Source: Calonectria ilicicola
Lineage: Eukaryota > Ascomycota > Sordariomycetes > Hypocreales > Nectriaceae
Reading direction: 5' to 3'
NCBI GenBank assembly: GCA_020809705.1
Contig: CP085834.1
Location: 1,860,001 to 1,924,000 of the forward strand
Length of the DNA: 64,000 bases
Below the pieces are notes generated by a model. It was not told where the DNA came from and did not search any database. It saw only the letters and a list, made by a program, of their open reading frames with translations. The translations under genes and the position numbers were made by a program. This document shows positions 1 to 64,000 of this stretch, piece by piece. Numbering within the stretch: the first letter of the stretch is position 1; each line of letters begins with the position of its first letter.

Positions 1-129
1 TTCTCCGCGATGGCACTGGCTCGTGCGCTCATCCGAGATAAAGATATCAACTTCTTGTGTTACCGTAAGATGAGAACATTCGGTCTCGGCAAGAAAAGAA
101 GATCCAACCGCACATTCAATACTCAATAG
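1..129 (+). CDS. Possible 3' end of a gene entering from the left
   Basis: Frame 1 is open from the first base to a TAG at 127-129 (42 codons). The peptide is basic near its end (GLGKKRRSNR). I do not recognise a family and 42 codons can be open by chance, so this is only a candidate last exon. Confidence 0.18.
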   Translation, partial: FSAMALARALIRDKDINFLCYRKMRTFGLGKKRRSNRTFNTQ

Positions 130-237
130 TCGCAGCGCTTTGAACAATTCATCTCAGAAATTCCGGAGTAATTAATTCCACCTGTTAACTAACAAATGAA
201 TGTCCGGACTAGATCTATCCATCACTGGCATTAGTTC

Positions 238-1824
238 CTAGTAAAGTGTAGCTCCATCTCTGCTCAGTGCCCATTCTGCCAAGAGGAGTGGGTTCGCTTT
301 CACTTCCTCCTGGCACGCTTTTGTCCACTTCCAAAACTCTTCGACCTGATCAAAATCCGATAGCCACTCAGTAAACATTTCATCATCCAGAGACAATCGG
401 ATTCTGTCCACCTTCAAGAGCTGCTCCACAAACGGTACTATCTTTTTATGAGCAGCCTTCATAATGGAGACTTCCTTCTCTCCGACTTCGTATTTCCGTC
501 CAGCCGTGATGGCGCCTATTATAATTTTATTCAATTCGCTCTGCTTTAGTTCGCATTGAAAGGGACGATGGTTACTTGAGCTCCTTAACCAGGAAAAGCC
601 ACATAAGAGTAAATCGGTGTGTTTTTTGAGCTCAATTTCGATGAGGTAGTTGAACCAGGCCAGCAAAATCACGCTTAGCTTTTGGGAGCCGTGTTTCTTT
701 GCAAAGCAATTGTTGCAGCATGATTTCTCAATTATAGCCTCAGTGATGACCCGATCATCCCATGTAGATCGGCTTCCGTCCAGTGTCGGCCGCCAGCCCG
801 GATTCCAGCCACAGAAACGGAACTCGCGCATTTCTTGCCAACGTGAACAGCCAGGGCAGCGCACCATCCTCAACACCCAACGATCACCATCGGGCTCGGT
901 ATTGTATAGAGGTGGATCAAATGGCGGTCGCTTTGTTTGTAGAACACGCGAGATGTCAGGGAAGAAGCGATCTAAAGCAATACCAAAAGCGATGCTCCTG
1001 CTGGGCATTATGGGGATTCGAGCTGTGCCGAGCGCCATGCCTCGTCCCCGTGGCTCTATTCGAGGTCTTAGTTGGCCTCGCTGGTACCGGCATTCGTTGC
1101 ACTTTCTCAGCCTTCTATTGTAGCCACAGTGGTCCCTTTCGTATGATAGGGCATACTGGTCCATCTTTTCCAATATTTGCAACAGATCAAATAAGCCAGA
1201 CTCATTCCCGGTCATGCTTATATACCAACCCACTTCGTGTTGCAGTAGCCTGGCGGGAATGTATTCTGGTGGAGGTGAAGCATAGCTGGGCACTCCGACG
1301 GCGATGGAATAGAATTTGCGGCGCGACTTTTCTTCGGGGCTAAATTTATATTCCTTTGTCTTCTCCGAGCATCTTCCCCACCGTTTTCCCAAGAGAGAGG
1401 GCTCCCATGTGGTGATCAGAGTAGCGGCTGGTGAATCCGAGGTGGGCTTCCGGTAGGCGAGCCCAAGCAGGAAATGGTTATCAAAGCTCTGATGTGGGAG
1501 GAGGCGGAGACAGTCGGTGCAGGCCCAGCGCATGGCTTTCCAAGACTCATGTTTGGAATCCGGCGTCAGCGTATTAGTGCGGGAATGGTATACTGGTGCA
1601 GCCCCGCCATATTCGTGAATAACTTCGAGTGCGAGAAGACGCTCGACGAAGTGGTGTTTCTGGGGGTTAATGACGCGACGGAAGCATGAATTGCTCTGGC
1701 TGAGAGAGATCAAGCCGATTGGGTCAAGCAGGCGGATGATGTCGTGCAAGACTTCAGCCGGAAGTAGATCCAACGACATGTCTGTTTTTTTCTCTTGTGA
1801 TATAAACAAGAGGTGATGCTGCAT
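238..1824 (-). CDS. F-box domain protein
   Basis: Single-exon gene of 528 residues from the ATG at 1824, or 513 from the in-frame ATG at 1779, which lies directly before the F-box and may be the true start. The F-box is seen near the N-terminus as LLPAEVLHDIIRLLDP followed by LISLSQSNSCFRRVI. F-box proteins bridge substrates to SCF ubiquitin ligases through Skp1. The remainder has several Cys pairs (CTDCLRLLP, CNECRYQRG, CPGCSRW, CCNNCFAKKHG) that could form zinc-binding sites, and no clear LRR or WD40 repeats. This Cys-rich layout is common in large fungal F-box families of unknown substrate. It is divergent from the zinc-finger-like gene that starts at 2549. Confidence 0.85.
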   Translation of the reverse strand: MQHHLLFISQEKKTDMSLDLLPAEVLHDIIRLLDPIGLISLSQSNSCFRRVINPQKHHFVERLLALEVIHEYGGAAPVYHSRTNTLTPDSKHESWKAMRWACTDCLRLLPHQSFDNHFLLGLAYRKPTSDSPAATLITTWEPSLLGKRWGRCSEKTKEYKFSPEEKSRRKFYSIAVGVPSYASPPPEYIPARLLQHEVGWYISMTGNESGLFDLLQILEKMDQYALSYERDHCGYNRRLRKCNECRYQRGQLRPRIEPRGRGMALGTARIPIMPSRSIAFGIALDRFFPDISRVLQTKRPPFDPPLYNTEPDGDRWVLRMVRCPGCSRWQEMREFRFCGWNPGWRPTLDGSRSTWDDRVITEAIIEKSCCNNCFAKKHGSQKLSVILLAWFNYLIEIELKKHTDLLLCGFSWLRSSSNHRPFQCELKQSELNKIIIGAITAGRKYEVGEKEVSIMKAAHKKIVPFVEQLLKVDRIRLSLDDEMFTEWLSDFDQVEEFWKWTKACQEEVKANPLLLAEWALSRDGATLY

Positions 1825-2548
1825 CGAAGAGAGAATGAGAGGGAATTGCAGTCATTCCTAACTGACTAGTCTCATCCAATGGTGTGTGAGGCTGAGTTCC
1901 CAACTGCGGGGCTGAGTCATCTTATCAATGTCTCACTTTAGCACCACTAATTTGTGACCCGCCAAGCTGGGGACAAAAAACATGAGATACCAAGCTGGCT
2001 GGACGTATTACCTTCGATCATCTGTATCTGAATAGATTTTTAAGATTTTCTTAAATTTATTTAGCTTGTTGCTTTCAGTGTCTTATGCGTCCTGTCCCCA
2101 CTTGCTCGTGTTGGTGGGGAAGTCACCGAACTAGTGACTCATGAGTTTAATAATGACTGATCCGATCAAGGACAACGGCGGTTTGTCAAAAAGAAGGATA
2201 GAAAAGATTGAAAAATCTAGTTAATTCGTTCTTAATGAAGGATATTTAATTCAGGCTAGCAGAGAACTGAACTTCTGCCGTAAAACTGTCTGAATTTAAG
2301 CCTCCTACGCTGCGACATGTGCATCTAGGGTAGGTGCTTAGTCATCCAATAGCCAATTGAAATGCAAGGCACATGTGTGCTCTGCATGGTACGTAGCGTC
2401 AGGAACCATTGATGACACTAGCAATACTTTGCATCACCGAATAGTACATATTATATTTGATATTTCACTCATAATTACGCCCTCCCTACATTGTCGGCTT
2501 TTTTTGCTCCTCATTATTTTGTAATAAGTCATCTCATTTCCAGACATT
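1825..2548. other. Divergent intergenic region, no gene seen
   Basis: About 720 nt between the 5' ends of the F-box gene and the C2H2-like gene, so it must carry both promoters. It is AT-rich with no open frame or repeat that I can support. Confidence 0.5.
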
Positions 2549-4400
2549 ATGCACTGTCCGCCTTGTTCGTGCGTATTCATGCACGCTCCCGCTGAAGGGT
2601 CTAAGACATTGATGTGGAAATGCTGTCAATGTCACCACGATTGGCTCTTAAGTACAACCCCACAATGCCTCTCTGACGGCCATGTACCTTACCATGACTT
2701 TCATGAGCGCGATTGGAAAAGGTCGCCTTCCACATTGCCCGTATCACAACCTTCTACGCTACCCTTTCATGTGACAACATATAGTGAGAGAACATCTCAA
2801 ATCAACGATACAACTGTCAACAACGTCAATTTTGTGTCTGTTGAATATGTAACACCGGCTCAGACAATTTTGCAGGAGAATCTTTCAACGAGAAACGTTA
2901 ATCCAAATTCCAACAAGTGCACTGCACTTGAGGAGCAACAATCAAGAATTTCGCAGGATTCTTTGGCTCAACCGTTAAGTATGCCACCTATCTCTCGACT
3001 GTTAACACTGTAATTAACGAATCCGAGATCAACTAGGATTGTGTGCAACACCAACAACAACACCAATAGGAGAGGAGTCCATGGATTCTGACATGTTGTC
3101 AATATCGGAAGAATCAGAGGAATTTGACTCACTTGGGCTTGACCCTGGTTTATATGAGATTCTGGTATCTATACTGCACCAATTATTGGAAGAGTGGCAA
3201 GGAATTCGAAAATCCAACCCATCTCCGCATGAAAGCAGCTCAGAAACTCGACGATCCGGGAATGACGAGAAGTTGGGATCATCGTCAAATGGCCCAAGCA
3301 GTGGCAAGAGAAAACGCCTGAGTGAGGAAACCAACGAGGGCTCTGGTGAAAGCGGTAGAACAAAGATTTCATCCAAAGCTCAAAAGGTGGAGGGTGCTTC
3401 CAAAAAGTTCCTTGCGTGTCCGTTTTGGAAAAAGAGCCCACGTAAATACCGGGGCTGCTATTCGAAAAAGCTATCCCGAATCAGGGATGTAAAGCAACAT
3501 ATTACCAGAAATCATACACCACATTACTGCGAACGATGCTTTGAGGTTTTTGATGATGAAGAAATTCGCCAAGAGCATGTTCTCGCGAGTGAAGTTTGCG
3601 TTGTGAATCTCAACGGGATCTTGGATGGAGTGTCGCGAAGACAAAAAGAACAACTCAGCAAGAAGTCAAACTCAAGCCAAAGTGAATCACAGCAATGGTA
3701 TGCAATATGGGATATTATTTTCGATGACTTGCCAAAGCCTGCATCGCCCTATATGAACTTTGAGCTATCACCGGATTTTGGAGAATGGGTTGAATTTTGT
3801 CAACGGCGCGGCTACGACGTTGTGGCCGAGAATATTGACGCCAGATTTGATGATATGACGGCCATGTCCAGGTCTGAGAGATACTCACAGATACTTGAAA
3901 TTGTGAGAGATGGATTTAGTTCGGTCTTCTCAGAATTTCGGACCGGAAACTCTTCAACTCCTCCTGTAACACCATGGGGCTTGGGCACAACAAACCAGAC
4001 CCTTCACCCACCTGAAACTGGACACACCTATCGCGAGACTGTGGAGGAGTGCTTTGAGTCAAGTCTCATCGGGACATCGCGGGAAAGCCCTCAAAATAGC
4101 CCAAACAACGCTTCAGCCACCACGTTTCCACCCCCCAATGAGGGTGTAGTCAATATATCACAGCCTCTGCAGTTCGGGCTGCCGACTGAGACTGAAACGG
4201 TCACAGGATATGACTTTGAAGCAGAAGACGCGGAATTTCGTCTAGACGAGGACATTAATAATCATGATCCAAATCTGATGAATTTTCTCAACAATGACAG
4301 CTGGCTGGATGCATTGTCCCCTCTTTTGTTGCTGGAAAATGACGCTCTTGATCAAGCTATATACGATAATGCACAAAAGACTGTAGAAGATGGAAAATAG
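2549..4400 (+). CDS. C2H2-type zinc-finger-like fungal protein
   Basis: Two exons, 2549-2978 and 3037-4400, joined across a 58-nt intron (donor GTATGC, acceptor AACTAG) give 597 residues. The second half has no ATG of its own, which supports the joint. The N-terminus is Cys/His rich (MHCPPCSC, WKCCQCHHDW) and could bind zinc. Around residue 270 there is a finger-like segment with CPFWKK, DVKQHITRNH and YCERCFEVF, the pattern of the C2H2-related domain of many uncharacterised fungal proteins. A basic SGKRKR patch before it may be a nuclear signal. The C-terminus is acidic (FEAEDAEFRLDEDINNHD), as in activation regions. Nuclear DNA-binding is plausible but not shown. Confidence 0.8.
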
Positions 4401-4647
4401 GGAATGGAATACAGAAAGCTATACCAATCGGTAATATAGCTAATGGAAGCAACAGCATTTGAAAAGAATATTGCGAAACCAAATTGTTCATGTAAGTGAG
4501 ATCCAGATATAAGGGACCAAATCTTCGTGCCCACAGGAGCATCGTAATTTCTCGCAACTCAGGACATCAGCCTTGATATTTTGACGTGCATGTAAATTGC
4601 CTTATCTCACAAGAAAAGTGTACTTTCTGTACCAGAAATACCGTTCT

Positions 4648-6195
4648 TCATGTCGATTCAGCTGACTCTTTGGGCTTCAAAGGTTTCTGTCCGTACACGA
4701 CATGCCTATTTACAACAGCTGTTAGCTCAAAAACAAGATAGCACGGATGAGTATGGCAGTACATACATATCGCTGTTCGTCAGATTCTTTGGGTTTCGAA
4801 TGGCAGATCGCATCTTCGCCACGAGTACGTGGATTTCTTCTTGTGTCCAACCCAGGACTTCACCAATCGGATAGAGGACAAAGCCATCCAAACTCAAGTC
4901 CATGTACAAGCCCACATATTGGCCCTGCTCTTTGAACTTTTTGTCTCTTGCCCAGGGACTATGCGGGACGGTGATGACTCTTTTGGTCACATTGACAAAC
5001 CCAGCTTCATCAGCCCACTTTCCCATAGTTCCATCAGAAATCCTAAAGGTTCGTCCAAATTTGTCACCCGCGTCGTAAAAGAGCTGAGCCCACTGCTTAA
5101 AGGTTCTGATAAAAGATGTTATTTATTAATTCTTCGGTATTCGGATTCTCCCAGCCAGGGTAGAGCTAAATAAGAAATTCCACTCACTCGTTCTCGGCCA
5201 CACAAGCAGGATTATCACAACGCAACTCAATGCTGGGCTCAATATGTTCGAACCAACCACCTGGTTTTAGAAATTGGAACATTTGATGATAAAGCTTCTG
5301 CCAATCATTGATGGCACCGTGCATGTATCTGACATGAATAAAGTCGAAACTCTCAGGCTGAAATGTCCACTCCAGCTGTGCATCATCAATTTGGAAAGTG
5401 AGGTTTGGTGGTACCCATGAAGGCTGCGTGGGTGAGATGTCGGTACCAATGACGTCAGCGGAAGGGAACTTGTCTGCCATGTCACTGGTATGGTTAGAGG
5501 CTATATGATATCACGGATTGCTTATACTAACATGGCCCATATACCAGTTCCGGTTCCAATGTCTAGAATACGCTGTTTTGAATTAGAATAGTAGCACACC
5601 AAGAATCGGAACCTTTACCTGCGGGTTATCTCCTATCGGCGCCGCGTAAAGCTTATCGTCAAGCATCATCGTCAACCACTGGTGTCTGCATATGGTTAGA
5701 TTCCCCACTTTGTATGGAATTTATTTCTAGACTGAGGGTAGCTCCATACGCTACATCAAATGCTTCTATGTGCTTGTCATCATTTGGTGCCCTAAGGATT
5801 ATATGAGTATCCCTGAAAACTGCTAAGAAGAGCTGTGTCTCTACCAATATTCGGTGGTCTTGGAAGATTGAAATCGTCTTCCCTGGATGTCGCGATATGC
5901 CCAGATACTTGACGAAAGTGATGCAGTCGACTCTCGTAAGCTGTCCGGTATGAAAGTCATTAGTGTATGTGATTCAAAGGGGTTTGCAGCCAAGCGACGC
6001 GAAATGTAATACCTTTCCACATCTGCCGCGGAATCGGCATCATTCCCGCCGGCCAGTTCAGGGTCCTAATTGCTGCTTAGCATGTGATTAGATAATTGAG
6101 AGTTCGCTTGTAAGAGGTAGAAAGCAGACTAGGGGTTACAAGATTGCGTTGCAGCAACTTACGGCCTCAATTCGTGGGGCGGTTTCGGTTGACAT
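4648..6195 (-). CDS. LaeA-like SAM-dependent methyltransferase
   Basis: Nine exons rebuilt on the minus strand: 6195-6163, 6065-6013, 5940-5845, 5791-5750, 5685-5619, 5572-5532, 5484-5188, 5105-4767, 4705-4648; all phases agree and give 341 residues. Family landmarks appear in order: STASLSSSIWAYRD, YWAPNDDKH, the SAM motif ILDIGTGTGIWAIDMAD, VIGTDISPTQPSWVPPN, FDFIHVRYMHG, LKPGGWFEHIE and the C-terminal HVVYGQKP. These proteins are class I methyltransferases related to LaeA, the regulator of fungal secondary metabolism; most paralogues have no known substrate. No polyketide or peptide synthase gene is nearby, so a cluster role is not supported here. Confidence 0.92.
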
Positions 6196-6646
6196 GTTCG
6201 CGACAACCATGCATGGAACACCCTGCGAGATTTTTTAGCGAGTAGGGAAAGCGGGATTAACCAAGTGCATGATTGTGGTTTTTATACCTGCTGCAGCAAG
6301 CCCTGTGCACCATACGAATACCCCTCAAGTTTCAAAGAGGTGGTGCTGTACATTCGGCTAAGATAGGTCCAATCCAACGTTGGAATGCGGTTCGCGTATG
6401 CACGACCCCTGCTTCCGGTCCTTGGCACTGTCGTCTTTTCACGCAACCAACAGGCGGTCACTCTGTATTTCAAATAGTCTGACTGTTGTTGCATTCTGTG
6501 AAAAAGACAAGAGGCGAGGGATTGATAAGACTAAGCATCGCTTATCACCCTGAATATCGATGTGGTTTAATCGCTACCGAGAAATTTAATTCAACAGTGC
6601 GCAATTTTATCATTTTGTTACTTTGTATGAAAACATTTCTTGGATG
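6196..6646. other. Upstream region of the LaeA-like gene
   Basis: About 450 nt between the methyltransferase start and the stop of the kinase-HET gene. The short open frames on both strands lack family features. Confidence 0.4.
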
Positions 6647-9600
6647 CTAATGGAGCTCAAAATCTATTGTACGGCGCAAAATGGCCTCTTCGTCCAGCCC
6701 AGCCAAAGCCTCGCCATCCATGTAACCCTGAGCATAGCACTCTCCCACAAATTCGTAATACTGCCCCCGCATACTGTCTTTTGGTCTCAGGATAACAGGG
6801 ACAGAACATCCAAATAGAACGCAGATCAAGTCTCCTATTTCCATGTCACCGGGTCCCAGGCCACTTACTGTCGTCCCCCCTCGCTTTGCGTTTGTACATT
6901 GCCAAAACTTTCTGTCTTGCACTACTGCCTCTACCCGTTTGAGGTATCTGGTGACCATACGGGGTAGAGTGTTGCCCTTAATGAGTTGGGACACAGCTAA
7001 AGCTCCATTTGGCAACGTATGCCCAAGAGCGGCAAGACAGGCAGCACGGAACCAAGATGGCGAGTGCCGACCAGCATCATCGCGGTCTGCTACCAGTGTT
7101 CTCCAGACTCTGTCGCTTATACTGCCATCATCTTTATTCCATCCTGCCATGCATAAACCTTCACCGGGAATTACTCCTTTTTGAATGGGGCCGCAAAGGC
7201 TTGTCACAATTCCGATACGAACCCCTTCCGCATTCAACCTCGGCGGCCTCCCCGGTTGGTTGATTCCGTTTCGCGTGGTCCTCCTCGTGGAGTAGTTGAA
7301 ACGACAGCGTGCTACCATACTCCGCGACGCGTTATAAGTGCGCGAGCCTGGTTCTCCAACAAGTGCTTCCGCTTCCATGTGCCTTGTCTGCCCTTCTGTA
7401 GTGGACCGACGTATTACTTGAATCCACGTGGGCAACGACGACTCGAGGCCTTGAACAGGACTCGGCGAAGCAGGCAGTGCCCATGCCCGACACAAGATAT
7501 CCAATGAACCAGTAGAGGCCACGCAATGCTTCACAAAGTGCACATATGTATAGGGAATTGACCGTGTGTAATCGGGGATGAGCGAGTGCGGGCCTTGGGC
7601 AGGTCCAGGGAGCGCCATCGGCCCATCGCTTTCAAGAGGCAGCAGAGCATAAATACCGTCTCGCGGGTCAGTAGCCTCAAAGCTTTTAAACATATATACC
7701 AGTGTCTCCACGTTGAATGTGCGGTCCAGGATGTCACCGTTATGACCTTTGCGGAGCAGCTTGTTTGAAGCGGTGACGATGGCGCCAGCACCAGACCACT
7801 CGATGCCGCTAAAAGATCTAGCTACATAATCACCATAACTAGACTGCTGACAAAAGTGCCTAATTTCGGCCAGATGCTCAAGAAAAATCTCCACTGCAGA
7901 AGCAAAGTCGTCCCACGGTATCTGCTTCAAGCCGCAGTGAACAGTAGCACGATGCGAGGCTGTGACTTCTTGAATCACCCATCGCCTGGTAAACCAACTT
8001 CGATTGAGGAGGTTGGCAAATGTGTGATAATTCAGCAAGCCTTTTGGGATTAAATATGATCCGGTCAGCATGTTGTCTAGATTCGTCAAGTCCAAAAGAA
8101 GCGCAGCGAAATCAAGCGGATGGATGGGCGAGAATTCTTTGATATAAGTTGGAACCCAGTGTGGGCCGGGCTCTCCTAACCAAATCGCCGTGTTGTCAGC
8201 ATTGCGGTAAATCTCGAGCATCTTAGGCAGTTGGTGGCTCTTTTCGACATCATCGGCTTGATTGATGCAGATGGCATCTATCCAGAACCACAAGTCCAAA
8301 GTCTGAGAGCGAAGACATTTCAGTGCGTTGTAGAGGTTGTCGCGGATAAGAAGCTGACGAGGTTTACCTCTAGATTTAGATGGAGGTTCATCTAAATCGC
8401 GAATGTAAATCTCGTGACTTGCATCATCAACTCCCCAACAGTAAGAAAGAGCTTGATACGAAGGCACCGCTGAGTTGGCGGGCTGGGTTTGGAAATAGAA
8501 TGTCTGAATACTGCACGAAATATTATCCAACATCTCTCCTCTCTTGAGGCAGAGAAGGCGGATCTGGTCTGAAGTGATAGTGGTATAAGCGAACATGGTA
8601 GATTCACTCAACAGTGGCGTATTACAGGGACTAAGCTCCGGAGAACCCGATCTTTGTTGTGTATTTACTGCAATCATTGGCCCATTCTGGCTGCGAAGAG
8701 ACTGTGGCCAATCATCAAATTGTTGGGAGGGCTCATTGTGGATATTTGATACTTCTGGCAACAAACTGTGAACAGAGGCAACGATCGGGTCTGAAGCTTC
8801 GCCGTTTTCTCTTTGCGGGGGCAAGGTAGCCGAATTAATTGTATTCGAATTGTCTCCAGAGATATCCGACCAACTTGCCGAGACGGTCGAAGATGTTGGT
8901 GATGGAGGTGACGATATTGAGTCTATTCGAGGTTGCTGAACGCTATCGATACTTTACGTTAGCAACATAAAACGATTTATTCGCCGCTCGGTACTCACCC
9001 TACTCCAACAGGAAACTGATCGCTCACCTCTAGAGGCTCTGCGTCAAAAATCCAGCTATGAGAGGCAGCTTCTCGAGCTGTGAGCCTATCACTAGGCGAA
9101 ACGGCCATCAATCGTTGAATAAAGTCACAACACTCTCCGCTCATAGTAATTCCTTGGTCACCTTGGATAGCGCATTCGACGGGTTGCAAGCCATGTCTTA
9201 TAGCATAATTTACGAGCTCATAAACACTCCGAAACGGGACACGGCCAACAATGATACGAAATGCCACCGCTCCCAGAGCCCAAATATCAACTGCGGGTGC
9301 ATTGATAGACTTTGATTCGGAAAATCCATGTAATTCGGGAGCTGCGTAGTGACGAGTTCCTATCATTATCGTGGTATCACGAATGAGGCTCAATCGCGCG
9401 GAGACACAAAAGTCTCCAATCTTTACCCACCAGTCAGGACTTCCTCTACGAACAAGAATATTCTAGAAGAATAATATTACTTTCCTAATTATAGTTCAGG
9501 TGTGGATGGACATACGTACATGGGGTCTGAGGTCTTGATGCACGAATTCATTTTCATGCATAAAGACAAGGCCTTCGGTGACCTGGCGTATTATATCAAT

Positions 9601-10172
9601 TGATTCATTTTCTGGAAGAGGGCGATCCAGAAACCTTTCGAGATCGCCTAAATGCATAAACTCCATTGACAGGTATACTTTGTCATCGTGTTCATACCAT
9701 CCATTTGATTTAACGAAGCAATGTTGATACTGATTAGATTAGCCTTAGCCCTCTGGTTCTTCTTGATTATGGAGAATCACACCCTCGCGTTAGAAAGCCT
9801 GGCCATGATTTCCATTTCGCGTCGGATCATATTCTTGGCCTCTTGGTCGCCCCCTGACACCGTGTTTGCAATTACCTTGACGGCTCGAAGTTGACCTCTT
9901 CGTGGGCCTGATTCACAGGCTTCCAAAATGACTTCGCTAAACCCCCCCATCCCTATACGTCGCCTGGGCCTCCATACATCGTGGACAATTTGGCCTCTGG
10001 CTCCAGCTACAGCACTAAGCAAGCGGTAGGTATGACGTGTGACGCCATCCTCAAATGTAGTCTCAAGGCGCGAGTCCTGGAGAATATCCGGCGACGGGCT
10101 TGCAATGCTTGACATCCTGTTAGACTGAGGAGAAGTCGAAAATATTGGCGATGTTGGCGGTAAGCTGAACAT
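6647..10172 (-). CDS. Protein kinase-HET domain fusion protein
   Basis: Four exons: 10172-9783, 9729-9520, 9462-8999, 8942-6647, in phase, 1119 residues. The long HET frame has no ATG near its 5' end (it opens at a TTG) and joins the kinase frame through a 56-nt intron with GTGAGT, GCTAAC and GATAG signals. Residues about 70-340 are a kinase domain: glycine loop RIGMGGFSEV, AVK with Lys99, APELHG, DIWALGAVAF. The catalytic loop reads HQDLRPHN and the DFG motif reads DFC, so activity may be reduced. A Ser/Pro/Thr-rich linker leads to a HET domain from about residue 517 (YQALSYCWG, FWIDAICINQAD, STRSWFTRRWVIQEV type) and the usual HET-protein C-terminus (GDLICVLFGC, YMDGEAL). HET domains trigger cell death in heterokaryon incompatibility. 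Head-to-head with the related kinase at 10886; see the third paralogue at 48958. Confidence 0.85.
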
Positions 10173-10885
10173 GACAAGGCTGTCTCACAAGGCGAACTTG
10201 TACCAGTCGCAATGCTTACTAAGGTTCAGCGCTTCGTGCACAACTCGACTTGCTCTCAGAAAAGACCGCTAACCCATTTTGGAGAGGGCTAATTGCACTC
10301 TCCACTGTAATGAACTGATTGGATCTTTATCATGGTACATTCTATTGAGGTTGGTGAGACGACTCAGGACATGCGAGTGGAGTGTACTAAGAAAATCACC
10401 ACCGCATTATCCCCAAGGCAGATCATGGAGCTATGCCTGCAGGGGTTGAATTACATGAATGACATCGAAGGGCAACGATCTCAATTTTGCTGGCCGAATT
10501 GCTAGATAAATTAGTCATAGCGACAAGCTCTATAATTAATATTGACTGGTCTAATGACACAACAAGCAATAGCAACAACCTATTTACACAATATGCAGGG
10601 CCCAAAGGCAGTAATTTGGCCAACCATACGGTCATACAGGGTAACGAGACTATCCCCACAACTATGCGCAAGCCTGAAGTAGCTTGCTGACCATCATCGA
10701 ACATCACGTGATAGCGAACCGGCTGGCATGAGCGTGAGGCGAGGCCTGTAAAATCGCGGCCCCGCTTGGGATTGATTACCTTGTGCCTCATTCAACTCGA
10801 CAGGTCATCAGCAACATCGGATTCGTCAAACTTTGCTGCCTTGTAGATTGTGGGCTGCGAGACTTATGCGCACGCTACGAAGACA
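10173..10885. promoter_or_regulatory. Shared divergent promoter of two kinase fusions
   Basis: 713 nt separate the start codons of the kinase-HET and kinase-NPL4-ENTH genes, so any shared control acts here. A palindromic CACGTG lies at 10705-10710, the site type bound by fungal bHLH factors. Function of the site is inferred only from its sequence. Confidence 0.4.
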
Positions 10886-13410
10886 ATGGCAGACCGAATT
10901 TCACTGCCTGAACATGTTCGTGACTCAAAATTGTTGACAATTCAGCAGGATGGCTTTACTGTACACTCAAAGCCATCCTGCCGACGAACATCGCAAACAA
11001 GGGAGTCCTGGAGTGTAGAGAAAATGTTAGGCCATGGTGGAAATGGAGTGGTCTGGTTACAGCGCAGAGCGGATGAGACCTTCACTGGTCCCCAATTCCG
11101 TGCCGTGAAGCAGATTCGAGTTGCCCAAGATTCCAAATCAGGCCCAAAATTATATATGCGGGAGCTGGAGGCATTAGCAAAGTTTTCTCAACCTAGGGTA
11201 CCATACTTCTGCTCATATGCTATTCGTATATTTACTTACATCTTCCTTCTAGTATACCGACTTTTTTGTTGAGTTATATGGATGGTACATCGACTCCTCA
11301 TATCTTCACATTGCTCTGGAATACTGTGAACACGGCGACTTGATGGTATACCTTAAGAACAAAGGTAGCTTACCTGAGAATGAGGTGCAATACATCTCCG
11401 CACAAGTTCTTGGCGGGATATCCATAATGCATCAAGCTGGGTTTGCACACCGCGATATCAAGCCAGCCGTAAGTGGTACATTCGAATCTGGAATCATGGA
11501 GCTGAAACATTTATCAGAACATTCTCATCAAAAGCAGACCTCCCCAGGATTGGTGGGTGAAGGTTTCTGACCTAGGTTTGAGTAAGAGAACTGAAACATT
11601 GGCCGGCTCCACAACAGTACGAGGGACCCCAGGCTACATGCCTCCCGAGACTCTAGGGCTGGATGGGGGTCAAACAGGTCTTAACCCACACTTGGCAGAT
11701 ATGTGGTGTCTTGGCGAGACAATCTTCCAAATGCTGACAGGAAGAGGAACATTTAGTCACATCATGGAACTTGTCAACTACCACAGAGGCGACACCGAAT
11801 TTCCCATTGAAGAGATGGAGGTGGCGAGCTCAAGCCCTGAGGCCATTGGGTTTGTCAAATCTTTGATGGCTGCACTTCCCGATAAACGCCTCACAGCAGT
11901 CGAAGCCCAGGCGCATGATTGGATGAGGCCATCATTTGAAGAATTCAAATCAATATCAGAATTATTCTTACCAGCGGAGACTGGCTTGCATGACCATGAA
12001 ATTCAGGGAAAGCTTTCGCGGCATCATGTCACAGATGATCACACCCAAGCCTCCGCTGCATGGTCTACCATGACTGCTCAGCACATTCCTGATTCGTTTT
12101 ACACAAATACAACAGATTATGCTGCTCTACCACAGACAGCGCAAACAAGTACAACCGCTTCTGGACCTTCTATACAAGTCTTATCAGAAGAGGCAAGTCA
12201 GATGTCTTCCACTTCAACATCTCAAACCTCACTAGGTCCAAATGGAAAGAGTCTACCGTATAGGACCACTGACACCCCGAGTGAATCGAATGCGAACGTG
12301 GTTGATCAACCGCTGGAACATTTACGGAACGATAACCTCGATGATTCTGGGGGTCAAGAAACTGCACCGCCTCCGAAAATATTGCTGCACCTTCAAGGAC
12401 CTGACGGTATGTTGGGTCTCAACATTGATGAAACAGCTACATTTCGGCAATTACGAATATTGGTAAGCTACTCTTGGTAGCTGTATTTCCCATTGAAGTA
12501 ACGCGCTAATCCGCTTGTTGTAGCTCCTAGAGCAACTACCTGAAACCGTTGACCTAAAGTCAATCATGGTAACGCAAGTTCCGGGCGGCTCAAAAAGATT
12601 AATTGACATTCTCGGTTTAAAAATTAACCAAATGGGGTTTAAGTGAGTGTCTTGTACTTCTCTACCCCTATCTTACCGAATGTTAATATTATTGCTGCTA
12701 AGGCATAACGATATCATCCATTTTGACTACAAGCATGACAAGAATCTTGGTCAAGATGAAGTATATTCCAGTCGCCCCCGGTCACTTGTGGCGTCTGGCA
12801 CCGCAAAGGTGATGCGGAATATCAGAACTGCAACCAAAGGCCCAAATACAGCACAAATAAGTATCAGACAAGGTCACAACTGGCGCCATAGTAATCTAGA
12901 GGAATGAGGGCTAACTTAGTTGGGATAGCTACTGATAACAGCCCGTCAGGCCCAACTCAAGCTCAGATGATGGAAATAGCGAAGAGGACCCACGGCATGT
13001 ATGTGACCGTCCTTTCATCGTGTGGCATTGATACTAAGCACACCTTTTCTGGATTAGTGGATGTGTTTATATTTTGGATGTTATAGAAAGCCGGTTAAAA
13101 TCTAAGGCGGCAAATTGGCGGCAAATTCTCAATGCACTCCATGTTCTTGAGATTTGTCTTCTTGAAGGATCTCGACATGTTGTTTCATGGACTAAACAGC
13201 ATGTTGAACTTATTAACTCTCTCCGAAAATTCCATTATGTTGACGAAAATATTGTAGATGGAGGAGAGGAGAGTACGTATTTGAAATATTGAATATGCCA
13301 ATCCACACTGACAAAATATAATAGTCCGGTTAGCCGCTCGGAAATTGGCTTCGTGGATCGAAGATGAAAAGCCGCTGCGAGACGCTCGAAAATCGAGACA
13401 GATGGCATAA
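10886..13410 (+). CDS. Protein kinase-NPL4-like ubiquitin fold-ENTH fusion protein
   Basis: Eight exons: 10886-11197, 11253-11468, 11518-12462, 12524-12642, 12703-12860, 12920-12998, 13058-13272, 13325-13410; phases agree, 709 residues. Kinase domain about 45-310 with LGHGGNGVV, Lys75 in AVK, HRDIKPAN (Asp172), SDLGLSK (Asp194, DLG) and YMPPE, so it should be active. Residues about 463-544 match the N-terminal ubiquitin-like domain of Npl4, a Cdc48/p97 cofactor (LQGPDGMLGL, LLEQLPETVD, MGFKHNDIIHFDYKH). Residues about 562-705 match the epsin N-terminal homology domain (ATDNSPSGPTQAQMMEIA, KAANWRQILNALHVLE, GSRHVVSWTKQH, LRKFHYVDEN, IRLAARKLASWIEDEK). ENTH domains bind phosphoinositides in endocytosis. 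The intron 12861-12919 removes the stop seen at 12905 and restores the first ENTH helix; without it the protein would stop after NLEE and ENTH would be a separate fragment. Confidence 0.85.
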
Positions 13411-14391
13411 TCATGATTGACCATACATATACTCCCTTCGCAAAAGGGCAAAACTGAAGAAGAAAAACCAACACGAGGGCAAACGAATCAACACTGCAAT
13501 TGATCAATTTTCATCCACACAACTCCTCTCAATATAGCGTCTATACAAGTGTTGTTTTAATATCTAATCGTGTTCAACTTTTATCCTGAATTGTGTATTG
13601 AGAAGTATTTGGTTAGCTAAATGGAGCTAGATTCGTTGAACACAAAATAGACTGCCACATTTTTACATTTGACCCTTAGCCAGACTATCTACTCTGATAT
13701 ACTGGTTTCGTTAGTACGAGATGGAACATAAGCGGCATATCACTGAGTACGCGGTGTAACGGTTCCCAGTATCTCGTCAAGGCAATCAAAAACTTCAAGT
13801 TAAACCAACCTGACGTTTTTTAATTTCAAGCAATTGCGCTCTTGCTTCGTTAAACCACGTCGGCCAGACTCACTATAACTAAGCAAAACTAGTTGCTGAG
13901 TTCCAAAGATAAAAGCAGGAGGAACCGTGGCGCGTATGTGCTTGCTATGGGCGCCAGCTCTTCAGCTCACTCATTAGACAACGTTGGTTAATTAGTTGTG
14001 TATCTCACTTGGCGTGTGTCATATTGTCCGAAACAGCGCATCATTTCGTAGGCTTGATTTTTGACTTGTGATATTCAATCCAATCATAAGCACCGTTTCT
14101 GCGAGGTCTTGCAACAATTCTAATAATTTGAACATTCTAGCGCCGGCACAACATAACCGGACAAAGCAACAGAACCACTTCCCGGAGGGCAGTTCTCCGG
14201 GATTTCGGCATTTTCGCCTTCACATGGGTTAAATTGGGTTATTGACCGACAATTTCTACAGGTAATGCGTTTATTTATTTTGGACATCTCCTTTACACAA
14301 ATAGAAAGTGAGGTGAGAACACGATACCGAATTTTGCCCCACACTGTCGCGGGCTGCATGAAAAAACTCGGAATCTTCAGGCTGATGGCTT
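13411..14391. other. Convergent intergenic region
   Basis: About 980 nt between two 3' ends. A 79-codon minus-strand frame at 14120-14359 has Cys pairs but no support as a gene. Nothing else recognised. Confidence 0.45.
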
Positions 14392-17300
14392 TTATCTGTT
14401 CACCGCTTGATTATATGATCCCAAATGCTCATTTCCCTTGAGCTTCTTGTTGGGGTCGGGTTCTTCGAAGATCTTGGGTCGTGAATGGCGCACAGCTGGA
14501 AGTTGGCTATCGTTCCTTTGCGAAAGATCTTGCCCTAGTAGGCTTTTCAAACTGTTTCCAGACCTTTGCATCCTGGGAGAGTCTTTTTCAATTTGACCAT
14601 CCATGCTCATATAGTTGTCCACTTGAGATTGTGGGCTGATCGACATTTGCGGGGTTTTCATGGGGTATCCTCCACTGTTCTGAGGCATGAAGTAGGCGGG
14701 CTGCTGATTCGTATCGTTTTGTGAGTCAACAATATTCCCCGGGCCCCCCATGCCAGTATTGTTGAAGTTGTTAGTATATGGGCTGTAGTGCGGGAAGTGG
14801 CCACTAAATGTTGACCTTTTGTCAATGCCAGAGCCAATGCGATGTAGTCCAAAATTTGAGGTAGCGAGAATACTATCAAACTTTTGTGAATTGGTTCCTG
14901 GTCCTTCATCGAGGTTTTGATCTAGGCCTGCGTCCATATCCAGCATGCTTTCGGGAAAAAGGACCGTGGGGAACTTCTCGAGGAATTCCTCTCCGCCGTT
15001 CCTGCCAGGAAGATCTACCGCCGCCAAATAGAACATGTACTGATATAATGTCCGGTCAAGCATGTTCTCAGCCTTGTGGAAAAATCTTCGGGAGAAAGGA
15101 TAGAAGCAGAAGGTGTAGCCCGCCTCGGTTGGAAGGTTGCCCAAGATGTAGGAATGATTCTGCAGTAAAATGGAATATTCGAGAGAGTATGCAAGACTTG
15201 GGAATTGACCGGCGAGTACCAGCTCGGCTTTCCCTTTTTTTTTATGGAACCAGTTTTCACTTTCCTCCCAAGAGTAACGTCCATTTTTGTCGCACTTGTC
15301 GATGTACATGGTACCCTCGGTTGGATTACGGGTCACCCTCAGGAACCCTTTAAGGTTGTGTCCGAAGAACTTTTTCTCGTCTTCAAAAAGCCTCTGCCAT
15401 GATTTCTCATACCTTGTTTAGATATTTAGCGACATTGCAGATGGTAGTGAGTATGGAGGAAGGATGGACATACCGTGTCATGCATGAATTTGCTTCTGAA
15501 GTACCAAACACCAAGTTTTCGGGACTTTGACTTTCCGATAGCCTTTCCGATATACTCTTTTGGGCAGAACTTATACCCCCCCAGGAATAAGCACAGAGGT
15601 GAAGCCACTGTGGGTATTGTTAGGGTACATCTATCACTGGTAGCATACACTCGTTCATACCTCAGCAATGCATAAACCATTTTTCATCATTCTGGATTTG
15701 GTACTCTTATAGAAATCCCATTTGAGTGCATATTCAGCCATCTATTGGTGGTTAGCAAGAAGGGGAAATCCTAGACTAGAATTAGGGCGCCTACCTGACC
15801 TGCTGAAAATCCCATTGAACTTCTTTGAGTCGTTTTATTGACAGTGGGATCTTTCCTAGTTGATGCTGCAGTTTCAATCTTGGCCCAGCTGAGTGGTATT
15901 GCATCGGTGCTCCAGTTCCATGCGTCCTCATGTGCATCTTGAACGAAATGCCCCTTACGCTTCTTAGGCAGCTCACTCGTATCTTCTTGATCTGAGTCGA
16001 CTTGGACTTGAGTGGAGGCATTTTTAGAGTCAGACGCCATATTTCCCAAAATGTTAGACTCCTTACTGGGATCACTCGCTAAAGCACTCTGTCAATATAT
16101 GTATTCTACGTTGCGTCGATGTTGGTAGTTTGCTCACCCTTCAAGAGCTTCAGCATCCTTTCCCTAAAGGCGTCATCAACTGGGAGCTCCCGCACCGGGT
16201 TTGTATTTTTATCCAGGGTGCCGGGTTGGGCACCTGCCCCGCCTTGTGGCGGGTTAGAAGTGAACTCGTTTGTGACGTTGTTGTTTTCTTCCTCAGGTTC
16301 CACTTCATCTTCGAGATGATCGGTTGTGATACGGCCATCCTCATCCATACCTATCCGAATCTGTGGAATTTTCTGCAACTCGGAGTGGCGAAGATATTGC
16401 ATGTAAGCCTGGATGCAATCATTGTGGATATATGTTTTGTAGAGGCGAAAAGGGCTCTCCGAAAGCTGTGGTGAGGACAATTAGTCTAGGACCAGGAATA
16501 TTGCAAGTTGGACTTTTAAGCAACGCGCTTGTCATGCGGATGCGACTTACGAACGAGTATCCTTCCTTAGGAATCCCCTCCGGAAAGAATTTCAACTGTC
16601 TCTCATATCCTTCCTTGGCTACAATGTGCTCAATGATAAGCTTGAAGACTTCCTTCGGATGCTTGAATCTTTGGGATGCGTTAGACGACAAGGCGATCGC
16701 GAGGGGTATTTCCATTGGGAATTTCTCATAGCGCACGCTATATCCCGTTCTACCCGATGATGGGTAGAATGGGCGGGTTTTCCACAAAATGCTTTTCCAA
16801 AGTTTAACAAGTTCTGTTTTTGAACTGGCGTCGTCATAATACCCCCAGAGCAAAGCACCTTTTTCATTTCTGAATGGCACCACACTTAGTTTCCCGCAGG
16901 CCTTGGGGTATTTATATTTTTTTATTTCAGCAGGTTCTGGCTTTTCGGCCTGTGCCATGTTCTGCTGAATGGCGGAGTTTTTTTTGGCCTCCATCTTTCT
17001 CCAGTCGGCTATCCCCTTCATGGGATTGCTGAAAACAAAATTCTCGTCGATATTTGGCAATTTCTTCTTATAGCTAGTGACACTATTGGGCTTTTAGATA
17101 TCATCGCAGGTTACAAACACGTTTTATGACTCTTTTGCAACTGGAACTTACATTTTTGAACCTGGCTTACATACGTCAGCCAACCATTGACCATCCTCCG
17201 AATCCTTATCCCACGCTGCGACAGCCCGGATGTATTGCAAGGATACATAAGCTGTTTGATAGCTAGGTTTATCTAGTTTATTCAATTCGTGATACTTCTC

Positions 17301-17549
17301 AGTATCAATTTTCGATACAAGGGTGCGTATCAAGTACTTGTGGAAAAGGGCTGCGGCAATAGGTAAGTATATAGCGTCGTCTGTTCCGAGTGGTGCGTAT
17401 GCATGAGAGGAAAAGCCGAATTTAGGATTATTTAATTCAGTTTTCGTGCTCTCAGTCGAAGATATTTTGACGAAGTAGCCACCGGCGCTGGACTTGAGAT
17501 CCTTAAAAGACGCATGAGCATTTTGGCTAGCTCCTTGGTCTGGCTCCAT
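14392..17549 (-). CDS. Large protein of unknown function, about 914 residues
   Basis: Start at the ATG at 17549. Exons read as 17549-17152, 17073-16551, 16465-16138, 16078-15795, 15741-15661 or shorter, 15607-15474 and 15405-14392. The first four joints are in phase with good splice signals. The joint between exons five and six is unresolved: the strong donor GTATGA after 15661 puts the next exon out of frame, while a weaker GTTTAT donor about 17 nt earlier keeps the frame. The C-terminal 338 codons are one open block. I recognise no domain. The middle is acidic and low-complexity (DEVEPEEENNN, DSDQEDTSELPKKRKG), and the tail is rich in Asn, Gln and Ser with a basic patch. The N-terminal half is compact and aromatic-rich, and looks folded. 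The gene may be intact or carry a one-base lesion near the run of seven C at 15576-15582. Confidence 0.65.
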
Positions 17550-18428
17550 GTTGAGTGAGTGAGGAATAACGCGGAAAATTATCGAAAGTGGATGAGGGAT
17601 GAAGGCACGAGGACAGATTGGAATATATGGCAACAAATACTGTGCACACCTTCTTTCAGGTTTTTGAAGTGAGCAGGCTTGCAGAGAGGCCATCAGCTTC
17701 AACATCCCAGCGACCCGCTGTGCTGCTGAGAGCCCATCATTTTCCGAGGGTCAGCGACTAAACTCGAGTGCTAGCCACATGCGTGACAGACGGTAACTAA
17801 AAACGATAGCAACGGCGGAGCTATACCATTCCGGGGTCTTCAGCCGGTCACTAGCACTCACATATCCCACGCATGCATATATCCCATGCATTGCGCTTCA
17901 CTCAGCCAGCCCTCGGGCTCTCCGACGCCCAATGTGATACATCCAATGAGTGATTACCCTAAATCAGACCTTATTTTAGCAATAATTCGGCCCATATCGC
18001 CAAATTCTGCTATGTGGCGTATTGAATCCAACTCGAGCAAGCTGAAAAGGCGGGGTTGTGCGCTCTTTATTTCGATGCGCGCTGATTCTCTAGTTCAGCT
18101 GCGGCCCGGCCCTTTCAACGCCCGTGCCGCACGCGCCATGACTATCCAATTATTACAGAGTAAGCTTTTCGAGCCATAGCACACTATGGAGAAGATGGAG
18201 ATAACTTAACGATGGGCGGCTTTTGACTTGCCGGAAACGAATTCCCTCAATTAACACCGCCCCTCGACCGTAAGCCCTTAAAATCATGTATCTATGCCAA
18301 GTAGCCAAACAGGAAGACTCTCATATCACACCTTGCAAACTCAGCGTCTCTCAGTCGCCATATTTTCCTAGTCTTTTTTTAAATAGTCCAGCTGAGCACA
18401 CATATTCTTATTATCACTGGGCGCAAAA
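17550..18428. other. Divergent intergenic region
   Basis: About 880 nt between two gene starts. A T-run followed by AAATAG lies at about 18374-18386, roughly 45 nt before the ATG at 18429, and could act as a TATA-like element. A 97-codon plus-strand frame at 17886-18179 has no family features. Confidence 0.4.
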
Positions 18429-21400
18429 ATGGAGACCGAGCCCTCACTCAAACGCAGAAGGGATTCTACATCACCTGACGATGAGCGAGAGTCTAAGATT
18501 CTCAGGACCTTCAAGGAATCCCCTGAGGATTCCTATCTTAAACGTCCTCACCCGTCATCTGAAGAGCCAGATGATCGAGTCTCCAAGAAGCTAAGAACAG
18601 TTGAGACTGGTTTTCAGCCTCTACTCCCCACTGTAAGTGAAAATCTTGGCATCAAAACATTGTGCTAATCACAGGGAATAGGTCACTCGATTGTTTCAAT
18701 CGGGGGCGTTAACGCCTCCAGATATCCCGTCACTTACCTACGAGAATTTTGTCATCCAAAACCCGGTGCTCGCTACGCTAGAAAGTGATGGCTCGCTCGT
18801 GCCGATGGTATACCATGGGGCTAGCCAAGTCAATCCACCATCGTCTATGATCCCCGACCTACTGAGCCCCAATCCGACTCCAGACGAGAAGCTTGTAGAC
18901 CCGTTTTCTAAAAATGATGATACACTGAGATTGGTGCCGAGTGACCCATCAGCGAAACCCCATAATGTCGTGCTTACAGGCGATATTAACCTCTTTTCTC
19001 TCATGCCTGCCAAAATTGAGATATACCGAGAGATTACAAAGGCCCATCCATGGGCGGAGATTGTCAGGCCCAGCATGGAGCAATTTTCTCTCGGCTCGCT
19101 GATTCCTAGCATGAAAGGAGGCCCGCTTGATGCCATTGTGATTGATAAACCACGATTCTGTTACTCAGAACAGTCGTTTGGACTCATGGATCATGCTGGT
19201 CTATATTTTGAAGCAGATTTCTTCTTCCAAGGTACCCTTCAGCCGGTGTCAGACGCTCTGAAAGACTTCTTTGGACAAGAAAAGCCCTCGTTACATCTGA
19301 GAACATTCCTTAGTTGCTCCCGTGATTGGGACGATCCCATCAGTATCGGAACCATCATACTTCAGGGATCATTAGACCGGACAAACGTCAAAGTTCTAGA
19401 AATTCTAGAGATTACCAGGATTGGCGTCGAGCTGATTGCGGACTCTGATACCGATCATATTATGCAAAAGACTGATTGGCGGTTCGGCTATGGCTTTTTT
19501 GGTAGCGTCAATGTCACAGTGCCTGGCTCAATTGTACCGCTTCAAGCAGACTATCACCTCAGGTCTCTTACTGACACCTACACACTATCATTAATGCTTA
19601 GAGATGATGAGTGGACGAACGTGTTTGGTGTCAAAGGTCTCAACCTCGCCTCCGTCACTCTGACAGCAGTCATGAATACGCTCTCGGCTGAAGTTGACCT
19701 CACCTTCAGCGTTGATGCCCTAATGAACTGGCATGAGACTACTGTTGCTGTGGCCGGCACATACTCCAAAAACCATTACGTCTTAGAAGCCTTCATCGGT
19801 AATTTGACGCTTCATGATCTAGGCCTTTTTTTCACGCAGATTACAGATACTCAACTCGACATTTTTGATCACGACGTTGTATTCAACTCCATGTATCTCA
19901 GTATCTCTTCAGAAGGCCTCATACTATCAGGTATCATCACTGTTAATGGGCACACGAGCGCCAACGGGTCAATATCAATATCGCGGGATGGCGTGTGCAT
20001 ATCTGGTGGCGTCCAAGATCTTTCTTTTGAGGACCTGGAAATCCACAGCGCTCAACTTGATATATTCATCGGTAGCAAGAGCGAAAAGTCTTGCGGACGA
20101 GCAACCAAATTTGCAATCTCCGGAGATGTTAGTTTTGCCGAAATTGACCTCAAGGTCAGCATCTTCACCGAAAAGGCTGGCGAGGGTTCCGACCTCATGT
20201 GGGCTGTTTATGGTGAGGCTCAAGGCGATTTGAACACCAGCCGCCTCTGTCCAGATCTTAAAGGCACTTTTCTAGACATTTCGCTTGATGGGTTGGCTCT
20301 TGTTGCGGCAAACCACACACCTTTAAACTCTTCTTACAACACACGCAAGTACCCCATCGCAAAGGGAGTATTCCTATGCGCTATGATTGACAACATTCCC
20401 GAACTTGAGTCTCTCATGCAAAGCAGCATCAAGGGTGCAATTCTCCAGGCGGGCTACACAAATGGGTCATTCGCACTCAGTCTTATCCTACCAGGAGAAC
20501 GCACCATAAGATTCGGCGATAACGTTTATACTGGGCCGTTGGCACTAGAAATCCAGACCGGCAAAGATATACAGTTGGTGCTCAAGGCAATATTGAATGT
20601 TGAAGTTTCGACTCAGCCTGATCCACTCAGTTTTTCCCTTGGTCTCAAGGCTAACATGAGCGGTGCTTCTGCTTATGCCCAGATGCTAACGGACTGGGTC
20701 AACCCGTGCGACTTGGGTAAACAAATCACCATTCGCGGCTGCGCCTTGGAGTTTGGCATTGTCTATGCCACGTTCCTCACCACAGGCATGCCGGGCGCCA
20801 TCGGCCTTGCTGGTCAGATCAATGTAGGGTCAAAGGAGGCCAAGGTAGCCATGAAATTGAGCCAGGATCCGAAAGAGCAATTGCTCGCCGCAAGCATTAA
20901 AGATCTAGGTGTTGTTGATCTGGTCAGGTTTGCATCACTTATTGCCGAAAAGGAGTTTCCAGAACCCGACGAGTTTTTACATTTCAACGATGTAGATTTG
21001 TACATCTCTACTGGTGCAACAGTTGGCTTGACTTACTATCCTCCTGGGGCATCCTTGAAAGGTGACATGACAATCTTTGGGAAACGAGCAAAATTCGAGT
21101 GCTCTGTTGGCAAGTGTATCAAGCTCATGGCCACTATTCAAGCCTTTGACATCGGGCCTCTTTCAGTCAAAGGAGCAGCCGGCTCTGACCCTATTGTTGA
21201 CCTTGAGCTGTCTGCTGAGAAACAATCCTTCCTCATTGATGGCGCCGTGTCCATTTGGGGAGCGTCTGCCGCTCTTCACCTCCAAGCAACCATCTATCCT
21301 TCGCCGACGTTTGACTTCTGGGTCGAGCTCCGTCTGTCAGATCTCTTCCTCCTCAAACTTCGAGCTAAGTTGACTGGAGATTTCAATTTTAAGGACTTCG

Positions 21401-22818
21401 AGACGCTGCAGAACGCTAATTTTGAGGTGTATGGCCTCATGGAGCAACATATTATCGAGCATATCCTCCAGCAACTCGAGCAGCAGATCGACTCGGCACA
21501 GCAAGCTGTCAAACACGGCTTTGATGATGTCAAGGCCAGATTAGACGAGCAGGAGGCCGCATTCAAAGCCGGATGTGACGCTGCAATAGACAAGCTAGAA
21601 GCCGCCCGCAAAGTCTGGCACGAGAAGCGCGATCATGTCCAAGGCGTTTTCGACTCTGCCAAGGCAGATGCAGCGCGCACCACAGAGGAGCTCAAGGCAA
21701 AGGTTGATGAAACAGAGCGAGCATTTAAGGCTTTTGTGGCCAATGCCCAGGGTGAGCTGAATGACGCCCGCCATACCGCGAGTGCCGCCATCCGGGATGC
21801 CCAGGCCGACCTTAACGAGGCACAGCGTGACAGCGACAACAGCATCCGCGAGGCTCAGAATGACCTACAGCGGACTCGCGACGACTTTCACCGATCGTTT
21901 GGCAGTGCGCAGGAGGATCTCCGTAGCGCGCAACGAGACGTCGAGAGTGCGGAACGCGAAGTAGACAATCTAGATTGGGAGCAGCGCCGCTTGGACCGAG
22001 AGATTGATGACGCGCCTTGGTATAACTGCCCGGGCCTGATAGCCCAAAAGGCTGGCATTGGCATTGCCCAGGGAACTGCAATTGCCTCTCTAGAGGTCGT
22101 ACGCGGTATCCTCATAGCCGCCGAGGCGGTCATTCAAGGAACCGATTTCCTCGCTGCAGAAGGGGCCATTGGTGCAGCCGAGCTCGCACTTGACGGTGTC
22201 CGAGAGGTGAAGAGTGCGGCGCTCGATGCAGCCCGATCAACTCTAGACGGGGTCAGCGATGTCCAAAACGGCCTTGTGCAGGCGGCCATCGACGCGCTTG
22301 AGGCTGCACAGACTGCCAGCGAGGAACTGCGCGTCTTCGACCTCGCCAAAGAAGCGCTGGATGAGGGCGCAAAGCTTGCGCAGCATGCTATTGATCTGGC
22401 CAGGGAAGCGGTGGATGCACTTGCGGCATGTGCGGAGTTTATGGCGTTCGATGTGGCCGAGAAAGGGTTGGCATTCGCCAGAGACAATACCAGCGAGCTC
22501 AACCTCGCTCGTCATGCCGTGGAGTTGGCAGAAGGGGCCATCAACCTTGACTTGGACGTTGGGAAATGGGTTGCAACTCATGCTGGCAAGCTAATAGACA
22601 TCCGAAAGATTAAGTTTGAGGGGTCATTGAGTAGCTTGATCGCCGATGGTCCACCGTTAAAAGCAACAATCGAAGGCGTACTTCTCGGTGAAAGCTTCTC
22701 CATCCACATCGAGTGGCAACCTCACTTTAACTTGGTCAAGTTTATCAAGGAACTTTTTACTAAGCTATGGGAGATGCTCAAGGAAACAGCAACGGACTTG
22801 TTCAAGGCTATTACTTGA
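18429..22818 (+). CDS. 1446-residue beta-rich protein with long amphipathic helical tail
   Basis: Exon 1 (18429-18632) encodes a basic, nuclear-signal-like leader (LKRRRDS, VSKKLRTVE). It joins exon 2 (18682-22818) across a 49-nt intron in phase. Exon 2 is one uninterrupted 4.1-kb frame, long for this window. Residues about 70-950 alternate hydrophobic and polar residues in short strands, with recurring phrases of the type G-x-I-x-V-N-G and L-S-L, as in repetitive beta-sheet proteins. Residues about 960-1390 are predicted almost wholly helical: heptad-like Glu/Gln/Arg stretches (LEQQIDSAQQAVKHG, AEREVDNLDWEQRRLD) and an Ala-rich amphipathic part (ALDAARSTLDGVSD, LAQHAIDLAREAVDAL) like LEA or apolipoprotein repeats. 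The end returns to beta/hydrophobic sequence. No catalytic motif, signal peptide or clear transmembrane helix is seen. Lipid or membrane-surface binding is a guess. Confidence 0.8.
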
Positions 22819-23394
22819 GGCATCATCGTAGGTCGTAGATGGAAAAAAAGCCCGAAAGGCTTCCGAGAATTCTTTCCCAGGCGGCCGAATCAAGAAGCAA
22901 ATTTATTTTACAATACTCCAACAAATACCTCAACTGCACAAACAACACAACCGGCCGACTCACTCAAAAGACGAGCTGGGGCAATGGTACATGAAAATTT
23001 TGCAAAGTTTGTAACTACGATGGCCGAAGACGTGGGCCTTGATGGATACTCTGACCAATCCTGAGAAGCCTGCATGTAACCATTAATACGCAGAGGAGTC
23101 TGCGGAATTGAATGAATTCCGGTGTATTCTGGAACTTAAGCATGAGCATCAGAAAAACTTCACCTAGCTCGAAGCGGGGACAATTACAGTCAAAATAAGA
23201 CTTGGTCTATTCTAGCATAGCTGCTCATTCTAGTTCCCTTGAATTGAAAAAGTCTTTGGATTCGAAATTGGGGTCGCAATAAGACAGAGGGCAAGATCCC
23301 AACGACTCTCCCTGTTGGATTCATCCACCCCGGCAGACCCCATCGCCGTGGATCATGAGGCGAATCGCCTTCTGATTTTCTATACAAGCTCATT
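22819..23394. other. 3' flank of the 1446-residue gene
   Basis: About 575 nt up to the tRNA gene, with no supported coding region. Confidence 0.4.
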
Positions 23395-23466
23395 GGTCGC
23401 GTGGCCCAATGGCAAGGCGTCTGACTACGAATCAGGAGATTGTGGGTTCGACCCCCACCGTGACCT
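23395..23466 (+). tRNA. tRNA-Arg (anticodon ACG)
   Basis: A 72-nt cloverleaf can be drawn. The acceptor stem GGTCGCG pairs with CGTGACC (one G-T). The anticodon arm is TCTGA-CTACGAA-TCAGG with anticodon ACG, and the T arm is GTGGG-TTCGACC-CCCAC. Internal promoter boxes fit: A box TGGCCCAATGG and B box GGTTCGACCC. No intron is seen. A T-run starting about 5 nt downstream (23472-23477) fits an RNA polymerase III terminator. ACG (read as inosine) decodes CGU, CGC and CGA arginine codons. Confidence 0.95.
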
Positions 23467-23471
23467 AGAAT

Positions 23472-23477
23472 TGATTT
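23472..23477 (+). terminator. Pol III terminator of the tRNA
   Basis: A run of six T just after the tRNA 3' end, the usual eukaryotic RNA polymerase III stop signal. Confidence 0.6.
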
Positions 23478-23845
23478 TTTGCGGTTGTTGGTTGTTGTGG
23501 ATTTTTTTTTTTCCTTTAGGTGGTGTTTTGACCAAGTCGTGCCAAGTCAATGTGGATCTTTCACTACCCTATATCACCCGCCATAAACAAAAATCAAGAT
23601 CTTCGACAACTCCCTTCGTACTTTCACATGATAGCCAACTTCTGCCGTGTCAATATTTGCAAGAAGAGAGATGGAATCTGTATCCCATATCCTGAAACCA
23701 TAAACAATTCGGTGTGCCTGGTTTTACATGCCAGACACAAGTGAGGCAAAAGTGGCACAACAGCTCCTTTGAGAGCTCAAATAAACACATAGCTAATCCA
23801 TTCGAGTATATTCAAGTGTGGGTCAATATCATACGTAGGGGACAA
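23478..23845. other. Spacer after the tRNA gene
   Basis: About 370 nt to the 3' end of the convergent 265-residue gene. It includes a second T-rich stretch near 23503; nothing else recognised. Confidence 0.4.
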
Positions 23846-24643
23846 TTATGCATTCGCCGCAACAAGACTCGAACAAGCAGCCTGAACCTCGGCCAATTTA
23901 ACTGGTAAACCGGCATCGACCATAAGCGCCATTTTTGCGCTTATCTGGTTGCTAATATTGACAACCTCGTTTGCATATTTGATGTCGGCTGCCAACAGTG
24001 CCTTAGCGGAATCAAGAGTGTTGGCCTGTTTCGCTGTGTTGGCCAGCGGCACAAGCTTGTCACGCTCCTCGCTGGCGCTAGCGACCGAGTTTTGGAGTAT
24101 CTGGAAGAGCTGGATTTGGTATTCTTCGACGCTAATGGTGCCGAAAGAGTCGCGATCGTCGTAATGAGCCGCTTGCCACTTGACCCAGGTATCAAGGGCA
24201 TCTTGAAGAATCGGGTTTGCCTTGTTGATAGCCTGGATGATCGCAACGCCAGGGCCGTTGCCTCCCGTAGTCTCAAGTAATTTCATGCCCGCAGTGAACA
24301 GTGCGCCTTTGGCAAGCTCCACGCCCGCCCAGCGGCCGAATGTCTTACTGTTGTCCCAGATCTTGTCCGATGTCTTTTTCCATTTGTCTTGAAATTCTTG
24401 GGCATCGATATTTGCTCCATCCTCACCAGTTTGGATCTGGTCAAGAACCTCCTTCATTTGTTGCTGACTGTCCTTCATTCCCTCTGCCACCTTATCATCT
24501 ATGGTACCCCCGCCTTCTACTTCCTCTGCCGCTGCATCGTCGCCATTAATCATGACGCTATCAATCGCATTGCTGGCACTGGTGTCGGCGCTTCCACTCC
24601 CTTTCAAAAGGTCAGCCACTCCTTGAAGAAACTCAGAAGTCAT
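23846..24643 (-). CDS. 265-residue helical protein of unknown function
   Basis: Single exon from the ATG at 24643; the frame is open further upstream but has only a TTG there. The sequence is acidic in residues 15-75 (DDAAAEEVEGGGTIDD). It then becomes helical, with a Gly/Ala-rich hydrophobic stretch near the middle (FGRWAGVELAKGALFTAGMKLLE) and long amphipathic helices up to the end (VNISNQISAKMALMVDAG). There is no signal peptide and no catalytic motif. I do not recognise the family. It converges on the tRNA and the 1446-residue gene. Both neighbours combine amphipathic helices with no enzyme motif, so a functional link is possible but unproven. Confidence 0.7.
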   Translation of the reverse strand: MTSEFLQGVADLLKGSGSADTSASNAIDSVMINGDDAAAEEVEGGGTIDDKVAEGMKDSQQQMKEVLDQIQTGEDGANIDAQEFQDKWKKTSDKIWDNSKTFGRWAGVELAKGALFTAGMKLLETTGGNGPGVAIIQAINKANPILQDALDTWVKWQAAHYDDRDSFGTISVEEYQIQLFQILQNSVASASEERDKLVPLANTAKQANTLDSAKALLAADIKYANEVVNISNQISAKMALMVDAGLPVKLAEVQAACSSLVAANA

Positions 24644-26714
24644 GTTTTTAAGTTGAAAAAAAGTCTTATCTGAGATAAAGGGGGTTAGGCTATGTGGGCA
24701 TGAAAGCAATTGAACGAAATCGAGTGTAATGTCTATCCACTCTCCATCGGGAAAGCGAACTGTTTATATTCGACGCACCATCCTATGTCATGGAGTTGAC
24801 AGTGACAATAACATCTTTATCCGGGATGCATACGATGACCCGAACGAAAACATAATGCCACTGATGCTAATTCGAGACCTGTGGTGGCTTGCAGTAGAAA
24901 GACAAACATTTTGGGCCGGACTTAATCTCACCGCCCATTTACGCAAGCCACCTTGAGGTTTGGCGACCAAAATGTCTCAACTACATTCCAAACTATTCAA
25001 TTCTAGACTTGTTAGCCATCAAGTAGTTGATTATTGCTTTATCGTCCCAGTACTGCATACTAAGCCTTAAAGACACATGCCGCTTTCCTGCCGTTTTCTC
25101 GTTTGGGGCTAGTGAAGTTGTGACGAGAAAACTAAAAGACCCATTGGATTTTGGACTACACCAATAGAGGAATGGCTGCGTAATAATGGTCAGACATTCG
25201 GAGCGGGACATCAAAGCGCCCAGTTAACCACCGGATCTAGAACGTGTGGTGGCAAGCTAAAATCTGGTTATTATGGATACGCATGACCAAAAATCGCCTG
25301 GTCCCAATCGATATGTCCATGAAATGCGTGATTTATGGGATCAATCCTAGCTACTGTGATCTTTACGCGAAGCTCTGGATTGTTTTTCAGAGACACTGTA
25401 AATTCCAATGCGAGTTATTAACAGAGCCGCATTATTTGCGGAATGTTCTTTTAGCTTTTATGCGTAATAGTTGAACCTAGCTTACCTATTCCCTCATGCA
25501 TGAGAACTGTGTTATAAGCCCCTCTTTCTTTCTTTGCATTCCCACATTGCTATCCAAACCAAAATAAAGTAATTGATCCAACAACCAAAAAATTGTAGAT
25601 GCTGTTGTAAGTGAGGCTTGCGCGGGTGAAAGCGTCGTTGAAGTCGAGGTCAAGGGGTCTCATGGTAGAACCTGTCGCCTAAGCCCCCAAATGTGCTCTG
25701 CTGCAAAAAAAAAAAAAAAAAAAAAAAAGAAAACAGCGGCTTTCACGAAATAAATTGCCATTTTACATCTTCCAAAACAAACTAGCTGCACCCTCAGCTG
25801 TAACACTGAGAAAGATTGACACTCTCTCCGACGGTACAAATCTGGTATAGATGAAAAAGAAAAAATGAAAAAAGGCCCACAGAGTTATTGCTTCGGGCAT
25901 CCCACAGCGTGGATTAATCAAGTAAAATTGCGAAGAAGAATTGGTCGGACATGATTGCAGTAAGCTTGAATGGTCAAGAGGAGAATCTGGAGACCGTGGG
26001 TAACTCGGTACATCCGTAGGTTGCTGTGCTAGCTGGTTACATGCACAGTACACTCCACTCCTCTTGCCACCCAATAGTAAATGAACAGTGTGATAGAATG
26101 GCTATAGTCTGAGAGACTATTGAGCGCCCCAAGGTCGACGGCCTCAGCTATGCATTGTACTGGAACTCCAATTCGCCATTGGAACTGGTCTTAGGCTAGG
26201 CTGAACTGAGCAAGAATGCCTGGTTATTGTTGTCTCGGCGCTAAAAATCAGCTAGCTTAAAAAAACCAACCACGAGGCGCAGCGAACGCACGCCACACTA
26301 ACCATGGGGCAACGATGCGAGCTCAACTAAAATGTGGCCAGCTGAAGGTACGGTAGCTGGGAGTGGCTTTTCCTTTTGTTAATAGTTTCGTCAAAAGTAG
26401 GCCCCAGATGATATGCCAGGCTAGATCTGATTGGACTGCCCTCATCACGCTGCGCTTTATTGGAGCTACTCTCAGATCGCCTCTGTACGCCACTCAGTGG
26501 ATCCGTATGCATGCCTCAATGAAATGGACTCGAATTGTAGAAAATAGAAGATATGGCTCAGTAGGGTACTCGAGCTATCATAAATCTCCATAACTGGACA
26601 AGTATAAGATTGGGCAAATACGTTGCTTTCTTTGACTCAAGTTCTAATATCAAGCAATGTCCACAAATTCTCCCATTTACAATAATTGGCTTCTTTCACT
26701 CATCAGACGCTAAC
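24644..26714. other. Long intergenic region
   Basis: About 2.1 kb upstream of both the helical-protein gene and the MABP-like gene. It holds a 24-nt A homopolymer at 25705-25728. Short open frames (for example 24729-24956, plus) show no family features. Confidence 0.4.
25705..25728 (+). repeat. Poly(A) tract of 24
   Basis: Uninterrupted run of 24 A, the longest homopolymer noticed in the window. No retrotransposon sequence or target-site duplication was seen beside it, so simple slippage is the likeliest source. Confidence 0.85.
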
Positions 26715-27347
26715 ATGGACGGGGCCTCGCGTGCACACGTGGAATTTGCTTCTTGGATTGAGGTATGTCTCTCCCCAAGCCCAATTTTCACAAAACTGAC
26801 ATGGGTATAGGTACTCTACACTGATACGAATCATAAGCCTGCTGGCACCGTCGATGAGATCAATGGGTGCTCGGCAGATATAAATAAAGGCTTTGATGGA
26901 GAGTAAGTATCTATATTTTCTCACTAATAGCCACAACAGCCTAGCTTACTAAATTATTCTTAGTTATGTTTGGCTCAAGGTTCATAAAGCTGAGAAACCG
27001 AGCAAGATGATGAGCAAAGTTTGGGTCGACAAATACCCTAATCCTAAAGATGGTCATCAGGATTTGGCTAAAGGTTCTGGCGGTGACTTCCGCTATGTTG
27101 AATGGTCCAATGAACCACATGCTGATCAGTAAGACATTGAGGCTCACTGGGAAGGTGCAATATTAGGCTAATACGTTTCTCGTGCAGTTATTTAACTGAC
27201 ATATTCCTTTGGCGTACCGACGATGGACACAACAGCCCCCCTCACGGCTTTCAAGGAATATCAGGAGATATCAATCATAGGCGTTCTGGGGATTATCTTT
27301 ACTTCATCTGGCGAACCAAGCAGTATGTCGGACCTCGACTACCATAA
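26715..27347 (+). CDS. Small MABP-like beta-prism protein
   Basis: Four exons: 26715-26762, 26811-26902, 26964-27128, 27188-27347; all phases agree and give 154 residues. No exon is long enough to be noticed alone, but three show the same protein pattern. It is an internal triplication: IEVLYTDTNHKPAG with SADINKGFDGDYVWL; VWVDKYPNP with AKGSGGDFRYVEW; IFLWRTDDG with GFQGISGDIN and SGDYLYFIW. The motif (I/F-x-V, later D-x-N-x-G-x-G-G-x-Y-x-x-L) resembles the threefold MABP beta-prism of MVB12-type proteins, which binds acidic membranes. No signal peptide is present, so a cytosolic or non-classically secreted protein is expected. The assignment to MABP rests on motif resemblance only. Confidence 0.72.
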
Positions 27348-28793
27348 GTGATAGGCCAAGACGAGCTTGAAGTCTGTTGAGGAGACAGATATATTGTTTA
27401 AACTGATTTTCTTGCTCTCTATTGTAATGTTGCATTATGTCCCTTGTGGTTAGATTTGATGCAAAAAATGTTGCACGAGATATCTATGTCATACCAAAGT
27501 TGCTTTTAAAGTCGCAGTTGGGTTTTTGAAACCTAAATAAAACACTCTTCTTTGTTGATTTATCTGTTGAACCCGCATTGGATACTGAGGTTGGCGTGCA
27601 TAATCCGCCCAGTGCAAAAAGGTTGAGTAATATGGTGCTGTTGGACTTCCAACTGGCTCAAAAATGGGGCAGCCTTCGGGTCAACTTCTTCCTATCAAAG
27701 CAAAAGCGATTTATTCATCATGCACACCACGCAAGTGCACAAAACCATTTTATTGCACTCAACCACCCTCGCCTTATTGTCAATGGAAAAGGAAAAGCTG
27801 CAATGGCTTCGGCGGGCAGACATCGGACCAAGGGTTGCCCTCTGCCTTCTAAGCCAATCATCAAAAATTAGCCATGGGGCCAACATTTTTGGCGCTACGA
27901 AAATTAAGCAATTAATGGGGTATCCCTCGGGTTTGTGACTGGCGCGCCGTCAATCTTACGGGGCGACGAGGATTATTTTCTACTCCTGATCTGATCGCTT
28001 GGAATAGCCGTGGTCTATTGGACGAAACATCCTTGTTGTCCCTTGGAGCCGTCCCAGACCAATCAAACGCAGTTATGGATTTGTGGTCTTAAAATGTCCA
28101 GCCAGCATTCTGAGTTATCTTTGAGTGAACATCAATTTTGGTACACGTGAGTTTCAGTCCATGCGGTATTTGGCACTCGCCGAAAAATTAACACGCCCGA
28201 TTGGAGGCTTTTCGCTGACATGATGGCCCAAGCCTTATTAGGAAAACACCGAGAATATTTTAGTGCTTATAGAGACCTCGCAAAATCATGCAGGGGGCTG
28301 TAATCTTATGCAATATGACCTTTAGCGACATTAAAAATGGCTGGGGAATGATGCATATTTAAACTTGAACACTGGCCAGCTTCAAGGATGAACGGCCTGC
28401 ATATGATCTCGCTCTCTGGTGCCATAAGTATACGGACCAGGTTTTACATTGAGGAAATTTGAAGAAGGTACAAATTAAAAGCTTCCATAAGTACCAAGTA
28501 GTAGAGTAAAAGCTGATGATTTCTTTGAGAAGGAAGTGGCTGTGTAAAGTATTCAAGTGGCGCAGGACAACGAGGTAAGAAATCAATACAGTTTTTTTTA
28601 AAGCACATGAATCAACGAGCCACCTCCCCTCATATAGAAACTCTTCTAAATTCTATGTGCTAGAGGTATTTGCAGCGTTTAAATTATTCTATATGCTTCT
28701 TTCACCTCATACCCAGTAGCGATTCGCCAACCGAGGTTATTCGTCGGCATACTGCAAGCATCAGAGGGTGGTTGGCATAACCTGTCTCTTAAG
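27348..28793. other. Intergenic region
   Basis: About 1.45 kb between two plus-strand genes. No coding region, RNA gene or repeat that I can support. Confidence 0.4.
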
Positions 28794-30851
28794 ATGTCTC
28801 CGCCCACCTCCTCAGATGTTGAACTCACAAAACGACTCATCAATAGGGAACCAGGCGATGTCACGCCCAAGAGTCGTAAGTTCATCCACATTTGAACTGG
28901 TCACTCAAAGTTAATTACGTGCACCCTACTTACAATGCGCATCGCAACTAGCACCCCCGCCTCCTCGCCTGAGTACACCGTGGCGAACGGGAGTCTTGAG
29001 ACGTCTGCCTATCATTGGTTTAGGATCATGGTTCCTTGCTCTTCTTTGTAGGAAGAATCCCCAAAATTTGTGTCTCAATATTTACTAACAATGTATATAG
29101 CTACCGCTGCTGCCATAATCATCCTATCATGTAGTGATGGGGTACCAGTAGATAGTTGGGGCAGTCAGCTTCGTCCAACAGTCTGGCTTGCCTTGACCTC
29201 TACACTTACTGCAGCGTTACTCGCATGTGCTTTTGCAGATGGAGCTGCTCTGTACTTTTGGCGAAGCGCTACCAAGTCAACAAGTGTGGGTAAGATTGAA
29301 TTATGTTTAATGAATGCTGCTAATATCCATTAGATTCAAAATCTCCATGCGATCTACGAATCTTCTACAAATGTGTTCGAAGCAACGATAAATATCTTCC
29401 GTCTTAGGGCGGTACTTGTTGGGTTAGGTATAACATATTGTGATTATTCGACAAGGAGAAGTGCTAACAGAATCCAGCCTCCATTATGGTGACACTATCC
29501 GTGCTTCGTGGTCCCTTGATGCAGAGAGCATCCTCAACAGCAAATCGTTACAAGGCATTCAATGGCACCCTCGATTTTCATATTGCGCGAGAATTACCGG
29601 TGGACTACGGCTCCATACTCACAGGGCGCTCAACTGATGTATCCCTTCTCACACAAAACTTTAGCAAGATTGCTCAGGCATACAGTAACCGAGAAGACAT
29701 GGAGATTTATAAGACAACCTGTGACAACTGCACTACATCTGTCAAGGCAAGGGAAACTTTTGTAGAAATATATTGATGTGCTAATATGATGCCGATGATT
29801 TAGGGCTTTGGGTTCAGCGTTAACTGTAGCGAATCTACGCGAAACTTCAATCTGGATACTACTGGAGAAGACTTTCAGTCTGCGCTGAACGGCACCTATC
29901 TCTTCCAGGTGAATGCCACCGAGTACAAGGGCGAGGATGTGCTTTCTTCAAAGTTCGGCACCTGGCTCCGATTTGAGACGCTATACAAGGATAACAAGAC
30001 GTGTTTGGGTAAACTGAAAGTCCAGACGTGTGATCTCCATGGCGGTATCGCTAGGTATCCTGTTAAAATACAGGGAGCCAAAGTTACATTAACCGGCGAT
30101 TGGCGAGACGATAAATTCATTGAGCAAAAGTAGGTGATCCCTTGACTGAGAATGCATGGCAGTGAACTAACCAACCTATGTCAAATTTAGGTATATGCTG
30201 CCGATCTCCCAAGGCGCTGGTAATGTCATTGGTGGGTTCAGCACGATCCTCTATGCGGTTTACAACTCCTCCGCCTACATGTCCTGGACCGGCGCCCGCG
30301 GCTGGGGCCTTACTACCATTGGCCTCCCTGCAGCACAATACATTACCATGAATGGATCCACACCATCGTGCGCAGACAGGTGGTCAAACCCGATGGATGA
30401 TTTGATTGGAGTTGCACGCGAGCTGGGGTTTAGAGCCTCGCTTCAATATGCAGAGTTCAACACGACGGATACCCAAAACGTTGAATATGAGAGCGGTAGA
30501 ATGGAGCTAGTGTATGTGACAGACTATGGTAGGATGTGGGTTGCCATTGCAGTCTCAGCGGTTGGTCTGTTCACTGTGCTTCCAATTTTCTGGGGATGGT
30601 GGGACGTGGGACGCAGTGTCAGTTTGAACCCGTTGGAAGTTGCCAATGCTTTTGGAAGCACACACAACCAAGGTCACATCCTGGATGGAGTGGATCCAAA
30701 TGCAACTGCAAGCGGAATCGCCAAGAGTGCCAGCATAGAGGGCCAGGTGAGGTACGGAGCGTGGCAAGGAGAGGATGGGGTTTCACGCCTCGGGTTTGCG
30801 AGGGCAGGAATTGCAAGAAATCCAATGAATGGTGAAAAGTTTGGATATTGA
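28794..30851 (+). CDS. DUF3176 family transmembrane protein
   Basis: Seven exons: 28794-28875, 28952-29047, 29101-29285, 29334-29427, 29478-29746, 29804-30129, 30191-30851; phases agree, 570 residues. Order of parts: a Pro-rich cytosolic leader; two N-terminal membrane helices (PIIGLGSWFLALLSTAAAI, VWLALTSTLTAALLACAF); a third helix with the family phrase SVLRGPLMQRAS; a large Asn/Cys-containing exterior region with many N-X-S/T sites; a last helix (MWVAIAVSAVGLFTVLPIF); and a short tail. This is the layout of the fungal DUF3176 membrane proteins, whose role is unknown. The intron 29747-29803 is best read as a GC-AG intron (AAG/GCAAGG); the alternative GT donor at 29762 would give a 42-nt intron. 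Donor GTGGGT at 29286 is also unusual. Confidence 0.88.
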
Positions 30852-31266
30852 AAGGCAAAAGGTTAAAATTAATTTAAATAACATCGGGTACTGAAGCATA
30901 AAGTAATAGCAATGTGTCTCCAGAAATCTCATGTCACTCAGTACTGACTCTCGATATACCGTCCAGACGACTACTAAAAAAGAAAGCAAGTTTTGTATAA
31001 TCTGGGGACTATGAATGAAGCGATACACTTTACATACACAATACTACAGTTAGAAAGATTTTGACCAGTGTAATCTATGTGTTTATATACTATCTAGGAA
31101 ATAACAAAGAACCCCCACCAATTCATAACCCTCCGCATTCGCGGATAGGTATGGGAAAACCTCATAGGGAAAACCAGTACCAAGGGCGCCTCCGATCCAG
31201 AATCTCATCAACTCGCGATAGGTTGTATAAACTCCGTCTTATCATTGAATATTCTTGATAGCTTAG
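30852..31266. other. Convergent spacer
   Basis: About 415 nt between two 3' ends; nothing recognised. Confidence 0.4.
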
Positions 31267-31767
31267 TTAGTCTTCAGTAGATACCTCAAGAAATTCACTT
31301 GGAATTTTTATTTCCATAGACTCGATTTCAATGAAATTGGGAGGTATTGGCCCTTTGTGTAAAATACAAACTTGATTCCGAAACTCAACCCGCGACTTGT
31401 ATCTCAGACTGTTAGATACGCCGTTGAAACGGTAAAACTGAATTCCACCACGTGTAATTTTGAGTTGCATAACGCAAACATGCGTATGGCCAAGGTCAGC
31501 CTCACGTCGGAATAGGTCACTCATATTTTCGAATGCCAGTATTAGACTTGTATCTTCACTTCTCCTATCTGAGTTCTGAAGTTGGGAAAATTCTATCGAA
31601 CGGGAAGATCCATTCTTCCTCTTCTTTAATGGCCCATATCGACCATTGTCTTTCTTCATATCATTATGCCCAACAAATACATTCATAGGCAATTTATAGT
31701 TCTGAGGCTTTTCAGCATCCCGGATACGAGACATGTTCGATGGTGCGTGAGACACTAAGTTGTACAT
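31267..31767 (-). CDS. Hypothetical protein, 166 residues
   Basis: Single open frame from the ATG at 31767; a later in-frame ATG (MSRIRDAEK) is an alternative start. The protein is basic and polar with a KKRKNGSSR patch and an even mix of charged and hydrophobic residues in the C-terminal half (VEFRNQVCILHKG, IEIESMEIKIP). No family recognised, no signal peptide, no membrane helix. It could be a small gene or an exon remnant. The purine-rich region just upstream (31850-31880) is a plausible 5' UTR on the minus strand. Confidence 0.45.
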   Translation of the reverse strand: MYNLVSHAPSNMSRIRDAEKPQNYKLPMNVFVGHNDMKKDNGRYGPLKKRKNGSSRSIEFSQLQNSDRRSEDTSLILAFENMSDLFRREADLGHTHVCVMQLKITRGGIQFYRFNGVSNSLRYKSRVEFRNQVCILHKGPIPPNFIEIESMEIKIPSEFLEVSTED

Positions 31768-33548
31768 CAAAGTAACACAAATCTTTGATTTGAAACCTGA
31801 GGTTCCAAGGATGTTGGCTCAACTTACTGAAGGGTGACAAAGAACAAACAAAAGAAGGAGAGAAAGCGAGGGAGGGGAATTCAGGAAAGTGCCTCTCTTT
31901 TATCCTTCTGGCGTTAATGCATGGAACGCGAGAGAATCATTTGTATGCATGTCAGCAATATATTTTTAGAGTGAGCCATTGAGACCTGACCAGAATGAGT
32001 CACGAAAGCCTGCATTGTGGTTATTTTGCGAGTCACGTCTAGGCTACAGCGCGGCGGATCGCGTCCGCCCCCAACAAACATTAACTCGACGCGTCATCAC
32101 GTGGTCTCACCAACACACATCTGACATCAGCACGGTGCGACAATTTAACCTGAACCACACACCCGTGTAAATAGGTACGTCATAATGGCGTATACTGAAA
32201 GCAAAATACTGATGACTTGAATGCCCTGAGTTGCAAGATGTGGATTTCCTATAAACCTTTTGGAGATTTTTACTGCTGTCTGCGGCATCGAATAGCCGTT
32301 TTTTTCAAGATGCATGATCCAAAGACCAAAGGCACAGGCTAAGTTTGATGAGAAAATTCCTGAATGTGTAGGACCCTTTTTCTTTTTTAGGTGAGGTAAA
32401 CCTTAGTAAAATCTACCAGCAAGCTTTGGTGTCTCTTGCGTCTAGTCTCACATTCAAAGCCAAGGATTATTTGACAGAATGCGGCAAAACTACCAGGCTA
32501 GAGAGTCCTTTGATAGACAGACGCCCACTGCCCATTGACCGAGAGCCAGTTGCTCGAGTGGTCTCCTACCTCTGGAGGCGCAGTTTTGAACCGGGCTTCT
32601 TTAGATATCTCGGTTTTCCACTAAGAAACAACATCTAATTCATCTTTACTGTCCCACGTGGTCTATACTCCCCCCAACTTCTAAGCGACATAATTGGGAG
32701 TTATCAGGATGGCCAGTATGTACTTACAATTGAGCAAAGGTTCAGGCTATACCATCACTTATGCGAAGCTATTATTTCACTTAATGAACACCAGTTGCTG
32801 ACTGTCGCCCCATTAGCTCAGAAAGTCACGGTCAAACTACCTATTTGGAAATAGGACATCTAAAAGTATATCAGGCCCAGTTGAAGCTTTCTGGGGAACC
32901 GTTTGGCCGCTTAGTGGATAAAACCTTCCCTTGCAACAAGTGCTATAGGCCAAAGCGTTGCATGTGCTAACCTAGTCAGATGGAATGCCATATGGGCTGC
33001 AATCCATTTGTACAGTATATAATCGGATATTCCATTCGGGGAATCTAGTACTAGCCCATAAACACCCACATTTGCAATCACATGAAATTGCTATCCCAAG
33101 TGATTTCTAAGTTGTAAAGGATTGCCCTGCTCGGGTTTTCCGACAATTCCCATTTCCGGTCTGGCGTCCACTTACCCACTACAGCCCCAAAATAGCGGGG
33201 CAAGTATCACGATGGTACGGCTTTCCTTGTTTAGGTACAACCTCGATTAAATGCCCCGCTGCTGGCGGTTAGCATTTCTGCTTTCGCTCCAGTATCACCG
33301 CGAATGGAAAGATAAGGCGCGTGCGTTCTTTAATAACGCGGGGAAACCATGGAGAAGGTGGGATACTAGCACAAGCCTATAGTGGCGTTGAACCATTGAA
33401 GAAACATTGCGGAACGTTCACCAGACAAAAGGCTGGTCATTCCGGAGCCGTCATCCCTGTAGCATCCAAGAACAAAACCGATTGACTCTGCATCTTTTCT
33501 TGGTACATTGTTAATTGTCTTGTTTTACGCTCGATTGGCTATTCAAAA
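31768..33548. other. Intergenic region
   Basis: About 1.8 kb, divergent between the hypothetical gene and the Sde182-like gene. An inverted CCAAT (ATTGG) lies at about 33534, close to the ATG at 33549. A 70-codon plus frame at 32426-32638 lacks support. Confidence 0.4.
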
Positions 33549-35142
33549 ATGTCTGCCCACTTGGAGAAGCTCGCGACGTTCGCGTCGAAACCTCGCATCT
33601 TTATCCTCACGGACATGCTAAATGAGCCGGATGACTCGCAGTCGCTGACCCGTTATTTGCTGTACGCCAACGAGTTTGACACACGCGGTCTTTGCGCCAC
33701 CACCTCCACATGGCTGCGCTCCAGCACTCACCCAGAGGAGATCCAGCGCATCATCGCAGCCTATGGAAAGGTCGTTGAGCGCCTGAACAACCACGTGCAC
33801 CCTGATTTCCAGTTCCAGCCAGCGGAGCACTTTCAGGCCTTGGTCACTTCTGGACCCAGCGTAAGTAGTAGATGCATTAAATTACGACGAAGATAACTTG
33901 ACGACCGACTAACGTTTTTCACAGGTTTACGGCAAAAAGGCATTCAAGGAACCCCTTAGCGAGGGTGCGCAACGTCTTCTCGACGCCCTAAAGGAGTCTG
34001 AGGAGCCTCTATACGTTCCTGTATGGGGCGGTGTCAACACGCTTGCCCAAGCTCTGAAGCACCTCAGCGAGACTGTCTCTGTCGAGGAAGCTGCCAAGCA
34101 GCGCGCAAAGCTCAGGGTCTACACCATTTCCGACCAAGACGACACTGGCGCATGGATCCGCGGCAAGTTCCCCGACGTCTTCTTCATCGTGTCGTCCCAC
34201 GGATGGAACGAGTACGATGAGTCGACCTGGGGAGGCGTCAACGTGCTGGCTGTCAACGGGCCGGACCACACCAAGGTGCTGAACCCATGGCTGACTGAGC
34301 ACATTCGCATCGGCGAGTTTGGTGCCGAGGCGTATCCTCTAGTCAAGTTTGGCATGGAGGGCGACTCACCATCCTTTTTGTGGCTCGTACAGAACGGGCT
34401 CAGTCATGGCGACCACATCAACTGGGGTGGTTGGGGCGGTCGCTACACAAGGCCGCAGGCTGAGGCCGATTGGGAGGACGGCATCGATCAAAACCACTTT
34501 TACAACGTCACCGAGTATGCTGTCATCGGCGCTGATGGAAAGAAATACACCGACCAGAAGGGAAGCATCTGGCGTTGGAGAGACGCCATGCAAGACGACT
34601 TCGCAGCGCGTATGCACTGGACAGTCGCAAGTGGTTTCGCTGACGCGGGGCACCCTCCCGTTGTCGATGTCAACGGCCACCAAGGCGTTGACCCTCTTCT
34701 CTTAGATGTCAAGGCTGACGGGACATATGTCCTTGACGCCAGTGCCACATATAGCCCTGACACAAGGGACGGCCAAGCTGCTGCGCTCGACTACGTCTGG
34801 ATGCTTTATGGCGATGTCAATGCCTTCCACATGTTTGGCCGAGGACCCAAGGTCCTCATCGAAGCGGTTGAGAGTTCACCGGCGGATCAAAAGCCTGCCG
34901 TCCACGAGGCTGGTTTCGCCAGCTACACTCGGGGTTCCAAGGTCAAAGTGACGGCACCTCAGCGAGAGCGCAACCCTCAAACGGGTCTTGCCACGCCAGA
35001 CTTCCACGTCCTGTTGCAGGTTACCAATACAGCTGGGCCATACCCGATCCGCAGATACAAGAGAGTGATTTTCTCGTATAAAAATGATGACTCGCCAGTG
35101 CGTATGGGCAAGATACCGGATGGCTTTTTCGAAAAGGAATAA
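33549..35142 (+). CDS. Sde182-type nucleoside-hydrolase-like protein (DUF1593)
   Basis: Two exons, 33549-33860 and 33925-35142, in phase across a 64-nt intron; 509 residues. The N-terminal domain starts with the metal-site pattern ILTDMLNEPDD and continues with VPVWGGVNTLAQAL, YTISDQDDTGAWIRG, IVSSHGWNEYD and the Gly-rich NWGGWGGRY segment. These define the cellulose-binding Sde182 nucleoside-hydrolase-like family. A C-terminal beta domain follows from about residue 340 (VLDASATYSPDTRDGQ). In bacteria relatives are tied to polysaccharide use; the fungal substrate is not known. No signal peptide is visible, so it probably acts inside the cell. The length fits the family and all landmarks are present. 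Confidence 0.92.
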
Positions 35143-35378
35143 GTGCTGTCGAGTATGAAGTTAACTTTAATTACATATATGCGGTGGGGTGTACGGGGGT
35201 GATAAGATTGGAGAGATAATAGGATAACCCTTTCTGATAGAATCAGTTGAATAAAGGATGTATTTTTATCAAGACTTCTCATCTGCAATTGTTGTACAGG
35301 ATTTATTTATGTGGCTACTATGTGTCCTCACGTCTATATCTAGTCTCTAATATCATAATTCCAACCACCAAATTGCAT

Positions 35379-38394
<3,016 letters not shown>

Positions 38395-39345
38395 TTACTG
38401 TGAAGCTGATCCGATGAAAGAAATCCGAGGAAGACCAGTCCAGGTGGTAGAATCCAGCATGAGGAGAGAACCAGCTTGGTAAACAAAGTCGGTGCGAGTA
38501 CTTCCTCCCAAGCACTGGATGGCTAGGCCTTCGCGAACAGGTGAAGTGCACGTGATATAGTATTTGTTGGCGGAAATTTGGCTCAAGGGCGCTGAAGAAA
38601 CGTAGCCACTGGAGTCAGTGAAGAGGTAATAGTCGTTTATCATGAGCTTGTTTGAACCATCTTCTAGTTTCAATTGGTACGGATGGAATTGTGAAGCTGA
38701 GCTGAGTGGTGGAACCATGTACACACCAGAGGCACCAAAGCCGTAGTCGAATAGCAGGGGCAGATTGTTAAAAGTCCCCGTCTGACTGGAACTCTTCAAA
38801 TAGAACGAGGTGATTACGGGATTGGGATCAATAGTAGACGTGGCATCAACTGTACTTGTAGTTGTTTGGTCCGTGGTCGTTGGGTCTGTGGCCGATGTTA
38901 TTTCTGGAGGTGGGATGGAGGTATCTTCTGCGGTCAAAGTAGATGTTGCAAAAGTAGCTTCAAATGTACTTGAACTGGTAAGGTCCGTGGTTGGTGTTGT
39001 TTGGGGAGTAGGTGGGGCAGATGTATCTTCCGTGGTTGAGGTAGGTTCAGTGTCGGTGGCAGATGTGGTGTCGGTGGTAGATGTGGTGTCGGTGGTAGAT
39101 GTGGTGGTGTCGGTGGTAGATGTGGTGGTGTCGGCGTCAGATGCGGTGGTGTCGGTATTAGACGCTGAAATATCCGTTGAGGCGGCCGTGGTAGATGTAG
39201 CGGTCATGGACTCGATAGTAGTGCTAGAGGCGAGTTCAGACAGAGACGAAGCAGAAGATGTCCGCGGCCTGCATGTGCGAGCAAAGCTGCCTTCGAACAG
39301 ACACAACGCCACACAGAGGCTGCGGGAAAGGACTTTGGTATGCAT
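38395..39345 (-). CDS. Secreted Ser/Thr-rich mucin-like protein
   Basis: The ATG at 39345 places a signal peptide at the N-terminus (MHTKVLSRSLCVALCLFEG, then SFA before RTC); the frame is open upstream but that part would mask the signal. The protein has 316 residues. Residues about 25-190 are almost only Ser, Thr, Asp, Ala and Pro (TTSTTDTT units), expected to be heavily O-glycosylated. The last 130 residues form a compact domain with aromatic residues and paired Cys (YYITCTSPV, LAIQCLGGS). There is no GPI signal, so it should be secreted or trapped in the wall. The TTD repeats come from a DNA minisatellite. Function unknown. Confidence 0.75.
   Translation of the reverse strand: MHTKVLSRSLCVALCLFEGSFARTCRPRTSSASSLSELASSTTIESMTATSTTAASTDISASNTDTTASDADTTTSTTDTTTSTTDTTSTTDTTSATDTEPTSTTEDTSAPPTPQTTPTTDLTSSSTFEATFATSTLTAEDTSIPPPEITSATDPTTTDQTTTSTVDATSTIDPNPVITSFYLKSSSQTGTFNNLPLLFDYGFGASGVYMVPPLSSASQFHPYQLKLEDGSNKLMINDYYLFTDSSGYVSSAPLSQISANKYYITCTSPVREGLAIQCLGGSTRTDFVYQAGSLLMLDSTTWTGLPRISFIGSASQ
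39045..39165 (-). repeat. Coding minisatellite (Thr/Asp/Ser repeat)
   Basis: Imperfect units around GGTGGTGTCGGTGGTAGATG repeat about five times within the mucin-like gene. They encode TTSTTD-type units and are likely to vary in number between strains. Confidence 0.7.
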
Positions 39346-41046
39346 GATTAAGCTCCAAGTTGCTGCGGCCAAAGTTATGATTCCGGTCACCTTCAAAACC
39401 AGGAGTAGATGGGTTAGTAGAGCTTTATATCTGGACATGCCCCCTGAAAGCATCAATTTAATGGAGTCTAAACAGACTATTGAAAGCCACTGGTCACTGC
39501 CAAGTCGATAGTTGCGCTGAGATCAAAGCCACAAATTTCACTGTTGGTATGCACCTCACAGCAGCGGCATCCAAGAAGACATTTATTTCTGCTTCGCTCC
39601 TCGTACATAAATCCTTCCTCTCTTTTTTATTTTTTTTTCTTTATCTATCATTAAAATATAAACGTTCTGATTCTCGCAATAATATTCCTGCATTGATAAT
39701 CCTCAAATTTGCCAAGATCTTAGTAACGACCAATGTGGAGCTGAGGCTGATGGACGGCTCTCACGTATTTGTGGATCTTTGTCTGACTTTTCCCAACAAA
39801 TCAAGCTTGTCGACAAGCCACCAACAACCATTTTGAACAAATCAAGGCAAGGTGTAAAAACAAATTATGCGACCGAATGTTTTCTTTTCAAGTTTAAGTA
39901 TATTCTTCCTGCTATCTGCTATGACGCTTACCCGATGGTATCATTTCCTGCCGAGTGAAGCTCAATTATCTCATCGACCTCGCTCTCATACATCCACCCA
40001 ATTAATGAATAGATACTAAGTACTCATTACAAAAAAAAAAATTAAACAAACCCCTAGGCCACTAAACAAACAAAAGGCTAAAAACCTTTAGATATTGTAA
40101 GCCACACAATGGATCAGAAGACAACATCGATGGAACCTTTAAGAGACCGCATTCCTGAATGCCTTGGGGTACATGACATAGGTTTCAACGAGGCTTCCCT
40201 GGAGAATTTCAATACTTGCGTTTTCTTTTCTCTTTTACCCCCAATCCACGAAGTAAGGAGTGTAGGGTAAGACGTAAAAAAAAATGGAGCACAGCGGCCC
40301 ATACGGAAAAATACCAGGGACGAAAGTTCCAAAAAAAAACATACAACAGCGAGGATTCCCCGGTCGTCACCGACCCGAGTACTAATTCACCGCTTCTCAG
40401 CTTGACTATGGGAGAGCGGACGGGATCCCGTATTTTCTGAGAGCTATGGTCGTATGTGAAAGATGAAGGCCGTTGTTCATACTATGAGCGGATCAGGCAC
40501 CATGATCATTTCCTTTCTGTAGACTGGCTATAACTAGGCGGGGCGGGCGGGTTCTGAGCCTAATAGAGGAAGGAATTGGAGAAATAAGTCTCATATCGCC
40601 AGCAGAGATTGTCAGTAACCCGGTTACCTTGGCCGGATAAGCATTTTTGGGTGAGCATACTCATTTCTTTATGTTAGCATAAATAACTTATGCAGACTAC
40701 ATCAGCACACTGGCCCAATCAATCACGCTTGATACCCCCACTATTATCAGCCAATGAACAGTCAGTACTCTCATCCTTGTCGTAAACATTTGGACATTCA
40801 CCAATGGGAAGACAGTTTGAATCGATTGTGGGGCTGGCCATGCACCACAAAAATTTGGACCATGGCCAACCATGCCTCAGTCAGCTTGACAGCCACTGAG
40901 CGCTAATGTGAATCATGATTGGGAGTAAGATCGACAAGGGAGCCTATTTTTGCCTATTTATTCAGCTTGTCCCTTTATATTGAGACCATACGTTCTGACG
41001 TTCATACCAATTGAAAGGTTTCGATTTTCAACCCTCATCATTCGCT
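39346..41046. other. Divergent intergenic region
   Basis: About 1.7 kb between the mucin-like gene and the Clr5-ankyrin gene, with AT-rich stretches near 39620-39660 and an A-run at 40030-40040. No gene supported. Confidence 0.4.
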
Positions 41047-44000
41047 ATGCCTCCCCGTCACGCCTTGGAAAACTTATCGGAATGGACCAAGTTCAAGGAC
41101 ACCATCCACAGCTTATATATCACACGAAATCTCCCTTTAGATGGTGTCGATGGTGTCATCGAATTGATGAAAACTAGCCATGGATTCCATAAATCGTAAG
41201 TGTTTATTAACGAGATTATGGTTTTGCGATGCTGACTGGCAAAGTAAATCCCAATATGTGTCGCAGCTGCGCAATTGGGGCATGGGAAAATATTCCAAAG
41301 CCACAGATCCTAATGATTGGAAAGTCGCTGGCTATAAGGTTTCCAAAGCCAAAAAGCGCGGAAAAGACGTTCAGTTATATCGTCAAGGTAAGTTGGTGAG
41401 CGGAAAGGTTCTACGGACACGAGGTTATATTACCAGCTTCGAGCAGAAGAAATTTGAAGGTAAAGCATCCTCATTACTGGATTATATCAATATCGATCAT
41501 CTAATCACCATCTAAGCTGCGTCTCCCAAAACACCGCCTGAGTTCGCCTTTTCAATCCAATCGCCCCCCCCAACCATAAGCCTAGATCTTCCCTTTACCA
41601 CTTTCACAAACACAATCCACAACTTGACAGGTTTTGGTAAGCTCAAGTTCGCATTTCTCAAGAACGATTATAATTCTTACATATGGTTTCAGCCCCATTA
41701 ATTAATCTCGTTGGTCTTGGTAATACTGTGGCACGACTGTACACGTCTGTGCCATTCCGAAAAACGTGGTCCTCTATGATGGTGTACCTTCCGCAATCTT
41801 CAAATTGGTGCTCACAAGCTAAAATTGAAGAAATGATCCAACAAAACGGTATCAAGGCCTTGGTAAAAATCGTTGCCTATGGCCTTTCCAACAACCATTT
41901 GACAGATCTTGGCCCTGAGGGAGGTGAAGCGCTTTTGAGTGTACTGAAAGCTTTGGATTTGCTGCGCTTGATATCTTCTCCCCCTGTCTCGAGAGAAGCG
42001 ACTGCTAAAGCTTTGCTCGAAAGTATTTTCACGCTTGCAGTTGAAGGAGGGGATTTGGACACCGTTACTTATATGCTTGAGAATGGGATAAATCCAAACG
42101 GACGCCAATGTCACCGGATGATACGAAACACCAAATACTACCTCACACCTCTTCAATATGCCCTCTTGAAGGGAGATCTCGAAATATCTAGGGTACTTGT
42201 TACTCACAAGGCCAAAATTGATGACCCTGGAAACGGATGGAAAAGCAGTGCAATTTCGCTTGCTCTCATCGGTTTTGACGAAAGGTTGGAATCACGCATC
42301 ATGGTTGAAGATGATGAAGACGAGGACTCCTCTGAGATGGAGAAAACTATCAGTAATATCACAGATTTTGTGAAGTTTCTTCTATCTCATGGAGCAATTG
42401 TCAGCGACCGAGACCTTTTGATTGATAAGCCGGAATTATTTGATCGCTCAATATCGGCTAGTGCCCTTCCGGAATGGGGATATGAATGGCAGACACCACT
42501 CACAATAGCTTCAAGATATCAACTCATGGAGCTAGTCGATATTATATTGGGTGGTGGGCCATGTTCTAGTACTCCATCAATAATGGACATTACCACAGCA
42601 CTCCAAGCATCGTTACATACCTACGCGAACTGGTACCAGAGGAGGTGTCGAGGGGCTGATGCCGGAATAGAGCCACAATTTCCACTGCAAATGATTTGCT
42701 ACCTTCTTGAGGCTGGAGCAGATGGTAATTGCTTTGGTTTTGACCGTCATTTTGGCCATAAACAAGGTTTTGACCGTCATTTTCCCCATAAACGTGGTTC
42801 TGGCTGGTTGAAACTTCTCGGATATTCAAGTGTGCCATGCTTGGAAACAATCGAGACATTGATCTCCCATGGAGTAAAGCCCGACATTTCCGACCTAGAA
42901 CACTTTCTTAGCACGGGGAAATTTGAGCTATGTCCACGAGTATTTGCAGCTGGTATCCATGATTTTGTGAAACAAACTACCTGGATTTCGCTTTTGCAGG
43001 CTCTTTTCCCAACAGGAGCACATTCGCTCTGCCAGAGTCTAGATGAGATGAAAGATTTGAATTTGCAATCACGAATTGTGCGGCAAATATCCGATTATTT
43101 TAAACCAAATACATTGAGAGAGTTTGTACTATCTTGCAACTGTGCAGCTCAATTGCTTTGGCAATTTAAATACGATTGGAGGCACATATTAGTTATCAGC
43201 ACCCTTACACCCAACATGTTGCGAAATATATGCGGCCATAACATTGGAAAAGTGATACAAAAAATGGCTGAAGGCACGGTGGGGTTGATTCATTTGGCTA
43301 TTACTCGCAAAAATCAACCATTGGCAAAATTTCTTATCGAAGCGGGTCTCGAGGTCGACGACGTGGTTGAACATGATCATGTGCCTGACACGGCGCTTTG
43401 TGCCGCCATCAGACAAGGTGACAAACTCTTGGTCGATCACCTAGTCAAGAGAGGCGCTCGATTCAACGTTAATGCCGGATGGTGTGGGTGTGGTCATGCA
43501 CGCTACGTCAGCGCTACGGTGGCTGCTTCCGAGTGTAATGACATGCATCTACTCCGATTTCTCGTTGAAATGGGCGCCGATATTAACGTTTATGGAGTAT
43601 CGCGTACACAGAACTCTATAATACTTTTGCCATCACTTCGTTGTGGAATTATATGTCAATGTTGCTGTATTACTCCATTGGCAGCCTGCATTGCCATAGG
43701 AAATACCTCACTTCGCTTTTTAGAGCTCTTGGGGCTAGGAGCACATCTGGATCCGCTTGATAAAGTTGAAGGATATAAATACCACATGTCGCCGCTCACA
43801 GCATTATTTCTTTCCCCTCAACTTCCCAGCACGGAGGCTCTGGTTGTTGAGACACGAGCTATACTTGCTGCCGGGGGCAGTCCCTTTGACTCTATAGCAT
43901 TGGGAGCTGCACATTTCGCTTCTCCATCAGCCCACGGACCACTCAGAGTTCTTTTGGAAAGTATCATATTTCAATCGAAGCCATGGGCTGGACCTAGTAT

Positions 44001-45774
44001 TGTCGGAACAATTGCTCTGATAAAAGCTATTCAACTTATGGATTTTGATCTTGTGAAGGCTATCATTGATAAGGGAATTTCATTTCTTGAAACAGGTATT
44101 CATTATATTTACCCTTCCCCCTTATACGCGGTTTTGTCTCGCACCCACATGTTTGCCGAAAATGAGAGCCTCGAGCAAAGACACAAAATCTTGCTGTTGC
44201 TATTGGCGGCAGGTTATGATCCACGTGGTTCAGACTCAATACGAGGTTGGGAAGGCGAAAAAGTGTCGTTACTCCACACGGCAGCCCGACTGGGAAATGA
44301 GAGCATTGTCAGGATTCTACTTGATCATGGCGTTAGACTGTCAGAAACAGAATACCTTGATTTTGGTTGCCTGTTCTTTGCAGATGAGATTTGGGTGAAT
44401 ATGTATGGGCAGGTGCTTGACTGTCCCTATACATCGCTCGTATCTTTTGACATCAAAATGACTCTTCTTGAATATGGAGTGGCCCCACTTAATACTAAAA
44501 GATTAGTCAATCTTGGCTGCGAGATTCATGGTTCATTCAGATCTGCAGTCACTGAAGATACCTTGCAGCACGCTGCGCTGCTGGGATTTTATGATCTTGC
44601 CGAGCATCTGATTTTGCAAGGTGCCAACGTCAACACAGCCGGCCACGTTGAGGGTGGCGCAACAGCGCTTCAGTTTGCCATCACCGCAAAACATACTAAT
44701 GTCATAAGGCTGCTTCTAGACAATGGCGCTGATCCAAATGCATCTTCCTCTTTTTATGACCACGCCACCTGCCTACAGTTTGTTGCTTCAATTGGAGACC
44801 TAGAGATGGCGAGGCTATTGGTTCGATACGGCGCAGATGTCAATGTTAAGCCTAATGCCTTTGGCCTTTCGAATACCACTGTACTTCGACACGCAGTAAA
44901 TAAAAGGTCATTTGATATGGTGAAGCTTTTTATCAGATGCAATGCAAATATCAATGCTTCCTACACTCATAGCATGAAGGGCGCTACGGCGCTTCAACAT
45001 GCGATTAGCAAGCGAGATCCAATGATTGTCGAACTTTTGATCAATAATGGCGCCAATGTTAATATTCATTGCTATGATGATACTGATAACGCCCTGACGT
45101 TGCTTCAATTGGCTGTGAAAAAAGAATGCTTTGACACTGTCAGGCTCCTTGTCGAGCACGGTGCAGATCCCAACGCAACTGTCCATCCCGAAAATTGGAC
45201 CGCACTAGAGTTTGCAATTGACGGCGCGAATACTCGAATAACGGAGTATCTTCTCGCAAAGGGCGCTAAATTTTCATTCCCTTCAACTTTGTTGACTTCA
45301 CAGCTGTTTACTTCAATTGGAGATTTAAGCGAAGTAAAAAGGCTTGTCAGGAGCGGTGCAGATGTTGATGGAGTCTCCGAACTCGGCATAACTGTTCTTC
45401 AGCTTGCTGTTATGGGTGGATATATCGATGTGGTCAAGTTCCTGGTTGAACACAACGCAAATATTAATGCTCCACCCGATGGGATTGAAGGTGGAACAGC
45501 TTTGCAAATCGCCGCAGAGAGAGGATTCTGTGCCATCGCAGAGTATTTAATACGAAAGGGAGCCTGTCTGAATCCAACTGCAAGGATGGAATTTGAAATC
45601 AGCTCCCTTCAGTCTGCAGCAGAGAATGGCAGGCTGGACATGGTGCAACTTCTGCTCCTCAATGGTGCTGGTCAGGGAGAAGAGGGCGAAAAGAGTGTAA
45701 AGGCTGCACTCGAGGCGTCAATGATAAAGGGTCATTTTGCAATTCATGATTTGATCAAAGAATATTTCGATTAA
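41047..45774 (+). CDS. Clr5 domain-ankyrin repeat protein
   Basis: Four exons: 41047-41195, 41245-41459, 41517-41636, 41693-45774; all phases agree, 1521 residues. The 1363-codon ankyrin frame seems to have its own ATG, but that ATG (41683) falls inside the last intron (41637-41692), and the splice puts it in frame with an N-terminal Clr5 domain. Clr5 landmarks: WTKFKDTIHSLYITRNLPLDG, then SKSQYVSQLRNWGMGK. A Pro-rich linker (SPKTPPEFAFSIQSPPP) follows, then an N-terminal helical region and at least a dozen ankyrin repeats towards the C-terminus (TALQFAITAKHTNVIRLLLD, GADPNA, TALQHAISKRD). Clr5-ankyrin proteins are an expanded, mostly uncharacterised family of Sordariomycetes; Clr5 is a short helical domain named after a fission-yeast silencing factor. 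A 10-residue tandem duplication sits at 42736-42795. Confidence 0.92.
42736..42795 (+). repeat. In-frame 30-bp tandem duplication
   Basis: Two adjacent 30-bp units differing at a few bases encode GFDRHFGHKQ and GFDRHFPHKR between ankyrin-like segments. This is recent slippage or a small charged insertion loop. Confidence 0.85.
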
Positions 45775-46888
45775 GCGACTTAGTAAGGAAGAAGCACGAC
45801 CCGGCAGAGGCCGAGCAAGTACTAATCAGTAGAGCTGGTGTGTCGTCTCATCGGCAGGGCCTAGTGGACAGATCCATCAAAGCGAAGGAAAAGATGACTT
45901 GGAAGATTCTGTTGTGGCACATACTTGTGGAAACACGGCAGGTACAACATCAACCAGAAATACTGGGGTGGGGACGCCTTGGAAAGATAAGATGTCCAAT
46001 GTATACTTCAAAATGGTCTTGAAGCTCGAATGGCGAAAACAGGCTTGAGTCAGAAATATACAACGTACTTAAAGTTGCGAAGTTGAGACAGTGATGAACA
46101 GAAATCGAAATATTCCATTCGACGTGTTCCGAACTTCTTCATGCAATACTGTTCAGCGATTGCAACTCGTGTTACGTATGCACCAGGCTCGCCTCGGAAT
46201 CGCATCGTAGAGCTAGCTACCCTGCGGAATAGCACAGGACAAGTATAAAATAAATAAGGGCAGTTTTTATTGTTTTCATCTGGAATTATCCAGGTAATTC
46301 ATCTTCTTGAATCTATTTTTGATTTAGCTGTCCTTGATAACATTGTTCTTTTTTCCTTCCCATCTGATGGGGCGCAAGTCGCGTCATGCACTAGAAAGAG
46401 TCTGGATCTGGGTTCACGCATCTGAACTTTTGAACAGGAGCAAGGGAGCGAGGTTGAGCAAAGAGTAAACCTGGCTGATGGGTCGAGGCTTGGGCTTGCA
46501 ACAAAAAATCACTCAATGTAGGCCAGGGAGACTGCTACAGAAAAGGGCTGCCGGACAGTCATTCTCGGAAAAGGGGGTTTGCCCATCTTAGGGCTCAGTC
46601 TAACACTGAACGGTACTAGAGTATTCTCCAGCAGTTATTTTCATAATACAAAATTGGAGGACGTTGTGATGGCGAATAAGCTTGCAATGACCGTGATTTA
46701 TCACATGGTTATTGAGCCATCTTTATTTTCAAATACTGAAACGATTGACAGATAGCGATAATCAACATGAGTGAAAGCAGTCCCTTCGATCATCTTCGCA
46801 AATATCAACACACAAGCGCAAATATTAGAAAAAAACCCTCCTCCAATCCTTCATCTCCAAAAAGTGCGAGAGCACCAGATCAACTTGC
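45775..46888. other. Convergent intergenic region
   Basis: About 1.1 kb between two gene ends. The plus-strand frame 46767-47228 overlaps the real minus-strand gene and is its shadow. Nothing else seen. Confidence 0.4.
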
Positions 46889-47467
46889 TCACACCTTGTG
46901 CGAAGATACACCAACACCAGTCTCTGAGCTCCCGGACACAGATTGGATGGTGATCCTCGAATCGCTGTGTAAAATGATCTTCATAACGCGGTCGGCGTCC
47001 TCTTCCCTGAGAATATGTTGCTTGAAGCCAGATGTAGTCTCAGAGTTGAACAGCGCATCAGTTGTGGTTTTTGCGATAGCAGCAGCAGCGGCGGCGGCGG
47101 CTACAGCTCCAGCGCCAGTCGGGCTGGTGAGAGCGGCGGCAATGGCACCAGCGGCTCCAGCAATGGCTGTCGGGGAAACCTTGTCCAGAAAATCGAACAG
47201 TCCACGGAAGTTTTGGGGGTCAGAATAGTAGAGCGTCTTCATGTCTGCGCTATACCACGTAATGACCCACCAGTCCTTCCCGGTGGTCCAGAAGCCGGTG
47301 TTGTATTCAACCTCCAACTCTTCACTGCCATGATGGTCGTCAGGGATAATACCCCAGACTTGGCGGTTCTTGTAATTGTCGCTGTACTTGTGCAACAAAC
47401 TCACGGCAGCGATAGGCTTGCCGGTCTCGTTCTTGACCAAAACGCGAGCGGTTTGTCTGGTGCTCAT
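46889..47467 (-). CDS. PUD1/2-like protein (up-regulated in daf-2 domain)
   Basis: Single exon from the ATG at 47467, giving 192 residues; the frame is open for 28 more codons upstream but that part looks like leader sequence. The first 100 residues match the beta-sandwich domain named after nematode PUD proteins: VLVKNETGKPIAAVSLLHKY, then VEYNTGFWTTGKDWWVITWY and DPQNFRGLFDFLD. An Ala/Gly-rich hydrophobic stretch of about 35 residues follows (AIAGAAGAIAAALTSPTG onward), then the conserved ALFNSETTSGFKQHILREED and a short Ser-rich tail. Function in fungi is unknown. The hydrophobic segment could insert into membranes, which is inference. No signal peptide. Confidence 0.85.
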   Translation of the reverse strand: MSTRQTARVLVKNETGKPIAAVSLLHKYSDNYKNRQVWGIIPDDHHGSEELEVEYNTGFWTTGKDWWVITWYSADMKTLYYSDPQNFRGLFDFLDKVSPTAIAGAAGAIAAALTSPTGAGAVAAAAAAAAIAKTTTDALFNSETTSGFKQHILREEDADRVMKIILHSDSRITIQSVSGSSETGVGVSSHKV

Positions 47468-48957
47468 GGTGTGAAAAGGTGTGGATCTCTGGTAATATGG
47501 TTGAGTCGGCAAAGGTGTGATATTGGAACTTGTTAAGAGATATACCTGCAAAACAAGACTAGGAATGTTGATGTTGTAATGGTATTGTGTGTGTTCTTAG
47601 CAGATAGAAGCTGTGTCTGTGATGATTGTTGATCTGTCGCTCCTTCCCTCCTTTATATACTATAGAAGGGGTAGAATGCGTCGTACTCTGTTAGCTCTAA
47701 ATAGTGATGGAAGCTATTTCCGATTGTCTATTCGAATGCTGAGGCATCGTCGATGTCCGCTGTGGCGCACTAAGTTGTGACAACTTGCTGCCGTACAATG
47801 TCACACGGGCTTGCCTATGGCTGAATGATGCAGCATTCAGCCAGCCGTGCCCGTGGTATCCATAATCGTATATCCTTGAAAGGCAGTCAGGCTGTGCATG
47901 TGCTGGCGGATTTACCTGGATTAGGAAAACGAAGCCGAGTTATGGCTGGCTGAATACGTGTATTTGCCTCAATATTGGTCACACTATTCATTGAATCCTC
48001 CACTATTTTGTGACGAGATTGAAGTGGCTGGCGGAACGTGCTTGTTTGGGATGACACACAAAATCCTGTTAAGCTGATGATGGCGCACCACGTCTAACTA
48101 TGCTTAATGAGAAGTGTGTTGAAGCGGGGCATCGTATTTTGGTCACGAACCACGAAGATGTGATGTCACGGGGATAGCGTGAAACTGACTGGGCTTAGAA
48201 CGAGTGGCTTTGGTATGAACTATCTGGAACTATTGGAATTAGTGCGGCTAGCGATGAGTGATGCCCGTTTCTATCACCATCCAATGAGCTTTGTCCTTCT
48301 AGCCGTGGCGGCGTCCCTCTAATTTAGTGGGTCATCGTTCAGCTATTATACAAAAGCCCTTATCCGTACAAATAGAGATGATGGGGAACCGGTGACTTGC
48401 TAGCGCTGATTAGTCCTAGATTTGCCAAGAGAATTATTTGGCTAGCCGCCGATGGCTTGCTAGCAATACATTCGCCTACTGGAGGAGGTACGGCCAACCC
48501 GGGATGTCCAAGGTGGCGCATTGAGACAGTGGCTGGGAGCCGAACCCTTTAGGCGAACCGCCAACGTCCAAGTAATACCCATCCGGAAGATCAAAGCCTA
48601 CTCAAAGGCACTTCTTAATACAAACTTGTGTTTTCGCCCTTTCATGCGTAGGTAAACACCGCCAAATCACTTGCTACTCTTAATGAAATATTGAAATCTG
48701 CAGTTTATAAGTGTGATGTCTCTCTTATGTTTGAAACTGAGTAAAATTCACAGCTACGTCTAATTCTTAGTGAGAGTTATGAGTGTAAGAGTTTGTGTTA
48801 GTGACTGTGGTTGGATTTATTAGATTCAATAAAAAACAAGATTATCATTAATAACAAATTTATGTAACTTTCATCAAATTTATCTTCTTAACTCTCCCCA
48901 AGCCATAGATACGACAGCTAACACTCCTAATCCAAATACAATCATTCCGTGCGAGCA
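47468..48957. other. Intergenic region
   Basis: About 1.5 kb holding the promoter of the PUD-like gene and the 3' flank of the kinase-chitin-synthase-like gene. No supported coding region. Confidence 0.4.
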
Positions 48958-51710
48958 CTACGCGAAAAACCTCTTCGCCAGACCAAAAGCATCCCTCCTC
49001 CGAAATCTTGGTACGTCCGGCTTCATGTTTAGTTCAGCTAACAACTTGCTCAACGAGATGACTCTAACATTATCTGGGAATATATCAAGGTTGGACCACG
49101 CCTTATTGAGGAACTCTGTAGCCCAAAGATCCTTATCCGCTATTTCTGTTAGATCGACAATTAGGGCAGTGTTTACACCTGAGCCGATGGAATGGATCCA
49201 ATAAAGCGGCCAAACATTCAAGGTAGTATGTATACTATCGTCATCCAACTCATCGAACCCGGGCTTAGTCAAAATTATTTGGACGGGAGTTGCAAGTTGA
49301 AATGCGGCCTGCTCTCCCGTTAAGGTGGGGGCGCTAGGATGTATCTGAGTAGTGTACTATTGAAAAGTCATGTATATCAGTCAGGTGTCTCGATTAGTCG
49401 ATAAAGTCAGAAGTGCTTGCCTCGGGGGCATAAGCAATAGGCTGTTGGACTTACCTCGCGAATAGTCCCATATATAATCTTTCCATTGATATGAGTAGAG
49501 CTGTCGTTGAACTTTGGATTTAGACGCTCGTCATCTAGCCTACTAACCACGATACCTAGAGGAAGATGGACAGCCATTTTCTCCAATATCTGCTGAAGAC
49601 CTGGTAGTAGATCTTCTGAGAGGTGGATATGAACTATAATCTTCTTCCATGCTGGTGTATTAGTTTGCTCCATCGTTGTGGGGTCGAGCAATTCAAGAGA
49701 CCGAACAAGGAACTGCCATCGCATTATGAATTTAGATGGCGTCTCGTCATGATCCAGCCGCATCGCAAGTACAATATTGATAGCCCGTGGTTTAGAGAAA
49801 AGAGAAGGGCGAAGGACATAATTTTGCTCTCGCATTCTCTCCGGCCGGCACGTAAGGGCTGTATATCGCCAGTGCGTGAATTCGTCTCGCTCGCCATGAG
49901 GTATTGTATCGAGCACATCCTGGGGCACTGGGCAATCCAATATCAAGTTTCCCCGATACGACATGACTCGGAATTCGGTGATGTCATATTGCTCTGTTTC
50001 TGAGTTGCTGGCTTGTGGTTCATCTACCTCATCTGATGCTTCAGAAAGATTGGAGGGTCTAGGTCTGTCATCAGTGCCATCTATGAAACTGGGCTTCGGA
50101 GCCGAAGGGCGCGTGGGTGGATCAAAGTCTCGATGGCTATATTTGTCCATTAGGGGGACCTTGCCTGGACGGGGAGGCCCCGGAAGGTAATTATATGATA
50201 ATGGATTCTCTGAGGCCTCAGGTTGTGACCACATGTTGCCTCCTTGTTCTCCTTCATCCCACGTGTACCCGTTTTGAATCTGCGTCACCTCTTCTCTCAT
50301 CTCATGTAAAGATGGGAATGAAGGTGCACCTTGAGAGTTGGTATTGGGCCACGAAGCGGAGGCAAAATCTGTATTGTTCGTCCGAGTATTGGCTGCTGTT
50401 TCGCGTTGCGGTTGCACGCTGTTGGGCAGTCTCTGTGTGACTTCTTCCACTGTGTTTTTGGAAGATGTCAAAGAAGAGTGGCCTTGTGTAATCGTTTCTG
50501 TCCAAGAGGCGGAGGCGTCAGACGCTTGATTCTGGTCCAGCCTGGAAGGGAATGGTTCAATATTATGAAAACTCCCGTGTTGCAAGGAGTTGGAACCACT
50601 CCCTAGATGTGGGGATCCAGCCTCCATCTCAACCCATGGATGCATTAATGCATCCTTCGCAGTAATTCGTTTCTCTGGCTCAGGTACAATGAGGGAACTC
50701 AGGAAGGCAATTGCATCTTCACTAACTTGCAATTTTTCCAGAACCTGTCGAGGGAACTTTGTGATGCCATTGTAATAGTTTCCCACCAATGCCTCGTTTG
50801 GAAACGTAGACTGCCCGGAAATGACTCGGAAGATAGTCTCCCCTAAGCACCAGATATCTACAGCATAGGGACTAGCCATTCTAGAATCCCCATGGTACCC
50901 AAGAAGCTCTGGTGGCATAAAACTTCTTGTTCCCCGCACCGTGGTAGAATCGGCCATTTCTGCCGTCCGCTTGCTGAGTCCAAAATCACCTAGTTTTACC
51001 CACCAATCGTTCGGAGGGTGGGACTGGATTAAGATGTTCTACGAAATGTTTGTTAGTAGCTTGTTCATGGCACAAGGCGCCAGCATTAGAATAACATACT
51101 GCAGGTTTGATGTCTCGATGAGTGTACTTTTCTTCATGCATTCTCGACAATGCATCCACAACTTGCGCGGCAACATCTCGTGCCTCCTCCTCGGGCAACC
51201 GACCATTCGGGCATTTGTCAGGGTCCTGAAGGTATTCCTTTAAATCCCCCAGGCTGCAATGTTCCATAGCAATATATATATGAGTCGGGCTAGTAAACCA
51301 TCCGTGCGCTTTGACGAAGAGCGTCGAGTACTGCGAAATGGTATCAGCACCGACTAATCGAGGCTGGATCGGGGAGATCTAACCCTTGCTTGCGAAAATT
51401 TGAAGATGGCCTCAAGCTCGCGGACAATCAGCTCCGAGCTGATCTTGCGTTGGCTTTCGGAAATCCTGATGCTCTTGACGGCTCTGTATTGGCGTTGGCC
51501 AAATTGTTCGCTAGCCTGCAAGTCGACCGAGCCCTGGCCACCACTGCCCAAGTTCTGTATATCAACCCATATTTCCTGGCTCTTCTTCCCTCTATAGCTC
51601 GTGGCTCGGGTATGGATGACGCAGTGCCGCTGCCCGTCGTAGTGGAATGTCGCAGGTAGCTTCGAGTCTCGCACAAGTTCGGGAAGGTCTCCGAGGTAAG
51701 CGCCAGCCAT
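48958..51710 (-). CDS. Protein kinase-truncated chitin-synthase-like fusion protein
   Basis: Four exons: 51710-51384, 51330-51100, 51038-49455, 49356-48958; phases agree, 846 residues. Kinase domain about 50-325 with NLGSGGQGSV, Lys79 in AVK, HRDIKPAN (Asp182), GDFGLSK (Asp204) and FMPPELLG; it looks catalytically intact. A Ser/Pro/Gln-rich linker of over 200 residues follows. From about residue 548 the protein matches the N-terminal and early catalytic part of class I-III chitin synthases: RGNLILDCPVP, ERDEFTHWRYTALTC, LRPSLFSKPR, then WKKIIVHI, IREYTTQ and PVQIILTKPGF. The match then decays and the protein ends. The later catalytic QRRRW motif and all membrane helices are absent, so it cannot make chitin. 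It is paralogous to the kinases at 6647 and 10886 in N-terminal motif and intron positions. Confidence 0.85.
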
Positions 51711-52979
51711 TTTAAGGCTTCGGCATGTCGTGTGCTATTCGGCTGCGATCCGCTGGTACCAGAGATTCAATGATAGAGGCAACCAAAAGTGTGCAAATCG
51801 AGATTCTTGCCGCCAACCAAGTGAGGGGATGGAGATGGAGGATTACGGTGGATGGAGCCACGGGCGGGGACGGGCCAGCTTGGTTCTTGCATTAGTGCTT
51901 CAGCCGCAAACAGGGGGGCACAATGTGACTCTACATCGACTGAGATGTATTTCTCAGTAACATGAACAAATGGCAGTTGGAATTCATAACCATGACAGGT
52001 TGATTCACGAAAAAGGGGTAAAAGAACGCCGCTTCTATTCGTCACTGTTTGAGTTCATGGTGGGCTTGAAGAGAAGGAATGCGATCAATTTTACAGCCAC
52101 GGCGCCATTTCAAGCCACATCCCTCTTTTCTAGAGCAGCGTGCTCCAAGCATGGAAAATAAAAACAGATTATTCCCAATCAAATAAATTATAATCAAATT
52201 TAATCATATTTATCCAGTTATTTCCCTCTTTTCAGAAAAAACGTTAATCTTTCTTATCACACTTTGGTCATTGGGTCATAACGAGAGATTGAAAGAGCCT
52301 TAATTCCTATGAAATAAAGAGCAGTCAACTATGTGTTTTATAGCTAGGTCCAGCCCTAATTGGCTGTGGGGCTGCGACAACGCATTGAGGCCGTGAGGCC
52401 ATTGAGGCCAGCCACAATTAGTCTCCACATTTCTTTTATCCTATTGCATCACACCTACCCATAGGATACCCACATCAATTTGCCGTACCTTATGTGGCCG
52501 CCCTGACTTGCGGCGGCGGTGGCGGCCAAACGTGGCGTATGCTAAACACCAGTATAATCTAGTTGCGAAATAGTCTCAGCAGTTCAGTTTTAATTCTTGC
52601 CCTAGTGGATGTTCTACGCCCTATGGCTTACTTGCGGGGTGGTTCTGCTTATTGCTGACTGCATTATCAGAGAGTAATGTGTCGGAAATTGAGTCTACCA
52701 AATTAATTAACTATCCAAACTATCATCAGAGTCAGCATAGCTAAAGTACCATCCTTAAATCATGGACAATAATTTCCATTTAGATCTCCGAAAGCTGTCT
52801 AATTTTTCTCAGCTTACCTCAAAAGGTATTATCTACGATCGAAACCACGTCAGAATTGTGGGCACATACCCTCCTATTTCAAAAAATACTTTTGTGCTGA
52901 TGATCGTGAAAGGGCATGTTAACGGCATCGGCAGGTAACGCATGATTTTAGCAGAATGAAAATGCATACTGTGATTCAG
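51711..52979. other. Upstream region of the kinase-chitin-synthase-like gene
   Basis: About 1.27 kb with a very AT-rich segment at 52150-52260 and short GAGGCC repeats near 52387-52412. It holds one short candidate frame at 52762-52938. Confidence 0.4.
52762..52938 (+). CDS. Short candidate open frame, 58 residues
   Basis: ATG at 52762 to TAA at 52936-52938. The peptide has a regular mix of hydrophobic and charged residues (LDLRKLSNFSQLTSKG, TFVLMIVKGHVNG). A GTAACG near its end could be a splice donor. No family recognised; it may be chance. Confidence 0.2.
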   Translation: MDNNFHLDLRKLSNFSQLTSKGIIYDRNHVRIVGTYPPISKNTFVLMIVKGHVNGIGR

Positions 52980-54446
52980 TCACGACAATATCCCTAGTAC
53001 ATCGTCTTCTTCTTGAGTTGAGTCATAACTTTGCTCATCGAAGGAAAAAGCCAGGGGTTTCCAGTCACACAACTTGCGCAATCTTTCAGATTTGAGCTTG
53101 AAAGCAGCCTGGATGTCTTGTAGTGAGTCGATGTCGACAAACTCTAGAACTCCACGTACTTTGATACTCTTGAGGTTGGGGAATCCTCCAGACAGGGCTT
53201 GGACTACTAACTCCTCTAAATCATCCCAGGTATCATCACTACCAATAATCCTTAACTCTAGGAATTTTACCGATTGTGGCAGCGCATCTGTCAGGCATAT
53301 CCACGGTGGCTTGGGACCGTCTCGGAGGTGGCGACAGAAGGATTCAGCTCCACACTTCAGTGTCTCTAAACTGGTGAAGTGTTTAAAAACATTTCCATCG
53401 ACAAAGACGTTTCCTGTAGTCCAATCAATCCCTTGGGAATGCGATAGATAATTTAGATCCAGACTTTTTAGGGTATTCCGATGGGGCAGTAGGATTTGTA
53501 ACATTTGAGGTGCCGGAAAGAAGGCATCGATGTTTTCACCCAAGTATGCGCTCTGGGAATGAAGTCGAAAGTGTTGTAGATTATGAGCCCCTTTCACCAT
53601 CTGGCGCAAGGTTCCGAAGGAAATTTCATCATCTTCAAAGGCGCAGGACTGAAATTCCAAAGCTCGAAGGTTAGGGTGCTGTGGGAGCGTGGCTTCAAGG
53701 ATGTTTTCTTCCGGAAGGTCCTGGCAGAGTCCCATGGTTCTGTTGAAGATGATTTGTTCCAAATTTGGCGCGGTTCCAAGCAGAAATGCAACTCCAGGGT
53801 TAGACATTTTGAAGCCCCAATCTGATTCTGTTTCGAATTTCAGATGACGGAGGTGCGGCAGAACTGGCCTTCCTAACTTTTTGGCACGCGCAGACAAGAA
53901 ATAATAGCCTGTTGGTTCGTAATTACCCTCATCCTCGATCACGACATTTAGTGTTTCAAGGTTCGAAAGCATGGCGATGATGATCTCGTTGCAGAAATAT
54001 CCGGGAGAGACATCTTCCTCAATTGCGGATTCGAAATCTGGGTCCTCAGGATTATCCATGTGAAGTTCTGTGGCCACTCGTGTGAGGAACTGAAACTCAT
54101 CATCATCGTTCCATTCTTGGCTGCACCCCAGAAGATACGCTTTGACACAGGCAGCAAGATCAGGGCGACGGTATAGTGTACGGATGAGTGCAAAGTTATT
54201 GCGTGAACGAGAGAGACTATGGTAGAGAAAAGGCTGTGAAATTGCATAAAGACTTTTCGAAGTTTGGCACAAGGTACGCAGTGCTCTTTGCGCCTCCTGT
54301 TGCTCGCATTCGTTTTGAATGGGATGGCAATGTTCACACAGTTGCGAGCAAATTAACTCCACTACTTTCGTAGAAAGAATACCAAAGTTGGCTTTTGACG
54401 TGTCATGGTGTGATGCTTCATGGCTACCCACAGTGATGTCGATCAT
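52980..54446 (-). CDS. F-box-like protein with leucine-rich C-terminal part
   Basis: The frame is open upstream to about 54590 without an ATG; the first in-frame ATG is at 54446 (MIDITVGSH), so either the protein starts there (488 residues) or an upstream exon is missing. An F-box-like segment comes first (FGILSTKVVELICSQLCEH, then LRTLCQTSKSLYAISQPFLY). About 350 residues with irregular Leu-rich units follow (LPHLRHLKFETESD, HPNLRALEFQSCAFEDD, LKSLDLNYLS, LKFLELRIIG). This is the usual shape of fungal F-box/LRR-like proteins, thought to choose targets for SCF ubiquitin ligases. It is tandem and co-oriented with the kinase gene at 48958, but over 1 kb away, so not an obvious pair. Confidence 0.78.
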   Translation of the reverse strand: MIDITVGSHEASHHDTSKANFGILSTKVVELICSQLCEHCHPIQNECEQQEAQRALRTLCQTSKSLYAISQPFLYHSLSRSRNNFALIRTLYRRPDLAACVKAYLLGCSQEWNDDDEFQFLTRVATELHMDNPEDPDFESAIEEDVSPGYFCNEIIIAMLSNLETLNVVIEDEGNYEPTGYYFLSARAKKLGRPVLPHLRHLKFETESDWGFKMSNPGVAFLLGTAPNLEQIIFNRTMGLCQDLPEENILEATLPQHPNLRALEFQSCAFEDDEISFGTLRQMVKGAHNLQHFRLHSQSAYLGENIDAFFPAPQMLQILLPHRNTLKSLDLNYLSHSQGIDWTTGNVFVDGNVFKHFTSLETLKCGAESFCRHLRDGPKPPWICLTDALPQSVKFLELRIIGSDDTWDDLEELVVQALSGGFPNLKSIKVRGVLEFVDIDSLQDIQAAFKLKSERLRKLCDWKPLAFSFDEQSYDSTQEEDDVLGILS

Positions 54447-55961
54447 TTTTCGGATCCAATTACTTGGTTTTGTTTGTTCACTATTCACATGAGCGACACT
54501 TGGCACATTCACAGTGTGTGTGGCTTTGGACCACCTCAGGCGGTCAGCCTTGGCAGAACTTTCAAATGGTCCGTGCTATAATAAACTGACTCGGCAACAC
54601 TTACTCAAGCACCTACTCAGTTTATAGATCAAAGTCTGAAGGATAGGAGCCTTACTTAAAAGATTGACATTCTGTGAAATGTACCAAGTGAGACACTCGC
54701 AGGCAACCATGGCCGGCGTTGACTTTTTGTCTGTTCATGCATAATAGGGTCATGGTTGCGCCTGAAATTGAACACTCCAACGATCAGACTCACCAATTAG
54801 GGAACCCATATTGTTTTAGCCGCAGGAGCGAAACAAGCCTGGAAGCGTCTACGTATGCTCACAGCAAACATTTCTTTGGCCATTTATTTACCCCTCCTAT
54901 TACTATGTGGGCCATGAAACAATGCATGCATGAGCAACATGGGGTACAAAGTCTAAGCTCACACCAAGCTGCTCTTCAATTGCTCTGCTAAACAGGGACC
55001 AGCAAATTTAAGACAGGGGGAGAGATGACATAATGGCCACTTTATTGTATTTTTTCCTAGTATTCTGCATGACATACCCGGTAGCGGTCGTGTACGACTC
55101 AAATTTGGACGAATTCACAAACAACTTCGCGAGAGACGTCGAGTTTTTTTTTTTTATTAATGCAAATTCACTACGAGGCTCAAGTATCCTAGCCTTAGGA
55201 GATGACTGGACAATCGAGGAGATTTCATACACGTCCAATACTCAACCACAACACTAAAAGGTTTCAACACAACATAAGCTTGTGCATTGCGCAAACTAGA
55301 GAGCAAGAGTGATCAGTTTTACTCTTAAGACTGAGGAATATTTATAGTACTACATTCCTTATCCAACTTGGGAATGATACCGTCAATCTTGAAGCAAAAG
55401 ATAGGAATTATGAGGACGTACTCTAAGCATCCGAACTTGATTTGGTGGACCTGGTGAGGCTACTACAGATATTCAAGCGAAAAAGGCAACCTAGGAAAGC
55501 GAGTAAGTAGGGAATCGAGATTTTAGAGGTATGTAGTTATCATTCCATCATTATGCTTTTTTGTGTTTCCTAAGATGCTAATGTGGATTCCACCTTGTTG
55601 AGATCAGACAGTAGGCTTAATACAAGAATTTAGCGTTGCAGTTATCGGTGCAGCTAGCAATAATGTCCTTCTATTTATCTAGTAATCCGCTTCATCATTC
55701 GTTATGCACATCACAACCTTGCTGTTGAGTCTCACATGACAGTATATGGCACCCAATGCGTCGTAGAATGTTGAGCTGTACTATTCAATTACCTCCTTCA
55801 TTAACCTCCTGGACCCTTGTTTGAATAACGGTACGTTAATTTTTTATTAGCCTGAGATTGATATCCCTGCAAGATTATAGTGTGTATACAGTCCCGTTTT
55901 GATCTTGATTCATGCGATTCCTCCAGCTTTTTCCATAATGACACAACTGAACCACGCGCAT
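54447..55961. other. Intergenic region
   Basis: About 1.5 kb. A 74-codon plus-strand frame at 55033-55257 begins with a hydrophobic stretch but is interrupted by a long T-run (55145-55156) and is not convincing as a gene. Nothing else supported. Confidence 0.4.
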
Positions 55962-56630
55962 TTAGTACAAACCAGCAAGTGCGAGACCAGCTACACCGGC
56001 GGCAGCAAGGGCCATGCTAGTTTTCTGAGGAGCAGCGTTTGCGCTCTGGGTCTCGGCGGTGTTGCCCCCACTGCTTGACGAGTTAGGGGTGTTGGCGGCT
56101 GAAGTAGCTGATGTTTCTGCGGTAGTACTAGCGGCTGCACTGGTCGCGGTCGCACTGGTGGTAACTTGACTGCTGGCCTTGGTAGTAGCCTTCTCCGTGG
56201 ACGCACTGGTGGTCGCGCCAGTAGCATCCGCCGTGACCCAAGTGTATTCTGAACACAACTCAGTGGCACCTGGGTACTGGTTGAGGGCGCTCGTCACCTC
56301 GGGAACGTCGCTACAGGCCGACAACAGATTGTCAAGATCAGTGCTGTGTGCCGCCGCCCAGCTCGTAACGCTCTCAATGTAGGAAGTGTATGCTTCACCC
56401 AATGAACCGGTGACTGCTGGAAGCTCGCAGCTGCCAGTGATTGTAGCCCATTGGGTTTGCTCGACAATGTAGCTGACGAGGGTGGCGTCGGGCGTTGGTA
56501 GATCGGTCAGGCTGGCCAGAATATCGGTTGCTTCAGCATAGCATTCTGCAAGGTCACGCGGCTGCAGAGGGTTGATGGCCTGCACAGTCGCGGCAGCGGC
56601 AGCGATGGACAGAAACTGGTGAGTGCGCAT
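55962..56630 (-). CDS. GPI-anchored cell-surface protein (infection-structure-type)
   Basis: Single exon, 222 residues, ATG at 56630. Cleavable signal peptide (MRTHQFLSIAAAAATVQA). Residues 25-135 form a compact helical domain with four Cys (DLAECYAEATDIL, GSCELP, SACSDVP, ELCSEYTW), typical of small secreted proteins annotated as infection-structure-specific in Sordariomycetes. A Ser/Thr/Ala stalk then leads to a hydrophobic C-terminus (MALAAAGVAGLALAGLY) preceded by a small-residue region, the signature of GPI attachment. The role is probably structural or adhesive at the cell wall; the specific function is unknown. Confidence 0.85.
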   Translation of the reverse strand: MRTHQFLSIAAAAATVQAINPLQPRDLAECYAEATDILASLTDLPTPDATLVSYIVEQTQWATITGSCELPAVTGSLGEAYTSYIESVTSWAAAHSTDLDNLLSACSDVPEVTSALNQYPGATELCSEYTWVTADATGATTSASTEKATTKASSQVTTSATATSAAASTTAETSATSAANTPNSSSSGGNTAETQSANAAPQKTSMALAAAGVAGLALAGLY

Positions 56631-58411
56631 GTTGGCGGTCTTGTTTGGGTACTGTGGTCGTAGAATTCGAGAGCAGACAGCGAGTGATTGATAGTCAAGG
56701 CGATAAATGTGAGGGAATGGTGGAATGGTGAGAGCGAGGGGACTTATATTTTACATGTGTGTGATACACGATGAGTGCTACTCTAGAGTGCCACGGCGCT
56801 AAAAGAAACTATTGCGAGCGCATCACGAATTCGGCATCCATCCCGAAGAGAAGAGGCTCCTCTTTGCAAGGATTGGGACCAATAGAAGCATGCAAGGAAA
56901 TGAGTCCCTGGATAAATCGGATGCCCCAGTCGGCGATTACCAGATAAGGCTTTAAGTGAGGCCAGTGGTCGCTTCCAGCGAGCCATAAATATGGGCCTTT
57001 GTGGCCCCTTTCAACCTGTCCCCTGTTGCCGACCAACCAAGAATCAGGGGGGCTGCTCCGCCTGGTGTTAGGCTACAACTTTTTGTTTCTGCTCTGCCTC
57101 TAGGGTATTTCAGATATTTCAATCTCTAAGAATTGTTAAGAAGGTTTTGAAGTGATCATTCGTTAACATATACATACAATATATTTAAGGTGTGCTGTTT
57201 AGGTTGGAAACATTTTCGCCCTGGCATAAACTAATATACCCCACTCTGGCGATGCTGGACCACAAAATGGTTGCGGCTGGCAGAGTCACCCAGCGCTAGT
57301 GAATGCACTAGCATACAAGTGTCACCGTGTTTATCGCAGCCAAGACAGTCCAATGGCAGTGAATTAAGATTAGCCAAGTAACACTCCTGTTTAGTTGATG
57401 ATGGTGAATTTAGATTCCGTGTTTTAAATCGCACCGACCCTCATAAAAGCAGAGGCTGAATGGAACATTTTGTGGTCCTCTAGTAACGACAATCGGCTCA
57501 TACAGATCAGTCTCCAATCAGCAAGTTGAAAGATGGTAAGGGCATTACCCTCCCCTCCATAGCTTCATGTCTCAATGTGCACCCAGTCGCGTCTAGAGCC
57601 CATTAGTTACAGAACCTGACCTCTAGAGATCAGATTGAAAAAGGTAGAATGGCGGTGACCTTTACAAGAAACCAATGAGCTTGACTTGTGGATTGGATGG
57701 ACTTGCTTTGTGATTAAAATTGTACATGCTGTCAAGTGTGTAACTCTCTACTGACAAAGAAACAGTAGGTGTTGGTACGAGTTAAAAAGAGAATCACACA
57801 CGTGATGAGATTTCTACCCAATTTTGACAGTACCTCAAATTACCGCAACTGGTTCTTGTATCATCACTCGCTCGAGTTGTTGCACAATGCTGATCTCAAT
57901 AGCATTTTATTACTACACGTGTGGGCGCTAGGTCCGGGTGAGTCACCCTTCATCCACAGCTGAGTGTACTTGTTTTAGTGGATGATAAAAGTAAGAGTAG
58001 AGTTTTAGAATCATGTGCCCTATAATAATAACGGACACTGTTCTCTGGTTTTAATCATGAGGTGCATTGACCGACACCCACTTTCATTAGCCAGAGAGCT
58101 TGACGCTGGCAGTGAGATTTCCACACACACACATATTATTTCCAAACACTGTTATACACTACTTCGAACGTCATTTCATAAGTATTCACTAATTGTCCCG
58201 CGATGACATTCGTGCTCTCCTTCTACTAATGCTCCGATTTCCCTGACTTCCGGTGATGCGCATGACACCAATGCTGTGTTGTGTCCTGCAAGGATCTTAG
58301 TCGTCCAAGCTAAAGTGCAGTATCGTGATGTGAGTAATCTAAAATCCCACAGAATACATCAGATATAACTAGAAGAGAACTGTGAAATCTATACACTCTT
58401 TCTCAGTTGAA
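56631..58411. other. Intergenic region
   Basis: About 1.8 kb with several short frames on both strands, none with family features. A short CA repeat lies near 58122-58132. Confidence 0.4.
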
Positions 58412-58974
58412 TTATCCACCCTTGACTGGAACGGAGGTCAAAGGAACGGGAAGTGAACCATATTCATCGTTAGTACGACCTGCACTACCCTAAATTCAAC
58501 ATTAAAATAATTCCAAAGCACGAGAGTGACTTGGCGAGTCAGTCTGAACTGATGACTACGAGTTATGCATCTCTGAGCCTTACCATTGTCGGAACGGATG
58601 GAGATGCTTTGCAAGGATTGGGCAGTTTCAAAAACTGTTGAGGGCCCCAAAGCCCCCAAAAGATCCACCAAGCTAGGAAAGCCATTAGTAATTATGGTTA
58701 GAGTCTGCTTGTACTAGCCTTTTATTCCTGCGCTATAAGCTTCCCCGTATTTTCGGACGGGGCAAAATGAACAGTTCAAGTTACCAAGGTCTCCAACAAC
58801 GGAAGCGTTCCATCCGATCTCATTCGCTGGTTCCATAACTTGGACTGCCATCTTGGTTTGGATGGGATGGTAAGGAAATTTGTTGTTAGGAGAGAAATTA
58901 AGGTATTCTAGCTCGGGAGAGTCAAAAGAAACCAAAGACTCGGTTCCGGTACGATTGAGTCGAGCCGACAGCAT
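58412..58974 (-). CDS. Small spliced gene of unknown function, 118 residues
   Basis: Three exons, 58974-58785, 58672-58584 and 58489-58412, joined in phase. The introns have donors GTAACT and GTAAGG, with acceptors CCTAG and TTTAG. The protein has a polar N-terminal half (LNRTGTESLVSFDSPELEYL), a short Trp-rich hydrophobic segment created by the first splice (WWIFWGLWGPQQFL) and a polar tail (GSAGRTNDEYGSLPVPLT). No family recognised. An AG just before the ATG could be an acceptor, so this may be the 3' part of a longer gene. It is divergent from the GPI-type gene at 59407. Confidence 0.42.
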
Positions 58975-59406
58975 CTAATCTAATAATTAACCTTCTTTAT
59001 GCCACATCCTAAGTTCCCTCCTGTCGCAGGGATACGCGGGCTCCTAGCGACCAATCGCAGGGCGTAGCTTGGATGGGTATCTTTGGCGCAACTGGCCCTT
59101 CGGTATCTTTGCAAATTACAGTTGCAACCTTGCCCCCTGCGTCATGGCATGGGTGCACATGTCTGCCCCGCTAGACGCTGACTGTTTGAGAGAGTTTCGG
59201 GGACCACACCATCCCCATCGCCCCTCAGGGCTGAAATTACTGGACCCCCCATGTCGCTCATGTGTCATTCTGTGACTGACTGGACGCTTGCTATAGGCTA
59301 GGCACGGGCCGTCACTATCGTTGCCTTCGCTCGAAAATCAGTTAAAATATCAGCTGCCCTCCGCAAGACACCAAGCCGCAAGACTCCCACAACATCTACC
59401 ATAAAC
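58975..59406. promoter_or_regulatory. Divergent upstream region
   Basis: About 430 nt between the small spliced gene and the Ser-rich cell-wall gene. It is GC-richer than most spacers here; no specific site identified. Confidence 0.35.
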
Positions 59407-60129
59407 ATGCACTTTATCAAGCCCCTGCTGGCCTGCCTGGCCATGGCCCTCGTCGAGGCAGCCAAGTCAACTACTCGCACCTCGACAGTGACAGTCTTCC
59501 TTCCAGAGCGCGCCACCGGGTCGGCCTCCAATATTTACGCGTCTATCATTACCAGCAACTCGTCCAAAACAGAGTACTTGCTCGCCTGCCAGACAGCATT
59601 TACCTCTCCCTACAGTTGTGACGGAGACTTCAAGGGCGTCACTCTAACCTATGCCCCATCGTCCGACATGGATATTGCCTTTGGCGCATCCACATACAAT
59701 TGTACTCTCGGCTCCTCAGCCGTTTGCGCCACCAGGACAGCATCTGTGACCGATGTGGGCACCACAACTCTCAACGCCAGCCAAAGCTCAGCCTGGATGA
59801 CGGCAATCACCGTACTCGACGTCGATAAAGTGAAGACTAAGAAGTCGTCGTCGTCCACCACCACCAAAACGGCCACCAGCAACAACTCTGGCGTCTGCAA
59901 ACGCAGCTCTCGCTCAGGTTCAGGAAGCTCCAGCTCTGACTCAGGCAGCAGCAGCTCTGGCTCCGACACTGATTCCAGCTCCAACTCAGACAGCAGTGAC
60001 TCTGACTCCAGTGGAAGCAGCACCAAAAAGACGGGCAGCAGTTCTTGTTCAAAGGCAGCCCGTTTCACATGGGATATGGCCATGGTGGGTCTTGTTGGCA
60101 CAGGGTTGGGGATTGCCATTGTGCTTTAA
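59407..60129 (+). CDS. GPI-anchored Ser-rich cell-wall protein
   Basis: Single exon, 240 residues. Signal peptide MHFIKPLLACLAMALVEA. Residues 20-145 form a folded domain with four Cys (YLLACQTAF, PYSCDGDF, YNCTLGS, VCATRTAS), like a group of small fungal surface proteins. A Ser/Asp-rich stalk of about 70 residues (SSSSDSGSSSSGSDTDSS) and a hydrophobic end (MAMVGLVGTGLGIAIVL) follow, as expected for GPI attachment. It should sit on the plasma membrane or in the wall. The GC-rich third positions differ from the AT-rich surroundings, as is common in well-expressed secreted proteins. Confidence 0.85.
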   Translation: MHFIKPLLACLAMALVEAAKSTTRTSTVTVFLPERATGSASNIYASIITSNSSKTEYLLACQTAFTSPYSCDGDFKGVTLTYAPSSDMDIAFGASTYNCTLGSSAVCATRTASVTDVGTTTLNASQSSAWMTAITVLDVDKVKTKKSSSSTTTKTATSNNSGVCKRSSRSGSGSSSSDSGSSSSGSDTDSSSNSDSSDSDSSGSSTKKTGSSSCSKAARFTWDMAMVGLVGTGLGIAIVL

Positions 60130-60530
60130 TTCCCGTACCGATAAGAAACAACTACATGGAAGCCATTTTATCGCCACGAATCCCACTGAAAACATCTTAG
60201 CTCGTGGCGGAGCGAGTTGAACCCGACAAATCAGCTGGTACCAACAGCCCTGGTCGCAACTATCCTGGTCTCAACTACCCCGGTCACAACCAGCAGCACA
60301 GCCTGAATTGACCAACGCGGGAGGGAGCCAAGGGTGCAGTTTGGGGTGTGGCTCGCATTCTAGATAGCAAAAGCGAAAAAAAAAATAAAAAATAAGAAAA
60401 TTTGAATAAGAGGAATTCATGAATTACCACATTAAATCTCAAAATGCTCCACACCAGTGAGTTTTGTAAACCCCTCATTCGGTTTTTTACTACCAGATAA
60501 GAAACCTTTCGCATCCTAACCTTCCTTCAC
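60130..60530. other. Convergent spacer
   Basis: About 400 nt between the Ser-rich gene and the HET pseudogene. It contains a threefold 15-bp repeat (60249-60293) and A-rich DNA near 60375-60400. Confidence 0.45.
60249..60293 (+). repeat. Three imperfect 15-bp tandem units
   Basis: Units CCTGGTCGCAACTAT, CCTGGTCTCAACTAC and CCCGGTCACAACCAG lie head to tail. No function is evident. Confidence 0.7.
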
Positions 60531-62504
60531 CTAATACAAAACTCCTTTGCCATACGCAAAGTGAGCTTCCATCCATCTTTCCTTTTCCTCCGCAATGACA
60601 AGAGGACAGACCGACACAAAGTCAAATCCAACTTCATCTCTGCTGGCGTTTGTCGTACTAGGAATTATATGAGGGCGCAACAATACCGGTTCGGCCAGGT
60701 CATCTAAAAGGAATAGCCAATCTAGATTGCCGGCGTATGATCGTGGATATATGCTATATGGACAGCGAGCTTTAAGTATGCCTGGGTCTAGTAGTTCGGC
60801 ACAGCCACAATTCGATTGATCATGGAGTAAGGTCTGAAGTAGTAAATGGCCAAATTGCTGCTCGGCAGGTTCTCACTGCCACTCTTTATGTCGGGACTGA
60901 ACATCTGGGACTGCTTGGGAATGGAAATGCCGGTCCTTTCCTGATCCAATGCCTTTTGCAATGCACATCTTGGCAGCTTTGTAAAAGTACCCTATAGCAG
61001 CATATCTTCTGATGTTATGAGATCTTTGGAGGTCGAAGATCCTACTCTCCCCAGAGCACAGCCCTTGAAAACCAAAAATTTGCTGAAGTCATGGATTGAC
61101 TGCCGTGGTGGCTGTATTCGCTCGCACGTCGAAATAATGTTCGTTGATCAGCCAAGATGGAACCTTAGCTTTTGGTCGCAAGCCTTGCACTCTCCAGTCG
61201 CAGATCCAAGATGGTAGGTCTTCTGCGCCGGATAATTTTGTCGAGGCATTCTTCTGGCGTTCTTGGGTATCCTCCACCAAAGGGATGCGATCAAGGTTAG
61301 GAAGTGTTACCCGACGCTCATTTTTAGGAATGCCCGTCCTGGTCAAAGGAAGAGGCTCCGCAATGCCTCTCGCGAAGCAGAGAAATTTCAAATTATTTTC
61401 ATTATTGACATAAGTCCTTATTAAACGGATAAAAGTGCTCTGCATGTCGAGAGTATAGTCAGGTTTGAGTTCTGTGTAACAGGTCAAAGCCAAGTGCGAT
61501 CTCGTGAATGCTTATATCCTGTCCCGCGCATCGCTGGCATCTCTTGGCAATCCATCTATAAGGATGTCAAGAAGAGGTTTTTTATATACACTGGGGGGAT
61601 GCTGGGTGGTGCGTTCTTGATGTGGCTTTGAAGCTTCAAACGCGCTAGGTACTTTGAACATGAATGCTTGCTCTTTTAGGGATGTATGAAGGGCTTCAAA
61701 TCGACTTAAAAAGGTACCTTGTTTAGGCCCTACGAAACCACGACCGTTGAATAAGGTCGTCAAAGCCCATAGCCAGATTGTTATTCTGACCTTCCACAAA
61801 CCCATCTAGTTGATCTTCGAACTCATCGCTGTCAAAATCTCCATCACGTACGAAGCTTTGGAGAAAATCCCAGAATTGATTGCATCCTTGGAGAGCAGGT
61901 CCAAGTGATACAAAAACATAGTTAGCTAATCGAAAAATATCCCCCATAAAGGATACTTGGTGATTTCTCTCCGTAACATTCTCCTGATCAATACTCAAAG
62001 CATCTGCCCAAATTGAATATGTGGATGGGCTGTCCAGATTGTTGAGAGAGCCTCCAAAAGGCTCAGTGTGACTCGTTTCATCACACCATCGCAGATAAGA
62101 GGCTGTGTGACGGGTGGGTCTCCCCAGACATAGGAGAGTGCCGTATAAGGTGGAGCCACTTGGGTGTTGGTATGTGCAAGTTTTATGGTCTGTGTTTGAC
62201 AGACTAGATATCCGGAACTCTGTGACTCGCGAATGTCGTATATAAGAACACGAATTTCATCATTCTCGAGGGCCGGTTTTGAATCAAGCCCCGCTTCTGA
62301 TTGCATAATTTCACCCTGAAGGGAGATGTCTTTCCAGTTGGTGAACAGCTCGGGTTTGTCCGAATAAACAACTCGCTCTGGGTATCTGATTCATTGAAAG
62401 GCACAGTATACGTGGTGTCTCAATCACATATTTCAAGAATGAAGTATGGAGCGTGCTTACTTCCCAAAAAGCTCTTCCACATGTGACATCAGATCGGCAG
62501 CCAT
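60531..62504 (-). pseudogene. Degenerate HET domain gene
   Basis: The 5' part is intact: exon 1 from the ATG at 62504 (MAADLMSHVEELFG) splices through a GTAAGC intron into a frame with YTALSYVWGDPP, the first HET motif. The frame then shifts by one base near 62025, between HPHIQF and WADALSIDQEN. It shifts again near 61730 after RSWFRRA, where a stop also falls, and a TAA interrupts RDRI at 61512. Homology resumes after each break (LPSWICDWRVQGL; WLFLLDDLAEPVLLRPH) down to 60531. HET proteins mediate incompatibility cell death. Several independent lesions mean the gene is dead unless the sequence has errors. One more intron could explain at most one of the breaks. Confidence 0.82.
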
Positions 62505-62822
62505 TATGTAAAATCACGACAGTAGTTTTCCACAGATGGTGGACACCCATCACTTAATTAGCTTTTTTATGTCGTTTTTAATTTCAAGAGTATTCTTTTC
62601 CAAATCCATTTCTCGGCTCCTTGCTATCATCGTTGAAACGTAGGTAAGCGGAGGAGATTAATTCACCATATCATAAATGTGTGGTATTGTCTCTGGATGT
62701 GCTTACACAATTTTTGTAGATTCACCTATACTGGTTTATATAAATAACTCTCGGTTGAAAGAAGTTAATTTTGTTCAATATGGCGACTTATTATAAGGGT
62801 ATCTATGTCTTCTCATATCCGA
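62505..62822. other. Spacer between HET pseudogene and MFS gene
   Basis: About 320 nt; nothing recognised. Confidence 0.4.
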
Positions 62823-64000
62823 TCAGGCTATTTGCAACATCGTTCGGAGACGTTTACCGAATATGTACAATGGTATTGTTGTTAGACATATCCCGATGCT
62901 TAGCGAAGCCCAAGTTGCCCAAAATACCTTTGGTCCGTGCTCTGCATAGTAATCATTTAATTTGAAAGAGAGGCCGAATGCAAAAGCACTTTTGACGAGC
63001 TATATCTGGTGTTAGCAGTGTATAGGGTTAGGGTTAGGGTTAAGAGGAACCGGTACTCACCATTGCTAAGCCAAATGCCTCGCCAGCCCTATCACCACAG
63101 ACATCGTTTGTATATGAGACAATGCCTGTGCAGCCAATACCAATTCCAAAATTAATAAACCCAAGAAAAATGGCGTTTACAATCAGTGCTGACTCATTGG
63201 AAATGGCAATGCCTAGTCCGTAACCACCAATACCGAGTGTAACCAAGCATGGAAACATAACAAAGAGCCTGAATTCTGGCTCGAATATTCCCTTGTTTCT
63301 CACTGACATTCTTTTTGCTAGTATGTCACATAGCCAGCCACCTGATAGTGTCCCTAGTGCGGATCCGATTAGTGGCGGGATTCCTGTGATCAAACCAACA
63401 GCTGAAGCCGAAAGATTGTATGGAGGTGCAGCAAAGATTTGATCAGCTACTGCTCCAGTGATGATGGACCAAGTAAATGTAACTGTCCACATAACACATC
63501 CCCATACCACAGCGGGATATTGGAGAAGCGCAAAAGGGCTGATAAGTCTTGGTAATAAAATTGACAATGGTTGAAACCGCACAAACGATATGCCAAAGAG
63601 CCTCCTCCAACCTGAAGCTTGGGTGCTTCTGCTATCATCTTCTTGTAACTCTTCCGATAGATTTCCTGCAGCATTTCCAGTCAAAATATACTTTTCATCA
63701 TCCGAAGGTTTAGTGACTTCACCCGCAATGACTGGAAGCACTCCATCAAGGCGGCGCTCAAATAGAGTCTCGGGTAACATAGCCACTACGGTGGCGAGTA
63801 GGACGCCATTGAAAATGGCCAACATCCAAAAGCACCATCGCCAGCCAAGAGCTTCGATCAAGTAGCCACTAATGATTGGTGCGATATTGACGGAGACGAT
63901 CACAGCGAAATTCCAGAGTCCTACTCTGCGTCCACGCTCGTGCACGAAGAATACATCATTGACTGAAGTGGTTCCGGCCAGAGAGAAGAACCCACCCATG
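62823..64000 (-). CDS. Major facilitator superfamily transporter, partial
   Basis: The 5' part lies beyond the right edge; the Met at 63999 is internal. Two exons are visible: 64000-63061 and 62999-62823, joined in phase. The first visible residues (FFVHERGRRVGLWNFAVIV) are the conserved loop after TM4 of DHA1-type drug/H+ antiporters. TM5-TM6 and a charged central loop (TKPSDDEKYILTGN) follow, then TM7-TM11 (GLITGIPPLIGSALGTLSGG; FINFGIGIGCTGIVSYTND), and TM12 in the last exon (FWATWASLSIGICLTTIPLYI). It should export small molecules across the plasma membrane. The last intron (63000-63060) contains telomere-type repeats. Confidence 0.9.
63023..63042 (+). repeat. Interstitial telomere-type repeat (TTAGGG)n
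   Basis: Twenty bases of perfect TTAGGG phase, just over three units, inside the last intron of the MFS gene. TTAGGG is the telomere repeat of most filamentous ascomycetes. The gene strand reads CCCTAA. Confidence 0.9.

Follow-up and report, generated by a model that had tools for sequence, protein, structure and literature searches.

A Calonectria ilicicola kinase family carrying exchangeable copies of host-protein parts suggests candidate fungal bait receptors

Three kinase fusion genes in the window

The DNA analysed is a stretch of 64,000 nt from Calonectria ilicicola (assembly GCA_020809705.1, contig CP085834.1, forward strand, 1,860,001-1,924,000), referred to as the window; positions are given within it. 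Three of its genes, designated A, B and C, join a kinase to a C-terminal part of another kind, the “cargo”. An earlier note on this DNA had placed three such fusions here, and each has been confirmed as open and spliceable. The features are as follows.

6647..10172, minus strand: gene A, degenerate family kinase with HET; 1119 aa, 4 exons (10172-9783, 9729-9520, 9462-8999, 8942-6647)
8867..8884, minus strand: linker W motif of A, core VSASWS, beyond intron 3
10173..10885: gap of 713 bases separating the A and B start codons, a head-to-head pair transcribed outward
10886..13410, plus strand: gene B, family kinase with Npl4 ubiquitin-like and ENTH parts; 706 aa, 8 exons (10886-11197, 11253-11468, 11518-12462, 12524-12642, 12703-12860, 12929-12998, 13058-13272, 13325-13410)
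12049..12066, plus strand: linker W motif of B, core ASAAWS
48958..51710, minus strand: gene C, family kinase with truncated chitin-synthase front; 846 aa, 4 exons (51710-51384, 51330-51100, 51038-49455, 49356-48958)
50499..50516, minus strand: linker W motif of C, copy 1, core ASASWT
50346..50363, minus strand: linker W motif of C, copy 2, core ASASWP

The introns of the three models are of the GT-AG type and 49-98 bases long. Two kinase introns lie at the identical place in A, B and C, between R and Y and between KP(A/H) and NIL. As had been noted, the proteins share a short N-terminal motif (QDSRL, RDSKL and RDSKL, respectively) and similar kinase domains, B being 34% and C 36% identical to A over the N-terminus and kinase. 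A linker motif, the W motif, is also common to all three. A Pfam scan of A, B and C found no NACHT or NB-ARC domain and no FHA domain.

The kinase of A is degenerate in its catalytic motifs (HQDLRPHN and DFC), and the gene carries a HET domain (PF06985, E 1.8e-27; 96.9 bits against a curated cut-off of 22.5). Its W motif follows the kinase by about 36 residues (family median 38) and lies in frame past intron 3, which supports this splice. The catalytic residues are present in the kinases of both B and C. In B, an Npl4 ubiquitin-like domain missed by Pfam matches PDB 6chs (Npl4) with E 6.5e-8, and Pfam identifies an ENTH domain (PF01417, E 2.6e-26). A single open exon holds both the linker motif and the start of the Npl4 part, so that the kinase-Npl4 fusion is independent of any predicted splice. 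The ENTH part depends on further predicted introns, one of them with a weak donor (GTATCA); without that intron there is a stop at 12907. The cargo of C is the truncated front part of a chitin synthase (Chitin_synth_1N, PF08407, E 8.2e-19), with matches to solved chitin synthases (7stl, E 3.7e-10). Here too the linker motif and the start of the cargo share one open exon, and this fusion is thus also independent of a predicted splice. The proposal that the three end in unrelated parts is borne out by these Pfam and PDB matches, with chance resemblance ruled out by E-values of 8e-19 to 2e-27.

The kinase family and its linker motif

The three genes do form part of one paralogous family, of which at least 28 members were modelled in the C. 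ilicicola genome. The linker motif, 25 further paralogues and the head-to-head partners go beyond the earlier note. The family belongs to the CAMK group; its kinase sequence is nearest RAD53, DAPK and CHK2, and its fold lies among those of CAMK-group kinases. The D and K of the catalytic loop and the D and G of DFG are kept in 27 of the 28 kinases, as far as the models read. Only in gene A are the lysine of the catalytic loop and the glycine of DFG both missing, and it is the same gene that bears HET.

Alongside the 28 members, 86 public relatives were used. A strict W motif is found in 88 of 113 members, compared with a mean of 5.4 and a maximum of 12 in 200 shuffles. The motif was tested by shuffling because a search for it as a DNA pattern across the whole genome was uninformative (3 matches against 3 and 4 in the backward control, with B the sole family match). 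Docking of the W motif on the kinase was also considered. In the AlphaFold2 model of P0031, a relative in which no cargo was recognised, the linker is disordered (pLDDT ~35), so no such docking is predicted. P0138, a kinase start joined to TB2/DP1, was excluded because it is probably a fusion introduced by annotation.

Origin and state of the cargo

Most of the 28 members end in a differing borrowed protein piece or in repeats, with seven having no recognised cargo. There are 13 cargo types in the genome, including those of A, B and C together with PhoD phosphatase, RhoGAP, Msb1, SH3-EH, WW, PH, lectin-like, ankyrin and WD40. The domain identities support the view that conserved proteins of endocytosis, the cell wall, polarity and the Cdc48-cofactor class were copied to give the cargo. 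A counterpart exists elsewhere in the genome for all five cargos searched: for C, a chitin synthase (36% identity); for B, epsins (46 and 38%) and Npl4 (49% over 45 residues); and for the others, RhoGAP (68-81%), Msb1 (38-54%) and PhoD (58% over its first part), counterparts being seen to be kinase-free only for the chitin synthase (frame L064) and public PhoD proteins. Judged by sequence, members of the family would therefore resemble integrated decoys, in which a signalling protein is fused to a copied host protein and the ordinary version is kept elsewhere.

The PhoD cargo is 55% identical to the native protein, yet lacks the predicted metal-site motifs (GGGD changed to GGGN, DDHD to NSDE and GDVH to GNTH). 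Of 282 columns that vary hardly at all across 120 public PhoD proteins, this cargo keeps 197. The catalytic arginine finger is retained in the RhoGAP cargo of C. ilicicola, while a Penicillium RhoGAP cargo has K at this place. Because of this retained arginine, the label of bait cannot be extended to every member, and, with the Msb1 cargo domain also nearly complete (E 1.8e-90), some cargo may be functional rather than a decoy.

Exchange of cargo between family kinases

Each paralogue was expected to carry a different cargo, and the tree indicates that cargo has been repeatedly swapped between family kinases. The kinases wC (CHS) and m_C8_632 (ENTH) are sisters (100/98) within a clade of 24 rows (100/98), 20 of which have TPR. 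The SH3-EH kinase is the sister of two TPR kinases (100/99), and a single clade of the 27 TPR rows is rejected (AU p 3.4e-6). In all 13 of the close TPR pairs, identity is lower in the cargo than in the kinase (62-93% versus 87-98%). Congeners differ in repeat cargo length by about 4 and 1 repeat units. The cargo of WD40 pairs is about as conserved as the kinase in three of four (93 versus 91, 92 versus 88 and 86 versus 82%), and in the fourth pair it stands at 66% with the kinase at 39%.

A cargo fixed and orthologous across species would have spoken against the earlier proposal; searches with the whole B protein and the C kinase did not find this. No ENTH or chitin-synthase domain was found in family relatives among the best 120 of 1966 and the best 120 of 3546 matches, as far as the precomputed Pfam lists extend, a few of the longer ones being truncated.

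Head-to-head partners

Seven head-to-head pairs, involving eight of the 28 members, place a family kinase beside a likely cell-death gene, either HET or a helical pseudokinase. Pairs were sought in upstream flanks of 615-1605 bases, with one HET taken instead from the genome list of HET genes. In the window, B, with its putative bait and active-looking kinase, stands opposite A, the degenerate kinase with HET. No head-to-head HET or helical pseudokinase partner of C was found in its upstream flank. Elsewhere, HET genes are divergent from m_C5_698 and m_C3_4898, and a HET lies 2.6 kb upstream of m_C6_3571. Of 27 kinases, 2 were recorded with a divergent HET at most 3.5 kb away (local null P(>=2) 0.008). 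This test used 149 HET matches (150 minus that of A itself), the 150 having been scored out of 372 HET candidates; the HET beside m_C3_4898 came from reading its flank and is absent from the scored list.

The second type of partner is represented by P0075 of F. agapanthi, a pseudokinase-like sequence with HKN in place of HRD. Its residues 1-494 have 18 matches in the C. ilicicola genome, of which ranks 1, 2 and 18 adjoin m_C6_1059, m_C7_1526 and m_C1_7585 divergently, the third being a weak match of 24 bits. Places of P0075-like sequence lie within 6 kb of any kinase in 9 of 17 cases genome-wide (null mean 0.64), three of the nine in tandem with the kinase in one ORF. For HeLo-type genes the figure is 5 of 23 places (null mean 0.44). 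These HeLo and P0075-like places derive from 26 and 18 rows, respectively, after second pieces of one gene were dropped; kinase places were compiled by hand, with second pieces likewise dropped.

P0075 has no domain match in Pfam, and in a phmmer search of PDB it matched kinases weakly (best E 0.0055), as well as histones. The structure model is poor (pLDDT 40), with four long helices predicted at pLDDT ~60. A fold search returned generic helical bundles with no HET-S or MLKL chain among the matches listed, which does not argue against HeLo. Three other ORFs of the genome contain matches to the kinase-like part of P0075 that agree in ORF length and place with PF14479 HeLo matches. The predicted helical bundle of the P0075 type may well be of HeLo type. 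The neighbouring genes may act as death executioners, and a putative sensor would adjoin its executioner gene, as in two-gene modules, for a subset only (the HET, P0075-type and A/B cases).

Proposed mechanism and alternative explanations

It seems somewhat probable that the family comprises kinase-based bait receptors, some of them paired with death executioners. The constant part would consist of the short N-terminal element, the CAMK-group kinase and a flexible linker with the conserved W motif. The exchangeable C-terminus would be a repeat array like those of NLRs (TPR, ankyrin or WD40) or a segment copied from a conserved protein. The copied segment may serve as bait or sensor, with interference or the binding of a foreign molecule altering the kinase. 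Once altered, the kinase would target a death executioner, sometimes encoded head-to-head, which is either a HET protein or a helical bundle, probably HeLo-type, with a degenerate kinase; this step would parallel that from RIPK3 to MLKL. Applied to the window, the scheme would make B the sensor that carries the bait and A its executioner. We infer sensing, ligand binding, kinase signalling, partner phosphorylation, cell death and an immune role. The HET of A had been counted as cargo; the domain is present, but it is better read as an output. Of the integrated-decoy model previously put forward, the family, the copied host cargo, its exchange, one pseudoenzyme-like cargo and the linkage of some members to genes of cell-death type have stood, while a bait in every member has not, given the RhoGAP arginine.

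The main alternative is ordinary domain shuffling, whereby the modules dock the kinase at hyphal-tip endocytic, polarity and cell-wall sites for local phosphorylation, with neither immunity nor bait. Many of the cargos (ENTH, EH, SH3, RhoGAP, Msb1, PH, WW and the chitin-synthase front) are interaction or membrane modules, and such modules serve in tip growth and endocytosis. The intact RhoGAP finger, the near-complete Msb1 and the 27 kinases with conserved catalytic residues fit this reading as well. Nevertheless, we consider it unlikely, as cargo turnover among close kinases, the loss of PhoD metal-site motifs and the truncation of the chitin synthase are odd for housekeeping proteins. Whole-unit repeat changes between congeners also count against it, and the linkage to HET and helical pseudokinase genes is left unaccounted for. 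An outright artefact, in which adjacent kinase and cargo genes have been run together, at least for the HET of A and the ENTH end of B, is very improbable. The HET ORF of A does contain an internal ATG, a plausible start of its own, after which the protein N-terminus is presumably HET-like; B depends on its weak-donor intron to pass 12907; and the gene finder merged A with the gene that follows, so single gene predictions can fuse neighbours. Against this, the cargo of C and the Npl4 part of B start in the exon of the linker motif, the conserved motif of A continues in frame beyond intron 3, and single public proteins are annotated as kinase with TPR, SH3, PF02179, WD40 or RhoGAP.

Recognition of conspecific non-self (heterokaryon incompatibility) has also been weighed. 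Here the C-termini would sense allelic variants of native proteins from a fusion partner, with the HET or bundle proteins as executors. It is a special case of the bait-receptor explanation, the “attacker” being another strain. HET linkage, the HET fusion and repeat-number variation are in its favour, as is the precedent of Podospora het-B, described in part of PMC10890737 as a HET protein with specificity set by a variable C-terminal lectin fold. The native PhoD of C. ilicicola is up to 88% identical to those of other species, a conservation unlike that of a polymorphic target, and this reading is judged improbable.

Relation to known systems

In plant paired NLR-IDs, a bait-bearing sensor is encoded head-to-head with an executor. 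As in these, for which part of PMC12258605 describes host-protein pieces integrated as baits, the C. ilicicola genes carry copied parts, but A, B and C have no NB-ARC or NACHT and the conserved core is a kinase. The same portion of that paper covers NLRs of Sordariales in which non-canonical domains, among them a kinase domain of CHK2-like type, are suggested by the authors to be integrated decoys. There the kinase is the proposed bait within an NLR, whereas here it forms the constant core, with other proteins supplying the cargo; the present family does not appear in that portion (PMC12258605). The wheat kinase fusion proteins (Sr43, Pm4, Lr9 and tandem kinases) likewise combine a kinase with varied extra domains. 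These are cloned plant genes with demonstrated resistance, and the accounts drawn on mention neither one kinase family unified by a linker motif nor a HET or bundle-pseudokinase partner encoded head-to-head. CHK2/RAD53 kinases are near in sequence, but carry the FHA that A, B and C lack.

Sections of PMC12881547 and PMC10197012 describe fungal two-gene death modules (NWD2/HET-S, PNT1/HELLP and protease/gasdermin). A sensor adjoins its executioner in these too, there are executioners of HeLo type, and some HELL domains are fused to a kinase or pseudokinase. Their sensors are NLRs or proteases acting through amyloid motifs or cleavage, and no bait-bearing kinase sensor is described in those sections (PMC12881547, PMC10197012), where what fungal immune sensors detect is treated as an open question. 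Among the results of the literature searches there was no published description of the present family.

The P0075-type arrangement recalls RIPK3-MLKL, with an active-looking kinase beside a partner that joins a predicted helical bundle to a degenerate kinase. We know of no exchangeable bait in RIPK3. To our knowledge, no receptor system that pairs a kinase with a pseudokinase in the manner of necroptosis and has baits built into it has been reported from any kingdom. It is put forward tentatively, as a possibility, that ascomycetes have a dedicated kinase immune receptor system parallel to NLRs, combining a constant kinase and signalling W motif with interchangeable self-protein baits and plug-in neighbouring executioners (HET or HeLo-type pseudokinase) in a necroptosis-like manner. 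The sequences suggest an unrecognised fungal immune sensor family using copied host parts as bait, and hence candidate kinase-bait receptors outside plants and independent of NLRs. Each cargo would be a readable guess at an attacked target: epsin, Npl4, chitin synthase, RhoGAP, Msb1 or PhoD phosphatase. The cargo list yields testable bait-ligand pairs, and the neighbouring genes provide partners for co-expression.

Three kinase-fusion genes

Three genes of the window encode kinase fusions:

6647..10172 (-), gene A
10886..13410 (+), gene B
48958..51710 (-), gene C

These genes, proposed in an earlier note, are real: their exon models are open and in frame, with GT-AG introns of 49-98 bases, and two kinase introns occupy identical positions in all three. 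As that note had claimed, an N-terminal motif and similar kinases are common to them (about one third of N-terminus-plus-kinase residues are identical), followed by unrelated "cargo", the C-terminal part after kinase and linker, in which Pfam finds HET in A, ENTH in B and Chitin_synth_1N in C. The NPL4-like piece of B was borne out by an Npl4 ubiquitin-like domain matching PDB 6chs (E 6.5e-8), and the chitin-synthase-like cargo of C by a match to chitin synthase 7stl (E 3.7e-10). The latter is truncated, lacking what comes later in the native enzyme, the ordinary counterpart elsewhere in the genome, and its second half aligns poorly. The ENTH part of B requires splicing at predicted introns, of which one has a weak donor; if that intron is dropped, B ends at 12907. 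A and B are arranged head-to-head with 713 bases between their start codons, and the kinase of A is degenerate at its catalytic sites (HQDLRPHN, DFC).

Other genes were also observed in the window:

33913-35142 (+), Sde182-type nucleoside-hydrolase-like protein, E 1.2e-57
41674-45774 (+), 1366-aa open frame containing seven Ank_2 stretches, its N-terminus showing no recognised domain; gene C is 3 kb away
46889-47596 (-), PUD1_2 protein (Up-Regulated in long-lived daf-2), E 1.5e-58, in the interval from the ankyrin frame to gene C

The kinase family and its linker motif

A search with the kinase of C revealed paralogues spread over the 69.9 Mb genome. With 25 further gene models (named by contig, e.g., m_C8_632), the family has at least 28 members. 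These models were made with a small splice finder, which can overrun into a neighbouring gene, as seen for A; the ends of single models are thus provisional. The 86 public relatives used (71 of 120 from a first listing and 15 first appearing in a second) are for the most part from Sordariomycetes, with some from Penicillium and Aspergillus. By sequence and fold, the kinase belongs to the CAMK group, nearest RAD53, DAPK and CHK2. Wherever the models cover these sites, the 27 kinases other than A retain D and K of the catalytic loop as well as D and G of DFG, with variants HLD in m_C3_4898 and DHG in m_C2_1571. The automatic pattern for these motifs missed or mis-set a few rows and was read alongside the sequence models.

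A shared feature newly recognised in this analysis is the W motif of the linker, approximately T-E-A/P-S-A/G-x-W-T/S-T, located about 38 residues past the kinase (10-90% range 28-52). With one partial row excluded, the strict form occurs in 88 of 113 members and the loose form in 96, against shuffled means (n = 200) of 5.4 (maximum 12) and 23 (maximum 34), respectively. By eye, 10 of the 17 members without the motif have a W-S/T/N/D variant in the same region; many members carry two copies. As the linker is disordered in the single structure model made (public protein P0031), the motif is taken as a putative docking or phosphorylation site.

Cargo repertoire and exchange

Cargo of the family kinases in this genome
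HET: one member, gene A
Npl4+ENTH: one member, gene B
Chitin synthase: one member, gene C
ENTH: m_C8_632
PhoD_2: m_C5_698
RhoGAP: present
WW: present
SH3-SH3-EH: present
Msb1: two members
PH_24: present
B_lectin: present (7.2e-7, narrowly below its cut-off)
Ankyrin: seven members (one by Pfam, two by 33-residue period, others by eye)
WD40: two members

No cargo was recognised in 7 of the 28 (m_C6_5354, m_C6_1059, m_C2_7137, m_C3_4898, m_C2_1571, m_C7_1526 and m_C4_4509), four of which were covered by the Pfam scan. The cargo of m_C6_1059 (also L014/L048) is about 500 aa without any Pfam match, and the gene forms a head-to-head pair with one for a helical pseudokinase. The cargo of public members further includes TPR, SH3, PF02179, PF23305, WD40 and a Penicillium RhoGAP; ENTH and chitin-synthase domains are absent from the family rows among the best 120 of each public listing, domains being taken as listed and a few of the domain lists being shortened.

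Cargo is exchanged among the family kinases. In a careful tree of 55 rows, C pairs with the ENTH kinase m_C8_632 as its sister (100/98), nested in a 24-row clade (100/98) whose remaining 22 rows comprise 20 TPR, one SH3 (P0008) and one unassigned. Two TPR kinases form the sister group of the SH3-EH kinase (100/99), and a single clade of 27 TPR rows, a group defined after the first tree was inspected, is rejected (AU p 3.4e-6). A wider quick tree (111/114 rows) requires 24 cargo changes among its labelled rows and places the RhoGAP cargo of this genome and that of Penicillium in different clades. ENTH cargo is present in two separate clades, in B and m_C8_632, at 24% identity to each other.

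Cargo and native counterparts

All five cargo queries (chitin synthase, epsin plus Npl4, RhoGAP, Msb1 and PhoD) have a counterpart elsewhere in the genome. Cargo could be a decoy, a copied host protein serving as bait. Compared with 120 public PhoD proteins, none of which has a listed kinase domain, the PhoD cargo retains 197 of 282 near-invariant columns and is altered at GGGD, DDHD and GDVH, which we take, after the metallophosphatase fold, to be putative metal-binding motifs. It shares 55% identity with its own native protein, whose identity to proteins of other species reaches 88%; among the 120, those nearest to the native protein that carry a name belong to Cylindrodendrum, Neonectria, Ilyonectria and Fusarium (86-87%), pointing to a probable nectriaceous source. 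The RhoGAP cargo of this genome retains GIFR, the same as its native counterpart, which counts against a decoy; the Penicillium cargo has IFK.

Across 13 close TPR pairs of public proteins, identity is 87-98% for the kinases and 62-93% for the cargo, and in three of four WD40 pairs the two differ little in identity. The TPR period is 42 residues in most rows tried, with cargo lengths of congeners (P0002, P0004, P0006) differing by about four and about one whole 42-residue units.

Neighbouring genes of probable cell-death type

HET genes are divergent and upstream of the pseudo-PhoD kinase m_C5_698 (E 5.4e-33) and of m_C3_4898 (E 3.8e-7 on a partial frame); a third is located 2.6 kb upstream of m_C6_3571, the intervening DNA being partly read. 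The helical proteins upstream of m_C6_1059, m_C7_1526 and m_C1_7585 are distant kin (20-31% identity) of P0075 from Fusarium agapanthi. Its annotation as one protein joins a helical-type protein to a downstream family kinase start of the same strand; the two could be tandem neighbours or truly fused. Its residues 1-494 have 18 matches in the genome, of which ranks 1, 2 and 18 (200, 173 and 24 bits) are the three helical neighbours. As P0075-type matches neighbour family kinases, the association is seen both in this species and in F. agapanthi. The N-terminus of P0075 is helical, and its kinase-like domain lacks HRD and DFG. Bona fide HeLo domains accompany P0075-like kinase-like parts in three other ORFs, as judged by agreement of ORF length and place between the two sets of matches; Pfam, a structure model and a fold search gave no confirmation of a HeLo fold in the P0075-type helical part.

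The family is best read as probable kinase sensors bearing bait or repeats, with exchangeable executioners. It would work like plant kinase fusion proteins, plant paired NLR-IDs and fungal sensor-executioner modules; it is not an NLR, the Pfam scan of A, B and C showing no NACHT or NB-ARC domain. A literature search of titles and abstract openings, with preprints and most subscription papers outside its scope, listed no paper on such a fungal kinase family; it also covered passages of PMC12258605, PMC9815663, PMC12881547, PMC10197012, PMC10260397 and PMC10890737.

HeLo or HeLo-pseudokinase genes also lie less than 6 kb from non-family kinases (contig:positions):

C7:1790819-1794316, head-to-head with the kinase
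C2:272722-274776, head-to-head with the kinase
C1:6171264-6176618
C10:1682905-1686184

This suggests that the kinase/HeLo pairing is wider than this family. A kinase with a P0075-like pseudokinase immediately after it on the same strand occurs at C12:152176-154332, C12:1268403-1270547 and C2:887483-889519, the first two being single-ORF tandem kinase-pseudokinase proteins as judged by frame length.
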